From the NCBI GenBank assembly GCA_947567595.1, contig CANOMQ010000018.1, forward strand, positions 1-64,000: a DNA stretch of 64,000 nt, read 5' to 3'. The notes beneath the pieces are model-generated. The model was not told the origin of the DNA, did no database searches, and saw only the letters and a program-made list of their open reading frames with translations. Origin of the DNA: an uncultured Lachnospiraceae bacterium. Lineage in GTDB: Bacteria > Bacillota > Clostridia > Lachnospirales > Lachnospiraceae. Numbering within the stretch: position 1 is the first letter of the stretch; each line of letters opens with the position of its first letter. Positions 1 through 64,000 of this stretch are shown here, one piece after another. The translations under genes were made by a program, and so were the position numbers.

Positions 1-48
1 ATTGATAAGACATTGAAAGAAATAGGTGATAGCACATGGCTAAGCTAG
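1..48 (+). CDS. atpF: ATP synthase F0 subunit b, C-terminal end (partial)
   Basis: The first 15 codons read I-D-K-T-L-K-E-I-G-D-S-T-W-L-S and then TAG at 46-48. This resembles the amphipathic C-terminal end of subunit b of the F-type ATP synthase, the peripheral stalk that joins the membrane sector to subunit delta. The reading frame overlaps the atpH start (36) by 13 bases, which fits translational coupling inside the operon. Only the tail is present, so the call rests on the ending and on the gene order. Confidence 0.75.
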   Translation: MDKTLKEIGDSTWLS

Positions 49-581
49 TTTCCAAGACGTATGCGCAGGCGTTGTTTGAACTTGCCGTGGAAGAAAACAA
101 GACCGCCCCTTTTTTGGAGGAAACGGCGGGGCTTCTTGAGGTGATCCGCACAAACGCGGAGTTCGGACAGTTTATGAATCACCCGAAGATTCCGAAAGAG
201 AGTAAAATCGAAGTGGTGAAGAACGTGTTCGGCGGTAAGCTCAGCAAGGAGCTGGTTGGTTTTCTTGTGACGATTGTTGAGAAAGACCGTTATGCTGAGA
301 TTGAAGGCATTCTCGGCGAGTTTATCGCGGCGGTGAAGGAATACAACCATATCGGCACGGCTTACGTGACAACAGCCATAGCGTTGAATAATCAGGAAAA
401 ACAGGATATTGAGAGCCGTTTACTTGCTACCACCAAATACGAGACTATCGAGTGTGTTTACGATGTGGACGAAACACTGATAGGCGGTATGGTGATTCAA
501 ATGGGTGACAGGGTTGTGGACAGCAGTATTCGGACGAAGTTGGATAAGCTGCAGCGTGAGCTGCTTGCGATTCAGTTATAA
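36..581 (+). CDS. atpH: ATP synthase F1 subunit delta
   Basis: The 181-residue product has the usual length of subunit delta, which caps the alpha3-beta3 hexamer and binds the subunit b stalk. The N-terminal helical domain begins MAKLVSKTYAQALFELA, a typical opening for this family. The C-terminal part contains the conserved ending I-G-G-M-V-I-Q-M-G-D-R-V-V-D-S-S-I-R-T-K followed by L-D-K-L. It is the first complete gene here, overlapping the end of atpF and lying 40 bases before atpA. A weak AGGTGA sequence lies just upstream of the ATG. The order delta, alpha, gamma, beta, epsilon downstream makes the call secure. Confidence 0.97.
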   Translation: MAKLVSKTYAQALFELAVEENKTAPFLEETAGLLEVIRTNAEFGQFMNHPKIPKESKIEVVKNVFGGKLSKELVGFLVTIVEKDRYAEIEGILGEFIAAVKEYNHIGTAYVTTAIALNNQEKQDIESRLLATTKYETIECVYDVDETLIGGMVIQMGDRVVDSSIRTKLDKLQRELLAIQL

Positions 582-621
582 CTGTGAAAAGAGAAAATAA
601 ATAGAAAGGTGCAGATCCATT

Positions 622-2127
622 ATGAATTTAAGACCAGAAGAAATTAGTTCTGTGATTAAGGATCAGATTAAGAGATATGCCGCTGATTTGGAAGTATCGG
701 AAGTCGGTACGGTTATTCAGGTGGCAGATGGTATTGCACGTGTACATGGACTGGAAAAGGCAATGCAGGGCGAGCTTCTTGAGTTCCCCGGCGAGGTTTA
801 CGGCATGGTCATGAACCTTGAGGAGGACAATGTCGGTGCCGTATTGCTTGGAAGTTCCAAGAACATTAATGAAGGTGATACCGTAAAGACGACGAACCGC
901 GTTGTGGAGGTTCCCGTAGGCGACGCGATGCTTGGTCGTGTAGTCAATGCTCTTGGTCAGCCGATTGACGGCAAGGGTCCTATCGCAACTACAAAATATC
1001 GTCAGATTGAACGAGTGGCATCCGGTGTTATTACGAGAAAAGGTGTTGATACGCCGATGCAGACCGGTATTAAGGCTATTGATGCGATGGTTCCGATCGG
1101 AAGAGGACAGCGTGAGCTGATTATCGGTGACAGACAGACAGGTAAAACTGCGATTGCCATCGATACCATTATCAACCAAAAGGGTCAGAACATGAAATGC
1201 ATCTATGTTGCAATCGGTCAGAAGGCATCAACCGTTGCAAGCATTGTAAAGACTTTGGAGGAGTTTGGCGCGATGTCTTATACGACAATCGTTGCCGCTA
1301 CGGCGAGTGAGCTTGCTCCATTACAGTATATCGCACCGTATTCGGGCTGTGCGATTGGTGAGGAATGGATGGAGAACGGAGAGGACGTGCTGATTATTTA
1401 CGACGACTTGAGTAAGCACGCGGTTGCATACCGTACACTCTCATTGCTCTTAAAGCGTCCGCCCGGGCGTGAGGCGTTCCCCGGAGACGTATTCTATCTG
1501 CACTCAAGACTGCTTGAGCGTGCATGCCGCATGAATGATGAGTACGGCGGAGGTTCTATCACGGCATTGCCGATTATTGAAACACAGGCGGGCGACGTTT
1601 CCGCATATATTCCGACGAACGTAATTTCGATTACGGACGGTCAGATTTATTTGGAGACAGAGATGTTTAATTCCGGTTTCAGACCGGCTGTTAACGCAGG
1701 TCTTTCCGTTTCCCGAGTTGGTGGTTCCGCTCAGATCAAAGCGATGAAGAAGATTGCGGGTCCGATTCGTACGGAGCTTGCCCAGTACAGAGAGCTTGCA
1801 TCGTTTGCACAGTTTGGTTCGGATCTTGATCCGGATACCAAGGAACGACTGGAGCAGGGTGCGAGAATTAAGGAAATCCTAAAGCAGCCGCAGTATAAGC
1901 CGATGGCTGTGGAATATCAGGTTATCATTTTGTTTGTAGCGACGAAGAAATATCTGCTTGATGTGCCTGTCAGCGAGATTACGCGGTTTGAGGCGGAGCT
2001 CTTTGAGTTCCTCGATACGAAATATCCGCAGGTGCCAAAGGCAATCAGGGAAGAAAAGGTTATTTCAGACGAAACCGAAAAAACGCTTGTTGCAGCAATT
2101 GAAGAGTTTAAAGGACGTTTTCAATAA
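622..2127 (+). CDS. atpA: ATP synthase F1 subunit alpha
   Basis: The 501-residue product is the non-catalytic nucleotide-binding subunit of the F1 head. The Walker A motif GDRQTGKT lies at residues 169-176, and the segment [10 protein letters not shown] further on carries the conserved arginine that contributes to the catalytic site of the neighbouring beta subunit. The N-terminal beta-barrel and the C-terminal helical domain are both present, and the length is normal (about 500). An AGAAAGGTG ribosome site precedes the ATG. It lies between atpH and atpG in the standard bacterial order. Confidence 0.99.
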
Positions 2128-2149
2128 AAGAAGGGGGGACTGAATATTT

Positions 2150-3001
2150 ATGGCCTCTATGAGAGATATCAAACGGCGTAAGGGCTCCGTACAGAGTACG
2201 CAGCAGATTACAAAGGCCATGAAGCTTGTTTCCACCGTCAAACTGCAAAGAGCGAAGGGACGTGCGGAGAAGTCTAAGACTTATTTTAAATGCATGTATG
2301 ATACGGTGGTTTCCATGCTTTCCAAGGCAGGGGATATTAATCACCCGTTCTTAAAGCAGAATGTTTCCCCGAAGAAAGCGGTGATTGTGATTACCGGAAA
2401 CAGGGGACTTGCAGGAGGCTATAATTCCAATATTATCAAGCTTGTCAAAGACAACGACTGGAATAAGGACGATTTGATTATTTACCCGATCGGAAGTAAG
2501 GGACGGGATACCTTTGCAAGGCTTGGCTATCAGATGGGAAACGACTACTCAGCGGCGATTGAGGAGCCTATCTATGCAGATGCGATGACAATCAGCAGTC
2601 AGGTGCTCAGTGATTTTTCAAGCGGTAAGGTAGGCGAAATTTACATTGTTTACACGGGCTTTAAGAATACCGTGACGCATATTCCGACAAGGCTGAAGCT
2701 CCTTCCGATTAAGATTGAGGACGAGCGCAGCGCTGACGACAAGGCGGTGCTGGATTTTGAGCCGGAGACGGAGGAAGCGATTGACTTGATTATTCCGAAG
2801 TATATCACAAGTCTGATATACGGGGCAATGGTCGAGGCGGTTGCGAGTGAAAACGGCGCCAGAATGCAGGCGATGGACAATGCGACCAACAATGCGGACG
2901 AGATTATTTCGAATTTGTCGCTGCTTTACAACAGGGCGCGTCAGAGTGCGATTACACAGGAATTAACAGAGATTATCGCGGGTGCTCAGGCAATTTCATA
3001 A
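2150..3001 (+). CDS. atpG: ATP synthase F1 subunit gamma
   Basis: The 283-residue product is the central rotor shaft of F1. It starts MASMRDIKRRKGSVQSTQQI followed by T-K-A-M-K-L-V-S, the conserved N-terminal helix. It ends N-R-A-R-Q-S-A-I-T-Q-E-L-T-E-I, the conserved C-terminal helix that packs inside the alpha-beta hexamer. The central Rossmann-like part, with the segment V-I-V-I-T-G-N-R-G-L-A-G-G-Y-N, is typical. A strong AGGGGGGA ribosome site precedes the ATG. The gap to atpD is 59 bases and contains no clear hairpin. Confidence 0.98.
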   Translation: MASMRDIKRRKGSVQSTQQITKAMKLVSTVKLQRAKGRAEKSKTYFKCMYDTVVSMLSKAGDINHPFLKQNVSPKKAVIVITGNRGLAGGYNSNIIKLVKDNDWNKDDLIIYPIGSKGRDTFARLGYQMGNDYSAAIEEPIYADAMTISSQVLSDFSSGKVGEIYIVYTGFKNTVTHIPTRLKLLPIKIEDERSADDKAVLDFEPETEEAIDLIIPKYITSLIYGAMVEAVASENGARMQAMDNATNNADEIISNLSLLYNRARQSAITQELTEIIAGAQAIS

Positions 3002-3039
3002 AAACGCCAAGGTGTTCTTGCACTTCGTGAAAATAATAA

Positions 3040-4452
<1,413 letters not shown>

Positions 4453-4463
4453 GAGGTGCTGCT

Positions 4464-4868
4464 ATGGCTGAAAAGTTCAAGCTTACAATTGTGACACCTG
4501 ACCGTGAATTTTTTAACGAAGAGGCGGAGATGGTGGAGTTCAATACAACGGAGGGCGAAATCGGTGTCTATGCGGGGCATGCGCCTTTGACGGTGATTGT
4601 GAAGCCCGGTATTCTGACGATTACGCAGGGGGAGCGCGTGCGCAATGCGGCGCTTCATGCGGGATTTGTGCAGATTCTTCCGGAGGAGATTACGATTCTT
4701 GCGGAGATTATTGAGTGGCCGGAGGAGATTGACAAGGAGCGTGCCGAGGAGGCAAGACAGAGAGCCGAGGGCAGACTTGCCGAGCGAAGCGCGAATATTG
4801 ACCTTGACAGGGCTCAGGCGGCGCTGATGAGGGCGGTTGCGCGTATTAATGCCGCTGCATTGAAATAA
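4464..4868 (+). CDS. atpC: ATP synthase F1 subunit epsilon
   Basis: The 134-residue product is the rotor subunit that joins gamma to the c-ring and can act as an inhibitor of hydrolysis. The N-terminal beta-sandwich contains V-E-F-N-T-T-E-G-E-I-G-V-Y-A-G-H-A-P-L, the conserved E-G-x-x-G-x-x-x-x-H-A-P signature. The C-terminal part is the expected pair of helices, rich in Glu, Arg and Ala. AGGAGGTGCTGCT precedes the ATG. It is the last gene of the operon and is followed by a terminator. Confidence 0.98.
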   Translation: MAEKFKLTIVTPDREFFNEEAEMVEFNTTEGEIGVYAGHAPLTVIVKPGILTITQGERVRNAALHAGFVQILPEEITILAEIIEWPEEIDKERAEEARQRAEGRLAERSANIDLDRAQAALMRAVARINAAALK

Positions 4869-4888
4869 AGGATATTGACTTTGTGGGA

Positions 4889-4926
4889 GCCATTGTCTGA
4901 GGAGGGACTTAGACAATGGCTTTTCA
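4889..4926 (+). terminator. Rho-independent terminator of the atp operon
   Basis: A perfect 10-base stem (GCCATTGTCT at 4889-4898 with AGACAATGGC at 4911-4920) encloses a 12-base loop and is followed by TTTTC. It lies 20 bases after the atpC stop codon. The T run is short, so termination may be partial. Confidence 0.8.
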
Positions 4927-4986
4927 AAACAGACGGTAAGGGAGTGCAAAATCAAAGATTTTACACAGCGGAAATGGAGGGCTGTT

Positions 4987-6096
4987 ATGAAAAGTGCAAA
5001 AAAGAGTTTGAGAATGTTGGCAGTTGTGTTGGCGCTTGCAATGGCGGTTGCGTTCGGTATGCCGGGGAATGTGATGACGGCGCAGGCAAGGAAGACGTAT
5101 CATATTACGGCGAAGGCGGCTGCGGGGGGCGGCATTACTGATGAAGGGACGCATAATGTAAGGGAAGATGATGATAAGACGTACCATATTTACCCTGATC
5201 CGGGGCACCGGGTAAATTATGTTACAATTGACGGGAAAAATATCGGGGCGGTTACGGAATATACATTTGAGGACGTTGACGACGACCATGAAATCTGTGT
5301 GTATTTTATTTCGGGCACGGCGGAAAGCGCTGTCAGCAAAAAGTCTCTGAATGTGCTGGGAAGCTTTTCCTTAAAGAACGGTTCGGGTTCCTATGCGCCC
5401 AATACGAAGGTGACGGTTGACGCCGGAGTGGTGGCAGGATTTCGGTTTGCAGGGTGGACTGCTTCGGACGGGAGGATTTATCCGTCGGCAGTGACGACCA
5501 TTGCTATGCCGAAGTATGATTTGATTTTGTATGCGAACTGGGTCGCGGAGGGCATGGACGGCGTGATGAGTCAGATTGCCACGACGAACCTGAAGGACGA
5601 ACAGATATTTGGATGGGCGGCGATAACGGACAAGCTTGGGACGTTTACGGCGAAGGATTTGCAGAACGGTTCGGGCAACACAATGAATATGAGTATTGGC
5701 GGCTTTAATTGCTATGTTGATGCGGCGGCGATTGCTGTTTTAAATACAAGACCGGGCATGGCGCTGAATGTTTCGTATGGCGCGGACGCAAGCTTTACGT
5801 TCTATGGCGATATGGATAATTCGCTGTTTTTCGGGACGGAGCTTAGTTATATGTGTACGACGAAATCCGTGGGCGCGGTGCATGAGAAGGAAATTCATTT
5901 TGCGGAGCCGGGGGTAATCGGTACGGCGGTTACGGCGAATGTGCTTTTGCCGGAGGCGGTTGCCGGTCAGGCGGCGTATGTTTATCTTGTTGACGCAAAC
6001 GGGAATGAGGCGTTGTATCTTCCGGTGGTTGTTGACGGGGCAAACAGGGTGAGTGTGCCGTTGTCGGCGAAGGTGGATTTTCGGATAAAATATTAA
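4987..6096 (+). CDS. Secreted InlB/Listeria-Bacteroides-repeat protein
   Basis: The 369-residue product begins with a classical signal peptide (K-S-A-K-K-S-L then a hydrophobic core, cleavage probably after A-Q-A near residue 35). Residues about 37-100 resemble a bacterial beta-rich repeat (Y-H-I-T-A-K-A... P-G-H-R-V-N-Y-V-T-I-D-G). Residues about 115-175 look like an InlB B-repeat or Listeria-Bacteroides repeat, with the typical A-G-F-R-F-A-G-W-T then Y-A-N-W-V. The remaining C-terminal half is beta-rich and has no recognised domain, LPxTG motif or membrane anchor, so the protein is probably released or non-covalently bound. GGAGGGC precedes the ATG. The specific function is unknown. Confidence 0.8.
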   Translation: MKSAKKSLRMLAVVLALAMAVAFGMPGNVMTAQARKTYHITAKAAAGGGITDEGTHNVREDDDKTYHIYPDPGHRVNYVTIDGKNIGAVTEYTFEDVDDDHEICVYFISGTAESAVSKKSLNVLGSFSLKNGSGSYAPNTKVTVDAGVVAGFRFAGWTASDGRIYPSAVTTIAMPKYDLILYANWVAEGMDGVMSQIATTNLKDEQIFGWAAITDKLGTFTAKDLQNGSGNTMNMSIGGFNCYVDAAAIAVLNTRPGMALNVSYGADASFTFYGDMDNSLFFGTELSYMCTTKSVGAVHEKEIHFAEPGVIGTAVTANVLLPEAVAGQAAYVYLVDANGNEALYLPVVVDGANRVSVPLSAKVDFRIKY

Positions 6097-6155
6097 TTAC
6101 GAACGAATAATCAGGGAAATGCATATGATAATCATAAAAACGAGGAGCTCGAAAA

Positions 6156-6740
6156 ATGGATTATTATAAAGCATTTCCTTTTTATATGGGGTACCGCGAT
6201 ACTTCCTACAATAATATTCCGTATCAGGGCTATGGACAATGGAGGGCGCAGGCTGCACAGCAGTCTATGGGGCAGCCGATGATGCTTCCGGAGGACAGGA
6301 TACTGGAGGATATGGAGTATCTGCAGCAGATGTACCCTACGTATGCGAAAAATTATCAGGGTGTAATTAGCAGTGTGGTTGATAAAATGGATTACGACGG
6401 TAGCTTTATCTATGACCAGTATCCTGACAAGTTGAGCATACAGCGTATGGTGGCGAGCGTGATGACCGTGATTAAGGCGAACGAGGACAAGGAGCATGTG
6501 GGCGGCGAGGTGAAAAAGAGGCAGGAGATGGAGCTGGAGACGCAAATGCAGATGGAGGCGGATACGGAAACGGATACGGTGAATGCAGGTGCGATTGTGA
6601 CTGCCGATACGCTGACGGAGCGGGCGCCGTGGGGTGAGAAGGAGCCGTGGATTCGAGAGCTTGTGACGGTTCTGATGTATTATGAAATCCTTGCGCACAG
6701 GAAGCGCAGGCAGAAGAAATATTGGGGCATGTCGATTTAA
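6156..6740 (+). CDS. Hypothetical protein, conserved-looking in Clostridia
   Basis: The 194-residue product has no signal peptide or membrane segment. The N-terminal 50 residues are rich in Tyr, Gln, Met and Pro. A compact middle part (M-L-P-E-D-R-I-L-E-D-M-E-Y-L-Q-Q-M-Y-P) follows, then an acidic linker and a basic C-terminal end (H-R-K-R-R-Q-K-K-Y). CGAGGAG precedes the ATG with good spacing, and a strong terminator follows. I do not recognise a family. The composition loosely recalls small spore- or envelope-associated proteins of Clostridia, but nothing in the sequence proves it. Confidence 0.7.
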   Translation: MDYYKAFPFYMGYRDTSYNNIPYQGYGQWRAQAAQQSMGQPMMLPEDRILEDMEYLQQMYPTYAKNYQGVISSVVDKMDYDGSFIYDQYPDKLSIQRMVASVMTVIKANEDKEHVGGEVKKRQEMELETQMQMEADTETDTVNAGAIVTADTLTERAPWGEKEPWIRELVTVLMYYEILAHRKRRQKKYWGMSI

Positions 6741-6746
6741 GCGCAC

Positions 6747-6781
6747 GAGTAGGGAAGATAACTTCCCTACTCAATTTTTTT
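6747..6781 (+). terminator. Rho-independent terminator
   Basis: A perfect 11-base stem (GAGTAGGGAAG at 6747-6757 with CTTCCCTACTC at 6762-6772) with a 4-base loop is followed by AATTTTTTT. It ends the transcript of the hypothetical gene at 6156. Confidence 0.92.
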
Positions 6782-6835
6782 GCGCGCGGAGAATAGACTC
6801 TCTGCCAGATTAGGAATAGAAAGTAAAAATCTGAA

Positions 6836-6864
6836 TTGATATATACACGCGAAACAGGTATAAT
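6836..6864 (+). promoter_or_regulatory. Sigma-A type promoter for the methyltransferase gene
   Basis: TTGATA at 6836-6841 and TATAAT at 6859-6864 are separated by exactly 17 bases. The start codon at 6932 lies about 60 bases after the predicted transcription start. Confidence 0.8.
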
Positions 6865-6886
6865 GTCAATATGATAAAACATTCAG

Positions 6887-6910
6887 AGCACTAGCTTAAT
6901 CAGTGCTTTT
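6887..6910 (+). promoter_or_regulatory. Small hairpin plus T run in the 5' leader
   Basis: AGCACT (6887-6892) pairs with AGTGCT (6902-6907), followed directly by TTT. It lies between the promoter at 6836 and the ribosome site of the gene at 6932. It could act as a weak attenuator, but the stem is only 6 base pairs. Confidence 0.35.
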
Positions 6911-6931
6911 GTACAGGGAGGAAAAGAACTA

Positions 6932-7819
6932 ATGTTTGACAGACTGAGAGGAATGCAGGAGCAAAAAGCGGCGCTAAAACGTGATGAAAATCATTTTAGC
7001 AGAATGCTTACAGGGATTACGAAGGAGCAGTTTGGTTTGGAAATCGGACCGTCGCTTCGCCCCTGTGCGCCAAAAAGCGAGGGGTATCATGTAGAAATCG
7101 TAGATTGGTTAAGCCGGGAAGCGTTGATTGAAAAGTATCAGGGCATGGGGCTTGACACGAGCCGGATTGAGGAAGTGGATTATATATGGGACGGGCGTTC
7201 ATACGCGCAGGTGACGGGAAAATGTGGCAGTTATGACTATATCATTGCGTCCCATGTGATTGAACATGTGCCGGATTTTATCGGGTTTTTAAAGGACTGC
7301 TCTAGTATGCTCAAGCCCAACGGTATTTTGTCGATTGCCGTGCCGGACAAGCGGTTTACGCTGGATCATTTCCGAATGGTGACAACGACGGGAAAGGTTA
7401 TCAATGACTATCTTTCGAATGAGCAGTATGGCTCGATGGGGGCGCTGACGGATTACTGGAACCATGTTGTCCGTAGGGACGGGCTGGAGTCGTGGCCAAG
7501 AACGCAGGATAAAAAAATCAAAAAAGAGTATGCGTTTATTCATGATGAGGAGTTCAACCGTAAAAACTATAAGGAAAGCGTAGGGGTAAAGGGCGCCCGC
7601 GATTTTCACCAAAATGTCTTTACGCCGGCATCGTTTGAGCTGCTGATTTATGAGCTGTGGGAGTATGATTTGATTGATTTGAAAATAGAGACCTTGTATG
7701 ACACGACGGCGGAGGAGTTTATCGTGTCAATGCGAAAAGCGCAGCAGCGTCCTGTGATGACGGACGAGGAGCGTATGGAGCTGATACGCAGGGCATCCCG
7801 TGAGAATGTAATAGATTGA
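6932..7819 (+). CDS. Class I SAM-dependent methyltransferase
   Basis: The 295-residue product has the class I methyltransferase fold of the Methyltransf_11 type. The N-terminal part has E-I-G-P-S-L-R-P in the place of the usual glycine-rich SAM loop. A motif Y-D-Y-I-I-A-S-H-V-I-E-H-V-P-D (strand 4 and following helix) is followed by M-L-K-P-N-G-I-L-S-I-A-V-P-D-K, the classic strand 5 region. The substrate is unknown; similar proteins occur among sugar and lipid methyltransferases. It has its own promoter. GGGAGGAAAAG precedes the ATG. The GH3 gene follows after 39 bases and may be cotranscribed. Confidence 0.85.
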   Translation: MFDRLRGMQEQKAALKRDENHFSRMLTGITKEQFGLEIGPSLRPCAPKSEGYHVEIVDWLSREALIEKYQGMGLDTSRIEEVDYIWDGRSYAQVTGKCGSYDYIIASHVIEHVPDFIGFLKDCSSMLKPNGILSIAVPDKRFTLDHFRMVTTTGKVINDYLSNEQYGSMGALTDYWNHVVRRDGLESWPRTQDKKIKKEYAFIHDEEFNRKNYKESVGVKGARDFHQNVFTPASFELLIYELWEYDLIDLKIETLYDTTAEEFIVSMRKAQQRPVMTDEERMELIRRASRENVID

Positions 7820-7858
7820 TAAGAAGCAGTAAAATTGCAAATAAAGGAGGAACTGCAA

Positions 7859-10282
7859 ATGCAAAAATGGACACGTGTTCTATATCAGCCGGGTATTGCG
7901 CTTAGTGAAAATGGCGAGAGGGTGACAGCTTGTAAAAAGCATATCGCGCTTTCAAAGGAGGCGGCAAAGGAAGGCATGGTTCTTCTGAAAAATGAAGGAA
8001 ATGTCCTTCCGCTTGCAAAAGGGAGCAAGGTGGTGCTGTTTGGAAAAGCCAGCTTTGATTATGTGCGGGGCGGCGGCGGAAGCGGCGAAGTGACGGTTTC
8101 TTATGCGAGAAATCTGTATGAAGGTCTGAAAATTATGAAAGACAAGGTGACGGTATTTGAGGAACTTTCGGCTTTTTACCGCGATAATGTAAAGGCGCAG
8201 TATCAGGCGGGAAGGGTTCCGGGAATGACGATAGAACCGGAGATTCCGGAGGCGCTGTTAAAAAAGGCAAGGGCATATACGGACACGGCAATTATTACGA
8301 TATGCCGTTTTTCCGGTGAAGGCTGGGACAGAAAAAGCATTGTGGATACCGAGAACAAAAATCTATGTGAGAGTGAGAAAGAAATGGCAGAGCGTTCCGC
8401 AGAGATATTTGAAGATGGTGATTTCTGTCTGACACACGCGGAACAGGCAATGGTAAATGCAGTAAAGACAAGCTTTGATAAGGTGATTGTCGTCATGAAT
8501 GTCGGCGGCATGGTGGATTCATCATGGTTTTATGAGGATAGCCGCATACAGTCTGTGCTGATGGCATGGCAGGGCGGTATCGAGGGCGGTCTTGCGGCGG
8601 CGGAGCTTCTGACGGGGGAGGGAAATCCGAGCGGCAAGCTTGTGGACACTTTTGCAAAGGAGCTGGATGATTATCCGTCTACCGAAAATTTCCATGAGTC
8701 CGAGCGCTATGTGGACTATACGGAGGATATCTATGTGGGATACCGCTATTTTGAGACAATTCCCAATGCGGCAGACAAGGTAAATTATCCGTTTGGATTT
8801 GGGCTTTCCTACACAGACTTTGCGCTGAATGCGGGGGCGGCGTATGAGGAAAACGGCAGGATTTATGTGCCTGTGATGGTCACCAATGTCGGCAAAACGG
8901 CAGGAAAAGAAGTCGTGCAGGCTTATTTTGGCGCGCCGCAAGGAAAGCTTGGAAAGCCGGCAAAACAGCTTGCGACATTTCAAAAGACAAGGCTGTTACA
9001 GACAGGGGAGAGTCAGAACGTGATCCTTTCATGGGAGATTGACAGCATGGCGTCCTATGATGACCTTGGAACGATTAAGAAGTCAGCCTATGTTTTGGAA
9101 AAGGGAAGCTATTGCTTTTACGTCGGGGTATCGGTACGCGATGTCGTGGAGCTGCCATATCATTATGAAGTGCAGGAGGGCAGGGTGGTGCGTCAGTTGT
9201 CCGAAAAATGTGCGCCGACAAGCTTAGGGAAAAGAATGCTTGCAGATGGAAGCTATGAAGCGCTGCCTATTACGACGCCTGTTGAGACAGATGCGAATGC
9301 ATTGGAGCCGCTGCCTGTTGAAAAGACAGACGGTTTTGCACCGACGGTACGGGCGAGGGGACGCTATCATTTGTGGCGCAATTCTTTGGCACAGCAGCAC
9401 CATTTCTTAAAAGAGGTGGCAGAGGGCAATATCACTTTAGATGAATTTATGAGCCAGCTTTCCGACGAAGACCTTGCACATCTTTTGGGCGGACAGCCAA
9501 ATACAGGGGTTGCCAATACGTTTGGGTGGGGAAACCTGCCGGAGTATGGTGTTCCGAATGTGATGACGGCAGACGGACCGGCGGGACTGCGGATTGCGCC
9601 GGAATGCGGTGTCTGCACGACGGCATGGCCTTGCGCGACACAACTTGCCTGTACGTGGAATGAGGAGCTTGTGGAACGCGTCGGCGAAGCAGGAGGGGCG
9701 GAGGTTAAGGAGAACAATATAGCAGTGTGGCTGACTCCGGCAGTCAATATCCACAGAAGTCCTCTGTGCGGGCGCAACTTTGAGTATTATTCCGAAGACC
9801 CGTTCCTGACCGGAACGCTTGCGGCGGCGATGGTGCGCGGTATCCAGAGCAATCACGTCGGTGCGGCGGTGAAGCATTTTGCCCTCAACAATAAGGAGAC
9901 AAACCGCAAAAACAGTGATTCGAGGGCTTCCGAGCGCGCTATTAGGGAACTTTACTTAAGAGCGTTTGAAATCATTGTGAAGGAGGCAAAACCGTGGGCA
10001 GTGATGTCCTCCTACAATATTGTAAACGGGCACCGCGCATCTGAAAACAGGGAGCTGTTGGAGGATATTCTCCGCGGGGAGTGGGGATTTGACGGCGTGG
10101 TCACAACGGACTGGTGGACAAATGGCGAACACTATAAGGAAGTCAAGGCAGGAAATGACATCAAGATGGCGACCGGATTTCCGGAGCGCTTGTCAGAAGC
10201 CCTGCAGAAAGGAATTCTTACCCGCGGCGATATGGAAATCTGCGCAAAAAGGGTGCTGGATCTGATTTTGAAAATAGATTAA
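7859..10282 (+). CDS. GH3 beta-glucosidase with reversed domain order
   Basis: The 807-residue product (start chosen at the ATG at 7859, behind AAAGGAGGAA) is a glycoside hydrolase family 3 enzyme whose domains are in swapped order. The alpha/beta-sandwich domain comes first (E-G-M-V-L-L-K-N-E-G-N-V-L-P-L near residue 40), then a fibronectin III-like domain, and the TIM-barrel domain is last. The barrel carries M-T-A-D-G-P-A-G-L-R, R-N-F-E-Y-Y-S-E-D-P and K-H-F-A-L-N-N. The nucleophile is probably Asp751 in G-V-V-T-T-D-W. This order is known from Butyrivibrio fibrisolvens and Ruminococcus albus BglA-type enzymes. No signal peptide is visible, so it probably acts on imported oligosaccharides in the cytoplasm. 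Exact sugar specificity cannot be read. Confidence 0.92.
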   Translation: MQKWTRVLYQPGIALSENGERVTACKKHIALSKEAAKEGMVLLKNEGNVLPLAKGSKVVLFGKASFDYVRGGGGSGEVTVSYARNLYEGLKIMKDKVTVFEELSAFYRDNVKAQYQAGRVPGMTIEPEIPEALLKKARAYTDTAIITICRFSGEGWDRKSIVDTENKNLCESEKEMAERSAEIFEDGDFCLTHAEQAMVNAVKTSFDKVIVVMNVGGMVDSSWFYEDSRIQSVLMAWQGGIEGGLAAAELLTGEGNPSGKLVDTFAKELDDYPSTENFHESERYVDYTEDIYVGYRYFETIPNAADKVNYPFGFGLSYTDFALNAGAAYEENGRIYVPVMVTNVGKTAGKEVVQAYFGAPQGKLGKPAKQLATFQKTRLLQTGESQNVILSWEIDSMASYDDLGTIKKSAYVLEKGSYCFYVGVSVRDVVELPYHYEVQEGRVVRQLSEKCAPTSLGKRMLADGSYEALPITTPVETDANALEPLPVEKTDGFAPTVRARGRYHLWRNSLAQQHHFLKEVAEGNITLDEFMSQLSDEDLAHLLGGQPNTGVANTFGWGNLPEYGVPNVMTADGPAGLRIAPECGVCTTAWPCATQLACTWNEELVERVGEAGGAEVKENNIAVWLTPAVNIHRSPLCGRNFEYYSEDPFLTGTLAAAMVRGIQSNHVGAAVKHFALNNKETNRKNSDSRASERAIRELYLRAFEIIVKEAKPWAVMSSYNIVNGHRASENRELLEDILRGEWGFDGVVTTDWWTNGEHYKEVKAGNDIKMATGFPERLSEALQKGILTRGDMEICAKRVLDLILKID

Positions 10283-10436
10283 AAAAAGCACTTATGAGCA
10301 ATTTTAATAATTTGGCGTTAGCTGGACATACTAATTGCAGAGCTGCAATATCCGATACAATTGCGTTTTGCGGCAAGGATTGTCTTGCAATATGGAAAAA
10401 GTTGACATAAATAATATTAAAAAAAGATGAATTTCA

Positions 10437-10465
10437 TTGACTAACTTGCATTGAAAAGTTATAAT
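10437..10465 (+). promoter_or_regulatory. Near-consensus promoter of the SRP RNA
   Basis: TTGACT (10437-10442) and TATAAT (10460-10465) are 17 bases apart. The predicted start, about 10471-10472, coincides with the first base of the closing helix of the SRP RNA. The strength fits a stable RNA gene. Confidence 0.9.
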
Positions 10466-10470
10466 AGAAG

Positions 10471-10738
10471 CACCGTGCAGCCGGGGCGGTAGCGGTGCCC
10501 TGTACCATCAATCCGCTATAGTTGGGGTGATGAACGGCATGAGGGTCTGCGTTTGTGTAGCTGCCCTTTATAAGCGGCGTTGAAGTTTGGGTCTCACGCA
10601 ATATGTGCCATCGAACCGTGTCAGGATAGGAATATAGCAGCACTAAGGTGGATTTCGTATGTGCCGTGAGGGTGCCTGGCGGAGCAGGCTGTAAAGGTAA
10701 CGTGCATGGGCATAGGGCTCGAAGCCGTTCGCACGGTA
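10471..10738 (+). ncRNA. ffs: Signal recognition particle RNA, large bacterial type
   Basis: This stretch has no ORF and folds as the large (about 268-nt) 6S-like SRP RNA of Firmicutes, which pairs with Ffh to target membrane proteins. The 5' ACCGTGC (10472-10478) pairs with the 3' GCACGGT (10731-10737), closing the long helix. The conserved domain IV is clear: GTGTCAGG, then a GGAA tetraloop at 10629-10632 closed by ATA/TAT, then AGCAGCACTAAGG. The CAGG and AGCAG sides form the asymmetric loop bound by Ffh. It has its own promoter at 10437. The 3' end is set by the closing helix. Confidence 0.93.
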
Positions 10739-10742
10739 TTAA

Positions 10743-10785
10743 GACAAGCATTTGTCAGGACAAGTATTGGACAAGCGATTGTCTT
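10743..10785 (+). repeat. Triple GACAAG repeat downstream of the SRP RNA
   Basis: GACAAG occurs at 10743, 10759 and 10770. The first and third copies are each part of a small hairpin with the form GACAA-4 bases-TTGTC. There is no T run directly after, but six A follow. It may be part of SRP RNA processing or termination, or a binding site before the lipoprotein gene at 10832. Confidence 0.35.
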
Positions 10786-10831
10786 GAAAAAAGGGTTATA
10801 AAACGGATTTTAAACAAAGGGGAGAAAAATC

Positions 10832-11968
10832 ATGAAGAAAATGAACATGAAAAAGGGCATGGCATTATTTATGGTAATGGCTTTGGCAGCTTCTGCAATG
10901 ACTGCCTGCGGTAATAAACCAAGTAATGAAGAGCCTGCAACGGAAATTGATTTTAACGACATGGGAAATTCGGCAGACAGTTCTGAGCCTGCGACGGAGG
11001 AAGCAAGCACGGACAGCGCACCGGAGGAGGAGACGCGCGAGGGCATGTATCGCAGCGAGATTACGAACGAGTGGATTGACGAGAGCCTGAAGGATCAGCG
11101 CCCGATGGCGATTATGGTAGATAATGAGTCCACTGCGCTTCCGCACTACGGCATGACGGAGGCGGACGTGGTTTATGAGATTATGAACAGCACGGCAAAC
11201 GGCAGGATTACGCGTTTTATGGCGATTGTGAAGGACTGGGGCAAGATTGAGCAGTTTGGCAGTATCCGAAGCACAAGACCGACAAACATCATGCTTGCGG
11301 CAGAGTGGAATGCGGTGCTTTGCCATGACGGCGGTCCGTTCTATGTAGATGAGTGGCTTGCAAAGAAGTATTCCGCAAACTTTAGCGGCGGTTTTACCCG
11401 CGTAAATAATGGAAAATCGAGAGAGTTTACCGAGTATGTCTGCACGGGCGATTTGGACAAGAAGTTTAGCAATTCCAAGTACAGCACGGAGTATAATGAG
11501 TTTTATCCCGGTCAGCACTATTTCTTCTCAGATACGGAGATTGATTTGTCAGATGTCGGCGATACAATTGACTGCACGGAAATTGAGCTTCCGTTCCCGC
11601 ACAACAGTTCGAGACTGGAGTACAACAGTGAGACCGGAACGTATGATTATTTTGAGTATGGAAAGGCGCACACCGACCCGCAGCACGGGAATGCGCAGCT
11701 TACGTTTAAGAACCTGCTGATACAGAATACCACGTTTTCACAGCTTGATGAGAATGGTTATCTGATTTACAATGCGATTGACTCCGGACGTGACGCGTAT
11801 TATATCACAAACGGCAAGGCGATAGAGGTAACATGGATTAAGGCAGGCGAGAGCGAGCCGACGATTTACTTGGATAAGAAGACGGGCGAGCAGATTGAGC
11901 TGAATACGGGTAAGACGTATGTGGCGCTGGTTCCTTCTGATTCTTGGGACGATGTGGTCATAAAATAA
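10832..11968 (+). CDS. DUF3048 (YerB-family) lipoprotein
   Basis: The 378-residue product begins with a lipoprotein signal peptide ending M-T-A-C, with the lipidated cysteine at residue 26. An acidic Ser/Thr/Glu-rich linker to about residue 75 follows. The rest matches the DUF3048 family (YerB of Bacillus): R-P-M-A-I-M-V-D-N, A-D-V-V-Y-E-I, I-T-R-F-M-A-I, G-S-I-R-S-T-R-P and H-D-G-G-P are its recurring motifs. It is exposed on the outer face of the membrane. The biochemical role of this family is not established. AAAGGGGAGA precedes the ATG, and a terminator follows. Confidence 0.9.
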   Translation: MKKMNMKKGMALFMVMALAASAMTACGNKPSNEEPATEIDFNDMGNSADSSEPATEEASTDSAPEEETREGMYRSEITNEWIDESLKDQRPMAIMVDNESTALPHYGMTEADVVYEIMNSTANGRITRFMAIVKDWGKIEQFGSIRSTRPTNIMLAAEWNAVLCHDGGPFYVDEWLAKKYSANFSGGFTRVNNGKSREFTEYVCTGDLDKKFSNSKYSTEYNEFYPGQHYFFSDTEIDLSDVGDTIDCTEIELPFPHNSSRLEYNSETGTYDYFEYGKAHTDPQHGNAQLTFKNLLIQNTTFSQLDENGYLIYNAIDSGRDAYYITNGKAIEVTWIKAGESEPTIYLDKKTGEQIELNTGKTYVALVPSDSWDDVVIK

Positions 11969-11979
11969 TAAGAAAAATA

Positions 11980-12010
11980 AACGGGTACTCGGTACAGGGT
12001 ATCCGTTTTT
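11980..12010 (+). terminator. Rho-independent terminator
   Basis: ACGGGTAC (11981-11988) pairs with GTATCCGT (11999-12006) through one G-T pair and is followed by a five-T run. It lies just after the DUF3048 gene. Confidence 0.75.
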
Positions 12011-12077
12011 GTGCTATGATAATGGTAATGGCGGCAATAGGGGATAGAACACCAAACGCAAATCGGAGGTTATTGAG

Positions 12078-14198
12078 ATGACAAGGGAAGAAGCGAGAAA
12101 AAAAGCGGAGCATTTAGTAAGTCAGATGACACTTGAGGAGGCTGCGTCACAACTGCGCTATGACGCACCGGCGATTGAACGGCTGGGCATTCCTGAATAT
12201 AACTGGTGGAACGAGGCACTTCACGGCGTGGCCCGTGCGGGAGTGGCAACCTGTTTTCCGCAGGCTATCGGTTTGGGGGCGACGTTTGATACGGAGCTTG
12301 TGCTGAACATAGCAAAGGCGATCGCATTGGAGGCGCGGGCAAAGTATAATACATATTCCGCGCATGGCGACAGGACGCAGTATAAGGGCGTTACAATGTG
12401 GACGCCGAATATCAATATTTTCCGGGACCCGCGGTGGGGACGCGGACAAGAGACTTATGGAGAGGATCCGCAGCTTACCGCGCAGATGGGGTGTGCGATG
12501 GTTAATGGCTTACAGGAAAAAAAGGACGGTTTTATGACGACGGCGGCGTGTGCAAAGCATTTTGCAGTGCATTCGGGACCGGAGGCATTGCGCCATGAAT
12601 TTGATGCAGAGGTGTCGAAAAAGGATTTATGGGAAACCTATCTTCCCGCTTTTGAGGCTTGTGTGAAGGAGGCGGGAGTGGAAGCGGTCATGGGCGCTTA
12701 TAACTGCACAAACGGCGAACCATGCTGTGCGCATACGTATCTGATGAATGCTGTGCTGAGGGGAGAATGGAAGTTTGAAGGACATTATGTTTCAGACTGC
12801 TGGGCAATTCGGGATTTTCATGAAAAGCATCATATCACCGAGGCGCCGGAGGACTCGGTATCGCTTGCACTTGGAGCGGGGTGCGATTTAAACTGCGGGT
12901 GCACGTATCAGAAAATTTTAAATGCATATGAACAGGGAAAAATAACGCGCGAGGAGATTGACAAAAGCGCGGTGCGGCTTTTTACGACAAGATACCTGCT
13001 GGGACTTTTTGACCAGTCCGCACTTGACAAAATTCCATACAGTGTGGTGGGTTGTAAAGCGCATTTGGAGCTTGCGTATCAGGCGGCGGTGGAAAGCTGC
13101 GTGCTGCTAAAAAATGACGGCATACTGCCGCTTGAGAAGGGGAACTATAAGACAATTGCGGTGATTGGACCGAATGCGGACAGTACGGCTGCGCTGGTGG
13201 GAAACTATCATGGTACGCCGCCAAGAACCGTTACGCTTTTGCAGGGCATCAGTGATTATTGCTTTGAAAATAATATAGAAGTCCATTATGCGCAGGGCTG
13301 CCATCTGTTTGACAATACGCCGCCAAAGAAGCCGCATTTGGGATATTTTGTGACGGAGGGTGTGATTGCTGCCGAAAACGCAGACCTTGCAATCCTCTGT
13401 GTCGGGCTGGATGCCGGCTTGGAGGGGGAACAGGGCGATACGGGAAATCAGTTTCCAAGCGGTGACAAGCTTGATTTGCTTTTGCCCGAAGCGCAGCGTG
13501 TGCTGATTGATGCAGTGGCAAAGACGGGGACACCGTTTATTCTGCTCAATGCGTCGGGAAGTCCGGTTGACTTGTCGGCTTATGAAGAACAGGCAAAGGC
13601 AATTTTGCAGGTATGGTACCCGGGCGGCGAGGGCGGACGCGCGGTGGCGGATATTCTGTTTGGAAAAGCGGCGCCGCAGGGAAAGCTTCCGGTTACGTTT
13701 TACTATAATGAGAATGATATTCCTGCGATAACGGACTATGCAATGACAGGGCGGACGTACCGCTATCTGACGCAGAAGCCGTGGAAGCCGTTTGGATTTG
13801 GGCTTACATATGGAGAATTAAGAATAGACAACGTGCAGGCTGCGGGGCTTTGTGCAGAAAAGACGGACGAAGGCGGCTGGCATATTGCGATGACGGATAA
13901 GGCAATGTACCGGGAGGCATCACAGAAAGGGCTTGCAATAACAGTATCATGTACTGCAGAATATGACACTTGTGTCAGTGAGGTTCTACAGGCTTATGTC
14001 CATGTGAACGGAACGGGCAATGAAGTGCCAAACGCAAAGCTTGCGGCGTTCGGGCGTATTTCGGCAGCACCGGGGGCGGAAACGAAAAAGACGCTTATCA
14101 TTCCTGCAAAAGCATTTACGACCGTTGATAATGAAGGCATAAGGGCTGCGGACGGGGACGGAGCAGACATTTATATTGGATTTTCGTCGCAGAAATAA
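12078..14198 (+). CDS. GH3 glycosidase, beta-xylosidase type
   Basis: The 706-residue product has the standard GH3 order: TIM barrel, alpha/beta sandwich, then a fibronectin III-like domain. N-W-W-N-E-A-L-H-G-V-A-R near residue 45, T-P-N-I-N-I-F-R-D-P-R-W-G-R-G-Q-E-T-Y-G-E-D-P and A-K-H-F-A-V-H-S-G-P are signatures of the beta-xylosidase / alpha-L-arabinofuranosidase branch. The nucleophile is probably Asp240 in Y-V-S-D-C-W. There is no signal peptide, so it should act in the cytoplasm on imported xylo- or arabino-oligosaccharides. CGGAGG precedes the ATG. The ORF ends shortly before the TPR gene at 14284. Confidence 0.92.
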   Translation: MTREEARKKAEHLVSQMTLEEAASQLRYDAPAIERLGIPEYNWWNEALHGVARAGVATCFPQAIGLGATFDTELVLNIAKAIALEARAKYNTYSAHGDRTQYKGVTMWTPNINIFRDPRWGRGQETYGEDPQLTAQMGCAMVNGLQEKKDGFMTTAACAKHFAVHSGPEALRHEFDAEVSKKDLWETYLPAFEACVKEAGVEAVMGAYNCTNGEPCCAHTYLMNAVLRGEWKFEGHYVSDCWAIRDFHEKHHITEAPEDSVSLALGAGCDLNCGCTYQKILNAYEQGKITREEIDKSAVRLFTTRYLLGLFDQSALDKIPYSVVGCKAHLELAYQAAVESCVLLKNDGILPLEKGNYKTIAVIGPNADSTAALVGNYHGTPPRTVTLLQGISDYCFENNIEVHYAQGCHLFDNTPPKKPHLGYFVTEGVIAAENADLAILCVGLDAGLEGEQGDTGNQFPSGDKLDLLLPEAQRVLIDAVAKTGTPFILLNASGSPVDLSAYEEQAKAILQVWYPGGEGGRAVADILFGKAAPQGKLPVTFYYNENDIPAITDYAMTGRTYRYLTQKPWKPFGFGLTYGELRIDNVQAAGLCAEKTDEGGWHIAMTDKAMYREASQKGLAITVSCTAEYDTCVSEVLQAYVHVNGTGNEVPNAKLAAFGRISAAPGAETKKTLIIPAKAFTTVDNEGIRAADGDGADIYIGFSSQK

Positions 14199-14239
14199 TA
14201 GGATTACCAAACAAATACCATATACAAATGCAAAAAAAC

Positions 14240-14268
14240 TTGGTACAATAGTCTTTGAGTTGGTACAA
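14240..14268 (+). repeat. Direct repeat TTGGTACAA, 20 bases apart
   Basis: TTGGTACAA occurs at 14240-14248 and again at 14260-14268, two helical turns apart. The second copy runs into the ribosome site of the gene at 14284. It may be an operator or overlap a promoter (TACAAT at 14244 could be a -10 box). Confidence 0.45.
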
Positions 14269-14283
14269 AGGAGAGCGGATTAT

Positions 14284-17200
14284 ATGGAGATGGATTTGAA
14301 TATGACCTTTGCGATTTTAGGAATCGAAATCACAAAGGACGAGAATTTAATTCGCAGCGCATACCGCATGGCGCTGCCGGCAAACAACCCTGAGGAAAAC
14401 CCTGAGGGTTTTAAGTCGTTGCGGGAGGCGTATGAGAATGCGCTTGCATACAGCCGTACACCGGACGAGGAGCAGGAACAGATAACGGCTGAGATGATTG
14501 ATACAAGCACGCCGATGGGGGCTTTTCGGGCGAAGCTTGACGATATTTACAAAAGTATTTCTGCCCGCATTAATCCGGCATCTTGGGAGGAGCTTTTAAA
14601 GGACGAGGTGTTTGATGGGCTTGACAGCTACGATGAGGCGAAGTGGGCACTTTTTATCTATTTGGCAGAAAATTACAGGATTACGCACGAAACATACGTT
14701 ATGCTGGACGGCTATTTTCACATACGGGACAACGAACAGGAGTTCAAGGAGCATCTTCCGGTCGGGTTTGTGGATTTCATGATTTCCAATATTAACAATC
14801 CCAGCGGCGGCTATTCCTATAGCTGGATGCAGATGCTCAAGGGTGCGGACGACGCGGACTATGATGCATTTTTTAATTATATTTACGAGCTTGGCGGTGA
14901 GCTGAACAATGCGGAGAGCACGCGTGCGGGCGATTTAATCAAAGCGATTGACGCGCTTGGCATCTGGCACCCGCATTATGCGATTGACAAGGCGGAATGC
15001 CTGCGCAGGGCAGGAAATGTAGACGAGGCGCTTGCTATCGTGACAGAGCTTTTGGACAATGAGGAATACCACGACGATTTGCATGTGCAGATGGTCTGCG
15101 GATCCCTTCTTTGGGGAATGGGCAAAAAGGAGGAGGCGTACAAGGCGCTGTGCCAAAGCTTGGAGATTAACGCGGAAAATTATGCGGGGAATAAATACGC
15201 GGCTTTTTATGAGCTGGAACATGGGGAGATACGCGAGGCACTAAAGCATATTTATGCCATTCGCAACCTAAGCGACGACGAGGATTTGAATGAGGCGGCA
15301 AATAAGGCGGAGCGGGAGTTTATTGACACTTGTGAGCGCAGTATGCGGGACGGCGCGATTGACCCGGAGGACGTGCGCCTGCTTGTGTATGCGTACGGCT
15401 ATCAGGACCAGCCCGACAAGGCGATTGCGGCAATCCAGTCCAATCCTTCTTATGAAACGGAGATTAAAGGGTATCATATGCTGCTTTCCTATATGTATAA
15501 GCAGAAAAAGGATTATGTGAAGGCGACGGAGCATGGTGAGAAACGGCTTGCGGTCATTGAGGGAAAGCTTGCGGATTTGAAGGCGGGAAAGCCGCTTGCG
15601 GAGGACGATACCAAGGAGTCACTTGAGCGCAGCCGCTCGGACGCGTATCTGCAGCTTGGGCTGATGCTGATGATGCGTGCGAAGGACGCGGCGACAACCG
15701 AGGCACGGTATGATTTGTATAAAGAGGCAATCCCGAAATTTTTGTCTGCGATGGCGATTATGTCTGACAATGTGACTGCGGCGTTAAATCTCGCGTATTC
15801 GTATTCGGAGACAAAGCAGTATCAGAGGGCGTATGATGTGTATGATATGCTGATTAAGGAGCTTGGCGTGCAGAACGGGCTTTTGTTCCTGAAGCAGCGG
15901 ATTTGCTATGAGATGGACAATGCGCAGGAGGTCATTGACCTGTTTTACCAGCTTTTGGAGGGCGGCGCGCAGGAAGCGGGGATTTTTGAGTATACGGCTC
16001 GTGTGTTCCTTGATTACAGACAGCTTGACGACGCCAAGGATATTTTTGAACGTGCGAAGGCGGCGGAGGTCACGAGCTTTGGACTGCGGGCGCTGCAATT
16101 GGTGTATGACTATTATGCGAAGCCGGACAGCGCGGATATTGCGAAGCTTAACAGGGCGATTGACGACATGCTTTTGGAGGGCGAGCGGGAAGCGGAGGAC
16201 ATTTACATCCGTGATTATCTCGCGGAGCTCTATTATATGAAGGCAATGTGCGTGGCACAGTTCCGGCAGAACAAGGTGCCGCACCTGAAAAGCGCGATTG
16301 AGGTGAATGACCGCGCGAAATATCACATGGCGCTTGCAACGTGCTATGAGGAGCAGGAACAGTCGCAGGAGGCGCTGCAGGAATACCTATATGTTGAGAA
16401 ATTTTTTGCGCCGGATACGGAGCTTTATATCAAGATGGCGGAGCGTTATCATGATATGGACGACATTGACACGGCGTGCAGATACATACAAAAGGCGATT
16501 GACCTTACGCCTGACCGTCCGGGAATTTATAAGGTTGCGGCGCGCGCGTATGATGACATGGCTCTCGGGCGCAGGTCTTTATATAACGAGTCCATTGCGT
16601 TTTGGAGACGCTACATCAGCTCGGAGCCGGAGGACGTGGACTTTGCGTATTACCGCTGTGGCTGTGCGCTGATGCAGCTTGGCAGGTATGAGGAAGCGAT
16701 TGCGGAGCTTATGAAGGGCTATGAGATTGCGGACGAGAATGCAAAATATGACATTAGTGTCAGTTTGGGCAAGGCGTACGGCGGACTGGGACAGTATGCG
16801 AAGGGCGTGGAATATATTGAGGAAGCGCTGGATACGCTGACGGATAAGGAACGGGGCGAGCGGTACGCGTATACGGCGACGCTTGCGCTGAGTCGTACGT
16901 ATATGAAGCTTGGCAGGTTTGTGGACGCGGAAAAGCTGCTGCGTGGAAGCCTGCGGTATTATGACGCGGAGCGCAGGTCGCATATGGTGCGGGAATTGAA
17001 GGATATTTATGTTTCCGTGGGAGAGTATGACAAGGCGCTTCATATTTTGAAGAGCTACAAGGAGCTTTTTGACGACACGTATTTTCTTTACATGCAGCTT
17101 TATGTGCGGCATAGGGCGTGCACTACGGTGAAGGAGAAGAAGGCGCTTTTAAAGGAGGTCAAAAAGGCGGCGCACAAGCATAATACATATGATTTGCGGG

Positions 17201-17748
17201 ACCTTTACGCGGACATTCTTGCGTATGACTTTCAGATGCTGAAGGAGGCTATTCCAATCAAGGAAAAGCTGATTTCTTACACGTCGTCCGACCGAAAGGA
17301 AATTGACTGGGAGGACAGCAACGGGGGCGTGCTGGAGCTTATCCGTCTGAATAAATTTTTAAAGCGCGAGAAGGAGGCGGAGCGTTACAGGCAGCTTTTT
17401 GTGAACGCGATTGAAAAATATTTTGGCTGTTCGGGTGAGGAGGCTTATGACCGTTATGTGGAGAGTGACCCGACGGCGAGGCTGGATAACCTGACGCTGA
17501 TTGTTGACTTTCTGGCGATTACGGGCGAGCTTCGGCTTGCCGAGAAATATGCCGCGATGTTAGAGGGCTGTGTGATGTGTTCCTTCTGCAATTATACGAC
17601 GTGCTGCGACCGGTTTGAGTCGCTTGGGATTTTTTACGAGGCGAAGGGCGACATGGCGCGGGCGTATGAATATTATGAGAAGGCGGTTGCGGAGCGCAGT
17701 TATTATATCGGGCACGCGATTTACCGTCTGATGACGAGGAAAAAGTAG
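14284..17748 (+). CDS. J-domain-like protein with a long TPR array
   Basis: The ORF gives 1154 residues from the ATG at 14284, chosen because AAAGGAGAG lies at the right distance; an upstream in-frame start would overlap the GH3 gene. Residues about 5-55 resemble a J domain (F-A-I-L-G-I-E... I-R-S-A-Y-R... [13 protein letters not shown]), but the HPD tripeptide needed to stimulate Hsp70 is replaced by P-A-N-N-P. The remaining 1,000 residues are a long array of TPR-like helical hairpins with many A-Y, A-L-E and Y-x-x-A patterns. No signal peptide is present. The gene lies 19 bases before an Hsp70 gene, so it is probably a substrate-binding or scaffold partner of that chaperone. Confidence 0.85.
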
Positions 17749-17767
17749 AAAGGATCTGTGTAAAAAC

Positions 17768-19462
17768 ATGATAATTGGAATTGATTTGGGGACGACGAAC
17801 AGTCTCTGCGCATATTACAGCGACGACGGGGCAAAAATCATTCCGAACCGTCTTGGCAAGCCGCTGACGCCGTCGGTGGTTAGTGTAGACGAACAGGGGA
17901 TTGTCTCCGTCGGCGAGACGGCGCGGGAGTACGGTCTGCTGCACCCTGACAGGGCGGCAGATGTGTTTAAGCGTTTTATGGGTACGGACAAAAAGTACAG
18001 CTTGGGCGACCATACATACAATGCGGAGGAGCTTTCGGCGTTTGTGCTGCGCGCGTTGAAGGAGGACGCGGAGACGTACTTAAAAGAGGAAGTTACGGAG
18101 GCTGTCATCAGCGTTCCGGCTTATTTTGACGATAAGCGAAGGAAGGCGACGAAGCGTGCGGGCGAGCTTGCGGGCTTAAAGGTGGAGCGTATTATCAGTG
18201 AGCCGACTGCCGCGGCGATTGCGTACGGGCTTTATGAAAAAAGGGCAAACACGCGCTTTTTGGTATTTGATTTGGGCGGCGGTACGTTTGACGTGTCGAT
18301 TTTGGAGCTGTTTGAGAATATTTTGGAGGTGCGTGCGGTTGCAGGTGACAACTATTTAGGCGGCGAGGATTTCACGGATTTATTGGTGAATGAATTTTTG
18401 GAGAAAAATGAAATTCCCTTAGAGTCGCTTACCATGCGGGAGCTTGGGCGGCTTCACAACGCGGCGGAGATTGCCAAGCGCGAGTTTACGGAAAAGGACG
18501 AGGTCAGCATTGTATTTCCTTATAAGGACGAGGATAAGGAGCTTCATATTTCGTTGAAGGACTATGAGACGCTTTGTGAGCCTTTGCTTGAGAAAATCAG
18601 GAAGCCTGTTCAAAGGAGCTTATCGGACGCGCATATCAAGCTTTCGGATATTGACGAGGTTGTGCTTGTGGGCGGGGCGACGAAGCTTTCCACGGTGCAC
18701 AATTTTATCGTGAAGCTGTTTCGCAAGTTCCCGGACACGTCGATTAATCCTGATGAGGCGGTGGCGCTTGGCGCTGCCATTCAGGCGGCAATGAAGGAGC
18801 GCAACGAGGCGGTGAAGGAGGTTATCCTGACCGATGTGTGCTCGTTTACGCTTGGCACGGAGATTTCGGTGGAACGCGCAAACGGAATGTATGAGGCGGG
18901 GCATTTTATGCCGATTATCGACCGGAATACGGTTATTCCGGCGAGCCGTACGGAGCGCGTTTATACGCTGCATGACAATCAGGAGAGCATTCGCGTGAAT
19001 GTTTTGCAGGGCGAGAGCCGTTTTGCGCAGAATAATCTGCTGCTTGGCAGCATGACGGTGCGCGTGCCGAAGAATGCTGCGGGTGAGGAAGCGGTAGATA
19101 TTACGTATACATACGATATTAATTCGCTTTTGGAGGTACAGGTCAAGGTCATTTCCACGGGCGAGGTGAAGAAGCAGATTATCAAGGGCAAGAGTAATGA
19201 GATGTCGGAGGAGGAAGTGCAGCAGCGCATGGAGGAGCTTTCTTATCTGAAGGTGCACCCGCGTGACCAAGAGGAGAACCGGCTGTTACTGCTTAAGGGC
19301 GAGCGGCTGTATGAGGAGAGCACGGGCGATGCGCGCGTTATGATTGACATGTGGCTTCGGAAGTTTGAGGAGGCGCTCAACTCGCGCAACCGTGAGAGCA
19401 TTGAGGACGCGAGACGGGAGCTTAGGGAGCAGCTTGCCGACCTTGAAAATTCGCTTATCTGA
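17768..19462 (+). CDS. Short Hsp70-family chaperone (DnaK paralogue)
   Basis: The 564-residue product has the Hsp70 actin-like ATPase domain: [11 protein letters not shown] at the start (phosphate 1), [12 protein letters not shown] (phosphate 2) and V-G-G-A-T-K-L-S (adenosine site). The beta substrate-binding domain follows, but the C-terminal lid is short; housekeeping DnaK has about 610-640 residues and a GrpE/DnaJ neighbourhood, which is absent here. The partner is the J-like TPR protein immediately upstream. I infer a dedicated, non-housekeeping Hsp70 pair. Substrate unknown. Confidence 0.93.
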
Positions 19463-19593
19463 TAAGTTTATTTAATGGTGCATTTCGGTGGTTGGGAAAG
19501 ATAATTAATCGGTAATAGAGACAAACTTTTCATGCGGGAATTGTAGAGATTTCATATATATTTCGAATTGTATAAAAAATATGCAACATTCCC

Positions 19594-19622
19594 TTGAATA
19601 ACAAAAAATATTGTGATATAAA
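19594..19622 (+). promoter_or_regulatory. Probable promoter for the small gene at 19687
   Basis: TTGAAT (19594-19599) and TATAAA (19617-19622) are 17 bases apart. They lie 65 bases before the small ORF. Confidence 0.6.
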
Positions 19623-19686
19623 TAGGGTAACAAAGACGAAATCACATGTTTTTTGTGCAAAATGCGTAGAGAAGGGGGAACCGGTT

Positions 19687-19884
19687 ATGGAATTTCTTGA
19701 TCAGAAGGGAGCAGCCCGGCTTGTGAGCCAGTATATCGAAAGGGAAATAATGGAGAGTAAGAGAATGACAGAACGGGAACTTTCGGGCGGCAGTGTTGCA
19801 CCTGCGGCAAAGGAGGCATTTAACAGGAAGCCTTATTATAGTACGGGAAATACCAATTTAAAATGTCGTCCGGTGCTGCGATAA
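19687..19884 (+). CDS. Small hypothetical protein (65 aa)
   Basis: The start was placed at the ATG at 19687 behind GAAGGGGGAA. The product begins M-E-F-L-D-Q-K-G-A-A-R-L-V-S-Q-Y-I and has a short amphipathic helix, then a Ser/Gly/Pro-rich tail. It has its own promoter and terminator, which supports it as a real gene. No family recognised. Confidence 0.6.
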   Translation: MEFLDQKGAARLVSQYIEREIMESKRMTERELSGGSVAPAAKEAFNRKPYYSTGNTNLKCRPVLR

Positions 19885-19899
19885 AACGGAGCGCTTATC

Positions 19900-19944
19900 A
19901 AACCGCTGTAAGTCCTTTTGAATGAGGATTACGGCGGTTTTTTT
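19900..19944 (+). terminator. Rho-independent terminator
   Basis: AAACCGCTGTAA (19900-19911) pairs with TTACGGCGGTTT (19929-19940) with one mismatch, and a long T run follows. Confidence 0.88.
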
Positions 19945-20011
19945 GGAATGATGGTTACATTTTGCAAAATTAAGAATACTATAACTATGAGCGAAAAGGG
20001 GGAGATATAGC

Positions 20012-20794
20012 ATGGATATTGGCTTGGTAGTTGGCTTAATGATTCCGTTTACCGGTACAACACTAGGCTCCGCTATGGTATTTTTTATGAAAAACCAGTT
20101 AAACAAAAAGCTGGAGAAGCTGCTTTTGGGATTTGCGGCAGGCGTGATGATTGCGGCATCAATGTGGTCGCTGCTCATTCCTTCGATTGATATGGCGACA
20201 GAGCAGGGAAAAATTGCGTGGGTTCCGGCAACGGTGGGATTTTTGCTGGGTATGGCGTTTTTGCTGCTGCTTGACAGCATCATACCGCATCTCCATATAG
20301 AAAGCAGGCAGCCGGAGGGCATCAAGGCAAAAATGAAAAAGACGACGATGATGGTGTTTGCCGTGACGCTCCATAACGTCCCGGAGGGAATGGCTGTGGG
20401 TGTGACATTTGCGGGGGCGCTTTTGGGCGACTCGCAGATTACGATGGCGGGCGCGATGTCGCTTGCGCTTGGCATTGCCATACAGAATTTCCCGGAGGGC
20501 GCGATTATATCAATGCCGCTCAAAAGTGAGGGAATGTCAAAGAGGAGGGCGTTTGTCTATGGGACGCTTTCCGGGCTTGTCGAGCCGGTTGCCGCAGTGC
20601 TTACGATTTTTCTTGCGCAGATGATTGTGCCGCTGCTGCCGTATTTTCTCGCATTTGCGGCGGGCGCGATGATTTATGTGGTCGTGGAGGAACTGATTCC
20701 CGAATCGCAGGAGGGGGAGCACTCGAATATCAGTACGATAGGCGTTGCGGCGGGGTTTGTGATTATGATGATACTAGATGTGGCGCTTGGGTAG
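20012..20794 (+). CDS. ZIP-family divalent metal transporter (ZupT-like)
   Basis: The 260-residue product has about eight hydrophobic segments. It contains the paired ZIP motifs H-N-V-P-E-G-M-A-V-G (about residue 117) and Q-N-F-P-E-G-A-I (about residue 157), which line the metal path in ZupT-type transporters. The expected role is import of zinc or other divalent metals across the cytoplasmic membrane. AAAAGGGGGAGA precedes the ATG. It stands alone, followed by a leftward remnant gene. Confidence 0.93.
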   Translation: MDIGLVVGLMIPFTGTTLGSAMVFFMKNQLNKKLEKLLLGFAAGVMIAASMWSLLIPSIDMATEQGKIAWVPATVGFLLGMAFLLLLDSIIPHLHIESRQPEGIKAKMKKTTMMVFAVTLHNVPEGMAVGVTFAGALLGDSQITMAGAMSLALGIAIQNFPEGAIISMPLKSEGMSKRRAFVYGTLSGLVEPVAAVLTIFLAQMIVPLLPYFLAFAAGAMIYVVVEELIPESQEGEHSNISTIGVAAGFVIMMILDVALG

Positions 20795-20817
20795 TGTATT
20801 TATAGGGAAAGAGTGCC

Positions 20818-21129
20818 TTATCCGATAAGACACTCTTTTCCACGAAACGCAAAGCCATATTGGCGTATTTTTTCCGGTGCAAAGCCGCGTGAAATCAGCT
20901 CTGACTCATATTTTTTCTCTGTGATTTGCCTGTGTGCCGCCGCAAGAGTGTCCTCAAGGGTTTCTTCATCTTCGTCAGGGTCTAGCACTTTAAATTCAAA
21001 AATAAACGCCTTTCCGTTTTTGTCAACAGGCTCCAGCAGAACGTCGTAGCGTCCATATCCGCTTTCCCTGTTTGAGCGCACGAGATACGTATCCGCCATA
21101 TTCACAACCATACCCAAAAATTCCGCACA
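20818..21129 (-). pseudogene. Remnant of a PD-(D/E)XK / AAA-ATPase-like protein (C-terminal end)
   Basis: The leftward ORF carries only about 100 residues: F-L-G-M-V-V-N-M... R-S-N-R-E-S-G-Y-G-R-Y-D-V-L-L-E-P, then F-I-F-E-F-K-V. This is the C-terminal nuclease-like domain (DUF1703 type) of proteins that normally start with a 250-300 residue AAA-ATPase-like part. That part is missing. Homology stops near 21110-21130, exactly where a rightward chemoreceptor fragment begins, so both genes were cut at one breakpoint. The E-F-K of the nuclease motif is retained. Confidence 0.75.
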
Positions 21130-21130
21130 T

Positions 21131-21478
21131 GTGGAAAACAGCCTTAAGGAGAGCGGCGTCATTCAGGAAGAGCAGCAGACCGCCATTAAGCAGACGCAGA
21201 CCATGTTTGAGGAAATCGGAAACTCTGTTCAGGAGCTTTTGGAGGCAGTCGAGGAAATTGAGGCACTCAACGCCGAAATGAACAAGGAACGCGATAACGT
21301 CGTACATCAAATGGAAGGCATAGCGTCCGTTTCCGAAAACTCCGCGGCAGCTACCGAGCAAGTCAATGCTTCTGCAGAACAAGTCAACGACACCATGAGC
21401 CAGATGGCAGGATATGCGAAGTCACTGGACGAGATAGTAAACAAGCTGAGCGTGTCGGTGAAGCAGTTTAAGCTATAA
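21131..21478 (+). pseudogene. Remnant of a methyl-accepting chemotaxis protein (C-terminal end)
   Basis: The 115-codon ORF is the last part of a chemoreceptor cytoplasmic domain. It has the heptad coiled coil ending I-A-S-V-S-E-N-S-A-A-A-T-E-Q-V-N-A-S and then K-L-S-V-S-V-K-Q-F-K-L. The signalling tip, HAMP, membrane and sensor parts are absent. The 5' end abuts the PD-(D/E)XK remnant on the other strand. There is no ribosome site, so it is unlikely to be expressed. Confidence 0.8.
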
Positions 21479-21499
21479 AAAGTTATCAGATAATCAAAA

Positions 21500-21540
21500 C
21501 AGGGCAACTCGAAACCATTTCTTTCGAGCTGCCCTGCTTT
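21500..21540. terminator. Strong hairpin, probable bidirectional terminator
   Basis: CAGGGCA-A-CTCGAAA (21500-21514) pairs with TTTCGAG-C-TGCCCTG (21522-21536), with T on one side and A on the other. It sits between the chemoreceptor remnant and the convergent yeiH-like gene. Confidence 0.85.
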
Positions 21541-21562
21541 ACTATCCAAAATCCAACATCAA

Positions 21563-22597
21563 CTACCAAATCCCCAACAAATGCTGCATCAAAAGACTCA
21601 CGCCCGTAATCCCTGTCCAGCAGCAAAATCCCATGAAAATCGGCTTACCGCCCGTTTTCACCAGCTTGACAATATCCGTATTCAATCCAATCGCCGCCAT
21701 AGCAAGCACAATGAAAAACTTACTCAGCGTCTTAACCGGCGAGAACACTCCCGAACTGACGCCAGCCGAAACCGCAATCGTCGTGATGACCGATGCCGCC
21801 ACAAAATATAAAATAAACATCGGAAAAATCTGCTTAAGCGATACCTTCGTTTCACTTCCGTCGCCCTTCGCATTTCGCGCGCGCCAAAACGCAAGCACCA
21901 ATGTAATCGGAATAATCGCCAGCGTCCGCGTCAGCTTTACCGTCACCGCCGTGTCAAGCGTTGCAGAGCCAAGCCCCCACATCGTATCCCAAGTGGACGC
22001 CGCCGCAGTAACCGACGACGTGTCGTTCACCGCAGTGCCCGCAAAAATCCCGAACGCCTCCCCCGTCGTCGTGCTAAAACCAAGCAGCTTTCCAAACGTC
22101 GGGAAAAAGATAGCGGCAAGCACGTTGAAAAAGAAAATCACCGAAATCGCCTGCGCAACCTCCTCATCGTCCGCGTCAATCACAGGAGCTGTCGCTGCAA
22201 TTGCTGAACCGCCGCAGATAGACGAACCGACACCGACCAACGTCGAAATCTTGCCCGGAATATGCAGCGCCTTGCACAGCACAAACGCAATCACGAGCGA
22301 GACCGTAATCGTACTGATGATAATCGGAAGCGACTGCTTTCCCGTCTGCACAATCACGTTCAAATTCAGCCCAAACCCAAGCAGCACAACCGCCCATTGC
22401 AGTATTTTCTTGGAAGTAAATTTAATCCCAGCCTCAAATGGCGCCTTATTTTTAAGAAACAATGCAATCACCATTCCCGCGATTATCGCAATCACCGCGC
22501 CGCCGATAATCGGAAACAAATTCCCCAAAAACCACGACGGCACCGCAATACACAGGCAGATAACAATTCCCTTCCAGTTCTTTTCCATAAAATTCAT
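21563..22597 (-). CDS. YeiH-family putative sulfate exporter
   Basis: The 344-residue product has about ten hydrophobic segments and belongs to the YeiH/YadS (UPF0324) family of membrane proteins, annotated as putative sulfate exporters. Typical segments are [16 protein letters not shown] and [14 protein letters not shown] ribosome site of the form AAAGGGG lies before the start. It lies 51 bases after the symporter gene on the same strand and may share its transcript. The substrate is not proven for this family. Confidence 0.9.
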
Positions 22598-22648
22598 CTT
22601 GTGTACACCCCTTTACCATTTGTATTGTGATATCAGTGTAACACAAAG

Positions 22649-24181
22649 TTAATCCTCTTTCAAATACTCCTTGCGCGAAACATTGGAAATCGTCTCATCA
22701 TAGCACTTAAACGTATTATCCAAGAACTTTTTGTCCAGCTTCGGGCTAATCAAACTCATGACAGGCGTCACAATCAGCCCCACGATCATAGCCGCCGCGC
22801 CTGCATTAATCGGCGACGCGATAAACTTAAAGAACATATTGGAAACCGTAATTCCCACGCCGCAGATAAAGCTTGCCCATACGCCCGCCTTTGTAACGCC
22901 TTTCCAGTAAAGCCCATAAAGGAACGGCGCAAGAAACGCACCCGCAAGCGCACCCCACGAAATACCCATAAGCTGCGCGATAAACGTCGGCGGATTGAGC
23001 GCAAGCACCACGGAAATCACGATAAAGAACACGATTAATACCCGAATGTAAATCAACTGCTTTTTATCGTCCATATCCTTCACAATCGTCCCCTTGATAA
23101 AATCCAGCGTAAGCGTCGAAGCCGAAGTCAGCACAAGCGACGAAAGCGTTGACATTGACGCCGAAAGCACAAGCACAATCACCACGCCGATTAAAATATC
23201 CGGCAGCGTTGCAAGCATGGAAGGCACAATCGCGTCATACACAATCGAGCCGTCCGCCTTGTAAATCGCAGGCGAGTCAAATAATCTGCCAAAGCCGCCC
23301 AAAAAGTAGCAGCCGCCCGAAACGATAATCGCAAAAAACGTCGAAACAATTGTTCCCGTCTTAATCGCCTTCTCGCTCTTAATCGCATAAAATTTATGTA
23401 CCATCTGCGGCAGTCCCCACGTACCAAGCGACGTCAGGATAATAACGCCAAGCAGATTGAGTGGATCAGGACCAAAAAACGACGTAAACGCGCCCTTCTG
23501 CCCAAGCGTCACAGGAATGTCCGACTCAAGCTCCGAGAGTGTCCTGATCGCCTCCATAAAACCGCCCTGTCCTGCGAGCACAGCGCCAATAACTGCCACA
23601 ATACCAATCAGCATGATGATACCCTGAATAAAATCATTAATTGCAGTTGCCATATAGCCGCCAAGAATGACATATACGCCTGTCAGTACCGCCATCGTCA
23701 CTACGCAGACCGTGTATGGAATGTCAAATGCCATTCCAAAAAGCCTTGAAAGCCCATTATAAACAGATGCCGTGTAAGGAATCATAAACACGAACGCAAT
23801 TGCCGACGCGACCAGCTTCAGCACATTGCTGTTGTAACGCCTGCCAAAGAAATCCGGCATGGTCGCCACCTCAAGATGGTGCGTCATAACACGCGTGCGC
23901 CTGCCCATAATCACCCACGCAATCAACGAACCAATTACGGCGTTCCCAATACCAATCCATGTCGAGGAAATACCGTATTTCCAGCCAAATTGCCCCGCAT
24001 AACCGACAAAAACGACAGCGGAGAAATAAGATGTACCATATGCAAACGCAGAAAGCCACGGTCCTACGCTCCTGCCGCCAAGCACGAAATCCGTCGTACT
24101 GCCCGCACTTTTGCGCGCGTAAAGCCCCACGCCAATCATACAGCCGAAAAATAAAAGCAATAAAATAATTTTGATAAGCAT
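22649..24181 (-). CDS. Sodium:solute symporter family transporter
   Basis: The start was placed at the ATG ending at 24181, because GGGGAGG lies 7 bases before it; an upstream in-frame start lacks such a site. The 510-residue product has about 13 transmembrane segments and the SSS-family pattern: G-L-Y-A-R-K-S-A near the N-terminus, F-V-L-G-G-R-S-V-G-P-W-L-S-A, and the region around G-T-S-Y-F-S-A that forms the sodium site. It resembles PutP and PanF relatives; the substrate (proline, pantothenate or another organic solute) cannot be read. A long inverted repeat lies in its 5' leader (24204-24257). Confidence 0.9.
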   Translation of the reverse strand: MLIKIILLLLFFGCMIGVGLYARKSAGSTTDFVLGGRSVGPWLSAFAYGTSYFSAVVFVGYAGQFGWKYGISSTWIGIGNAVIGSLIAWVIMGRRTRVMTHHLEVATMPDFFGRRYNSNVLKLVASAIAFVFMIPYTASVYNGLSRLFGMAFDIPYTVCVVTMAVLTGVYVILGGYMATAINDFIQGIIMLIGIVAVIGAVLAGQGGFMEAIRTLSELESDIPVTLGQKGAFTSFFGPDPLNLLGVIILTSLGTWGLPQMVHKFYAIKSEKAIKTGTIVSTFFAIIVSGGCYFLGGFGRLFDSPAIYKADGSIVYDAIVPSMLATLPDILIGVVIVLVLSASMSTLSSLVLTSASTLTLDFIKGTIVKDMDDKKQLIYIRVLIVFFIVISVVLALNPPTFIAQLMGISWGALAGAFLAPFLYGLYWKGVTKAGVWASFICGVGITVSNMFFKFIASPINAGAAAMIVGLIVTPVMSLISPKLDKKFLDNTFKCYDETISNVSRKEYLKED

Positions 24182-24203
24182 AACAAAATGCCTCCCCATT
24201 AAA

Positions 24204-24257
24204 AATAGTTTATACTTTAACACATAGACGCTTTGACGCGTTAAAGCATAAACTATT
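24204..24257. promoter_or_regulatory. Long inverted repeat upstream of the symporter gene
   Basis: A 20-base arm at 24204-24223 is matched at 18 of 20 positions by the reverse complement of 24238-24257, with a 14-base spacer. It lies directly before the ribosome site of the leftward symporter gene. It could be an operator for a dimeric regulator or an RNA hairpin in the leader. Confidence 0.6.
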
Positions 24258-24322
24258 ATAGCGTATTATGGGGAAGGCTGTCAATCCTTATTATCCTTTT
24301 ACGGATTTCGCTTTCACCGACG

Positions 24323-24700
24323 CTAAACGACTGCCTCCACAATCGTTTTATTTCCGATTTTAAGTTCCTTTACACCGATTTCTTTCTGCTGATTAAAATT
24401 GAAGCTAAGCATATAGCCCCTTTCTTTATGGTAATACTCCAAATAATCCGTGAGCTGCTGTTCGCCTCTTTTGTTATATTCATTACCATGCCAAATTTTA
24501 AGCTCCACGATAAACTGTTCTCCCGCATAGTCAACAATGACATCTGTTCGTCGGGTGTCTCTGGTTTGCGCTTCGATGTAATAATTTCCCGTGCCGTTGA
24601 TAATGGGTTTTAAAAACAGCAGGAAAAATTTTCGTCCGTATTTTTCCGCGACGGTGGTATTTGGCGGCAAAGGCAGGTATTCGGGCGAGAAGGCGGTAAA
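24323..24700 (-). pseudogene. Remnant of an AAA-ATPase/PD-(D/E)XK protein (C-terminal end)
   Basis: The leftward ORF is the C-terminal nuclease-like domain: K-P-I-I-N-G-T-G-N-Y-Y-I-E-A-Q-T-R, R-T-D-V-I-V-D-Y, F-I-V-E-L-K-I-W and Q-Q-L-T-D-Y-L. It ends G-N-K-T-I-V-E-A-V-V, a typical end for the family. The ATPase-like N-terminal part that normally precedes it is missing and there is no good start signal. It is the second such remnant within 4 kb. Confidence 0.75.
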
Positions 24701-24770
24701 ATTTAAGATTGGGAACAGGAATATAAACGCAGAGCAATGAGTTTTGAAGACTGATTGAAAAAACAGATAA

Positions 24771-24807
24771 AAGAGCGTCGCAGGAGATTTTTGGCGGCGT
24801 TCTTTTT
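24771..24807. terminator. Hairpin with T run (probable terminator)
   Basis: AAGAGCGTCGC (24771-24781) pairs imperfectly with GCGGCGTTCTT (24794-24804), followed by TTT. The rest of the 24700-25007 interval is AT-rich and contains no gene I can support. Confidence 0.6.
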
Positions 24808-24994
24808 AACATTCGCGTCAATTAATTGCATGTTTTTTCGCCATTGCATTTGCGAATGCCTCCTTTATTCCTATAATAAGTTTATTAATATAACATATAC
24901 ATTTTTTAATATATCATTGCACTTTCAGAATACCATTAAAAAATTCCCCCGTCAATAAACGTAAATTTCATTTCCTATTCCCCTGCAATCGTGC

Positions 24995-25000
24995 TATAAT
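24995..25000 (+). promoter_or_regulatory. -10 box placing transcription start at the ATG
   Basis: TATAAT at 24995-25000 would start RNA near 25007, and the ATG is at 25008. No ribosome site lies between. The -35 match (TTCCTA near 24972) is weak. Confidence 0.45.
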
Positions 25001-25007
25001 CATTATC

Positions 25008-26198
25008 ATGGAAAATTTAAGAAATATTATCAACAATTACATATATAATAATGAAACATTCCTAACCATAATCGCGAGTAACCCGCGTGACAGGGAAAAG
25101 ATACAGAAGCTCAAAATCCGTCCGATACAAAAAAAGGACGCGTTGGTTTATCAGGCGGAACGCTTTATCGGTACAAAGGTATATCACAAAAATATCTCCC
25201 CAAGCGACTTGGCGGACTTTGTGGCGGATGCGATGGAGCAGGATTTTCGGCAACTTGAAGCAAAAACGGACAGGCACAGCCTTACGGTTCTGGTGAGCAA
25301 AAAAGGAAAAATGGCAGTCAAAGAGAAAAATCTTGCGGCGCAAAATTCCGAACCTCCGCAGACAGACGAAGCCGTCTTTTCCCACAACAGGAAAAAACAA
25401 TATATCCTTCCGCAGGACACCCCCGTTCCGTTTTTGGTGGAGCTTGGCGTGCAGACGCCCGAGGGAAAAATCATAAACGCAAAATACGATAAATTCCGCC
25501 AAATCAACCGATATCTTGAGTTTGTCCGCGATATCCTGCCCAATCTTCCAAAGGAGGAAGGCAGACCGCTTCAAATCATTGATTTCGGGTGCGGCAAGTC
25601 GTACCTGACCTTTGCATTGTATCATTACCTGAAAATCATGAACCATTATGACATCCGTGTCATCGGGCTTGACCTAAAAAAAGATGTCATTGAAACGTGT
25701 CAGGCGCTTGCGGATAAATTTGGATATGACGGGTTAAAATTCCTTGTAGGGGACATCGGCTCTTATGAGGGCATGACGCAGGTTGACATGGTGGTGACGC
25801 TCCACGCCTGCGACACGGCGACCGACTACGCGCTTGCAAAAGCAGTTCAGTGGAACGCGAGGGTGATTCTTTCCGTACCATGCTGTCAGCATGAGCTGAA
25901 CAGTCAGATAAAGTGTGCCGCGCTCTCGCCCGTTTTAAAATATGGCATTATAAAGGAACGCATGGCGGCGCTCATGACCGACGCAATCCGCGCAAATCTG
26001 CTGGAGCAGCAGGGCTATGACACACAACTGCTTGAATTTATTGATATAGAACATACACCGAAAAATCTGCTAATCAGGGCAGTAAAAAGGGGACATATGC
26101 GGGGAAGGACAAACACAGGACAGCTTGCAGCACTGGAAGCATTTCTCAACGTCAGCCCCACACTGGAAAAGCTCTTAAACACGGACTTGGAAGCGTAA
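25008..26198 (+). CDS. SAM-dependent methyltransferase (Methyltransf_32 type)
   Basis: The 396-residue product has a 180-residue N-terminal part and then a class I methyltransferase domain: I-I-D-F-G-C-G-K-S-Y-L-T-F-A-L (SAM loop, about residue 190), I-G-L-D-L-K (motif II) and V-V-T-L-H-A-C-D-T-A-T-D. Further on is V-P-C-C-Q-H-E-L, which has the shape of the Cys-containing signature of the Methyltransf_32 group, proteins often suggested to act on RNA. No Shine-Dalgarno sequence precedes the ATG, so it may be a leaderless message. Substrate unknown. Confidence 0.88.
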   Translation: MENLRNIINNYIYNNETFLTIIASNPRDREKIQKLKIRPIQKKDALVYQAERFIGTKVYHKNISPSDLADFVADAMEQDFRQLEAKTDRHSLTVLVSKKGKMAVKEKNLAAQNSEPPQTDEAVFSHNRKKQYILPQDTPVPFLVELGVQTPEGKIINAKYDKFRQINRYLEFVRDILPNLPKEEGRPLQIIDFGCGKSYLTFALYHYLKIMNHYDIRVIGLDLKKDVIETCQALADKFGYDGLKFLVGDIGSYEGMTQVDMVVTLHACDTATDYALAKAVQWNARVILSVPCCQHELNSQIKCAALSPVLKYGIIKERMAALMTDAIRANLLEQQGYDTQLLEFIDIEHTPKNLLIRAVKRGHMRGRTNTGQLAALEAFLNVSPTLEKLLNTDLEA

Positions 26199-26231
26199 AC
26201 AGACGAATTTGGAAAGGAGCAGGGAGTATCA

Positions 26232-28766
26232 ATGAAAAATGCGATAAGTAAGGTGATTGTCTGCTTTGCAGTGTTTATCCTTACGCTTTTTGTGAGCAGC
26301 AGCATTTATAATAAAGGCAATGAGGAAATGACGGCAAATATGACAGAGGCGTCGCTTCCGCTGGTGCATATCACGACGAACGGCATTTCCCATAATTATT
26401 TGCATGGGCTAAGGCAGGAGCTGAATGGAAGCTTTTTCAGGGACACCATCACGCCGCTTGGGGAGGGCAGGACATTACGTTTTACCATTGACAAATACGG
26501 AAACAAAATCAGCAGCATATCGTTTGAGGTGCGCAGCATTGACGGGGAACGGCTTGTGGAGCATACGGCAGTGGAGGATTACGACGAGGACGCCGCGCAG
26601 ATAAACGCCGCAGTGACCATCAAGGATTTAATTGAAAACGGCGTGGAATACAACTGGATTTTGCTGCTGGAGACCGAAGCAGGCGTCGTGCGCTACTACA
26701 CGCGGATTATTGACGGCGCACAGTACCACACGCAGGAGAAGCTTGCTTTTGTGAAAGATTTCCATGAAAAGACCTTTGACAAGGAACGGGCGAACGACCT
26801 TGTGACCTATCTGGAGTCAAATGCAAAAGGCGACAATACGACGCTTAGCCATGTCGATATCCATTGCAGCCTCAGTCAGGTGACATGGGCGGATTTGAAT
26901 GTGAAAAAAATAACAGAGCCGCAGGCGATGATTAGTGAAATTGATGAGAGCACCGCGTCCATCAAGCTTTATTACCGCGTGCAGACCACAGGCGCCGGTT
27001 CGTGGAGCAGGGAAACGTACACCTACAATATCGTGGAATTTTACCGCATTCGGTATACGGAGGACCGCATTTACCTTTTGGATTATGAGCGGAGCATGAA
27101 CCAGTTGTTTGAACCTGAGGCGGACGTTTACGCAAGCAATAAAATTATGCTTGGCATCAGAAACAGCGATGTCAATATGCTGGAAAGCGACGGCGGCTCC
27201 AACCTTGCCTTTGTCAATGAAAATCAGTTGTTCTGTTATCATTCGGTTGATAAAAAAATGGCGTACCTTTTCAGCTTCTATGACGGGGACGATCCGCGCA
27301 GCAGCTATGACAGCCACAGTATCAAAATATTGAATGTTGACGAGACCGGAAATGTCATTTTTATTGTTTATGGCTACATGAACCGGGGCAGCCACGAAGG
27401 GAACATGGGCGTTGAAATATACGAGTATAATGGTATGCTCAACACGGTGGAGGAACTGATGTTCATACCGTATGATAAGTCCTATGCCACACTCAAAACG
27501 GACATTGACCAGCTTTCCTATATCAATAAGAGCGGTGTTTTTTACATTTACCTTGACGGCGTGATTTTGGCGATGAATTTGGTGGAGCGCACAAGCAGCG
27601 TGATAGCGGAAAATCTCCAGCAGGGAAGCTTTCAGGTATCGGAAAGCAATAAAATGCTCGTGTGGCAGAATTCCGCCGACGCATATGACTGCACACGGCT
27701 TATCCGCATGAATTTAAATACGGGTGTTACGGGTGAAATCAAGGCGCAGGGAAACAGCAGGCTGTTGCCGCTTGGCTTCATCAATGAGGATTTGATTTAC
27801 GGCGTGGCAAGCTATGACGACATCAAGGTGGACATTTCGGGCGCCGTGACTTTTCTGATGAATGTGGTATACATTCAGGACGAGCAGGGAGAAATTTTAA
27901 AGACGTATCAGTATAACGGGATATACGTCACAGGCGCCATCATTGAGGATAACCTGATTACGCTTACCAGAATGACAATGAACGAGGAGACGGGCAATTA
28001 TGAGGAGTGTGAGTCGGATCAGATTGTCAATAATGTGGTGGACGAAAAGGGATACAATTCTTCGGAAATCGTCGCCACGCAGAACTATGAGAAGATTGTA
28101 CAGCTTACCCTAAAAAATGTGATAGAGCCAAGAAAACTCAAGCATACAAAGCCATTGCTATTGATGTTTGAAGGCTCAAGGGAAATGAAGGTGACCATTG
28201 AAAACCCGATTAGCCGTTATTATGTCTATGGAAAATATGGAATTGACGCGACATTCACGCACGAGGCAGATGCCATCAAGCTTGCGTATGCGATTAACGG
28301 GACTGTGGTAGATGAACGGGGCGATTATATTTGGAAAAAGACCTCGCGCAGCACAAGAAACCAGATTATGGCGATAACGGGAAGGCAGGCTGACGAGACG
28401 AACAGCGAGATAGCAGTATGCCTTGAGACCATTCTTGAGTTTGAAGGCGTTGTGAAAAATGTCCAGCCAATGCTTGACAGCGGCAGAAGCGTTGAACAAA
28501 TTCTTGAGGAAAACTTAAACGGCACAAGGGCGCTGGAGCTTCGCGGCGTGAGCCTTGACGCGGTTTTGTATTATACCAACAAGGACATTCCCGTGCTTGT
28601 GAACTTGGAAGACGGCAAGGCGGTGCTGCTGATTGGATTTAATGAGCTGAATGTCGTTGTGATGAACCCAGAGACGGGGACGGTTTATAAAGTGGGAATG
28701 AACGACGCGACCAATCTGTTTTGGCAGAATGGGAATGCGTTTGTGACTTATATTAAGAAATCTTGA
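26232..28766 (+). CDS. Large membrane-anchored protein with C39-like C-terminus
   Basis: The 844-residue product starts with a signal anchor (K-N-A-I-S-K-V then a hydrophobic run to about residue 27) and then a large extracytoplasmic part without a family I know, with repeated beta-rich segments that resemble a propeller-like region. The last 80 residues look like the end of a papain-like C39 peptidase fold (D-I-P-V-L-V-N-L-E, L-L-I-G-F-N-E, V-V-M-N-P-E-T-G-T-V-Y), but the catalytic Cys and His of that family are not evident. GGAAAGGAGCAG precedes the ATG. It follows the methyltransferase by 33 bases. Confidence 0.75.
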   Translation: MKNAISKVIVCFAVFILTLFVSSSIYNKGNEEMTANMTEASLPLVHITTNGISHNYLHGLRQELNGSFFRDTITPLGEGRTLRFTIDKYGNKISSISFEVRSIDGERLVEHTAVEDYDEDAAQINAAVTIKDLIENGVEYNWILLLETEAGVVRYYTRIIDGAQYHTQEKLAFVKDFHEKTFDKERANDLVTYLESNAKGDNTTLSHVDIHCSLSQVTWADLNVKKITEPQAMISEIDESTASIKLYYRVQTTGAGSWSRETYTYNIVEFYRIRYTEDRIYLLDYERSMNQLFEPEADVYASNKIMLGIRNSDVNMLESDGGSNLAFVNENQLFCYHSVDKKMAYLFSFYDGDDPRSSYDSHSIKILNVDETGNVIFIVYGYMNRGSHEGNMGVEIYEYNGMLNTVEELMFIPYDKSYATLKTDIDQLSYINKSGVFYIYLDGVILAMNLVERTSSVIAENLQQGSFQVSESNKMLVWQNSADAYDCTRLIRMNLNTGVTGEIKAQGNSRLLPLGFINEDLIYGVASYDDIKVDISGAVTFLMNVVYIQDEQGEILKTYQYNGIYVTGAIIEDNLITLTRMTMNEETGNYEECESDQIVNNVVDEKGYNSSEIVATQNYEKIVQLTLKNVIEPRKLKHTKPLLLMFEGSREMKVTIENPISRYYVYGKYGIDATFTHEADAIKLAYAINGTVVDERGDYIWKKTSRSTRNQIMAITGRQADETNSEIAVCLETILEFEGVVKNVQPMLDSGRSVEQILEENLNGTRALELRGVSLDAVLYYTNKDIPVLVNLEDGKAVLLIGFNELNVVVMNPETGTVYKVGMNDATNLFWQNGNAFVTYIKKS

Positions 28767-28868
28767 GGTAACGGGGGGCGGGTTACTGGAATGGACAAAA
28801 GAGAATACAAAAATTTAGCTCCGATTTTGTTAAGTTTGACGAGGTTTGTCGTGTAAATTAGAAAAATG

Positions 28869-28897
28869 TTGACATACAATGTATTTTTTGATATTAT
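28869..28897 (+). promoter_or_regulatory. Near-consensus promoter
   Basis: TTGACA (28869-28874) and TATTAT (28892-28897) are 17 bases apart. It lies 130 bases before the frameshifted small membrane gene at 29030. The 28767-28868 interval shows nothing else. Confidence 0.8.
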
Positions 28898-29029
28898 AAA
28901 GAAAAGTTTAACGCGCTAGACTTTATAAAAATTTAATAATAATTATTTTTCTAAAATATATGATATTGGAAGCAGTATGTGAATATTTTTTAGAAAAGAT
29001 GATAAATGAGGAAGGAGAATAGTTTCAAA

Positions 29030-29259
29030 ATGGAAGAGAATACAAATGTACAAGATAAAGGTGGTTTTTATGGGGATTACTTGGATGCTGTATCCCTATT
29101 GTTGGTTTGATTTTGTTCCTTGTATGGAAGGATACAAAGCCAAAGACCGCTAAGGCAGCAGGAATCGGCGCTCTCGTATGCGTTGGTCTCTCAATTGTTT
29201 ACTACATTATCGTGTTTGTAATCATTGGTGCAGCAGGAGCGGCAGGTCTTGCTGGCTAA
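29030..29259 (+). pseudogene. Small two-segment membrane protein, frameshifted at a T run
   Basis: The ATG at 29030 follows GGAAGGAG. The first 12 codons read M-E-E-N-T-N-V-Q-D-K-G-G; the natural continuation, in another frame, is F-L-W-G-L-L-G-C-C-I-P-I-V-G and then two hydrophobic segments, ending in A-G-A-A-G-L-A-G at 29259. A run of five T (29065-29069) sits at the join; six would restore one frame and give a 75-residue protein. In the frame as given, translation stops at 29110. This may be a real null mutation, a phase-variable homopolymer or a sequencing error. Confidence 0.75.
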
Positions 29260-29656
29260 TCGTATAGGCAGGTTTTTGCAGATTTTTTTCGGATGTCATG
29301 CAAGACCGGATCGCTCGTTTTATTTTCACGGGAAACAGTTTCCGATTTGCGCGCGGTGCACAGGGGAACTGGTCGGTATGCTGGCTGGCATTCTAGCTGC
29401 TGTCTGCTTTGGCATTCCAAGTTTTTGGATTGTGTGTCTTATGATGCTTCCATTGGTTGTGGATGGTTTTACACAAAGGCTGACAGCATATGAAAGCAAT
29501 AACATACGGAGGCTATGGACCGGAATTTTATTTGGGATTGCTTTTATATTTATGTTTATTTTTTTTCATCGTACCTGTGTACATATTGCAGCGTGGATTT
29601 TAAAGTTCTTTTATGAACCACAGACAGTAGACAGGGTGATGGAGCGGTTTTTATGA
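29249..29656 (+). CDS. DUF2085 membrane protein
   Basis: The protein has the DUF2085 pattern: F-F-G-C-H-A-R-P-D-R-S-F, F-P-I-C-A-R-C-T-G-E-L, then three hydrophobic segments. The two Cys pairs are family hallmarks. The start is uncertain. TTG at 29249 lies 9 bases after an AGGAG and gives 135 residues; GTG at 29228 would give 142 but has no ribosome site. Either start overlaps the end of the frameshifted small gene, so the two are probably translationally coupled. Function of the family is unknown. Confidence 0.85.
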   Translation: MLANRIGRFLQIFFGCHARPDRSFYFHGKQFPICARCTGELVGMLAGILAAVCFGIPSFWIVCLMMLPLVVDGFTQRLTAYESNNIRRLWTGILFGIAFIFMFIFFHRTCVHIAAWILKFFYEPQTVDRVMERFL

Positions 29657-29672
29657 AACGAAGAAATAAGGG

Positions 29673-29714
29673 AAATCGGGGTTGAACATGATACATGCTT
29701 TATCCCGATTTTTA
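29673..29714 (+). terminator. Rho-independent terminator
   Basis: AAATCGGG (29673-29680) pairs with CCCGATTT (29704-29711), followed by TTT. The loop is long (23 bases). It lies just after the DUF2085 gene. Confidence 0.65.
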
Positions 29715-29784
29715 TATGCATACGGGAATCCCCTGCTCAGCCATTCGGGGGAACGTGTATGGGAAAAGGAGCAGGGACACATTG

Positions 29785-30954
29785 ATGAACACTACGGAAA
29801 TAAACAAAAGTTGCCATTATGTAAAAAAGTGTGGGGCGTGCCATATCGGGGACAGGACTTACGAGGAGGAGCTTGCGGAGAAAAAGCGGCAGATTGAACA
29901 ATTTGTAAAAAAATACTGCCCTGTAAAAGATATGGCAGGAATGTATTATCCCTATCATTACAGAAACAAAGTACACGCCGTGTTTGGAAGGAAAAAGGAT
30001 GAAGTGGTGGCGGGCACCTATGAGGAGGGAACGCACCGCATTATCCCGATTAAAAACTGCCTGATTGAGGACGCGCAGGCATCGGCAATTATTGAGACCG
30101 TGACAGAGCTGATAAAATCATTTAAGCTATGGGTATACAATGAGGATACCGGAAGAGGGCTGATGCGCCACATTTTAATCCGAAAAGGCATGTCCACAAA
30201 ACAGATTATGGTAGTCCTTGTGACGGCAGCGCCGGATTTTCCGCATAAAAACAATTTCATTGCAAAGCTTAGGGAGCTTCACCCGGAAATTACGACAATC
30301 GTACAAAATATAAACAGTCAGGACACGACGATGGTGCTTGGCGAGAAAAGCAAGACACTTTATGGAGCCGGATATATTGAGGATGTGCTTTGCGGTCTGC
30401 GTTTCCGGATATCGCCTTCGTCGTTTTATCAGGTTAATTCCGCGCAGGCGCAGGTGCTGTATAAAAAGGCAATACAGGCAGCCATGCTTTCGGGAAAAGA
30501 GACCGTCATAGACGCTTACTGCGGCATTGGAACAATCGGAATGGCAATGGCAGCAAAGGCAAAACGGGTTATCGGAATCGAGCTGAATGCCGACGCGGTA
30601 CGGGACGCCAAGGCGAATGCGAAGCGCAATCACATTGAGAATATCCAGTTTGTCGCGGCAGACGCGACAGAATATATGACACAAATGTCAGAACAGGGAG
30701 AGCGCGCGGACGTGGTTGTGCTCGACCCGCCAAGAAGCGGCAGCACACAGGAGTTTGTCAAGGCAGTTGCCGCCATAGAGCCAAAACGGGTTGTCTATAT
30801 ATCCTGCAATCCCGAAACACTGGGACGCGATTTGGAGTGGTTCCAAAAGGCGGGGTACAAGGCTGTGGAGGCGCAGGGGGTTGATATGTTTGCGTTTACG
30901 AATCATGTTGAGGTAATAGTTGTGATGCAGTATTGTGGAAAAGGGAAGAATTAG
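29785..30954 (+). CDS. 23S rRNA (uracil-C5)-methyltransferase, RlmD/RumA type
   Basis: The start was placed at the ATG at 29785, behind AAAAGGAGCA, giving 389 residues without an N-terminal TRAM domain. The protein carries the iron-sulfur cysteines C10, C16 and C19, with a fourth likely in I-K-N-C-L-I-E-D. The TrmA-family methyltransferase part has V-I-D-A-Y-C-G-I-G-T-I-G, V-V-L-D-P-P-R-S-G and the catalytic Cys in Y-I-S-C-N-P-E-T-L. It methylates a uridine at C5 in 23S rRNA in characterised relatives; the exact position is not certain here. Confidence 0.93.
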   Translation: MNTTEINKSCHYVKKCGACHIGDRTYEEELAEKKRQIEQFVKKYCPVKDMAGMYYPYHYRNKVHAVFGRKKDEVVAGTYEEGTHRIIPIKNCLIEDAQASAIIETVTELIKSFKLWVYNEDTGRGLMRHILIRKGMSTKQIMVVLVTAAPDFPHKNNFIAKLRELHPEITTIVQNINSQDTTMVLGEKSKTLYGAGYIEDVLCGLRFRISPSSFYQVNSAQAQVLYKKAIQAAMLSGKETVIDAYCGIGTIGMAMAAKAKRVIGIELNADAVRDAKANAKRNHIENIQFVAADATEYMTQMSEQGERADVVVLDPPRSGSTQEFVKAVAAIEPKRVVYISCNPETLGRDLEWFQKAGYKAVEAQGVDMFAFTNHVEVIVVMQYCGKGKN

Positions 30955-31107
30955 ATGCCCGTTTTTATAGATGCATAGGAGCGAAAATCGGTTTTGGGGA
31001 CGATTTGGGGATATTTTTAGGAATGGAAGGAAGTAAAGGGTACAGGAAGAAATTTTTTATGAAGGACTAGAGGATGGAATGCAGAGGAATAGCGAGAGAG
31101 AGATAAA

Positions 31108-31203
31108 ATGGAAGAACAGACGCCGGGGGAGGTGCAGCTAAAAGGCTAGATAGGCATCCTGCTCATTTCATTTATTATCCTGCTTTTTAAAATCATAAGG
31201 TAA
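31108..31203 (+). pseudogene. Tiny membrane-protein gene broken by an in-frame TAG
   Basis: An ATG behind GAGAGAGA opens 13 codons ending K-G, then TAG at 31147. Reading on in the same frame gives I-G-I-L-L-I-S-F-I-I-L-L-F-K-I-I-R and a stop at 31201, a clean single membrane segment. One base change (TAG to TGG, for example) would give a 31-residue small membrane protein. The rest of 30955-31249 shows no gene. Confidence 0.35.
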
Positions 31204-31249
31204 TCAATAGGAGAGCAGTGCGTAGCGCAGGATAGGGGAGGGAGAAGGA

Positions 31250-31357
31250 ATGGAATTTAAAAGCAGACTACAATTTGTTAAAGATGTTTATTTTTATATA
31301 AAAGCATATCTCGGGGATTTAGTTCCCCGAGATATGCTCAATTTTTTAGAAAATTAA
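31250..31357 (+). CDS. Possible small peptide (35 aa) overlapping a terminator
   Basis: The ATG at 31250 follows GGGAGGGAGAAGGA, a very strong ribosome site. The ORF reads M-E-F-K-S-R-L-Q-F-V-K-D-V-Y-F-Y and ends N-F-L-E-N. The strong hairpin at 31304 lies inside the coding part. It may be a small regulatory or orphan peptide, or the head of a truncated gene. Confidence 0.35.
   Translation: MEFKSRLQFVKDVYFYIKAYLGDLVPRDMLNFLEN
31304..31346. terminator. Perfect 14-base-pair terminator hairpin
   Basis: GCATATCTCGGGGA (31304-31317) pairs perfectly with TCCCCGAGATATGC (31324-31337) with a 6-base loop, then TCAATTTTTT. It stops rightward transcription before the leftward bla-like genes; an A-rich stretch before it could also serve the leftward genes. 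Confidence 0.9.
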
Positions 31358-31372
31358 GTAAAAAAATTTTTC

Positions 31373-31633
31373 TCATTCTCCCGGATATTCTCCGACATAT
31401 ATCCAGTCGCCGATCCAAACACCTATGGAAGAGTTATAAAGCCGTTTGTAAACCTTCCCGTCTTCAATTTTATAGAGCCATCTTGTAACATCAGATCTAG
31501 GGGCGACAGAATTTTCGCCTTGTTCCACCAAACAATTTTGGCTTGAAGCGGATGCGGTAATTGCAGGCTGCATGGAACATACGGATAAAGTTAAAACAGT
31601 TGTTGCAGCTAAAATTAATCTTTTAATTTTCAT
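31373..31633 (-). CDS. Small secreted protein (86 aa)
   Basis: A signal peptide (K-I-K-R-L-I-L-A-A-T-T-V-L then cleavage near A-S-A-S) leads a 55-residue mature part ending R-W-L-Y-K-I-E-D-G-K-V-Y-K-R-L-Y-N and W-I-G-D-W-I-Y-V-G. Its start overlaps the end of the M56 peptidase gene by 11 bases, so it is coupled to that regulator pair. The role is unknown; it could be the output or the sensed product of the regulatory pair. Confidence 0.75.
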   Translation of the reverse strand: MKIKRLILAATTVLTLSVCSMQPAITASASSQNCLVEQGENSVAPRSDVTRWLYKIEDGKVYKRLYNSSIGVWIGDWIYVGEYPGE

Positions 31634-32801
31634 TGATAAAGTCTCCTTTTTTATTATATATTTTTATCCCATTGGGATAACTATCCAAAGAATCAATTGT
31701 TTCAATATAGAACCCATTAATATATACTTCATAATTGGAACTGTTATTTTCAATAAAATAGGTATTTTCTGAATTAGGAACAAAAACGTTTTCCCTAATT
31801 TGCGGAGGGCAATAATCTGCCTCCAAGACAAACAAATAAGAAGACACATAAATACCTGCCACAATGGCTATCAGTATAATATTAATGAAAATCTTTTTGG
31901 AAATTGTATAATCATCCCGTAAAAGCATATAAAAACGTTTTTTTAAATCCTTATTCCGTGACTGCATTAAATAACAGGAATTTTTCTTTAAAAAAGAAGA
32001 CGGTGAAGAATGATTTATGGCATTCCTTTTCATGTACAACAGACATTTGGCATAGCTGTCCGTAATTTCAAATTCATTATTTGTGATCTTTTTATCAATA
32101 CGCATTTCCAATATTGTATCAATTTGTTTGTACAGTACAATGAAAGCAGGATTCCACCAGTAAATAATGGATAAAATACGGATGAATCCCTTTATAAGAA
32201 AATCATGATAGAAATGATGCATTGCTTCATGATAAAGGATATAGTACAGCTTATCGTTTGGAACAGGTATGTCGGCAGGCAGTATAATATAGGGATTCTT
32301 CATGCCGAATATGATAGGAATATCCATATTCGGTAAATCCACAACACGGAAATTATTTTCTCTGTTGTACTGTCTGCATATATTATCCAATATTGTCTTG
32401 TAAACCGCTTCTCCAGTGTGCTCTGTCCCGTATTTTAAAAGATAGTTTTTTGTAAAAAAATACTGATGGACATATCGGATAAGATTAAAAATGATACCAA
32501 TTACCCATATTGCTTCAAAGAGATTCCAAACGGAAAATTCGGCATTCAAAATTTGTATCTGAGGGTGCCGAAAGAAAAATATAGCTTCTGATAACATTTG
32601 AGAAAATAGAACATTCTCAGTAAACGTAAACTCAACTGGTACGAACAGCCGAATGACAGCTAATCCAATAAATACACCTAATAATTGATACCCTGCACAA
32701 ACCATTGTTTTATTGTGGAGAAAAATAAAGGCAATCAGACAAACAAGCAGACTGCTTGTCAGCAGTGCCATGAATATGGTTGAAAATGAAAAGTGCAGCA
32801 T
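31623..32801 (-). CDS. M56-family (BlaR1/MecR1-like) membrane metallopeptidase
   Basis: The 392-residue protein has several N-terminal membrane segments and the zinc peptidase motif Y-H-E-A-M-H-H (HExxH). The later segment W-W-N-P-A-F is typical for BlaR1/MecR1. It lacks the C-terminal penicillin-binding sensor domain of true BlaR1 (about 585-600 residues); instead a membrane segment and about 70 extracytoplasmic residues follow. In known systems this peptidase leads to inactivation of the BlaI repressor on signal. The signal here is not a beta-lactam as far as can be read. Confidence 0.88.
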   Translation of the reverse strand: MLHFSFSTIFMALLTSSLLVCLIAFIFLHNKTMVCAGYQLLGVFIGLAVIRLFVPVEFTFTENVLFSQMLSEAIFFFRHPQIQILNAEFSVWNLFEAIWVIGIIFNLIRYVHQYFFTKNYLLKYGTEHTGEAVYKTILDNICRQYNRENNFRVVDLPNMDIPIIFGMKNPYIILPADIPVPNDKLYYILYHEAMHHFYHDFLIKGFIRILSIIYWWNPAFIVLYKQIDTILEMRIDKKITNNEFEITDSYAKCLLYMKRNAINHSSPSSFLKKNSCYLMQSRNKDLKKRFYMLLRDDYTISKKIFINIILIAIVAGIYVSSYLFVLEADYCPPQIRENVFVPNSENTYFIENNSSNYEVYINGFYIETIDSLDSYPNGIKIYNKKGDFINEN

Positions 32802-32831
32802 AACATTCCATCCCCTTTATCTGAGTATATA

Positions 32832-33242
32832 TTAATCTTTCTTATTGTTCCTTTTCCCTTTATATTCCGTAAGCAGCCTTTCCAACTCATCAATATCCTG
32901 CATGGCTTTATCGGGATCATTGTCAGCCTTCATCATTGCATTAATCAGAGTATGTCCCGATACCAGCCTGCTAAAATGCAGATAGTCATCTATAAACATT
33001 TTCTGTATGATATCAAGAGCATCGCTTGTTGGCTTGAATCGTCTGGAAAAAACGTTGCCTTCCAGCGAAATATCTGCTATTTCTATTAATTTTAATTTTA
33101 TTAATTTTCGGATTGAGGGCTGGACAATGTTTGCTGTCATGTCGGGATGAAACGCAATAATCTGTGATACGTTTAAGGGCTCATTCGAATGAAGTATCGT
33201 GCACAAGATGTCGTATTCTTTTGCATTCAAATATTTATGCAA
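32832..33242 (-). CDS. BlaI/MecI-family transcriptional repressor
   Basis: The 136-residue product is a winged-helix protein of the penicillinase-repressor type: L-N-A-K-E-Y-D-I-L-C-T-I-L... V-S-Q-I-I... V-Q-P-S-I-R-K-L-I-K-L-K-L-I-E. The C-terminal half should form the dimer. It starts with TTG behind AAGGGGGG. It lies 30 bases before the M56 peptidase gene on the same strand; the pair should regulate itself and the small secreted protein. A -10-like TATAAT on the minus strand lies at 33269-33274. Confidence 0.85.
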   Translation of the reverse strand: MHKYLNAKEYDILCTILHSNEPLNVSQIIAFHPDMTANIVQPSIRKLIKLKLIEIADISLEGNVFSRRFKPTSDALDIIQKMFIDDYLHFSRLVSGHTLINAMMKADNDPDKAMQDIDELERLLTEYKGKRNNKKD

Positions 33243-33428
33243 AGTAACAATCCCCCCTTTGAAAACACATTATATGACGAAATAAATAACCACAATATAT
33301 GTTTCCTTAAAAAAATACAATTTTATTATACACTATAAAATTAAAATATTCAATAATTAAATTTTGATAAAATATAAATTTCAATAATGCTTTATAATAA
33401 AATATAAAATAACAAATTAAAAAATTAA

Positions 33429-33456
33429 TTGACAAATTTTTTAATAATGCTATAAT
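33429..33456 (+). promoter_or_regulatory. Promoter of the contractile injection locus
   Basis: TTGACA (33429-33434) and TATAAT (33451-33456) are perfect matches with a 16-base spacer. It lies in a very AT-rich 300-base interval that otherwise holds no gene. The first gene of the locus starts at 33544. Confidence 0.88.
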
Positions 33457-33543
33457 GCTGATAAAAGATTAATGATAAAAAATATTTGGCTGAAATGCAT
33501 AACAAAATCTGTCAGAGTCAGGAGCAAACAGAGGTGACACAGC

Positions 33544-35376
33544 ATGAAAACAAAGAGAATAAAGATAATATGTATGGCGTTGTGCTCAATATTTATTCTG
33601 ACAATATGCCTGCACTTTCCATGTATGGCATCGGAAGAACAAAAGTTTGATATAAACAATGGCGAAGTTGTATTTATGCTTGACACAAGCGTTTCCATGA
33701 ACGGACATGACAAGGACAGGCTTGCGGTAGATGCAGTCAGACAGGCATTTTACAGCCTGCCTTCAAATTATGAAGCAGGTCTGGTCGCTTACAATACGGA
33801 AATACAGGCGAAAATTCCTTTCGGGACAGAACAATCACAGTGGGATGAAAACCTTAATGCAATTGAATATACCGGATACACCAATGCCGGTGAAGCGTTA
33901 AGGCAGGCTGTGGAGCTGTTTTCCGATAAGGAGAAAACGAACCGGTATGTCATCATCTTAACAGACGGGGAAATTGATATGCCTGACGCACAGCAAAAAG
34001 AGGCTTCAAGACTTCTATATGAAAAAATGGCAAGAGAGGCAAAAGAAAAAGGCATTGTCATATATATTATCGCATCAGGCAGCGAATGGAATGGAACAGG
34101 AGCCCATATTTTTGACGGTGCGGGGCTGACGGACGGAACAATTTATTGGGAGGGGCAGTCAGGGAGCATATCGGAAATTATGAAGCGCATTCTGTATGAC
34201 CGTATGAATTTTCCGAGGAGCGCCGTGGGAGCGTCAAAAGGAAACGGCGGAAAATTAAGTATGGAACTGCCTGCAGCGGCAGCGGAACACGCAAGAGTTG
34301 TCCTGACGGCAGAACAAGGGTTTGAGAATATAAGCGCAGAGTATGCCGCTGAAAATGGAACGGTCATAAATGGGAAAAAATTTGCGGTAGTTGATATTGA
34401 AAAGCCTTTGGGACAGAAAATAGAAATATCATACGAATCGACTGACGTGTCGGATGCCGAAGCATATCTGACAGTTGATTATGCGGCGGAAATAAAGACA
34501 CACATTACATACAGGACAGAAGAAGATCCGACAGCACAAAAGCAGGATGTCCAAAATGCGCAGACGGCATATAAACATATTGCAGACATTGAAATCTGGT
34601 TATCGGATACGCAGGGACGAAATGATGATTTATGGGACAGCGCATATTATGAAGGAAGACAAATTTCTTTTACAATAAATGGGACTCCGGCAGTGGAAAC
34701 AATTCATAAAGGAAGAATTTTGCATTCCATACAAATAGACGGGATCAGTGAAGCAGCATTGGAACTGGATGTCGCTAATCTGTCAGAACGGTTTGCAATA
34801 CGGCAGCCGTGCACCTTGACGTTCTCTCCTCCGGCTGATCCCGTGCCGGAGCCGAATTACATGCCGCTGTGGACTATTTTAGGCGTACTGGTATTAATAC
34901 TGACTGTCATTTTGATTGTGCTGGCGAAAAAGAGCAGGGAGACCGTGATTTATATGGCAAATCCTTCAGGAAATGAGGCAAAGAAGGAAGAAATAAAAGG
35001 CTGCACTTACACGGGAAAATTAAATATGTATGTTATTCAAACCCAGACAGGGCAGGATGTTGCACCGCAGACATACAGGCTGTTCGGCAGGCAGAATACA
35101 CGGATTACACTAAATCAGATTTTGAATTCATGCGGCATTAAGTTTGGGAAGATTGGCGCGGAGGACATTAGCTTTTATGCGGGACCGGATAAGGCGCTGA
35201 TTGTCATGGACCAGTCGGAAAAGTGTACGGTGCTCCGCGGAACGGAGATTTTGAAGAAGGGAATGGGATATCCTGTATATTATAACGGAAAACTGACTGT
35301 TACGTTTGAGGACGGAATAACGGAAATGGAAATCCATTATAAAAATCTAAAACCAAGCGAACAGCAGAATATATAG
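33544..35376 (+). CDS. VWA-domain membrane protein with FHA-like cytoplasmic tail
   Basis: The 610-residue product has a signal peptide (cleavage near C-M-A-S, residue 29), then an extracytoplasmic von Willebrand A domain. Its metal site is complete: D-T-S-V-S-M near residue 43, Thr in G-Y-T-N-A-G, and Asp in L-T-D-G-E-I-D. A beta-rich part and a single membrane segment (about 440-460, L-W-T-I-L-G-V-L-V-L) follow. The 130-residue C-terminal cytoplasmic part looks like a divergent FHA domain (Y-R-L-F-G-R-Q-N-T... R-G-T-E-I-L-K-K-G-M). This would join an outside sensor to cytoplasmic phospho-signalling. First gene of the locus; role inferred from the context only. Confidence 0.8.
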   Translation: MKTKRIKIICMALCSIFILTICLHFPCMASEEQKFDINNGEVVFMLDTSVSMNGHDKDRLAVDAVRQAFYSLPSNYEAGLVAYNTEIQAKIPFGTEQSQWDENLNAIEYTGYTNAGEALRQAVELFSDKEKTNRYVIILTDGEIDMPDAQQKEASRLLYEKMAREAKEKGIVIYIIASGSEWNGTGAHIFDGAGLTDGTIYWEGQSGSISEIMKRILYDRMNFPRSAVGASKGNGGKLSMELPAAAAEHARVVLTAEQGFENISAEYAAENGTVINGKKFAVVDIEKPLGQKIEISYESTDVSDAEAYLTVDYAAEIKTHITYRTEEDPTAQKQDVQNAQTAYKHIADIEIWLSDTQGRNDDLWDSAYYEGRQISFTINGTPAVETIHKGRILHSIQIDGISEAALELDVANLSERFAIRQPCTLTFSPPADPVPEPNYMPLWTILGVLVLILTVILIVLAKKSRETVIYMANPSGNEAKKEEIKGCTYTGKLNMYVIQTQTGQDVAPQTYRLFGRQNTRITLNQILNSCGIKFGKIGAEDISFYAGPDKALIVMDQSEKCTVLRGTEILKKGMGYPVYYNGKLTVTFEDGITEMEIHYKNLKPSEQQNI

Positions 35377-35404
35377 CGATATACAAGAAAAAGGAGGACT
35401 TCAA

Positions 35405-37588
35405 ATGGGAGACACAATCAGACAGACGAACAGAACCATGCTGATGGAAGAGGTAAATCCTGAAAAACTTGACTTTCTGACACTTGTAGGAGATGTCAGG
35501 GGGATGGAAAGCCTTTCAGATGACAAGATTAAGGAAATCCACGATCAGCTTTTGGTACGCAGTTTTGATGAAATGCTGGAGAAATTTGCACCGACAGTAT
35601 ACTGTTACTATGATGCAAACAATCAGAAGGTGGCATATACATTAAAGAAACCGGAAGGAATTCCGGAAAACATGCTGACGGAAATACCGCTGAACCGGAA
35701 GAACGAATATTTGGGGATGCTGATGTCCATGGTGGATACAAAGAGATCAGAGGGAACGATCAACGCGGACTTTAAATTTGAAAAACTAACGGACATGATT
35801 TCCCCCAAAAAGGTTATGGAGGAAATCAGGCAGAACCGTAAAGAGCTGCAGTATACATATGCACAGTATGCCGAGCTGGAGGACGGTGCTCCGCAGAAGC
35901 TTGATTTGGCGGACAAGTTAAATGTCATGTTTGAGGAGGCGAGCGCCAACTATAACAATGTCATGGCAATGCTCCCCTTAGCCATTGAAGACATCAAGAC
36001 GCGTCTTCTTTTGGGCGACAGCGGGGAAAAGAAAGACAATTCACCGCTTGCACTCGGGGTTTTGAGCATGGGGGCAGAAGGAGAGCTGCGCATTTTGGAG
36101 GCTCCCAAGGTGGAAACAACCGCGCTTGTTGCCGTAGATGATAATGCCAATACCGGTCTTATTGAAGCGTTGAAGGAAGATTATAAAACCCTGAATGAGG
36201 AAAGCAACGATTACGTGGAGGCGCTTGTTGCCAGAACATTCTGTCCTCTTACTTCCACGATGGAGAGCAGGATTGACCAAGAGAAGGAGGTTGCAAACTA
36301 TAATTCCTATTTGGAGTTTTATAAAGAATCAAAAGATGCGTTTATCAAAACAGTAAAACCGCTGATCGAAAAGCTGCTCGGAATTTGGTGCTATTTTGAA
36401 CAGTATCCGCAAAAGATAAAAGGAATGCGCCCGTCCCTTGTCATCACCAATGTTTCCAATGACATGATGGCAAAATCAAGCAATATTTCCAGACTGATTA
36501 CTTATCTGAATACCGTGAATGCGAAAAATGAATTCAGCAACACGGTATGGTATTCCATTGTGCCGTCAGTATCACTGGATCAGCACAGCAAAATGAAGCT
36601 CACAAGGGAGCGCTTTAAGGGAAACAGCGCGGCAATGAAGACGGATGTCAACAGTGTGGAATCCCTCGTCCGCCTTTTGGATGTGTTCAAGGATTACGGG
36701 GTGCAGTGCTTTTTCAGCTATGAGACGGGGGATACGACAACCTTTAACACACTGGCGACAGAAGGAATTGAAAAATATGAGGAGCGGTGCGCGCCTCTGA
36801 TGGGAAAGGCATTCAGTGAATACGCAATCCCGTGTCTTCCGAATTTTACGATTATACCAAAAGAGAAATCCGGAGTGGTATTGGACAGCCGTATGGTCAT
36901 CAATGAGAACAATGCGGTAGAGCTGTCCAAGGAAAAAGAAGACATCATGAAGCTTTGGATTGACGGTGTTTATGTAGGAGCCGCTTATGTGGCGGCAGGC
37001 ATTGTTTCCGCGTACCAGTGTCCGGAATATCTAAAGGACCGTTTCGGAAAGGCAGGCGTGGATATGCAGCTGCCCGGTGTCCGTTTCGACATTGAGGCGG
37101 ATGACCATTCACTGGCTGTCCGCACAATGATGTCAAAAGAAATTACGGGATTTACCAATTCGATAAAGGCGGACATCAACCGTAAAAACTTTGGATTTGT
37201 ATTTTCTTCCGAGAATGCATCTTATAAAGGAAATAACATCACAAACATTATGATTTATAAGAGCAGGAACCTGATGTCGGACGGATATACGTTTGAGCCG
37301 ATTTATAAGACGCAGGTAACGACTTACATAGAACGGATCCTGCGGCACGCCACGGGAGATTTCAAGGAAGATGCGATTGTCCAGTTTTTCTCGAATAATC
37401 CGCGCAGCCAGAAGAGCGAATGGTTATCGAAGCGGGAGTGCATCAATGCCGTTTTGGGAAAAGGGGACGATATAGAGTATTTCATTGATAATGAAAACGG
37501 ATACTGCACGCTGAACATTACGTTCAACGGAAACGTGAAAAATCTCGAAGTGGAGATAAACCGTTTAAATGCTGCTAACAGAGCGTAA
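35405..37588 (+). CDS. TssC-like contractile sheath protein
   Basis: The 727-residue product is cytoplasmic. Its C-terminal two thirds follow the TssC sheath pattern as I know it from Bacteroidota-type T6SS: P-L-T-S-T-M-E-S-R, N-T-V-W-Y-S-I-V-P-S-V, E-S-L-V-R-L-L-D-V-F-K-D-Y-G-V, G-V-Y-V-G-A-A-Y-V-A-A-G-I-V-S-A-Y and a final beta-strand end (Y-C-T-L-N-I-T-F-N-G-N) that would link subunits. It is longer than typical TssC (about 450-500), so the extra N-terminal 200 residues may stand in for the small sheath subunit TssB, which was not found. Strong AAGGAGG site. The two tube genes follow. Sheath call is by pattern, not by search. Confidence 0.75.
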   Translation: MGDTIRQTNRTMLMEEVNPEKLDFLTLVGDVRGMESLSDDKIKEIHDQLLVRSFDEMLEKFAPTVYCYYDANNQKVAYTLKKPEGIPENMLTEIPLNRKNEYLGMLMSMVDTKRSEGTINADFKFEKLTDMISPKKVMEEIRQNRKELQYTYAQYAELEDGAPQKLDLADKLNVMFEEASANYNNVMAMLPLAIEDIKTRLLLGDSGEKKDNSPLALGVLSMGAEGELRILEAPKVETTALVAVDDNANTGLIEALKEDYKTLNEESNDYVEALVARTFCPLTSTMESRIDQEKEVANYNSYLEFYKESKDAFIKTVKPLIEKLLGIWCYFEQYPQKIKGMRPSLVITNVSNDMMAKSSNISRLITYLNTVNAKNEFSNTVWYSIVPSVSLDQHSKMKLTRERFKGNSAAMKTDVNSVESLVRLLDVFKDYGVQCFFSYETGDTTTFNTLATEGIEKYEERCAPLMGKAFSEYAIPCLPNFTIIPKEKSGVVLDSRMVINENNAVELSKEKEDIMKLWIDGVYVGAAYVAAGIVSAYQCPEYLKDRFGKAGVDMQLPGVRFDIEADDHSLAVRTMMSKEITGFTNSIKADINRKNFGFVFSSENASYKGNNITNIMIYKSRNLMSDGYTFEPIYKTQVTTYIERILRHATGDFKEDAIVQFFSNNPRSQKSEWLSKRECINAVLGKGDDIEYFIDNENGYCTLNITFNGNVKNLEVEINRLNAANRA

Positions 37589-37636
37589 CTCTGTAGTAAA
37601 TAAATTAAGAGAAACAGTGCAAAAGGAGGTAACTGT

Positions 37637-38068
37637 ATGGGTTTCAGAATGAAAATTACAGGCGGGTCAGAACCGATTGACTTTGATGAAAGAAGCATCA
37701 CCAAGGTGGATTTTGACTCAAAGTCGGCAATGGATTCCAATGCAAGGGCCACGGATTACAGCCTTTCCGTTAAGGTCTGGGGAAAGATGCTGTACAAGCT
37801 TGGCGGAGAAGGAAATGATCCGACGCTTGGACTGGCGCAATGGTCACAGGTTCCGTCGGAGAAAGCGGACTGCTACAGAAATGCGGAAATCAGCGTAATT
37901 TCAGCAGGTCAGGTAGTGCGTCAGTTTACGCTGCCAAATGCATTTGTAATGGAGTATTCCGAGGAGGAAGACGACGAGGCAGGTGTAGGAACCTTCTATA
38001 TTCATATGAAACAGAAGAAGGATGAAAACGGCGCAATCAAGGTTGAAGGCGGCTTTGGCGGAGAATGA
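37637..38068 (+). CDS. Hcp-like inner tube protein, copy 1
   Basis: The 143-residue, beta-rich product fits the Hcp/tail-tube fold: K-I-T-G-G-S-E-P-I, D-S-N-A-R-A-T-D-Y, then L-A-Q-W-S-Q-V-P, E-K-A-D-C-Y-R-N and a final strand G-T-F-Y-I-H-M-K-Q. It would stack into the tube inside the sheath. AAAAGGAGGTAACTG gives a perfect ribosome site, as expected for a high-copy protein. It lies 48 bases after the sheath gene and 19 before a clear paralogue. Confidence 0.75.
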   Translation: MGFRMKITGGSEPIDFDERSITKVDFDSKSAMDSNARATDYSLSVKVWGKMLYKLGGEGNDPTLGLAQWSQVPSEKADCYRNAEISVISAGQVVRQFTLPNAFVMEYSEEEDDEAGVGTFYIHMKQKKDENGAIKVEGGFGGE

Positions 38069-38087
38069 TGAGAGGAGGTAACAGAGT

Positions 38088-38516
38088 ATGTCATACAAGG
38101 TAACGGTAGAAGGTATGGAAAGTTTTGAGATTGCAAAGGAATGCGTAAGGAGTGTCAGGTTTTCCACGGATATACCCTTGGATTCCAATGCAAGGACAAA
38201 GGATGTCGGAAGCACTCTGACACTTACGGGAAGAATTCTGACGGCAGTGGACGGGGATCCGTTTGACAGCACCAGAAAGCTTGCGCTGTGGTCAGCAGTT
38301 CCGGCTGAGAAGGCAGACTGCTACAGAAAGGTAACAGTGGAGCATATTGCGGCAGGAATTATGGAGCGCAAATATTATTTCCCGAATGCGTTTGTCGTGG
38401 ATTACAAAGAAGATTTCGGCGACGCGGAGGGAACGGGAACGTTTACACTGGTTATTAAGCAGAAAAAAGATAAACTGAATATGATAACGGTGGAAGGCGG
38501 TTATCCGGCTACTTAA
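38088..38516 (+). CDS. Hcp-like inner tube protein, copy 2
   Basis: The 142-residue product aligns along its length with copy 1: D-S-N-A-R-T-K-D, L-A-L-W-S-A-V-P-A-E-K-A-D-C-Y-R-K, and F-P-N-A-F-V-V-D-Y. The N-terminal half differs more. Having two tube proteins suggests either a mixed tube, or one main tube and one adaptor ring at the base or cap. It has the same strong GAGGAGGTAAC site. A terminator follows. Confidence 0.75.
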   Translation: MSYKVTVEGMESFEIAKECVRSVRFSTDIPLDSNARTKDVGSTLTLTGRILTAVDGDPFDSTRKLALWSAVPAEKADCYRKVTVEHIAAGIMERKYYFPNAFVVDYKEDFGDAEGTGTFTLVIKQKKDKLNMITVEGGYPAT

Positions 38517-38525
38517 AGGAATATT

Positions 38526-38561
38526 GGGCGTATTCGGTATCAACCGAGTGCGCCCGTTTTT
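38526..38561 (+). terminator. Terminator after the sheath-tube block
   Basis: GGGCG-TA-TTCGGT (38526-38538) pairs with ACCGAG-TG-CGCCC, followed by GTTTTT. It splits the sheath-tube genes from the regulatory genes, which have no obvious promoter of their own, so partial readthrough is likely. This would give far more sheath and tube message. Confidence 0.8.
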
Positions 38562-38584
38562 GAAACGGAAAAAGAGATAAAAAA

Positions 38585-38920
38585 ATGGAAAATCTATACG
38601 ACATTTTAGGCGTCCGGCAGGACGCTTCCGATGCGGAAATAAAAAAGGCATTCCGCACACTTTCCAAGAAGTATCACCCGGATGTAAATCCGGGAAACAA
38701 AAAAGCGGAAGAGAAGTTTCGGGCGGTTTCAGAGGCATATGCCATATTGCAGAATCCGCAAAAGAGAAAAGAATATGATAAAAAGCTTGCACGATTCTTT
38801 GGATTTCATCCAAAATCATCGGATGTAAATCCGGAACAGTTTCAACGAACAGAGAAAACAAAAACAAATCCGATTGATATGACGGATTTGTTTGAAAAAT
38901 ATATGGGGATACGGAAATAA
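38585..38920 (+). CDS. Small J-domain (DnaJ-like) protein
   Basis: The 111-residue product is a J domain (residues 1-65: [21 protein letters not shown]) with the complete HPD motif, plus a short tail. It should stimulate an Hsp70; the locus itself encodes an Hsp70-like protein at 55325. It has no zinc-finger or client-binding domain, so it is a specialised co-chaperone. The ribosome site is weak (AGAGATAAAA). Confidence 0.9.
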
Positions 38921-38939
38921 GAGGCAGAGGAGGTTCGGT

Positions 38940-39497
38940 ATGAATAAAAAACGTGCAGTCGATTTTGCAATTGTTTTTATATGTTTAGCGCTGCTTCTTA
39001 TAGTTTATGTATATCCCGGACGCATAAAATACCATGAGCCGCTTATGTGGATATCGGGCGGGGGTGCAGTTTTTTTTCTGATCATGGCATTCATGGATAC
39101 AGATGACAGAACACGCCCGGGAAGAACAAAAAAGAACGGACTGCCTTCGGAATCGGGCATGATTACGGAGCTGGTTCTGCTCAGTGAAGAGGATACGCAA
39201 TTAAGTGTCTGGGAGCTTTACGGAAAAACAGCGGTCGTGATCGGCCGTGACGTGAAAGAAAATCAGGTCGATATTGATATGAATACAAGTCCTTATGCAA
39301 GCATGGTAGAAATTGAGCATGCGGTTATGAACTATTCTTCAGGGAACTGGTATATAGAAGATTTGGGCAGTAAAAATGGGATTCAGATAAAGAAAGCGGC
39401 GGACGATAAAGTATACCGCCTTTCGTCAGACACACCCTGCAGGGTGGAGCGCGGGGATATTCTTTATATCGGGCTCAACCGCCTGCTGCTGCGCTGA
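38940..39497 (+). CDS. Membrane-anchored FHA-domain protein
   Basis: The start was placed at the ATG at 38940 behind GAGGAGG, giving 185 residues. Two membrane segments (about 8-25 and 36-52) are followed by a cytoplasmic FHA domain: A-V-V-I-G-R-D-V-K, then I-E-H-A-V, W-Y-I-E-D-L-G-S-K-N-G-I and R-G-D-I-L-Y-I-G. FHA domains bind phosphothreonine. This resembles the Fha component of the T6SS threonine-phosphorylation switch. It lies between the J protein and a second FHA gene. Confidence 0.88.
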   Translation: MNKKRAVDFAIVFICLALLLIVYVYPGRIKYHEPLMWISGGGAVFFLIMAFMDTDDRTRPGRTKKNGLPSESGMITELVLLSEEDTQLSVWELYGKTAVVIGRDVKENQVDIDMNTSPYASMVEIEHAVMNYSSGNWYIEDLGSKNGIQIKKAADDKVYRLSSDTPCRVERGDILYIGLNRLLLR

Positions 39498-39542
39498 CAG
39501 GACAATAAAAACACCAAAAAGAGAAAGAGGAGTGTGTAAGAG

Positions 39543-40070
39543 ATGGGTAATTTGCTTCGATGCCAGAACGGTCATTTGTTTTCATCCAGAAGATACGGGA
39601 CGGTATGCCCCTACTGCAACATAGAAACCGCGACAGAAGAAAAACAGGGGATGGCGGGAAAAAACGATGAGGAAATAGAGGCGCTGCTGCTTGCTCAGGA
39701 AATCTCCCCCGTATGCGGATGGATTGTCTGCATATCGGGACCGCGGCAGGGAAAAGGGTATGAAATCAAGTCCGGAAAGAACTTTGTCGGACGGGCTGAC
39801 GACATGGATATTCAGATATTGGGAGATAATAAAATATCCCGCAGAAATCATGGCGTAATCGTGTTTGATCCAAAAAAGAAGGAAACAGTCCTTCTTCCGG
39901 GGGACAGCAACGGGCTTGTATATCATAACGATGCCGCGGTATATACTCCCACGGTTCTAAATTCCTATGATGTCATTGAAATGGGGGACAGTAAATTCGT
40001 GTTTGTACCGTTTTGCGGGGAAAATTTCATGTGGGAGGATAATCAGGTTCCGTCAGGGGGGAGCATATGA
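39543..40070 (+). CDS. Zinc-ribbon FHA-domain protein
   Basis: The 175-residue product has an N-terminal Cys set (C-Q-N-G-H and C-P-Y-C) typical of a zinc ribbon, then an FHA domain (N-F-V-G-R-A-D-D-M-D-I, K-I-S-R-R-N-H-G-V-I). It should be a cytoplasmic phosphothreonine reader. Its stop codon overlaps the next start by 4 bases (ATGA at 40067), so it is coupled to the phosphatase gene. Confidence 0.88.
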   Translation: MGNLLRCQNGHLFSSRRYGTVCPYCNIETATEEKQGMAGKNDEEIEALLLAQEISPVCGWIVCISGPRQGKGYEIKSGKNFVGRADDMDIQILGDNKISRRNHGVIVFDPKKKETVLLPGDSNGLVYHNDAAVYTPTVLNSYDVIEMGDSKFVFVPFCGENFMWEDNQVPSGGSI

Positions 40071-40918
40071 CAATTCCGGAATACATATCGGCACTGCTGT
40101 GTACCGTTGGTCTTATGATGGTGACTCTGCGTTTTTGCATGGCAGGAAACAGGAACGCTTCCCGGGGTGGAAGGCACCCATACTGGTGTGAATGCGGCGC
40201 CAGCAAAACCATAGGGACAAGGGAAGTGCAGGAGGACGAATACGGCATACTGGAAACGCAGGAGGGCGTGATGGCGGTGCTTGCCGACGGAATGGGAAAG
40301 CATTACGGAGGAAAAATCGCAAGCCGCGCGGCAGTGGAAGTGTTCAAAGATATTTTTGATGACGGGAACGCGTTTTATAATCCGCAGTATTATCTCCGCA
40401 AGGCGTTTCAGGGAGCAAACAGGGAAATCCTCAGCCTGATTGAAGACGGATATGGACAGGCCTGTGTTGCGGCAGTTCTGATAAAGGACAACAGATTATA
40501 CTATGCGTCAGCGGGAAACGTGAAGATAGCCGTATACAGGAATAAGGAACTGGTGCCCGTGACGGTGGGACATACGATAAGTATGCTGGCAAAAAAACAG
40601 TATGCGGAAGGAAAACTGAGCCGTCAGGACGCGGCGTCCCTTATGGAGCATCACCGCCTTTATAATTATGTGGGACAGGACGGCTTCCATGACATTGAAT
40701 TTTTTGATACGCCGATTGTACTAAACGGCGGAGAATATATCCTCCTGATGTCGGACGGCATGTATGAGACGGTTCGGTGGAAAGAGATGGAGGACTGTCT
40801 GGAGCAGGAGGGAACCTGTCAGCAGAAAGCGTTTGTTCTCGTGGAACGGGTTAATCAAAACGATTCCGAGGATAAGGACAATGCTTCCGTGGTAGTCATA
40901 AAGATAAAAGGGACGTAA
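40067..40918 (+). CDS. Membrane-anchored PP2C protein phosphatase
   Basis: The 283-residue product has one N-terminal membrane segment (about residues 6-26) and a cytoplasmic PP2C domain with its metal ligands: Q-E-D-E-Y-G, V-L-A-D-G-M-G, L-L-M-S-D-G-M-Y-E and D-K-D-N-A-S-V-V. It removes phosphate from Ser/Thr, and would be the opposing enzyme to a kinase in an FHA switch (PppA-like role in T6SS). The kinase is not in the window. Translationally coupled to the FHA gene upstream. Confidence 0.92.
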   Translation: MTIPEYISALLCTVGLMMVTLRFCMAGNRNASRGGRHPYWCECGASKTIGTREVQEDEYGILETQEGVMAVLADGMGKHYGGKIASRAAVEVFKDIFDDGNAFYNPQYYLRKAFQGANREILSLIEDGYGQACVAAVLIKDNRLYYASAGNVKIAVYRNKELVPVTVGHTISMLAKKQYAEGKLSRQDAASLMEHHRLYNYVGQDGFHDIEFFDTPIVLNGGEYILLMSDGMYETVRWKEMEDCLEQEGTCQQKAFVLVERVNQNDSEDKDNASVVVIKIKGT

Positions 40919-40936
40919 CCGTTCAGTACAGCACTG

Positions 40937-41048
40937 CGCACTTGCTGCGAAGTGCGTAAGAAAGCATAAATAATGCCATGCATCAAGCCTCCACGAAGTG
41001 GATTTGCATGGCTTGATGCTCGTAACTATGAAGGTACTGAATAGTTAC
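40937..41048 (+). repeat. Three consecutive perfect hairpins between the phosphatase genes
   Basis: CGCACTT/AAGTGCG (40937-40943 with 40950-40956), GCATCAAGCC/GGCTTGATGC (40980-40989 with 41010-41019) and GTAACTAT/ATAGTTAC (41022-41029 with 41041-41048) form three stems in 112 bases. None has a T run, so they are not a typical terminator. They may be an RNA element or a small palindromic repeat insertion. Confidence 0.6.
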
Positions 41049-41069
41049 AAAGGGACAAAATAAAGGGGT

Positions 41070-42908
41070 ATGGTTGCCAAGATGAGAAAACAAAATAGTA
41101 CATTTCAGTCTGCTTTTATATCGGAGGCCGGCTCGGAACTGCAGAATAACGATTATTTTGCCTTTGTGGAACTGGAAGAGTACGCGTGCTATGTAGTGGC
41201 GGACGGCTTGAATGATTTGCCTGATACCGAAAGCGCAAAGCTTGCAATTGAGACGGCGCTGCTGTCTTTTCAGGAGGATCCGTCCATGCGCAAAAACGCA
41301 CTATTGTCCTACATAAAAGCAGCAAACCGGGCACTTTGCAAGGCAGACCAAAAAGAACGGCTGAAAGCGTCCGTCATGATTGTCGTGACGAATTACGAAG
41401 CATTCCGTTATGTATATGCGGGAAATACGAGGCTGCGCCTGTATCGCAACGGAAATAGGAAGGAACAGAGTCGTGATACTTCCCTGAGCAGTGACCTTGG
41501 AAAAGAGACAAATCTCTCGGAAGATGTGCTGGCAAAGCATGAGGAGCGGAATAACCTGTACGCCTATGTCGGACAGGGGGACCGCTTGAAACCGGTTGTC
41601 TCAAAAAAAATAAAACTGGAAAATGGCGATATACTGGCGTTATATACAAGGGGAATATGGGAAAATCTGGACGGCGGGGAACTGGACGATGTTTTTTCGG
41701 AAGCAAAGGACGATCCAAAGGAAAGCCTGAATGACGTGGAAGAACTCCTCCTTTCAAAACAGCCCAAAACGCTGGAAAATTATACGTTTGCCGCAGTCTT
41801 TGTGGACAAGGTGTTTACGGATCCCGAACGAAAAAAGAAAAGAAAGAAAATTGCCATAATCTGTATTGTAGTGGTTGTTATAATACTTGTGATAGCTGCT
41901 GTTATCTGGTTTTTGCATAGAAGCTACATACGGCTTGTGGAAGATATGGACAGGAGATATGCGGATACGATAGAATATATTCAGGACAGCAATTTTATCC
42001 GTGCCGCCGAGGAAGCCAAGGAGGCGCTGGCAGATGCGGAAAAATTGAGGAATAAAGAATACATATCGAAAATTTCGGATTACATCAAACTGATTGAGGC
42101 TGTCAACAAAGCAGACGAAGCTTACGACGGAGGAAATTACGAGGAAGCGCAAAACAGCTATATTTCGGCAAAAACACGTTCGCGTTATGCGGATTATGCG
42201 GCGGACGATTACATTAATCAAAAACTGGAACACATTGCAGATTACCTTTCCGTATTTGATTATATCCGTCTGGGGGATTCCTTAAACGAACAGGGGGATT
42301 ACGATGAGGCGGAGGAGAAATACCTGCAGGCAAAGCAACTGGCGACAGGCGTTTATTATGAGGAAGGGCGCAAAGAAGCCATAAGGGCGCTGGAGGATCT
42401 TTATCAGAACCGTCAGGAAGAGGCGGAAAGCGTAAAGCAACAGGCGCAGGAGCATGCAGAGCTTGAGGTCAGTGCAGCGCAACTGGCAGCGGAGGGCGAC
42501 AAGGCGTTTGCCGAGGGGGATTATGACAGCGCGGGCGCTTTTTATGCCATGACGATAGAGAAATATCAGGAACTGGGGGACGAGGTTCATGCAGTATTAA
42601 TCCAGACCAAGCTGGATTCCTGCAGGCTGAAAGCAGAGGAAATCAAGGAAAAAGAACAGCAGGCGCAGGATTACGTGAACGACGGAAAACAGCAGGCGGA
42701 TAATGGAAATTATGTAGAGGCGAAAAAGCAGTATCTGCTTGCGAAAAATATATACAAAGAGTTGGGAATGGATGACAAGGCAGAGGAACTGGATGGGATG
42801 ATGGAAATTCTTGCGGTGGAGGTTGAGCAGCAGGATATGGAGCGGAGTACAGACAATATACAGGAAGATTTAAATGAGGTTATGACTGCCCATGAAACAG
42901 CAGAGTGA
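41070..42908 (+). CDS. Degenerate PP2C - membrane - TPR-like protein
   Basis: The 612-residue product has a PP2C-like domain (residues about 10-250), a basic stop-transfer stretch and a membrane segment (about 272-292), and then about 300 residues of helical, TPR-like hairpins with the pattern G-D-Y-D-E-A-E-E-K-Y. The catalytic metal ligands are largely lost: N-N-D for N-E-D, Y-T-R-G in place of x-S-D-G, and L-E-N-Y-T instead of D-N-x-T. Only A-D-G in motif 2 is kept. I infer a pseudophosphatase that binds phosphoproteins, joined to an outside helical scaffold. Coupled to the locus by position. Confidence 0.8.
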   Translation: MVAKMRKQNSTFQSAFISEAGSELQNNDYFAFVELEEYACYVVADGLNDLPDTESAKLAIETALLSFQEDPSMRKNALLSYIKAANRALCKADQKERLKASVMIVVTNYEAFRYVYAGNTRLRLYRNGNRKEQSRDTSLSSDLGKETNLSEDVLAKHEERNNLYAYVGQGDRLKPVVSKKIKLENGDILALYTRGIWENLDGGELDDVFSEAKDDPKESLNDVEELLLSKQPKTLENYTFAAVFVDKVFTDPERKKKRKKIAIICIVVVVIILVIAAVIWFLHRSYIRLVEDMDRRYADTIEYIQDSNFIRAAEEAKEALADAEKLRNKEYISKISDYIKLIEAVNKADEAYDGGNYEEAQNSYISAKTRSRYADYAADDYINQKLEHIADYLSVFDYIRLGDSLNEQGDYDEAEEKYLQAKQLATGVYYEEGRKEAIRALEDLYQNRQEEAESVKQQAQEHAELEVSAAQLAAEGDKAFAEGDYDSAGAFYAMTIEKYQELGDEVHAVLIQTKLDSCRLKAEEIKEKEQQAQDYVNDGKQQADNGNYVEAKKQYLLAKNIYKELGMDDKAEELDGMMEILAVEVEQQDMERSTDNIQEDLNEVMTAHETAE

Positions 42909-43013
42909 TAAAAATTTATCAGCTATATAGGATGTATATCAAGAAATGAGATGTTTTTGATTTAGTTTAGTTGTGATAAATAGAATGTTAATAAAATATA
43001 AAAGGTAGGAATT

Positions 43014-43553
43014 ATGGAACAGTTTGCATTGGAACGGCTTGATGTAATGAAGGACTTCCTGTTAGAAGAAATAAATTGCCTAAAGGAAAAACGACTTAGA
43101 AATATAACAAAACAATTTTTGGATAATGAGAAAAATTTAAAAGACAACTTACAAAATGCATTAAAAGAGTTAGCACTGGAGGAAGAAGAAGGGGTTCTTA
43201 CAATTTCCTATTTAAGAGCTGGTTATATAATTAATAATTACGAATTTCATATTGCATTTTATACAGGTGATCCATTTGTAGAGGAAGAGCCGAAGTGTGT
43301 TTATTTCAGTATGAAGTCCTTGTTTCAAACAATGGAAAAGGATTTTAAAGAAATGGATAGGATATTAGAAAAAAATTTCTTGCGTTCTACTGCGGCAGAA
43401 AAGGAAGAAATTCACAGATGGTATGTGTGGCAGATATATAATGGGTTTGGTGCAGTACTAAAATTATTTTTTAAAAATATTGAAGAAGAACAAGGAAAGA
43501 AAGTTTATTTTGGTGGGTTTATGGATCAATTAGAACTGATTGGAAGAATTTAG
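43014..43553 (+). CDS. Unknown protein before the first effector
   Basis: The 179-residue product has a helical, Glu/Lys-rich N-terminal 50 residues and then an alpha/beta part (Y-E-F-H-I-A-F-Y-T-G-D-P-F). There is no signal peptide or membrane segment. AAAAGGTAGGAATT precedes the ATG. It is AT-rich, like the cassette that follows, and ends 13 bases before the effector gene. Its place fits an adaptor or chaperone, but I do not recognise a family. Confidence 0.7.
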   Translation: MEQFALERLDVMKDFLLEEINCLKEKRLRNITKQFLDNEKNLKDNLQNALKELALEEEEGVLTISYLRAGYIINNYEFHIAFYTGDPFVEEEPKCVYFSMKSLFQTMEKDFKEMDRILEKNFLRSTAAEKEEIHRWYVWQIYNGFGAVLKLFFKNIEEEQGKKVYFGGFMDQLELIGRI

Positions 43554-43566
43554 GAGGATATTTGTA

Positions 43567-44766
43567 ATGCCTTTTGGACCTTTGATACCAGTAGTTATTT
43601 TACTTATGATTATGCTTCAAGGATGTACTCCAAAGCGTAAGAATAACAATAAGAATAAGAATGAAGACGATTCAAAAAATGATGCAGAAATATATACAGA
43701 AGAAGAATGTACAGATGCCGTAAAAGAAACAGAAACTCTGGAAGATACAGAATGCACATGTAACGCTTGCGTAATATGTATGAAGGCAACAAAGGATTCA
43801 CCACCAATACATATTAAAAAAGAGGGTGTTGTGATACATATCTCTGAGATTGGCCGTTTAAATAGGACGGATGTGGAGCTAGAGGGTCATTTTCTAGGCT
43901 GTACGAATGATGACGCTAATAAAATATGCTGTGTAGATAGGAACTTTATTGAGGGTGGTACATGGCAGGACTATGATGAAGAAAATGATGAGGGAGAGAA
44001 TAAAGAAACACTTAACAGAGATAAATCATACATGATATGTACAAAGTATGGGGATCCGGGAATTATATATTTTTATAATGATGGACAGGAAATATTAAAT
44101 AATAGGGATAAGATACTGGAAGAATACATGATAGGGAAGCATATAGAAGATAATGGAATCTGTATTTTAAATGTTAAAAACCGTGACTCTCAAGTTGCTT
44201 TTTTGAATTCGATTTTAAAAGGAGCAGTATCAGAAGAATTGAAAAACGGGATACCGTGGCAGGTAACATTGTACCAGGCGGCAATAGAAACGCAGTGGGG
44301 AGACAAAACACCGATTGATATATATACAGGTACTGACAGTAATAATCTTTTTGGAATAAAGTATGCCGGTTTACCAACAGATGATCCGAGCTTGTTTGTA
44401 AGGTCATGGACTAAGGAGCATATTAATGATGGAGATTTACTTTATTGGCAGAAAGAACAAAAACGGTGGGCATTAAATGGCGAATTGATTAGAAATAATG
44501 GGAAAAGAGACAATAAAGGGAAATTGATAATTGAGGTCATTCAGCCGTTTAAGAGATTTTCATCTAAAGATGAGAGTATAATTCTACACTCTGAAACATT
44601 AAATAGTTCTTATTATACTGGGGTAGAGGTGTATAAAGATAATCCGTATGAATATTTAAAAGCTATTGCACCGATTTATGCAACAGCTACAGACTATTAT
44701 GATAATGGAGAAATAATTATAAATAAATATATGTATTGGAATGAGAAAAATGAGCAAAAACCATAA
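43567..44766 (+). CDS. Glucosaminidase-like effector with hydrophobic N-terminus and PAAR-like tip region
   Basis: The start was placed at the ATG at 43567 behind AGGAGG, giving 399 residues. It opens M-P-F-G-P-L-I-P-V-V then a hydrophobic run to L-Q-G-C (lipobox-like). An acidic linker and a Cys-rich box (C-T-C-N-A-C-V-I-C) follow, then a tip-like region ending Y-M-I-C-T-K-Y, G-I-I-Y-F-Y-N-D-G-Q-E-I, the end motif of DUF4280/PAAR-like proteins. Residues about 215-395 resemble a FlgJ/Glucosaminidase domain (W-Q-V-T-L-Y-Q-A-A-I-E-T-Q-W-G, N-N-L-F-G-I-K-Y-A-G). It should cut peptidoglycan. The N-terminus lacks the usual basic residues, so it may be a TM segment of a spike effector rather than an export signal. 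Confidence 0.75.
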   Translation: MPFGPLIPVVILLMIMLQGCTPKRKNNNKNKNEDDSKNDAEIYTEEECTDAVKETETLEDTECTCNACVICMKATKDSPPIHIKKEGVVIHISEIGRLNRTDVELEGHFLGCTNDDANKICCVDRNFIEGGTWQDYDEENDEGENKETLNRDKSYMICTKYGDPGIIYFYNDGQEILNNRDKILEEYMIGKHIEDNGICILNVKNRDSQVAFLNSILKGAVSEELKNGIPWQVTLYQAAIETQWGDKTPIDIYTGTDSNNLFGIKYAGLPTDDPSLFVRSWTKEHINDGDLLYWQKEQKRWALNGELIRNNGKRDNKGKLIIEVIQPFKRFSSKDESIILHSETLNSSYYTGVEVYKDNPYEYLKAIAPIYATATDYYDNGEIIINKYMYWNEKNEQKP

Positions 44767-45298
44767 AAAATTATACATTTTAAATGCTGTTATTGTAATT
44801 GCGTTTTTTTTGATTGGATATCAATACTTGGAACAAGGCAGCTTGGTTGATTTTAGATCTTATCATAGCAGAACTCAAAATGATATACAAGAGAGAAGCG
44901 ATACAGAGGCAGAAATCTCAGGAATGCGTCAGGCCGAAATGTATATAGAGGAAGAAATTCCGGAATTAGCTTATTATGAAAACTACATAAGTAAAAAAAG
45001 CGGAGGAAAGGCTTATTTAGATGTGTACTGTAACAAAACAAATCCGATAGAATTATATGATAATTATAAGAAGTTTTTAGGATATTATTATCCGGTCTTT
45101 GTAGATGAAAAATGGGAAGATCATAGCGTAAGTTGGGAGTGCTTTTTTGTAAGTGAAGACTTTCAAGAGATATTATGGCGCGAAATAGTAGAATATGAGT
45201 TTTATTCTATAGAAGAATGGAGGGCTACTTCATGGTATAAGGATAGAATAAATAGTGTTATGGAATTTCTGAATGAGGAAAAGGAGTTGGCAAAATAG
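44741..45298 (+). CDS. Signal-anchored protein, probable immunity protein
   Basis: The gene overlaps the effector end by 26 bases. The 185-residue product has a basic start (M-R-K-M-S-K-N-H-K-K), one signal anchor (about 12-30) and an extracytoplasmic acidic part. An ATG at 44750 is an alternative. No family recognised. Position and topology (outside the membrane, next to a wall-cutting effector) fit an immunity protein that protects the producer. Confidence 0.6.
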   Translation: MRKMSKNHKKLYILNAVIVIAFFLIGYQYLEQGSLVDFRSYHSRTQNDIQERSDTEAEISGMRQAEMYIEEEIPELAYYENYISKKSGGKAYLDVYCNKTNPIELYDNYKKFLGYYYPVFVDEKWEDHSVSWECFFVSEDFQEILWREIVEYEFYSIEEWRATSWYKDRINSVMEFLNEEKELAK

Positions 45299-45810
45299 TG
45301 AAATATTATTTGGTAACAGTGGATCCAAATTATATTGCACCGGTACCAGTCGGATGGTATGGGAAAATAGATCGAAAAACATGGAAAAATAAAAAAACGT
45401 ATCAAATGCCCAAACATTTGATTTTTCAAACAGAAAAACATATGCAAATGGTATTTACCGATATTGTCACCTTTCCCTGTTTCATGGTAAGAAAAATGGT
45501 ACGCGATACAATAGCATTATATAATCCATTTATAAAATTTGTGAGGATTATCTTATATGATAAAGAACGAAAAAAAAGTATGGCTTATTACATGCCATTC
45601 ATGAAAACAATAGAACATGTGGAAACAAATTGCAAGAATAGATATATGATTAATGAGATTGTTTTAGAGCGGGAGAAATTGATGGATGAGGCGATTATAG
45701 AAGTGATGAGCAAGGATAAAACGCATATTATTATGAGAATGGATTTAGTGGAAAGTATTCTTAGGAGAAATGCAATTGGAATAGGATTAAAAGAAATACA
45801 AATTATTTGA
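45298..45810 (+). CDS. Imm11/DUF1629-like protein of unknown role
   Basis: The start is a GTG overlapping the previous stop codon. The 170-residue product has no signal peptide. Its pattern (F-T-D-I-V-T-F-P-C-F-M-V, I-I-M-R-M-D-L-V-E-S-I-L-R-R, G-I-G-L-K-E-I) faintly recalls the Imm11/DUF1629 immunity fold, but I am not certain. It could be an adaptor for loading the neighbouring effectors onto the spike. Confidence 0.5.
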   Translation: MKYYLVTVDPNYIAPVPVGWYGKIDRKTWKNKKTYQMPKHLIFQTEKHMQMVFTDIVTFPCFMVRKMVRDTIALYNPFIKFVRIILYDKERKKSMAYYMPFMKTIEHVETNCKNRYMINEIVLEREKLMDEAIIEVMSKDKTHIIMRMDLVESILRRNAIGIGLKEIQII

Positions 45811-45821
45811 GGAGATATTAA

Positions 45822-46391
45822 ATGGCATATACAGATGAAGAAATTTTAAAGAAAAGAGAAGCAATAAGAGAGGAAAAATATAATACGTTAGAAAATGGAT
45901 ACTATATGGATGGTAAAATTATAAATTTTAAGAGAAAGGAATTACTTGAAACATTTACAATTTTTCTTCCAGATACCATGAAGCTGATGCCGGAATCATA
46001 TGCAAGAGTCAAATATCCATCAGAGTTTCGTCCACAGAAAATTTTTACCACCTTAGATCTTAGTGTCAATATGGGATTTACAGTATTTCCCAGTGAGATA
46101 CAAAGTAATGAAATACAACAGCTTTCGGAACGCATGAAGTCTGCCATACACCGTTCTAATCCTGATTATCAGATGTATTCTACGGAAAATCTTATGGATA
46201 CGAAAGGATATTGGTTTGCGTTTCGCAGCCATGCAATGGATAGCGATTTGTATAATATGATGTTGGCAATACCTATGGAAATGAAATTGGTACAGTGCAG
46301 TTTTAATTGTTCTTATAAGGAGTATCAAAAATGGGAAAAGGTAGTGTTAATGATGTGGGAATCTATCAGAGCGTTAGAAGAGGAGATATAA
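45822..46391 (+). CDS. DcrB/PsbP-fold protein, possible effector chaperone
   Basis: The 189-residue product has an alpha/beta pattern close to DcrB/DUF1795: F-T-I-F-L-P-D-T-M-K-L-M-P, V-K-Y-P-S-E-F-R-P, then F-N-C-S-Y-K-E-Y-Q-K-W and a final helix W-E-S-I. DUF1795 proteins in T6SS clusters (Eag chaperones) bind the N-terminal membrane segments of spike effectors. Here the gene is 4 bases before the VgrG-like gene and in the same cassette as two effectors with hydrophobic N-termini. No signal peptide, so it acts in the cytoplasm. GAGGAGA site. Confidence 0.55.
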   Translation: MAYTDEEILKKREAIREEKYNTLENGYYMDGKIINFKRKELLETFTIFLPDTMKLMPESYARVKYPSEFRPQKIFTTLDLSVNMGFTVFPSEIQSNEIQQLSERMKSAIHRSNPDYQMYSTENLMDTKGYWFAFRSHAMDSDLYNMMLAIPMEMKLVQCSFNCSYKEYQKWEKVVLMMWESIRALEEEI

Positions 46392-46394
46392 AAG

Positions 46395-47783
46395 ATGAAA
46401 GCAATAAAAATATTGGTAGAACCGTTCGAATTTTTAAATTATACAAAACTGGAGTGCAAGAAAGAGCTAAATCAACATGGAGTATTACGGATTACGGGAT
46501 TGATCCATCAGGAAAAGGAACGGGAATATATGAATTTGGCAGCAAAAGAAACGTGGGTAAGCGTAAAAGTTATTTCAGAGAACGGAGAAATAAGCCATTT
46601 CTTTGACGGGATTTTAACAGGGCTGTGTGTAGAGAAAGAAAATCAGATATCCGTGCTTTCGATTGAAATAAAGACAGGAACATTTCTTTTGGATATAGCG
46701 CCACACATACGTTCATTTCAAAGTTCGGATTTTCGGTATGCCGATTTGATTCATACTTGTTTGGAGAAATCCTCAGGGAGTTGCATTTTATTGGATAAGA
46801 AGAATGATCAGACACATCGGTTTTTTTTGCAATATGATGAAACAGACTGGGAATTTATAAAACGGATAGCTGCATGTGCAGGGACAGTTATTATTCCGGA
46901 AGATGCAATGGCAGGCAGAAAATTTTATTTTGGATATCGAGACGGGATGATATTGGATGAAATTGAATCAGATACATATTATATGGAGCAGGATTATGAA
47001 ACGTATAGAAAAGGCGCAATAGCAGGAGGATTGGTAGCTGCAAATGTTGTAAGCTATATACTGCAAACAAGAGAGATCTATAGACTTGGACAAGGCGTAT
47101 ATTTTAAAGGGCGGAAATTCGTGATTGGAAAAATTACAAGTTGTTTGAAGGGACAGGAATTATATCATGAATATCGGTTGATTACCAAGGAAAATGGATT
47201 GCTTCCACTTATGTATAATCAAAAACTGTCGGGCATTTCTTTGAAAGCAAACGTTACGGTAGTGGAAAAAACGATGGTGCAGGTACTAATACAGGAAGAC
47301 GAGAATAAAGACAAGTGTGAAAGTCGATGGTTTGACTATGCCACCGTATATTCTACACCGGATGGGGCAGGATGGTATTGCATGCCTGAAGTTGGGGATG
47401 AAGTCAGGCTGGTGTTTCCGGATAATAACGAGAATAATGCATATGTGGCGAGCAGTGTTCATGTAGGAGCATCCGGAGGAAGATCGAATCCGGCTTATAA
47501 GTCATGGAAGAACAGGCAGAATAAAGAGATATTATTTACTCCGGATTCCATTGTTATGACAAACAATAATGGATTGCTGTTGGAGCTGTCAGATCAAAAT
47601 GGAATTAAAATGAGTAGTAATAAAAATATTACGGTTCACGCAAATGGAAACATTGACATTAAGAGTCAGAATGCAGGGGTACATATGTATGCGGAGAATG
47701 ATATTTTAATGAAACAGGGGGCTGCTAAGATACAGATAGATGATTCCATTAATATAAATGGTGGGAAAATATATATGAATTAG
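46395..47783 (+). CDS. VgrG/gpD-like spike protein 1
   Basis: The 462-residue product follows the phage late control D / VgrG pattern. A gp27-like hub contains Y-D-E-T-D-W-E-F-I-K-R-I near residue 150. An OB-fold (W-F-D-Y-A-T-V-Y, G-W-Y-C-M-P-E-V-G-D-E-V) and a short needle with the repetitive strand pattern N-I-T-V-H-A-N-G-N-I-D-I follow. It should trimerise to form the spike on which tip proteins sit. GAGGAGATA site. The second spike gene starts 38 bases later. Confidence 0.85.
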   Translation: MKAIKILVEPFEFLNYTKLECKKELNQHGVLRITGLIHQEKEREYMNLAAKETWVSVKVISENGEISHFFDGILTGLCVEKENQISVLSIEIKTGTFLLDIAPHIRSFQSSDFRYADLIHTCLEKSSGSCILLDKKNDQTHRFFLQYDETDWEFIKRIAACAGTVIIPEDAMAGRKFYFGYRDGMILDEIESDTYYMEQDYETYRKGAIAGGLVAANVVSYILQTREIYRLGQGVYFKGRKFVIGKITSCLKGQELYHEYRLITKENGLLPLMYNQKLSGISLKANVTVVEKTMVQVLIQEDENKDKCESRWFDYATVYSTPDGAGWYCMPEVGDEVRLVFPDNNENNAYVASSVHVGASGGRSNPAYKSWKNRQNKEILFTPDSIVMTNNNGLLLELSDQNGIKMSSNKNITVHANGNIDIKSQNAGVHMYAENDILMKQGAAKIQIDDSININGGKIYMN

Positions 47784-47821
47784 AACAAGCTGTACGGATT
47801 TTGAAAAGGAATGATTGGGGT

Positions 47822-49546
47822 ATGAACAAGGAATATGAGATAGACGGTGAGATAATTATAAAAATGGATATACCATTTCTGAATTTAATTCATTTGGAAA
47901 TTAAACAAAAAGAAAATGAGCATGTAACGTTGAAAATGCAAGTAACCGTTAAAGAAGAAGATCAGGAGGAAGTTTTATATAAAAATTGGTCAGATACTAA
48001 AATCTTAGTTATCAAAAAAGAGGAAGAAAACCAGCCTGTATTTCGGGGGCTGGTTCAAAGTCTGGTGTGTAAAAAGGAAAACAGGATATTGGTTGTGGAA
48101 ATTAGTGGGATTGGGGAAACAATTAAATTAGACAGGAAAAAAAGGAAAAGGTCATTTCAAAATCGAAATATGACCTACAAACAGATCATAAAGGAAGTAT
48201 TACAAAAGTATAACAATGCAAGGTTTGTTTGGCAATTTGGCGAGGATAAGATAATAGATAAACCAATTATTCAGTACAATGAAACGGATTGGGAATTTCT
48301 AAAAAGATTATGCAGTCATTTCCACGGAGTATTGTTTGCGGATTCAAAGTCAGATAATATAAACATTTTTTTGGGTATAGGGAGCGGAAATAACAAGAAA
48401 ATGGAAGCGGCAGATATACTTAGATGGGGAGTAGATGACTCTTATTATCAAAATGGTTGTTATGAAAATAGCATTCCCAAAAAGGATGTATTCTATCTAG
48501 AACTAGAAACAAAAGAAAACTGGCAGATAGGGGATTTTACTTTATATGAGAATCAATGTTATCAGGTATATAGGCGTTATATTACATTTGAAAGAGGTAA
48601 GTTTATTTTCAACTGCCGTATGGGAGCTGCTGGTATCTGTTATCAGAAAAAATTTTATAATAAAGCGTTGCCTGGCGTGCGTCTTGAAGGCGTGATTAAA
48701 AAGACGGAGGAGGAGTCGGTTTATATACAATTAGATATAGATAAACAGGAAAGTGCGGACTATCCATGGATATGGGCGCCAGAAACAAATAATTTATGTT
48801 ACTGTATGCCTGAGACAAGTACGAAGGCGGTTTTATATTTTCCCACAAAGAGGGAGGAGGATGGACTGGTAATTCTTTCTGTTGTGAGAAATCAGAAAAA
48901 AGATGCTTATAGAAATAATGAAAACAAGGAGTTTTCTACAATAAACCATAAAAGACTGGGACTTTACCCTGAAAAAATATTTTTGGAAAGTATAAGCGGA
49001 TTGTTGAAGTTTTCTATGGGAGATGCATTGGGGATTCAGATATGCAGCAGTACGGATGTTTCTTTTAAAGCGGATGGAAAAGTCTGTATAGAAGGGAAGA
49101 ATGTGTCAGTAGTTGCGCCGATTGAGGTGGTAGGCAGGACAAACAAGGCAAATGTTGAGATTTGCAGAGATTTTAATTTTTTTGCCCCGGGTGGAGTAAG
49201 GACTATTGGGACGGGAGATATTTCTGAGAAAGAACAAGATTCTTCTGTTATTAGGAAATATGATTATAAAAAAATAGAGCATTGGCAGGCATCTTATTCA
49301 GCAATCGCAGCAGTACCGGCTGTGGATTTTGGAAGTATGAGAGAACCAGATGACGCGGTAGATATATTTGCATGTGGTAGTATACCAAAAGTGGCAAAGG
49401 GTTCGACTACGATTGCACTGGCAGAGGTAATGGACGGAAGGAAAGAGCATGAAACATCTTTCCCCAAAGCGTTTCAGTCAATGGAGAACTATACGGTAAA
49501 GGGAGGGTATCTGTTGCCGGAAAAACCAATTTTGACAACAAACTAA
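47822..49546 (+). CDS. VgrG/gpD-like spike protein 2, with extra C-terminal domain
   Basis: The start was placed at the ATG at 47822; an upstream TTG is possible. The 574-residue product is a second spike: Y-N-E-T-D-W-E-F-L-K-R-L near residue 150, an OB-fold with Y-C-M-P-E-T, then a needle-like part. About 110 extra C-terminal residues follow (from about D-F-N-F-F-A-P-G-G to L-L-P-E-K-P), without a known family. They may be an adaptor for the next effector at 49604. Confidence 0.82.
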   Translation: MNKEYEIDGEIIIKMDIPFLNLIHLEIKQKENEHVTLKMQVTVKEEDQEEVLYKNWSDTKILVIKKEEENQPVFRGLVQSLVCKKENRILVVEISGIGETIKLDRKKRKRSFQNRNMTYKQIIKEVLQKYNNARFVWQFGEDKIIDKPIIQYNETDWEFLKRLCSHFHGVLFADSKSDNINIFLGIGSGNNKKMEAADILRWGVDDSYYQNGCYENSIPKKDVFYLELETKENWQIGDFTLYENQCYQVYRRYITFERGKFIFNCRMGAAGICYQKKFYNKALPGVRLEGVIKKTEEESVYIQLDIDKQESADYPWIWAPETNNLCYCMPETSTKAVLYFPTKREEDGLVILSVVRNQKKDAYRNNENKEFSTINHKRLGLYPEKIFLESISGLLKFSMGDALGIQICSSTDVSFKADGKVCIEGKNVSVVAPIEVVGRTNKANVEICRDFNFFAPGGVRTIGTGDISEKEQDSSVIRKYDYKKIEHWQASYSAIAAVPAVDFGSMREPDDAVDIFACGSIPKVAKGSTTIALAEVMDGRKEHETSFPKAFQSMENYTVKGGYLLPEKPILTTN

Positions 49547-49603
49547 CAAGTAATATATTAAAATGATTGTTTAGACTATTTGGAAAAAAAGGAGAGAGTT
49601 GAT

Positions 49604-50803
49604 ATGCCCGTTTGGCCATTCATACCAATTGTACTTTATCTTTTAACACTCACCGGATGCGGAGGTCCGGATAAACCGAAAAAAAAGATAGAGGATGAAA
49701 ATCAAGAAGAAACATACAGCACGGAAGAAATTATTGATGGAGTAAATGAAACAAGCAGTGAACAAAATGAGGAATCAGATACTCTGTGTAATTGTAATGC
49801 TTGTGTTATCTGTTCGAATGCAACACTTACTTCACCTCCTGTTCATATAAAAGGTGGAGATACTCTGATTCATTTAGAGAACTTTGAAGAACTAAATAAA
49901 ACAACTATTGAGCTAGAGAGTTGTTTTGAAGGATGTAGAAAATCTCCGGATGGTAAATGTAAAATCGATAAAAATTATAAACAATGGATAGAAGATGGTG
50001 AATGGAAAGATACTGACAATTTAATTAATCAAGGAGAGGGTAAAGAGATACTAAATAGAGAAAAATCATATATGCTATGTTGCGAATACGCAGGGATTAT
50101 TTATTTTCTTAAGGATGGACAGGAAGTATGGAAATTAATCAATGGAGAATTAATTTATTATTTAAGTGATAACTATATAAAATGGTTAGAAACAGCAGAA
50201 GGCTTTGAGGATTATCCGTATTTAGATCCGGAAGATAGCCAAGAGGCTAAAAATAGACAGAATGTTACAATAGGTATAGGTTTTACTTTTGATAATACGG
50301 GCAGAAATTGGGATATTTTGAAAGAAGTATTAGGCTGGACAGATACAGATATAAATTCAATAATCAGTGGAGTATACTCAGGCAAAAATTATTCCAATAC
50401 AAATTATACAATTACGAAGGATCAAGCTATTCAAATGGTTAATATAGCAGCAGAAAGAACATATATGCCAGATCTCAATGCAGCTATTAATGCATATAAC
50501 ACGCAAAGTGGAAGCGTAACAACTTACTCGCAGAGACAATTGGAGGCAATGTTTGATTATTCCTATAATAATGGTTTATCACGAAATGTAGGGGGGATAT
50601 ATAGTTCCAGTATAAACGATCAAGATCAAATTATTTATTACTATTTGCGAAAGGATCGAGCTAATGCAGTTAAAGCAGTAAAGAATTTTGGAAATGGGAC
50701 AAGACGTAGATTAAATCAAATGAATTTGTTCTTTTATGATTATAATTTTGTTGATAAATCAGATACAGATTTGGATCCACTCCGTCAGAAATTGGGGTTT
50801 TAG
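49604..50803 (+). CDS. GH24 lysozyme effector with hydrophobic N-terminus and PAAR-like tip region
   Basis: The start was placed at the ATG at 49604 behind GGAGAG, giving 399 residues. It opens M-P-V-W-P-F-I-P-I-V, then a hydrophobic run and L-T-G-C, close to the opening of the effector at 43567. The Cys box C-N-C-N-A-C-V-I-C and the tip end Y-M-L-C-C-E-Y, G-I-I-Y-F-L-K-D-G-Q-E-V are shared too. Residues about 195-395 are a T4-lysozyme-like GH24 domain: W-L-E-T-A-E-G-F-E-D-Y-P-Y-L-D (with the catalytic Glu), T-I-G-I-G-F-T-F and a later Q-L-E-A-M-F-D-Y-S-Y-N-N-G. It should cut the glycan strand of peptidoglycan. Confidence 0.8.
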   Translation: MPVWPFIPIVLYLLTLTGCGGPDKPKKKIEDENQEETYSTEEIIDGVNETSSEQNEESDTLCNCNACVICSNATLTSPPVHIKGGDTLIHLENFEELNKTTIELESCFEGCRKSPDGKCKIDKNYKQWIEDGEWKDTDNLINQGEGKEILNREKSYMLCCEYAGIIYFLKDGQEVWKLINGELIYYLSDNYIKWLETAEGFEDYPYLDPEDSQEAKNRQNVTIGIGFTFDNTGRNWDILKEVLGWTDTDINSIISGVYSGKNYSNTNYTITKDQAIQMVNIAAERTYMPDLNAAINAYNTQSGSVTTYSQRQLEAMFDYSYNNGLSRNVGGIYSSSINDQDQIIYYYLRKDRANAVKAVKNFGNGTRRRLNQMNLFFYDYNFVDKSDTDLDPLRQKLGF

Positions 50804-50925
50804 ACAGATATGAAAAAAGGGAATAGGTTGAAAAATACACTTTTGACATAACGAACGAAGCTCGTATTGCAAATATTGTGCCTAAACCCAAATTCGCAGA
50901 CTGAGAAAGGAGCATGGTTATTTAT

Positions 50926-52341
50926 ATGGGAAGGAACATATTAAAAAAATATATAGTTATTGTTATGATATGTATCGTGCTTATATTTTGTGTAAAAAAA
51001 ACCGTTCATAATACACAGGATGAGGCTGCAGAAATTGTCGAAGAAAATTGTGAAACAACGGATTTTGAGTTAACATATCAATTATTAAATCAGGAGTTGT
51101 TTGGGAAAGACGCTATACAGTGGCTTGATGATTCATTGAAGCAGGAAATATTCCAATATTCAGAAGAGGTAAAAGGAGAGTTTGTAGAAGTACAAAATGA
51201 GGAAAGTATGTTTCCGGCAGAATTAATAAATTTATTGGAGAAAATGATTTATCAGTCTCTTGACAGCAGCTTACGGAAATTTTCATGGGAGGAATTACAA
51301 AAAAGTATCTATTTTAAGACGATAGAGGAACTTGGAGGAGAAAACTTTGAACTGGACTTAGAAGAAATGAAGAACATATTTTCGTCAGTAAAAGAAATCG
51401 CTGAAGTGGAAGATGTCTATGATGCATATAAATTAGTCAGTGGTGAAATAAATTGTCAAAATATATTTCATTTTCATATGACTGATAAGCAGGACAATTA
51501 TGTTTTTGTTATAGGTTCTGGTGGTTCGGGTGGAGTAGTAAGTGTTCGGCTGACAGAACGAATAAATGATGAATTTATTGTAATCAGTGAGTTTCAGACA
51601 CAGAATTCAGGATATGGTATGGTAATTCAGTTTAATGATGATTTTTACTATATTTTTCTGGAGTATAATTATGTGCTTAAAAACTATGACGGAGTCCGTA
51701 TTTATAAGTTGGGAGATAATGCTGAACAGGAAAATCTAAAGATTAAATATCTTCCCTATAATTATATGTGGAAAAATATTTACAATACACCAAAAGGAGC
51801 GGAATTAGATACTTATCTGGAAAGCATAAGAGAAGATATCACATCTGACAGGTTTTTAGAAAATGGAAAAGCAGAAGGAGCAGCTGTCTACTATGGAGAT
51901 GAAGAAAAAGCACAAGGTTTTATAATTCCGGAGAATTGTGAGAAATATTGGGACAATGAGTATTATTGGATCGATTTTGCGAACATAGGGGTTCCTGTAT
52001 ATATGAGGAAGTCGGAGTTTATTCCATCAAATTATAATACAAAATGGCATTTAAAAAGCTCGTTTTATATACAGAATCCTAAGGATAATTCAATCAGCGA
52101 ACTGGACAAACTGGAAATTGGATATTCGGTTTCGATTCCAAATGAGGTGGCTTTGGTTCAGATGTGGTTTAAAGAGTCGGGGAAAAGTGTCTATACATGC
52201 TGCCTGTATCATGTATCTGATTATAATTATGTGCTGAATATTGTTCTGCTGGAGGGAGATGAGATCACCAGAATAAGAACGGATATGATTTGTCCGCAGA
52301 GGAGTTTTACGCTAACGGAAGGGGAGGTTTACTATTATTAA
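50926..52341 (+). CDS. Signal-anchored protein, probable immunity protein
   Basis: The start was placed at the ATG at 50926, 13 bases after AAAGGAG; an ATG at 50914 is too close to that site. The 471-residue product has a basic start and signal anchor (about 8-26), then a large extracytoplasmic part. The middle has F-V-I-G-S-G-G-S-G-G-V-V-S-V and Y-I-F-L-E-Y-N-Y, a beta-rich region that is loosely like FG-GAP/VCBS repeats and similar in layout to the protein at 53425. It follows the GH24 effector, so it may be its immunity protein. Confidence 0.6.
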   Translation: MGRNILKKYIVIVMICIVLIFCVKKTVHNTQDEAAEIVEENCETTDFELTYQLLNQELFGKDAIQWLDDSLKQEIFQYSEEVKGEFVEVQNEESMFPAELINLLEKMIYQSLDSSLRKFSWEELQKSIYFKTIEELGGENFELDLEEMKNIFSSVKEIAEVEDVYDAYKLVSGEINCQNIFHFHMTDKQDNYVFVIGSGGSGGVVSVRLTERINDEFIVISEFQTQNSGYGMVIQFNDDFYYIFLEYNYVLKNYDGVRIYKLGDNAEQENLKIKYLPYNYMWKNIYNTPKGAELDTYLESIREDITSDRFLENGKAEGAAVYYGDEEKAQGFIIPENCEKYWDNEYYWIDFANIGVPVYMRKSEFIPSNYNTKWHLKSSFYIQNPKDNSISELDKLEIGYSVSIPNEVALVQMWFKESGKSVYTCCLYHVSDYNYVLNIVLLEGDEITRIRTDMICPQRSFTLTEGEVYYY

Positions 52342-52386
52342 GGCATAGCTTTACAATTAAGTGTATGTTTAACAAAGAAAAATAAC

Positions 52387-53412
52387 ATGCTGTCCGGAAG
52401 TTTTCGACATTGTCAGTACAGCCTTGACCAAAAATGCCCAAATCAAAGAGATATTGAAGGAAACGAATGGAAAGATTATGATGAGATGAACAAGGAGGGG
52501 CAGGATGAGGAAGAATTAGATAAAGAAAAATCCTATATGGTATGTTTGACAGGGTGTGGAATTATCTACTTTGTGGATTCTGGACAAATAATTAAAGATT
52601 TTGCAGAAGATTTTGCAACTCTAAACAGATATGTTAATGAAGAGATTTTCGAAAAAATGGGATGGAATGTTGAAAATTTCAAAGCAACATATGGGGTAGA
52701 TGTTATTGAGAAGTTAAAGGAATGTATGTACCAGTATGGGATTACAAATCGGTACAGTATCTGTATGTTTTTGGCAACACTTGGTACAGAAAGTGGAGAC
52801 GGTACAAAGTTATTAGAAGACCGCACTGATTTTTCCGCAGTTACGTATGAACCACATACGCGAGGTGCAGGATTAATGCAATTAACGGGACTTGTTCAAA
52901 AAGCGTTTTTCGAATATCTTTTAGCAGAAAATCCAAACAGAAAAGATAAGGACGATCTGAATGATATGAAAAATGGTTTCTCTACTTCTCAAAATAATTG
53001 TGACAATTCAGAGGATTCAGCAGATTATATTGCAAAAAATTATGCAATTGAGTCAGCAGTGTGGTATTGGGCATCCTATAATAAATGTACATATGATACG
53101 GGAAATGGCAATCAGGAAATGCCTCTTAACGAGTACATAAGCACTATAACGAAAAAGGAAGAACAGCAGGAAGTTGATTATAAAAATGTATTTTTGGTAT
53201 CTCAATATTATGTAAATGGAAGTCCATGGAAGCCTGAAAGGTTACAGAAAATTGCTGAATGTGCGGATGGCACATATAACATTGGAAATAACCTAACGTT
53301 TACATTACCGCAGGGTGATCCCGATGCAGGATTTCACTTTGGAGACTTACCAAATGGATGGAACGAGAGGGCGCAAGATTGGCAGGAAATGGAGTATGAA
53401 TTATTTGGTTAA
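52387..53412 (+). CDS. GH19-like effector, N-terminally truncated
   Basis: The 341-residue product starts in the middle of the tip region found in the effectors at 43567 and 49604: its L-S-G-S-F lines up with L-E-G-H-F, and Y-M-V-C-L-T-G-C-G-I-I-Y-F-V-D-S-G-Q matches the end motif. The hydrophobic N-terminus and the Cys box are missing. The rest looks like a GH19 chitinase/endolysin domain: F-L-A-T-L-G-T-E-S-G-D-G (first Glu), then R-G-A-G-L-M-Q-L-T-G and a W-Y-W-A-S-Y-N. No ribosome site precedes the ATG, so expression is uncertain; it may be an orphan cassette. Confidence 0.7.
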   Translation: MLSGSFRHCQYSLDQKCPNQRDIEGNEWKDYDEMNKEGQDEEELDKEKSYMVCLTGCGIIYFVDSGQIIKDFAEDFATLNRYVNEEIFEKMGWNVENFKATYGVDVIEKLKECMYQYGITNRYSICMFLATLGTESGDGTKLLEDRTDFSAVTYEPHTRGAGLMQLTGLVQKAFFEYLLAENPNRKDKDDLNDMKNGFSTSQNNCDNSEDSADYIAKNYAIESAVWYWASYNKCTYDTGNGNQEMPLNEYISTITKKEEQQEVDYKNVFLVSQYYVNGSPWKPERLQKIAECADGTYNIGNNLTFTLPQGDPDAGFHFGDLPNGWNERAQDWQEMEYELFG

Positions 53413-53424
53413 GGAGGATTGGTC

Positions 53425-55188
53425 ATGAAAAAGCAGTTTTCAATATTGTTCGTCTTTATAGTCTGCATTATCAGCATTATGGAATCTGCTGCATGTAATG
53501 GTACTGGAGCTGATACGAATACCGGAAACGATGAAAGAAATAAATCAGTCATAGAGGATTCATGTATTCAGGAAAGTAGCTCTGCCAAAAATACTGAAAT
53601 TGCATTGGAAGAAACCAAGCCTGTTCCGAAAATGGATGCTTTGGAGAATTTTGGAAGATATCTTGAAAAAATAATTACAGAAGGCAGAAAGACCGAATTG
53701 GATTCTCATATCATATCAACAAGGCTGAATATGGAGGAAGCAGCGCTTTTGGCGGAAAAGTCGCCGTTATTGGAGCATATCAGGTATTATGCAGAAGACC
53801 AGCTGACAATCGTTACGGGAGGAATCTGCATTCTTACGGCGGATATTAACGGGGATGGAATTGATGATGTAATTGAGTATGGTCCTGATGAAAACGGTTA
53901 TGAAAACGGTTATAGTGCAAATATGCTCAACATTTATTTGGGAACAGAAGACGGAGGCGTTGTTTTGTCCTATTCCCAGCTTTTATTTGATACACGGGCT
54001 AGATGGACAGATCCAATAGAGGTTGTAAGATATGAGGAAGAAACATATCTTCTTTTTATGTACGGCATGTACCAAATTGTGGGAAATTCGGGCATTAATG
54101 CATATAGGATTTCCGATGGTGTGCCAAGGGATAAATTGAAACTGGATTATATATGTAGTGGTGTCAATGTGGTGATAACGGATAACAAAGACGCATATGA
54201 TACTAGATTTATAGAAGAGAACAGCATATCGCTGTACCATAGGGCATATCCTTTCCATTGTGACGTTTCATGTGAGAGAGTGGATTATGGCAGTGGGGAA
54301 AAAAAGGGGGAAAACTCCGATGAATTATATGATAAGTATGTGGAAAAATACACCGCAGAGCAAAAACCGTATGTGGAAAAATATGCTGAAAAAATTTACT
54401 GGTATAATATCAGTAATATCTCAGATTCATATGAGAGTGACATCAATAACAATGGAATTACGGAAAAGTATGTAAAAGAAGTCAAACCCCTTTGGTTGCC
54501 TGAATTAGGTTTTCCTAAAATAGGATATAGTGCTGGATTACCGTTTATGACGGGGGAGTATTATGGAATCCATGAGGGCAGATACGGACTGATGTACTAT
54601 ATTGAATCTGAAGGAGAAGAAACAGACTTCTTTAAAATGTGCGGGCTGGATATTTGGGAAAGGGAACTGACTCCTCAGTATTTTTGGGTTGAGCAGACAG
54701 AAAAGGGTAATATTACATACATTACCTTTCAGGATGAAAACGAACACAAACAGTATATTGAGGGATATTTCATACAGGGTGATTCGTATGAACGAGTAAT
54801 CTCCGCCGAATATATTCCATCTATAGAATGTAGTATTAACTATGAAGTTATAGAAGAATCTGATAATGTTGGCTATATTGTTCACCTTTCAAAAGACAGA
54901 AAAAGCCTTGAGTTTGAATGGAACGATAGTAATGGTCAGGATAAGTGTCTGAATCAAACCATTCGGAGTCTGATAGAAAAAGAGATTGAAGCAACAGATT
55001 TTGAAGGTGGGGAATTTGAAGCAGTACAATATTATCCAAAAGAGGCCACGAAGGAAAAATTGATTGTGGATTATATGATTTTTTATTATGCCCCATGGGC
55101 GGATACCATGATAGAAAAACATTCAGATTCCTTTCGGATATTCATAGATTTGTTGACAAGGGAATGCATTAAAATAGATGAAGATTGA
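53425..55188 (+). CDS. Lipoprotein with EF-hand-like repeat, probable immunity protein
   Basis: The start is the ATG at 53425 behind AAGGAGG. The 587-residue product has a lipoprotein-type signal peptide ending S-A-A-C. An FG-GAP/EF-hand-like motif (D-I-N-G-D-G-I-D-D) is near residue 140, and D-I-N-N-N-G-I-T occurs later. The layout is loosely similar to the anchored protein at 50926. Surface exposure and position right after the GH19-like effector fit an immunity protein. It could also be a wall-binding protein. Confidence 0.6.
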   Translation: MKKQFSILFVFIVCIISIMESAACNGTGADTNTGNDERNKSVIEDSCIQESSSAKNTEIALEETKPVPKMDALENFGRYLEKIITEGRKTELDSHIISTRLNMEEAALLAEKSPLLEHIRYYAEDQLTIVTGGICILTADINGDGIDDVIEYGPDENGYENGYSANMLNIYLGTEDGGVVLSYSQLLFDTRARWTDPIEVVRYEEETYLLFMYGMYQIVGNSGINAYRISDGVPRDKLKLDYICSGVNVVITDNKDAYDTRFIEENSISLYHRAYPFHCDVSCERVDYGSGEKKGENSDELYDKYVEKYTAEQKPYVEKYAEKIYWYNISNISDSYESDINNNGITEKYVKEVKPLWLPELGFPKIGYSAGLPFMTGEYYGIHEGRYGLMYYIESEGEETDFFKMCGLDIWERELTPQYFWVEQTEKGNITYITFQDENEHKQYIEGYFIQGDSYERVISAEYIPSIECSINYEVIEESDNVGYIVHLSKDRKSLEFEWNDSNGQDKCLNQTIRSLIEKEIEATDFEGGEFEAVQYYPKEATKEKLIVDYMIFYYAPWADTMIEKHSDSFRIFIDLLTRECIKIDED

Positions 55189-55255
55189 TATTTGATTGTT
55201 TAATATTGTTTAACGGCATTCCAGCTTATTGTATTACATGGTTAGAACGGGTATG

Positions 55256-55279
55256 AAAGCGCTTTTATAAGCGCTTTTT
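55256..55279 (+). terminator. Rho-independent terminator
   Basis: AAAGCGCTT (55256-55264) pairs with AAGCGCTTT (55269-55277) around a TTAT loop, with a T run at the end. It separates the effector cassette from the Hsp70-like gene. Confidence 0.85.
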
Positions 55280-55324
55280 AGAGATAATGGGAGCGCTTAG
55301 ATAAAATTTGGAGGCAAAATACAG

Positions 55325-57946
55325 ATGGATAAATACGGATACGTCTTAAAGCAGAATAACAATGCGGAAAAGAAAGACAAAAGATATTATGAGGCAGATT
55401 TGCTTTTAATGACAACATTGCAGTTAAAGGAAATCTGCCGGAAAGAAAAAATCATACAGGGCGTTATCAATCCTATGGACAAGGAAGAGCTTATCCGGAC
55501 GATTCTGCGGTTCCGGGGAGCGGAGGAATGCTACCTGATTGAAAAGGCGGATGAAAAGGGAATGGAAGCCTTGGAACGGGTTTTCAGGGAGACCAGCCTG
55601 CATGAGAAGCATGACAGAAGCCTGAAATGCAGCTCCAAGATAATCGTTTATGAAGGAACTGCTATTGGCATCTATGACTGCCTGACGCTGCCGTATGACG
55701 AGGAACTGAAAGGGACAAATGCCTTGGTGGTTGGCGGAGACATGACGGTCTGTGCGGTATTGAATGTGGTATCAGCAGGTTCCCGGACGGATTGTCTGTA
55801 TCTGACAAAAGCTGCGGAGATTTCCTGCCGTGAATCCGATGTTAAAAATTACAGTCTGTATTGTATGGGGCGCAGGGCGTCGGAGCAGCTTTACCGCATA
55901 TACAGCGGCAGATATGATTTATCCTTGGAATATCTGGAGGTATACAGAATACCGCTGCTCGATTTTGAAGTCAAAACACCGTTCCTGTTATCCATGCCTG
56001 TGGCAATGGATTTTGGCACCAGCAACACAACGGCAGGCGTGTATTTGGACAACCGCTATTTCGAACGGATGGGGTTACATAACGGTGAACGCGGACTGCG
56101 GGAAAATGATACGAATTACGCCGTATTTTATGATTCCAGTGATGACTGGCAGGAAAGCATACTTCTTCCCAGTGTGGTAGGAGTGCTTTCCGTGGAGGCG
56201 GGACAGCCGGAGTTTTTATTTGGATATGATGCAATCCGCTTAGTCAATTCTAGCTATATTGATGAAGGCTTTTGCGTTTTCTATGATATTAAGCGCTGGA
56301 TAGAAGACTATGAGAAACAGGAGGAAATAACGGACCGCCAGGGAAGGAGGAGCTTTGTTTCCCGAAAGGATATTTTGAAGGCATATTTCGTTCATGTGAT
56401 AGAGGCGGTTCGAAACCGGTTCAAATGTGAAATCAGCGGGGTTCATATTTCGTGCCCTGTGAAGCAGAAGGCAAAATTCCAAAATTTATTTGAACAGATC
56501 CTGCCGGAATATGCCTTGGAAAAACAGGATATGGTGGACGAGGGCGTATCGGTTTTATACAATACAATATCCGAAATTATCCAGAACGGCATCGTGGAAG
56601 ACGGCAGGGAATATAAAGCGCTTGTCATCGACTGCGGGGGTGGCACCACGGATTTATGCTCCTGCAGCTTCCGCATATGGGACAGGCGAGTGTCTTACCG
56701 GATTGCGATTGACACGGCATATGAAAACGGGGATACGGATTTTGGCGGGAACAACCTGACTTTCCGCATTATGCAGTTGTTGAAAATTTCCATTGTGAAC
56801 AGCCTTTACAGCGGTGTTCTGGAATCGGGGAAAACAATCCTGTCGGAATATGACATGGATGTCTTCCGCTATGTGGACCGGTACGGCACGGACAAATTAT
56901 ACAGGAAACTCGAAGAAAATTATGAAAGGGCGGAACAGTATCTGCCGACGCGGTTCCGGGAGTTTGAAAACAGGAGCCGTGCGGATTATTTCAAGGTAAA
57001 AAACAATTTCTATTTTCTGTTCCGTCTTGCGGAAACGGTAAAAAAAGAATTTTATAACCGTGTGGGGACGCTGCGCGTCGTGCTTGCGTCGCAGCCTGTT
57101 GCGGAAAACGCTGTTACATGGATTATGGCGGACAAATGGAAGCTGTCCATGCGGACGGACAAAGGTTTGGAGGTCATAAAAGAATTTCCGCGGATCTATT
57201 TCAGTATTTACGAGATAGAGCTGCTGCTCAAGGCGGACATTTACGGGATTGTCCGGAAATTTATGGAGCAGATGTACGAGGATAATGTTCTGGAAGAATA
57301 CGCTGTCATAAAATTGACGGGACAATCCTGCAAAATTGATATTTTCCGTGACGCGATTAAAGAATATGTGCCGGGAAAAACCATTCAGTTTAAACGCAGG
57401 AGCGGTGACCAGACAAAGGATTATGAGCTGAAGATGACCTGCGTGGACGGCGCCTTAAAGTACCTGAAGGATAAACGGTACGGGTTTGCGGACATCAGCA
57501 TTACCGTGGAGGAGCCTGTTTTCCCGTACTATATTACGGCGTATACGCACAGCGGTGAGGAAGTGGTACTGATATATGCGCTGAAAAGAAACGCTGTAAG
57601 CGGCATGATTTCCAGAAACATGGAAGACCTTACGCTGAAGCTCTATCTGAAGGATACGAAGGAAACGGTGCGTTACCAGTATACCTGCGAAAGCTCCATG
57701 TCTGATTTTCAGGAGAAGGAATATGAGGAAATCATGGATTTATACGGGGGGCACATTTTACAGGCGGATACGGACGACATTGTGGAAAACGAAGTGAAGT
57801 TTTTTGTGTGGGCAAATCCGATGGAATGGGCTTTTTTGGTGGTGCCAGTCTACCGGAAAAACAGGAAATTATATCTTGGCAGGGAGGAGAAATTCTATTT
57901 TGAGAATGAAGGATGGGTGCAGAATTTCTTTGACGGAACAAAATAA
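55325..57946 (+). CDS. SAP-domain Hsp70-like ATPase of the injection locus
   Basis: The 873-residue product has an N-terminal SAP/HeH-like motif (about residues 25-65: L-L-L-M-T-T-L-Q-L-K-E-I-C-R-K, D-K-E-E-L-I-R-T-I-L), then a beta-rich part. An Hsp70/actin-like ATPase domain follows from about residue 225: M-D-F-G-T-S-N-T-T-A-G-V (phosphate 1), V-I-D-C-G-G-G-T-T-D-L (phosphate 2). The C-terminal 250 residues do not match the usual Hsp70 substrate domain. Its J partner could be the protein at 38585. It may serve as assembly or recycling ATPase in place of ClpV, which I did not find here. TTGGAGGC site. Confidence 0.8.
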   Translation: MDKYGYVLKQNNNAEKKDKRYYEADLLLMTTLQLKEICRKEKIIQGVINPMDKEELIRTILRFRGAEECYLIEKADEKGMEALERVFRETSLHEKHDRSLKCSSKIIVYEGTAIGIYDCLTLPYDEELKGTNALVVGGDMTVCAVLNVVSAGSRTDCLYLTKAAEISCRESDVKNYSLYCMGRRASEQLYRIYSGRYDLSLEYLEVYRIPLLDFEVKTPFLLSMPVAMDFGTSNTTAGVYLDNRYFERMGLHNGERGLRENDTNYAVFYDSSDDWQESILLPSVVGVLSVEAGQPEFLFGYDAIRLVNSSYIDEGFCVFYDIKRWIEDYEKQEEITDRQGRRSFVSRKDILKAYFVHVIEAVRNRFKCEISGVHISCPVKQKAKFQNLFEQILPEYALEKQDMVDEGVSVLYNTISEIIQNGIVEDGREYKALVIDCGGGTTDLCSCSFRIWDRRVSYRIAIDTAYENGDTDFGGNNLTFRIMQLLKISIVNSLYSGVLESGKTILSEYDMDVFRYVDRYGTDKLYRKLEENYERAEQYLPTRFREFENRSRADYFKVKNNFYFLFRLAETVKKEFYNRVGTLRVVLASQPVAENAVTWIMADKWKLSMRTDKGLEVIKEFPRIYFSIYEIELLLKADIYGIVRKFMEQMYEDNVLEEYAVIKLTGQSCKIDIFRDAIKEYVPGKTIQFKRRSGDQTKDYELKMTCVDGALKYLKDKRYGFADISITVEEPVFPYYITAYTHSGEEVVLIYALKRNAVSGMISRNMEDLTLKLYLKDTKETVRYQYTCESSMSDFQEKEYEEIMDLYGGHILQADTDDIVENEVKFFVWANPMEWAFLVVPVYRKNRKLYLGREEKFYFENEGWVQNFFDGTK

Positions 57947-57957
57947 GGAGGGTGAAT

Positions 57958-58731
57958 ATGCAGAATTTGTACCCGTTGTTTGAAAGGAACCGGATTTTGA
58001 AAAAAGAACTGCTTTGGTCGCTGCGGGATTACGCTTTTGGCCAGCTCCGTTTGGAATACGGGGAATATGCTGCAGGAATGCTGCAGGGATGTGATGTCAG
58101 GGTGGAGGAAAACAGGATTGTCGTCAGTCCGGGTATCATAAAATGGAATGGATTTATCTTTTTGATGTGCGAGGAGGAACGCATCGGATATGAACCCTCA
58201 GAGGGATTCACGTCGGTAAAAATGCGTTTTTCCACGGAACAGAATTCACCGGATTATGTCCTGCACACAATGAAACTGGTTTCAGATAAACGTATGGATT
58301 TAGCCGACAATGAGTTTGAAATATGCCGTTACAGGCTTCAGGAGGGCGCTGAGCTGAGGGATACGCATACCGATTTATGGGATATGGATACGGAATACAA
58401 TACACTCAATTATATCCATGCCACATGGGGAGGACTTGGGGGGCGTTCTATTGCGCCTGCGGTGAGCAGACGTTTTGCAAGGGAAATTTTAAAAGCGGAC
58501 AGTCCGCATCCCGAGGATATCAGATTTGCATATTTATGTTTAGGGCAAACGGGAGCCGTACCGGGGGAGATTTTAAGGGATTATCTGACAAGAAGGAATC
58601 AGGAAAAGAGAAGTATATTCACAAATGAGGATATATTCACAAAAATGTGTGAAGTGTTAAATAAAGTCAGAACATGCACGGAAAACAGACAGCAGGAACG
58701 AAGCGGCAGAAGGCAGATTATTGTGTACTGA
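57958..58731 (+). CDS. Unknown locus protein, candidate baseplate component A
   Basis: The start is the ATG at 57958, 6 bases after AAGGAGG. The 257-residue product starts with a helix and then a beta-rich region (C-D-V-R-V-E-E-N-R-I-V-V-S-P-G-I-I-K) that recalls phage tail-fibre or baseplate beta-sandwich domains. The C-terminal part is helical. No signal peptide. It follows the Hsp70-like gene by 11 bases and heads a block of three coupled genes. The baseplate idea is inference from position and this local pattern. Confidence 0.6.
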   Translation: MQNLYPLFERNRILKKELLWSLRDYAFGQLRLEYGEYAAGMLQGCDVRVEENRIVVSPGIIKWNGFIFLMCEEERIGYEPSEGFTSVKMRFSTEQNSPDYVLHTMKLVSDKRMDLADNEFEICRYRLQEGAELRDTHTDLWDMDTEYNTLNYIHATWGGLGGRSIAPAVSRRFAREILKADSPHPEDIRFAYLCLGQTGAVPGEILRDYLTRRNQEKRSIFTNEDIFTKMCEVLNKVRTCTENRQQERSGRRQIIVY

Positions 58732-58754
58732 AAATGCAATAAATGAGGATATCA

Positions 58755-59993
58755 ATGAAAGAAGAGAAAACCTTTGATTACAGAAACTACATACAGAGCC
58801 GGCTAAAGGAAATCAATGATTTGGATGAGCGCAGAGAGGCGCGGGAGCTGCTTTTGAATAGTCTGGCGCATATTTTTGAATGGACGGAAGCCAAGTATGC
58901 GGAATTGGAGCAGCGGATTCAGGATGAATTGAAGCTGCCATGGCAGTATTATAATGTTTTCATGACAATTATCAAACGCGGGGATTATGATGCCATCAAT
59001 CCTTTTTGGCATCCTGTGTGTGTGGAAGATGTCAGCCCTGCTCCTAAAACGGAATACCGTACCGTTTTTCTCATGGCGGATGAGGGGGGCTTCCGGGAGT
59101 TCCTTGCACAGGGAACGGTGGAAGGCGTTGATGAATCGGACGGACATCATATCCGCTTTCGTATAAGAACATGTGAACGATATGGGGAACGCATGAAAAC
59201 CTTATACCGTCTGTTTGCGGGCAATCATATCCCTTGGCAGACTGTGCACATGGGGTATGCGGAGCGTTTCTTTGATTTAGTGCCGGAAGAGGACGTTTTG
59301 GCTGGCAAAACTATCCGGTTTCTATGGGGGAAATGGGAAAAGTATGTACATGAGGACATGCTTCTGCTTTGGAATATAGAACGGTTTATGATGCAGTCGC
59401 AGGAATACAGGCATCCCTGTCTGGACGAGGCAATTTACGAACATATCTATTATCTTGGAAGCAACAGGGACGAAATGGACGGGTATCTAGTGGAAACAAA
59501 CGATGACATTTTATCCGTCCGTTTTGAAGAGAATAAAATTCTGATCAAAACGCAGCAGGAAACATTGGAAGATGTTTTTCTTTACAGATTGTATCAGGGA
59601 GCTCAGGGAAGCTCTTACGGGTATCATTTTCCTGTCTTATCTAACTGTAAAAAAGACAATTTGGCGGTAAGGTATCTTCAGGAAACGGGAAATTTTATTC
59701 AGACGCCGATGGAGCTGTACAGAAAAATAGAAGAGCTTTCCGCAGGGTATCCTGTCAGGGTAACGGGGTATGAAATTACGGACCATGCAGAAGGCACTGT
59801 TATGGAAGGGGATATGAACAGGCATATCGGCATGCAGTTATTTTCAAATGATAAAAGAAAAATACTTCTTTTTCGGTTTCACAGGGAGGCAGTAACGCAC
59901 GATGCTTATTTATATGAATCCCAAATCCGGTATATCCTTTCACAGTTGCAGCTGGAGTTTTTGGAATACCGGTGTATGGGGGTATGGGTATGA
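58755..59993 (+). CDS. Unknown locus protein, candidate baseplate component B
   Basis: The start was placed at the ATG at 58755; an ATG at 58743 is possible. The 412-residue product is acidic and soluble, beginning K-T-F-D-Y-R-N-Y-I-Q-S-R-L-K and with many W, Y and F residues. I do not recognise a family. Its length and place suggest a TssF/G- or TssK-like role. Its stop codon overlaps the next start by 4 bases, so the two are translated together. Confidence 0.55.
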   Translation: MKEEKTFDYRNYIQSRLKEINDLDERREARELLLNSLAHIFEWTEAKYAELEQRIQDELKLPWQYYNVFMTIIKRGDYDAINPFWHPVCVEDVSPAPKTEYRTVFLMADEGGFREFLAQGTVEGVDESDGHHIRFRIRTCERYGERMKTLYRLFAGNHIPWQTVHMGYAERFFDLVPEEDVLAGKTIRFLWGKWEKYVHEDMLLLWNIERFMMQSQEYRHPCLDEAIYEHIYYLGSNRDEMDGYLVETNDDILSVRFEENKILIKTQQETLEDVFLYRLYQGAQGSSYGYHFPVLSNCKKDNLAVRYLQETGNFIQTPMELYRKIEELSAGYPVRVTGYEITDHAEGTVMEGDMNRHIGMQLFSNDKRKILLFRFHREAVTHDAYLYESQIRYILSQLQLEFLEYRCMGVWV

Positions 59994-60682
59994 ATTATGC
60001 ATGGGAAGCCGTTCTTTTGGCAGAAAAGAGTAAAAAAGACCGTGACAGCCTCCGGTTCATAGAGGCCGCCTGCCCGAGTCCTTATATTGAAGTGTCTGTA
60101 ACTGACCTGAATGCACAGACGATAGAGGGGGACACAATAGAGATTAATCCGTTATACCGGTTTGAAAAGATGTTTGGAAGGCTGTTTGATAAAAATATAA
60201 CGGACATGCGGCAGACGCGCGCGCTGCTTTTTGATGTCTGTATGCACTACGTTGTACAGCTTGATTTACGGGAAGGACTTACGAAAGAAGATTTTTATGA
60301 AAGCCGGATTGCCGTTGACATTCAAGGGGGAATATATGGCGAAGCTGCCCGGAAACGGTTTAGGCTTTTTCGAAAACCGGAACAGAAAATTATTATACAC
60401 GCCTGCTTAATGCTTATGAAGTCGGAAAATTATATGATGAGTTTTAAAACGGCAGTGACAGGGATTTATCCGCATGCGTGTATTTATGAGAATAATGAAA
60501 CTGCGTATGAACTGTTGGTGTATCTGGGGGCTGATGAAACAGCTGAGGAACGGGAACGGGCGGCGTTTCTCAGGGAAATGTTTCTTCCGATACAGGAGAC
60601 GGTGCATTTCTTTTATGAGCATCATTTTGGGGTGATTGGCGTGGAGGAAACGATGGTGGTTGATGAGATGGTTTTGTTTTAG
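59990..60682 (+). CDS. Unknown locus protein, candidate baseplate component C
   Basis: The start is the ATG at 59990 in an ATGA overlap with the previous gene; upstream in-frame starts would increase the overlap. The 230-residue product starts M-N-Y-A-W-E-A-V-L-L-A-E-K-S and is soluble. Segments Y-R-F-E-K-M-F-G-R-L-F-D and Q-L-D-L-R-E-G-L-T-K show a mixed alpha/beta protein without a known family. It is the third of a coupled block and should act in the same complex as the two proteins upstream. Confidence 0.55.
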   Translation: MNYAWEAVLLAEKSKKDRDSLRFIEAACPSPYIEVSVTDLNAQTIEGDTIEINPLYRFEKMFGRLFDKNITDMRQTRALLFDVCMHYVVQLDLREGLTKEDFYESRIAVDIQGGIYGEAARKRFRLFRKPEQKIIIHACLMLMKSENYMMSFKTAVTGIYPHACIYENNETAYELLVYLGADETAEERERAAFLREMFLPIQETVHFFYEHHFGVIGVEETMVVDEMVLF

Positions 60683-60714
60683 GTGAATTTTTGAAAGGAT
60701 AGAGGGATTGTGGT

Positions 60715-61854
60715 ATGGATGAATATACTAAAAAACGAATAGAAAGAGAAAAAAACAAAAAAATTAATGAAATGATAGCTTCCGAATTGGCAGATGAAAT
60801 AATACCGGAAAGTGATGTGGAAGCAGCCAGAGAATTGTGTTTGGAATATGGCAGACGGGATACTGAATATTTAGTGGGTGGAGCAATTCTTACCTGTGAT
60901 AAAGCTACCATAGGACCCAATACGGTGGGAGAAGAAACTATCAACTTTTTGTCAGACCCCAACGGCAAAGAAAGGAAAAGAACACGGTTAAAAGTTTCAG
61001 AAAACGCGACGGAATTGAATGGAGGAAAAGCGGCAACGGTAAAGGACCATCAGATAGATATAAACATTGCTCCTTTTGAATGCAATTGTAAAACTCTATT
61101 AACGGAAGAAGAAAAACAGAAAATTATAAATAGTTTAGAGGAATGTGAAATACATGGAACATGCAGAAAACTAATGAAGCTGAATGATGACTGGGAAAAT
61201 ATGATTAAAAAAACCAATTATTTTTCTTTTAATTATACAAATGAAAACCAGGAAACAGAAGAAGCAGAAGGAATTACAATGTTGTCAATGTTATTTTGCA
61301 GTCACGGGGGATTGATAACTCCGGTAACTTCAGGGCAGAGAAGATATTATAAGCAAAGGGATAAAGAAGAAGATATTGCAGAGGGGTTATATACGGATGA
61401 AGATTTTGAACATTTGGTAGCCACACTGGCAGGAGAAGCTAATTCATACAGGGGAATGGTGGCAGTAGGATATGAAATTCTGAACAGATGTAAAAGAGAT
61501 GGAAAAAGTATAAAGGAAGTGGTTTCACCTAAAGGGCAATATACTGGGTTTAAAAAAGAACATTTAGGTAAAATTTCCGACGAAAATGCAATAGATGCGG
61601 CGATAGCAGTGCTAAGAAATGAGGTTGAAAATCCAATTGGAAATATTACGAATCATTTTGGAAGATATGAAGGATATGATTTATGGTACGAGAAAAATGC
61701 GTGTACAGACTTAATCATAATAAATGGAAATGTATTTTATGAGCCATATGGTGCAGTACATAATAAGAAAGCGACAAAAACGGCAGATGCAATTGTAATA
61801 TATGATAGTGCAAAGAGGAAGTGGTTATATGATGGAGTGGTTAAGACATCCTAA
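60715..61854 (+). CDS. DUF4280 PAAR-like tip protein fused to SleB-type hydrolase
   Basis: The 379-residue product has a 50-residue N-terminal helix and then a DUF4280 (PAAR-like) domain: L-V-G-G-A-I-L-T-C-D-K-A-T near residue 55, and the end motif L-F-C-S-H-G-G-L-I-T-P-V-T-S-G-Q near residue 200. After it comes a cell-wall hydrolase domain of the SleB/CwlJ (Hydrolase_2) type: L-V-A-T-L-A-G-E-A-N-S-Y with the catalytic Glu, V-A-V-G-Y-E-I-L-N-R, and G-Q-Y-T-G-F. It would sharpen the spike and cut peptidoglycan. Unlike the other effectors it has no hydrophobic N-terminus. The next gene overlaps its end. Confidence 0.88.
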   Translation: MDEYTKKRIEREKNKKINEMIASELADEIIPESDVEAARELCLEYGRRDTEYLVGGAILTCDKATIGPNTVGEETINFLSDPNGKERKRTRLKVSENATELNGGKAATVKDHQIDINIAPFECNCKTLLTEEEKQKIINSLEECEIHGTCRKLMKLNDDWENMIKKTNYFSFNYTNENQETEEAEGITMLSMLFCSHGGLITPVTSGQRRYYKQRDKEEDIAEGLYTDEDFEHLVATLAGEANSYRGMVAVGYEILNRCKRDGKSIKEVVSPKGQYTGFKKEHLGKISDENAIDAAIAVLRNEVENPIGNITNHFGRYEGYDLWYEKNACTDLIIINGNVFYEPYGAVHNKKATKTADAIVIYDSAKRKWLYDGVVKTS

Positions 61855-62770
61855 AATAATTAAAATAATAATAGTATCGGTAGGAATATTCTGTTCCTGC
61901 GTGCTTTTTATGGGAACGTTATATGTGGCGGCATCGGACAATAAGGATGCACCAAATGAAACGGGGCAGGCATATATTAGCCTGGAGAAAGCAGAAAACA
62001 AATTTGAAATAGGAATGTTGGATTTGCCAAAGGAGATTCGCAGGGAACTTATATTTTACCAGTGGATAATGGAAGCGTTAGGCTGTTACGCCGCTGAGAG
62101 TGGAGACTGGGAAGTTTTTTACGTTGACATAAAAAGAGATATATTATATGGAAACGAAAGGTTTCGATTAACAGAGACGTTTCGTGGAGAGGATATAGAT
62201 ATAAAATCATGGGATTATTCAATAAATCAGAAAGACATAGTGCAGTTTGGACAAGATAGCTATCAATTTAGGATAGAGGGAGCAGAACAGACACTTTATG
62301 CAGAGATTAATCTGAAAGAGGGGGTAGTACATCTGTATCCAGAGAGCGAGGTGGTTATTCTTTATGGACTGGGCAATGATGAGGCTTATAAATTGATTAA
62401 GAGAAATGAAAACAATGAAATAGTATATTATCCGGACTTTTATGTGGAGCCTGACTGGGATGACATGGAGGTTGTTGATGACTATTTTGCTGGAGTATCT
62501 CTTGATGAAGTGCAAAATTTGGATTATCTTAAAATCCCTGATGATATGCATTTTAATCAGTCAGTTTACCTGAGTGTTGCAAGCATTTTGAAGAGATATA
62601 TAGAAGAAAACCAGATTGAAGATGTGTTTTATTATGATGCAGAGAAAGACAATATTACAGGTGTTACAAATATGATATTTACATGTAGGCTTCGTGGGAA
62701 AACGCGCACGCTTTATATTGATATAGACGCAGTCAATATGAAATGCCATGTATATGAAGTGGAGGAGTAA
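61829..62770 (+). CDS. Signal-anchored protein, probable immunity protein
   Basis: The start was placed at the ATG at 61829 (ATG at 61832 is possible), which overlaps the SleB-type effector by 26 bases. The 313-residue product has a signal anchor (about 9-35) and an extracytoplasmic part with two similar halves. The end, T-L-Y-I-D-I-D-A-V-N-M-K-C-H-V-Y, matches the end of the next protein, so the two are paralogues. Topology and overlap fit an immunity role. Confidence 0.65.
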   Translation: MMEWLRHPKIIKIIIVSVGIFCSCVLFMGTLYVAASDNKDAPNETGQAYISLEKAENKFEIGMLDLPKEIRRELIFYQWIMEALGCYAAESGDWEVFYVDIKRDILYGNERFRLTETFRGEDIDIKSWDYSINQKDIVQFGQDSYQFRIEGAEQTLYAEINLKEGVVHLYPESEVVILYGLGNDEAYKLIKRNENNEIVYYPDFYVEPDWDDMEVVDDYFAGVSLDEVQNLDYLKIPDDMHFNQSVYLSVASILKRYIEENQIEDVFYYDAEKDNITGVTNMIFTCRLRGKTRTLYIDIDAVNMKCHVYEVEE

Positions 62771-62772
62771 AA

Positions 62773-63339
62773 TTGAAAAAACGATGGAGAGATGTAATGG
62801 CAGGCTTTATGATAGGAATTCTTGTTTTCCTGGTGGGGAATGTTTTGCTGTGCAGAACAGATGAAAATGCAGGAGAATATTTATCAAAGATGCAGCAAGT
62901 ACAACAAGGCGAATGTTCTTCTGAAGAGGAAACGCAGCAGGCAGAAGATAAAAACGAAGCGCCAAAAGAGGCGGACAAGGATACAAAACCACCCCAAGGA
63001 TTTCGCATATCCGGGAATATGGAAATCCCGCAGGGCTTTATAGAAGAGATTATGCTGTATCAGTATATAGAATACGGCGTAAGGAAATACAATGAGGATA
63101 AAGGCAAAAATAACAGATATTCTGTAGATATTCATGAGGATATGCTGCCGTATGGTACTGAATTTGCCATGAAAACAGCAGGCGGAAAACCATATAAAAC
63201 GGATCTGGCGAAAGAGCTGCTTCCGGAACTGTCAGATAATATATTTAATTTTATTCTTCATGGACAGGATGAAACAAAGTATATATCAATTGATACCTAT
63301 AATATGAAAATTTATTTATATGACATGATAGTAGAGTAA
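62773..63339 (+). CDS. Signal-anchored paralogue of the preceding protein
   Basis: The start is TTG at 62773, 6 bases after GGAGGA. The 188-residue product has a basic start (K-K-R-W-R-D), a signal anchor (about 9-26), a charged linker rich in Glu/Lys and a C-terminal domain ending K-Y-I-S-I-D-T-Y-N-M-K-I-Y-L-Y. It equals about one half of the upstream protein, so it may come from a duplication. It could protect against a related effector. Confidence 0.65.
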   Translation: MKKRWRDVMAGFMIGILVFLVGNVLLCRTDENAGEYLSKMQQVQQGECSSEEETQQAEDKNEAPKEADKDTKPPQGFRISGNMEIPQGFIEEIMLYQYIEYGVRKYNEDKGKNNRYSVDIHEDMLPYGTEFAMKTAGGKPYKTDLAKELLPELSDNIFNFILHGQDETKYISIDTYNMKIYLYDMIVE

Positions 63340-63390
63340 GGAAATTCACGGAAATGTTGTTTGGATATATTATTAAGGAAGGAGCAAACT

Positions 63391-64000
63391 ATGGCAGTTC
63401 AGATTATGAACCAACAATTACAAGTCAAATGCAGATTCAATCTTCTGCATATACTGGAATGCAGTATCCACAGTAAATACGGTGAACACACGAAAGCAGA
63501 AATTAAGGCTGCCGTAAAAGGTGAGGAAGCAAAAGCTGTTTTAAATAATGCGGCAGAGGAAAAAATTGAAATATTCGGCAAAGACACTGATACCTCAATA
63601 GAGCAGGTTCTTTTTGCTGGAAGCATTCAGTGCGTTACAATCATGGAAGAAGGTCAGTATACGACGATTACCCTGAATGCCGTTTCCAATACATGGAAGA
63701 TGGATATAAAGAGGAGATCCAGATCGTTTCAAAATCCAGAGCTGACTTATAAAAAGGTGGCAGAGGCCGTTGCGCAGGAATATGAAGCCGCTGTTATGTG
63801 GAATATCCCTGACAAAAAACCGGAACAGCCTCTGATACAATATAAGGAAACGGATTACCAATTTTTAAAGAGGCTGTTAAGCCATTTGCAGAATGATGTG
63901 CTGACAGGGGATTTTTCTGATAAAATAAGTATTTATGCGGGGCTGGGAAAAGGAATAAAGAAAACGGCAGTTGATTTGGCTCAAATCAACTATGCAGTCA
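63391..64000 (+). CDS. VgrG/gpD-like spike protein 3 (cut by window end)
   Basis: The ATG at 63391 follows AAGGAAGGAG and the frame is open to the window end (203 codons). It matches spike 2 closely in layout: I-K-R-R-S-R-S-F-Q-N-P-E-L-T-Y, then I-Q-Y-K-E-T-D-Y-Q-F-L-K-R-L. It is the hub part of a third spike, beyond which the OB-fold and needle should lie. Its presence shows that the locus continues to the right. Confidence 0.85.
   Translation, partial: MAVQIMNQQLQVKCRFNLLHILECSIHSKYGEHTKAEIKAAVKGEEAKAVLNNAAEEKIEIFGKDTDTSIEQVLFAGSIQCVTIMEEGQYTTITLNAVSNTWKMDIKRRSRSFQNPELTYKKVAEAVAQEYEAAVMWNIPDKKPEQPLIQYKETDYQFLKRLLSHLQNDVLTGDFSDKISIYAGLGKGIKKTAVDLAQINYAV

What the first reader, a model, noticed from the sequence alone, without database searches (positions are those of the whole stretch)
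33429..64000. Type VI secretion-like contractile injection locus in a Gram-positive bacterium
The locus combines a TssC-like sheath (35405), two Hcp-like tubes (37637, 38088), three VgrG/gpD spikes (46395, 47822, 63391), a DUF4280 PAAR-like tip (60715), FHA and PP2C regulators and muralytic effectors. This set is typical of T6SS but the host lacks an outer membrane. No holin/lysin release cassette is seen and no TssJLM-type membrane complex, so delivery may differ from both T6SS and tailocins. The motifs are seen in the sequence; the system assignment is inference.
Basis: partly seen in the sequence, partly recalled or inferred. Interest (0 to 1): 0.92.

Follow-up and report, generated by a model that had tools for sequence, protein, structure and literature searches.

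The report
Contractile-type injection machine in Gram-positive bacteria
This gut bacterium carries a large gene cluster for what looks like a new branch of spring-loaded molecular syringe that would fire wall-cutting toxins at rival bacteria, and it may be the machine that earlier authors suspected behind stray syringe-tip genes in Gram-positive bacteria.

Summary
The locus is real and conserved. It encodes two Hcp/TssD-like tube proteins, three VgrG spikes, wall hydrolases with DUF4280-type tips, membrane-linked vWA/FHA/PP2C regulators, and a 727-aa protein in the sheath position. The nearest named genome is Lachnospiraceae COE1 (100% sheath identity). A scan of one genome per species confirmed 241 places encoding relatives; the 80 kept are all Bacillota, 19 of them Negativicutes. 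Across 21 loci chosen by the sheath, Hcp and f416 are always present, f230 and f258 in 20, an Hsp70-like ATPase in 19; one of its two misses has a true Hsp70 in that slot.

It is neither a standard T6SS nor an eCIS: TssM 0 of 26 genomes over cut-off, no gp25 at the locus in 13 genomes, and only the VgrGs match eCIS models. Machine genes are 91-100% identical to COE1 while the central spike-toxin-immunity cassette is replaced.

Two papers predicted an unknown phage-like system behind orphan Gram-positive DUF4280/VgrG genes; 12 of 13 sheath genomes among 398 have DUF4280, 8 of them within about 20 kb. Best reading: a new lineage of contractile injection system against rivals.

The parts
33544..35376 (+). 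vWA-domain protein with N-terminal hydrophobic segment and a second one near residue 437; candidate membrane-anchored sensor (topology inferred)
   Evidence: VWA_2 2.3e-15; hydrophobic segments at 3 and 437; in 15 of 21 systems
35405..37588 (+). 727-aa putative sheath protein, new family
   Evidence: just before the tube gene in the compared loci, which were chosen by it; no meaningful database match; weak TssB-like segment
37637..38068 (+). Hcp/TssD-like tube protein 1
   Evidence: no Pfam hit itself; same family as 38088
38088..38516 (+). Hcp/TssD-like tube protein 2
   Evidence: TssD 0.005, under cut-off; genome-wide TssD pattern
38585..38920 (+). J-domain (DnaJ) co-chaperone
   Evidence: DnaJ 1.4e-27; in 15 of 21 systems
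38892..39497 (+). FHA protein with two hydrophobic segments
   Evidence: FHA 1.1e-9; segments
39543..40070 (+). soluble FHA protein with a zinc-like CxxC motif at the N-terminus (by eye)
   Evidence: Yop-YscD_cpl 1.3e-8, FHA 1e-4
40067..40918 (+). PP2C-type phosphatase with N-terminal hydrophobic segment
   Evidence: SpoIIE 4.7e-10, PP2C_2 8.8e-9; segment
41070..42908 (+). PP2C-like / TM / TPR protein
   Evidence: SpoIIE 0.002 and TPR_12 1.7e-4, both under cut-off; segment at 256
43014..43553 (+). f200, accessory protein of VgrG-effector modules
   Evidence: family in 15 of 21 systems
43540..44766 (+). effector A: hydrophobic N-terminus, DUF4280-like region (by eye), Glucosaminidase domain
   Evidence: Glucosaminidase 3.9e-13
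44741..45298 (+). candidate immunity A, N-terminal hydrophobic segment
   Evidence: position; segment; no match in 76 kb of COE1
45298..45810 (+). Imm11-family accessory (f177)
   Evidence: family consensus Imm11 3.7e-15; this protein alone has no Pfam hit
45822..46391 (+). f190, Mog1-like candidate effector-loading adaptor
   Evidence: family consensus Mog1 0.02, under cut-off; no real hit alone; comparison with one DUF1795 adaptor negative
46395..47783 (+). VgrG 1
   Evidence: Phage_base_V 3.3e-6; vgr_GE 1.1e-13, under NCBIfam cut-off
47801..49546 (+). VgrG 2
   Evidence: Phage_GPD 7.6e-9
49580..50803 (+). effector B: hydrophobic N-terminus, DUF4280-like, lysozyme-like
   Evidence: Phage_lysozyme 0.0092, DUF4280 0.0093, both under cut-off
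50914..52341 (+). candidate immunity B, N-terminal hydrophobic segment
   Evidence: position; segment
52387..53412 (+). effector C: DUF4280-like remnant and GH19-like hydrolase (both by eye)
   Evidence: no Pfam hit; 27% identity over 70% to the 569-aa DUF4280 protein of COE1
53419..55188 (+). candidate immunity C, N-terminal hydrophobic segment
   Evidence: position; segment
55325..57946 (+). 873-aa Hsp70/actin-superfamily ATPase, core gene
   Evidence: 19 of 21 systems; no Pfam hit itself, HSP70 in 4 of 23 family members, best 0.067; slot held by a true Hsp70 (9.9e-56) in G541
57952..58731 (+). f258, core protein related to the N-terminus of an eCIS-operon protein
   Evidence: profile score 29.4, 0 of 150 shuffles, hhalign probability only 10%; 20 of 21 systems
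58743..59993 (+). f416, core unknown (baseplate candidate)
   Evidence: 21 of 21 systems; no meaningful family match
59972..60682 (+). f230, core unknown (baseplate candidate)
   Evidence: 20 of 21 systems; no meaningful family match
60715..61854 (+). effector D: DUF4280 tip fused to cell wall hydrolase (SleB type)
   Evidence: Hydrolase_2 1.8e-9, DUF4280 8.8e-5; over the DUF4280 cut-off
61802..62770 (+). candidate immunity D1, N-terminal hydrophobic segment
   Evidence: position; segment
62773..63339 (+). candidate immunity D2, N-terminal hydrophobic segment
   Evidence: position; segment
63361..64000 (+). VgrG 3 (continues past the window; complete on the 65,065-bp contig)

Best explanation
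The locus encodes a cell-bound contractile-type injection system of a lineage distinct from T6SS and eCIS, used against neighbouring bacteria. Proposed mechanism: the 727-aa protein forms a sheath around an Hcp/TssD-like tube. The tube is capped by a VgrG trimer and a DUF4280 tip fused to a wall hydrolase, or in relatives by VgrG-RHS or DUF4280-RHS polymorphic toxins. f416, f230 and f258 form the baseplate. The membrane-anchored FHA, PP2C and vWA proteins tether the baseplate and switch firing through phosphorylation. On firing, the tip crosses the cell's own membrane and wall and reaches the neighbour's envelope. Membrane-anchored immunity proteins protect kin from outside. The Hsp70-like ATPase with its J-protein, rather than ClpV, assembles or recycles the machine. 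Shown by calls: gene content, conservation, spike/tip/effector domains, a tube family signal, the Hsp70 slot, cassette swapping. Inferred: sheath fold and contraction, baseplate roles, membrane topology, in-cell firing, target, role of Hsp70.
For: In 21 loci chosen by the sheath: Hcp 21, f416 21, f230 20, f258 20, Hsp70-like 19. The compact form has sheath-Hcp-VgrG-f416-f230-Hsp70-f258 in one run. TssD model: best genome-wide match near a sheath gene in 19 of 22 genomes with a match. VgrG and DUF4280 by Pfam. RHS fused to VgrG or DUF4280. Wall-active effectors; the five proteins encoded behind the window's effectors all have an N-terminal hydrophobic segment. Machine genes 91-100% identical to COE1, central cassette 23-37% (8 genes) or no match (3 genes). 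DUF4280 co-occurrence 12 of 13, nominal p 2.3e-17. f258 related to an eCIS-operon protein. Hsp70 slot filled by a true Hsp70 in G541. No copy of the sheath in phage or plasmid records (best E 7 and 2). TssM 0 of 26 over cut-off.
Against: The 727-aa protein has no sequence match to any sheath, and its TssB-like segment is marginal (2 of 150 shuffles). hhalign's own probability never exceeded about 10% in the comparisons whose values I read. No gp25 and no recognisable TssF/G/K at the locus. Hcp is below the TssD cut-off in 26 of 26 genomes. In 4 of the 12 co-occurring genomes DUF4280 is not near the sheath. One locus, G054, shows no VgrG or f177 in 52.5 kb. Two of the four window effectors begin with lipobox-like segments, which could mean Sec export. 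Nothing here shows expression, contraction or killing.
Confidence: 0.7

Rival explanations
1. It is a true but very diverged T6SS, with TssB and TssC fused into one 727-aa chain and diverged TssD, TssF, TssG and TssK.
For: TssD is the best tube signal; of twelve T6SS families TssB was the best match for the sheath, at a plausible N-terminal position; FHA and SpoIIE-type phosphatase genes also sit in T6SS loci, and PMC3482391 lists firmicutes among T6SS carriers in a table (passages).
Against: TssC, TssB and IcmF models find nothing at the locus; no gp25; f258 resembles an eCIS protein and not TssK; an Hsp70-like gene is core.
Confidence: 0.15
2. It is an extracellular particle (eCIS or tailocin) released by lysis.
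For: Gram-positive eCIS are known (PMC8505568 abstract start in the listing; PMC4122934 passages); f258 is related to an eCIS-operon protein; two VgrGs match eCIS hub/spike models.
Against: Apart from those VgrGs, models of this genome's own eCIS hit no gene of the locus; no lysis cassette noticed by eye (no holin search made); four regulators have hydrophobic segments; effectors come with immunity-like neighbours.
Confidence: 0.1
3. Not contractile: a VgrG/RHS export or surface-display system in which the 727-aa protein is a scaffold.
For: No sheath homology by sequence; lipobox-like N-termini on effectors A and B.
Against: Linkage of the 727-aa protein with an Hcp-like tube in 21 of 21 loci and with VgrG in 18 of 21, in both subtypes.
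Confidence: 0.05

Closest known systems
Type VI secretion system, especially Bacteroidota T6SS(iii), for whose Hcp the TssD model is named (recalled)
   Same: Hcp/TssD-like tube, VgrG, PAAR-like tip, FHA and PP2C regulation, RHS and wall-hydrolase effectors with immunity-like neighbours
   Different: No TssM or gp25, no TssC/TssB detected, a single 727-aa sheath candidate, Hsp70-like ATPase and DnaJ in the operon, single-membrane as well as outer-membrane hosts
Extracellular contractile injection system (eCIS), as on G000:C11
   Same: Hub and spike (VgrG) match by HMM; f258 resembles the N-terminus of an eCIS-operon protein; DUF4280 also occurs beside Bacillota eCIS genes
   Different: The other families of the host's own eCIS, its sheath, tube, gp25 and baseplate included, do not match the locus
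The predicted unknown phage-like translocation system of Gram-positive bacteria (PMC5349215, PMC8651086)
   Same: DUF4280 (PAAR_H2) and Phage_GPD VgrG genes in Firmicutes without known eCIS or T6SS genes
   Different: The passages read name no machine; this report proposes its gene set
R-type tailocins / myophage tails
   Same: General tube, spike and sheath logic
   Different: Sheath family: best E 7 in 50,697 phage records; no meaningful PHROG match for the ten core proteins scanned
Haloarchaeal CIS with a T6SS mode of action (PMC11566945, passages read)
   Same: A contractile system that works contact-dependently from cells outside the Gram-negative world
   Different: eCIS-type genes (Cis2, Cis11 in the passages); nearest Cis11 relatives are in Bacillota; gene sets not compared directly here

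Membership tests
T6SS | TssB/TssC two-protein sheath | tested here: not met
   PF17541 0 of 13 over cut-off and none at the locus; PF05591 0 of 26 over cut-off, none at the locus; only a 35-column TssB-like profile segment
T6SS | Hcp/TssD tube | tested here: inconclusive
   best TssD match near a sheath gene in 19 of 22 genomes with a match, but 0 of 26 over cut-off; profile comparison with Hcp of proteobacterial T6SS negative
T6SS | VgrG spike | tested here: met
   (under the NCBIfam VgrG cut-offs)
T6SS | PAAR or PAAR-like tip | tested here: met
   DUF4280
T6SS | TssM (IcmF) membrane complex | tested here: not met
   IcmF_C 0 of 26 over cut-off, E. coli control positive; TssJ and TssL models were not run genome-wide
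T6SS | gp25/TssE, TssF, TssG, TssK baseplate | tested here: not met
   12 gp25 matches in 13 genomes, none at the locus; profile comparison negative
T6SS | ClpV | tested here: inconclusive
   profile comparison of six core families with ClpV negative; a loose Walker A motif in 0 to 3 members per family; ClpV was not searched genome-wide
eCIS | eCIS sheath, tubes, gp25 and baseplate families (named by eye except gp25) | tested here: not met
   19 models from the host's own eCIS: only its hub and spike models hit the locus, on two VgrGs (5.8e-9, 1.1e-8)
Contractile injection system in the wide sense | contractile sheath fold | not testable with these tools
Contractile injection system in the wide sense | tube, hub-spike and tip genes in one locus | tested here: met
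   the tube call is weak
Prophage or tailocin | relation to phage tail genes | tested here: not met
   for sheath and core; the VgrG hub has phage relatives

The most novel reading that the evidence does not exclude
A separate class of contractile injection machine, powered or recycled by an Hsp70/J-protein pair instead of an AAA+ ATPase, that fires from the cytoplasm of Gram-positive cells through their own membrane and thick wall, with wall-cutting enzymes as the tip. It was carried into, or kept in, the outer-membrane-bearing Negativicutes.
Probability: 0.35. Interest if true: 0.95.

Novelty: new variant of a known kind. Interest (0 to 1): 0.86.

Why it matters
Papers of 2016 and 2021 pointed to PAAR-like and VgrG genes in Gram-positive bacteria without a known machine and speculated about a phage-like translocation system (PMC5349215, PMC8651086; passages read). 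This locus supplies a concrete candidate gene set, found here in gut Lachnospiraceae, Selenomonas, Pelosinus and Paenibacillus. It makes testable how a contractile weapon could work without an outer membrane and without TssM, and whether an Hsp70 can stand in for ClpV.

Tried and rejected
TssC identity of the sheath: rejected at sequence level. TssB kinship: suggestive only. Kinship of f190 with a T6SS DUF1795 adaptor: not shown; shuffles score as well. f258 as TssK: not supported. f416, f230, hcp, Hsp70-like, f190, f200 and sheath against this genome's eCIS families: noise level (sheath best 24.2 with a non-sheath family, eCIS sheath second at 20.7). PDB sequence searches gave chance-level hits for sheath and f230 and none for f416 and the Hsp70-like protein. 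The first hhalign run printed nothing; either no pair passed my filter of 20% probability or my parser failed. I repeated comparisons by raw score, with shuffles. My draft said that eCIS models hit nothing in the locus; a re-check showed that they hit two VgrGs, and the text was mended. Crude hydrophobicity also flags 21 of 100 sheath proteins, so segment counts are only indicative. A strict phosphate-1 motif occurs in 17 of 46 Hsp70-like proteins, against 43 of 46 for phosphate-2 and 45 of 46 for the third motif.

Rows dropped: one search kept 80 of 241 loci. Alignment A1 used the window plus 51 of them. Family alignments dropped proteins outside 0.6-1.5 times the median length. The VgrG HMM left out proteins of 650 aa and over. 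All 21 systems gave sequences to the HMMs, so presence there is partly by construction. Some loci are cut by contig ends or by my fetch (WIN2, G084, Roseburia, Mgla, G088 upstream).
Full report
Where it is. The window is the first 64,000 of 65,065 bases of contig C18 in an unnamed 4.16-Mb genome. The sheath-position protein is 100% identical to that of Lachnospiraceae bacterium COE1. The contig ends just after the third VgrG; COE1 shows what follows, namely further VgrG-effector modules including a DUF4280-RHS protein of 1,673 aa.

What is there. Pfam confirms vWA (2.3e-15), DnaJ (1.4e-27), two FHA proteins, a PP2C, a Glucosaminidase effector, a Hydrolase_2 effector with DUF4280 and gpD/gpV-type VgrGs. 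The lysozyme-like effector is weak, and the GH19-like call for 52387 is by eye only. The 727-aa protein, f416, f230 and f258 have no meaningful match in Pfam, NCBIfam or PHROGs, nor the first three in PDB sequences (f258 was not searched against the PDB).

Conservation. Of 150 genomes of the same family, 10 have the sheath, and of 398 in the phylum, 13; this genome is counted in both. A scan of one genome per species confirmed 241 places, of which 80 were kept. By their titles 19 of the 80 are Negativicutes (Selenomonadaceae, Selenomonadales, Quinella, Pelosinus), which carry an outer membrane (established knowledge), and 6 are named Paenibacillus species. In a quick tree of 84 rows the Paenibacillus rows form one group and the Negativicutes need two changes. 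Twelve of twelve genomes tested also carry f416. In 21 loci chosen by the sheath, Hcp and f416 are in 21, f230 and f258 in 20 (the miss, G084, is a contig end), Hsp70-like in 19 (misses G084 and G541), VgrG and f177 in 18 (misses: G084 and WIN2, both contig ends, and G054), FHA and PP2C in 18, vWA and DnaJ in 15. A compact second subtype in G068, G409 and G541 shows no FHA, PP2C, vWA or DnaJ of these families but keeps sheath-Hcp-VgrG-f416-f230-Hsp70-f258 in a row.

Tube. The TssD model gives weak but place-specific hits: 22 of 26 genomes have a match at E<=1, and in 19 of the 22 the best one lies within 25 kb of a sheath gene of this family (not in G154, G160, G227); none passes the cut-off (compared by hand). 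In this genome the best hit is at the second copy on C35. In Pelosinus JBW45 (G151) it is a longer Hcp-like ORF about 22 kb from the sheath. Such longer Hcp-like proteins of 219 and 250 aa occur in Pelosinus and Selenomonas, like evolved Hcp effectors (inference).

Sheath. The evidence is positional plus one marginal profile match to TssB (35 columns, E 0.038, probability 1.4%, best of the twelve T6SS families compared with it; 2 of 150 column shuffles score as high). TssC and TssB models find nothing at the locus. This is the weakest link.

Baseplate. f258 aligns to the N-terminal region of a 575-aa protein in the eCIS of the same genome with score 29.4 (E 0.003, probability 10%). None of 150 shuffles reaches it (best 23.4), and the other eight families tested score at most 19.9; a second run gave 29.0. 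No gp25 match lies at the locus in 13 genomes; the gp25 of this genome belongs to that eCIS on contig C11 (its other genes are named by eye). Applied both ways, only hub and spike are shared: two eCIS models hit VgrG 1 and VgrG 3 (5.8e-9, 1.1e-8), and the locus models hit only the eCIS spike gene (5.2e-14).

Hsp70. The 873-aa core gene has actin/Hsp70-type motifs (phosphate-2 in 43 of 46; motif names recalled) and weak HSP70 hits in 4 of 23 members. In G541 the slot between f230 and f258 holds a 530-aa protein with HSP70 E 9.9e-56. With DnaJ in the operon this points to a chaperone engine (inference). The abstract start of PMC7182274 (listing) says that ClpB takes part in Francisella T6SS disassembly, so lack of ClpV alone is not unique.

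Effectors and immunity. The window holds four hydrolase-type effectors. The five proteins encoded behind them have an N-terminal hydrophobic segment, as expected for protection outside the membrane (inference). Of five COE1 proteins scanned, four carry DUF4280 (one RHS, one VanY/M15, two with glucosaminidase-like and GH19-like regions by eye) and one is a lysozyme (5e-11) without it. Other relatives carry VgrG-RHS, VgrG-C39 peptidase and DUF4280-AHH nuclease fusions, the AHH score lying just under its cut-off. Against COE1, the 13 machine genes are 91-100% identical (90.6 the lowest). Of the 11 genes of the central cassette 8 match at 23-37% and 3 not at all, and the last cassette is 67-94% identical (within 76 kb of COE1). 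Such swapping is the mark of polymorphic weapon loci (established knowledge).

Link to an open question. PMC5349215 (passages) says that DUF4280 proteins in Gram-positive bacteria raise the possibility of a functional phage-like translocation system. [quoted passage not shown] In two draws of 398 genomes, whose handles agree where listed, DUF4280 occurs in 19, and 12 of the 13 sheath genomes are among them (miss: G541; Fisher p 2.3e-17, nominal because genomes are related). In 8 of the 12 a DUF4280 gene lies on the sheath contig within about 25 kb (G000, G520, G227, G266, G409, G473, G496, G503); in G200, G378, G500 and G543 it lies elsewhere, partly because contigs are short. Of the 7 DUF4280 genomes without the sheath, 5 have genes of the eCIS set near it (4 with at least two families, G470 with one), and G279 and G529 show none on stretches of 14.4 and 4.4 kb. 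Other literature: PMC3482391 lists firmicutes for T6SS in a table (passages); PMC4122934 describes eCIS-type clusters in Firmicutes (passages); PMC11566945 reports haloarchaeal CIS with a T6SS mode of action (passages); passages of PMC9230969 on sheath evolution and a term search of PMC5014421 (no hits) added nothing. Ten searches, of which I saw the listed titles and abstract starts only (lists capped), showed no description of this machine; preprints and most subscription papers are not in that library.

Verdict. A conserved injection locus of the contractile type is likely. It works like a T6SS in payload and logic, fails T6SS and eCIS membership on defining parts, and is best filed as a new lineage of contractile injection system, pending structure and microscopy.

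Noticed in passing
G000:C35:223-14966 (loci L004-L006): A second copy of the core operon (sheath 57% identical) in the same genome, cut at the contig start; the contig also carries ParA-like and TraG-like genes (by eye), so perhaps a mobile element.
   Followed up: partly
G000:C35:15064-20834; upstream of the vWA gene in G149, G022, Mgla and G111: Genes that look by eye like Agr-type quorum sensing (AgrB-like, histidine kinase, LytTR regulators) directly precede the vWA gene in 5 of 19 systems; several others were cut there.
   Followed up: no
G000:C11:70001-94748 (L163, L164): A separate eCIS-type locus coexists in this genome (gp25 by Pfam; other parts by eye), with its own DUF4280 gene at C11:94398.
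   Followed up: partly
window 43540-44766 and 49580-50803: Effectors A and B start with hydrophobic segments ending in lipobox-like LQGC and LTGC; unclear whether they are lipoproteins or use the segment for loading.
   Followed up: no
L168 (Paenibacillus polymyxa plasmid p-YT9A, 1641-26726): A VgrG-DUF4280-VgrG module with a short nuclease-annotated ORF behind it and no machine genes annotated in the 25 kb shown; no plasmid record matched the sheath below E 2.
   Followed up: no
L161:6326-7918:-: A true Hsp70 sits in the slot of the divergent Hsp70-like core gene in G541.
   Followed up: yes
window 31623-32801 (-): BlaR1-type M56 peptidase gene just upstream of the operon (Peptidase_M56 1.6e-22); relation to the system unknown.
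   Followed up: no
G054, loci L025-L027: A locus with the full machine set but no VgrG and no f177 found in 52.5 kb; its spikes may be encoded elsewhere.
   Followed up: no
L047: A MAG titled Paenibacillaceae carries a sheath almost identical to that of Lacrimispora, so the title is probably wrong.
   Followed up: no
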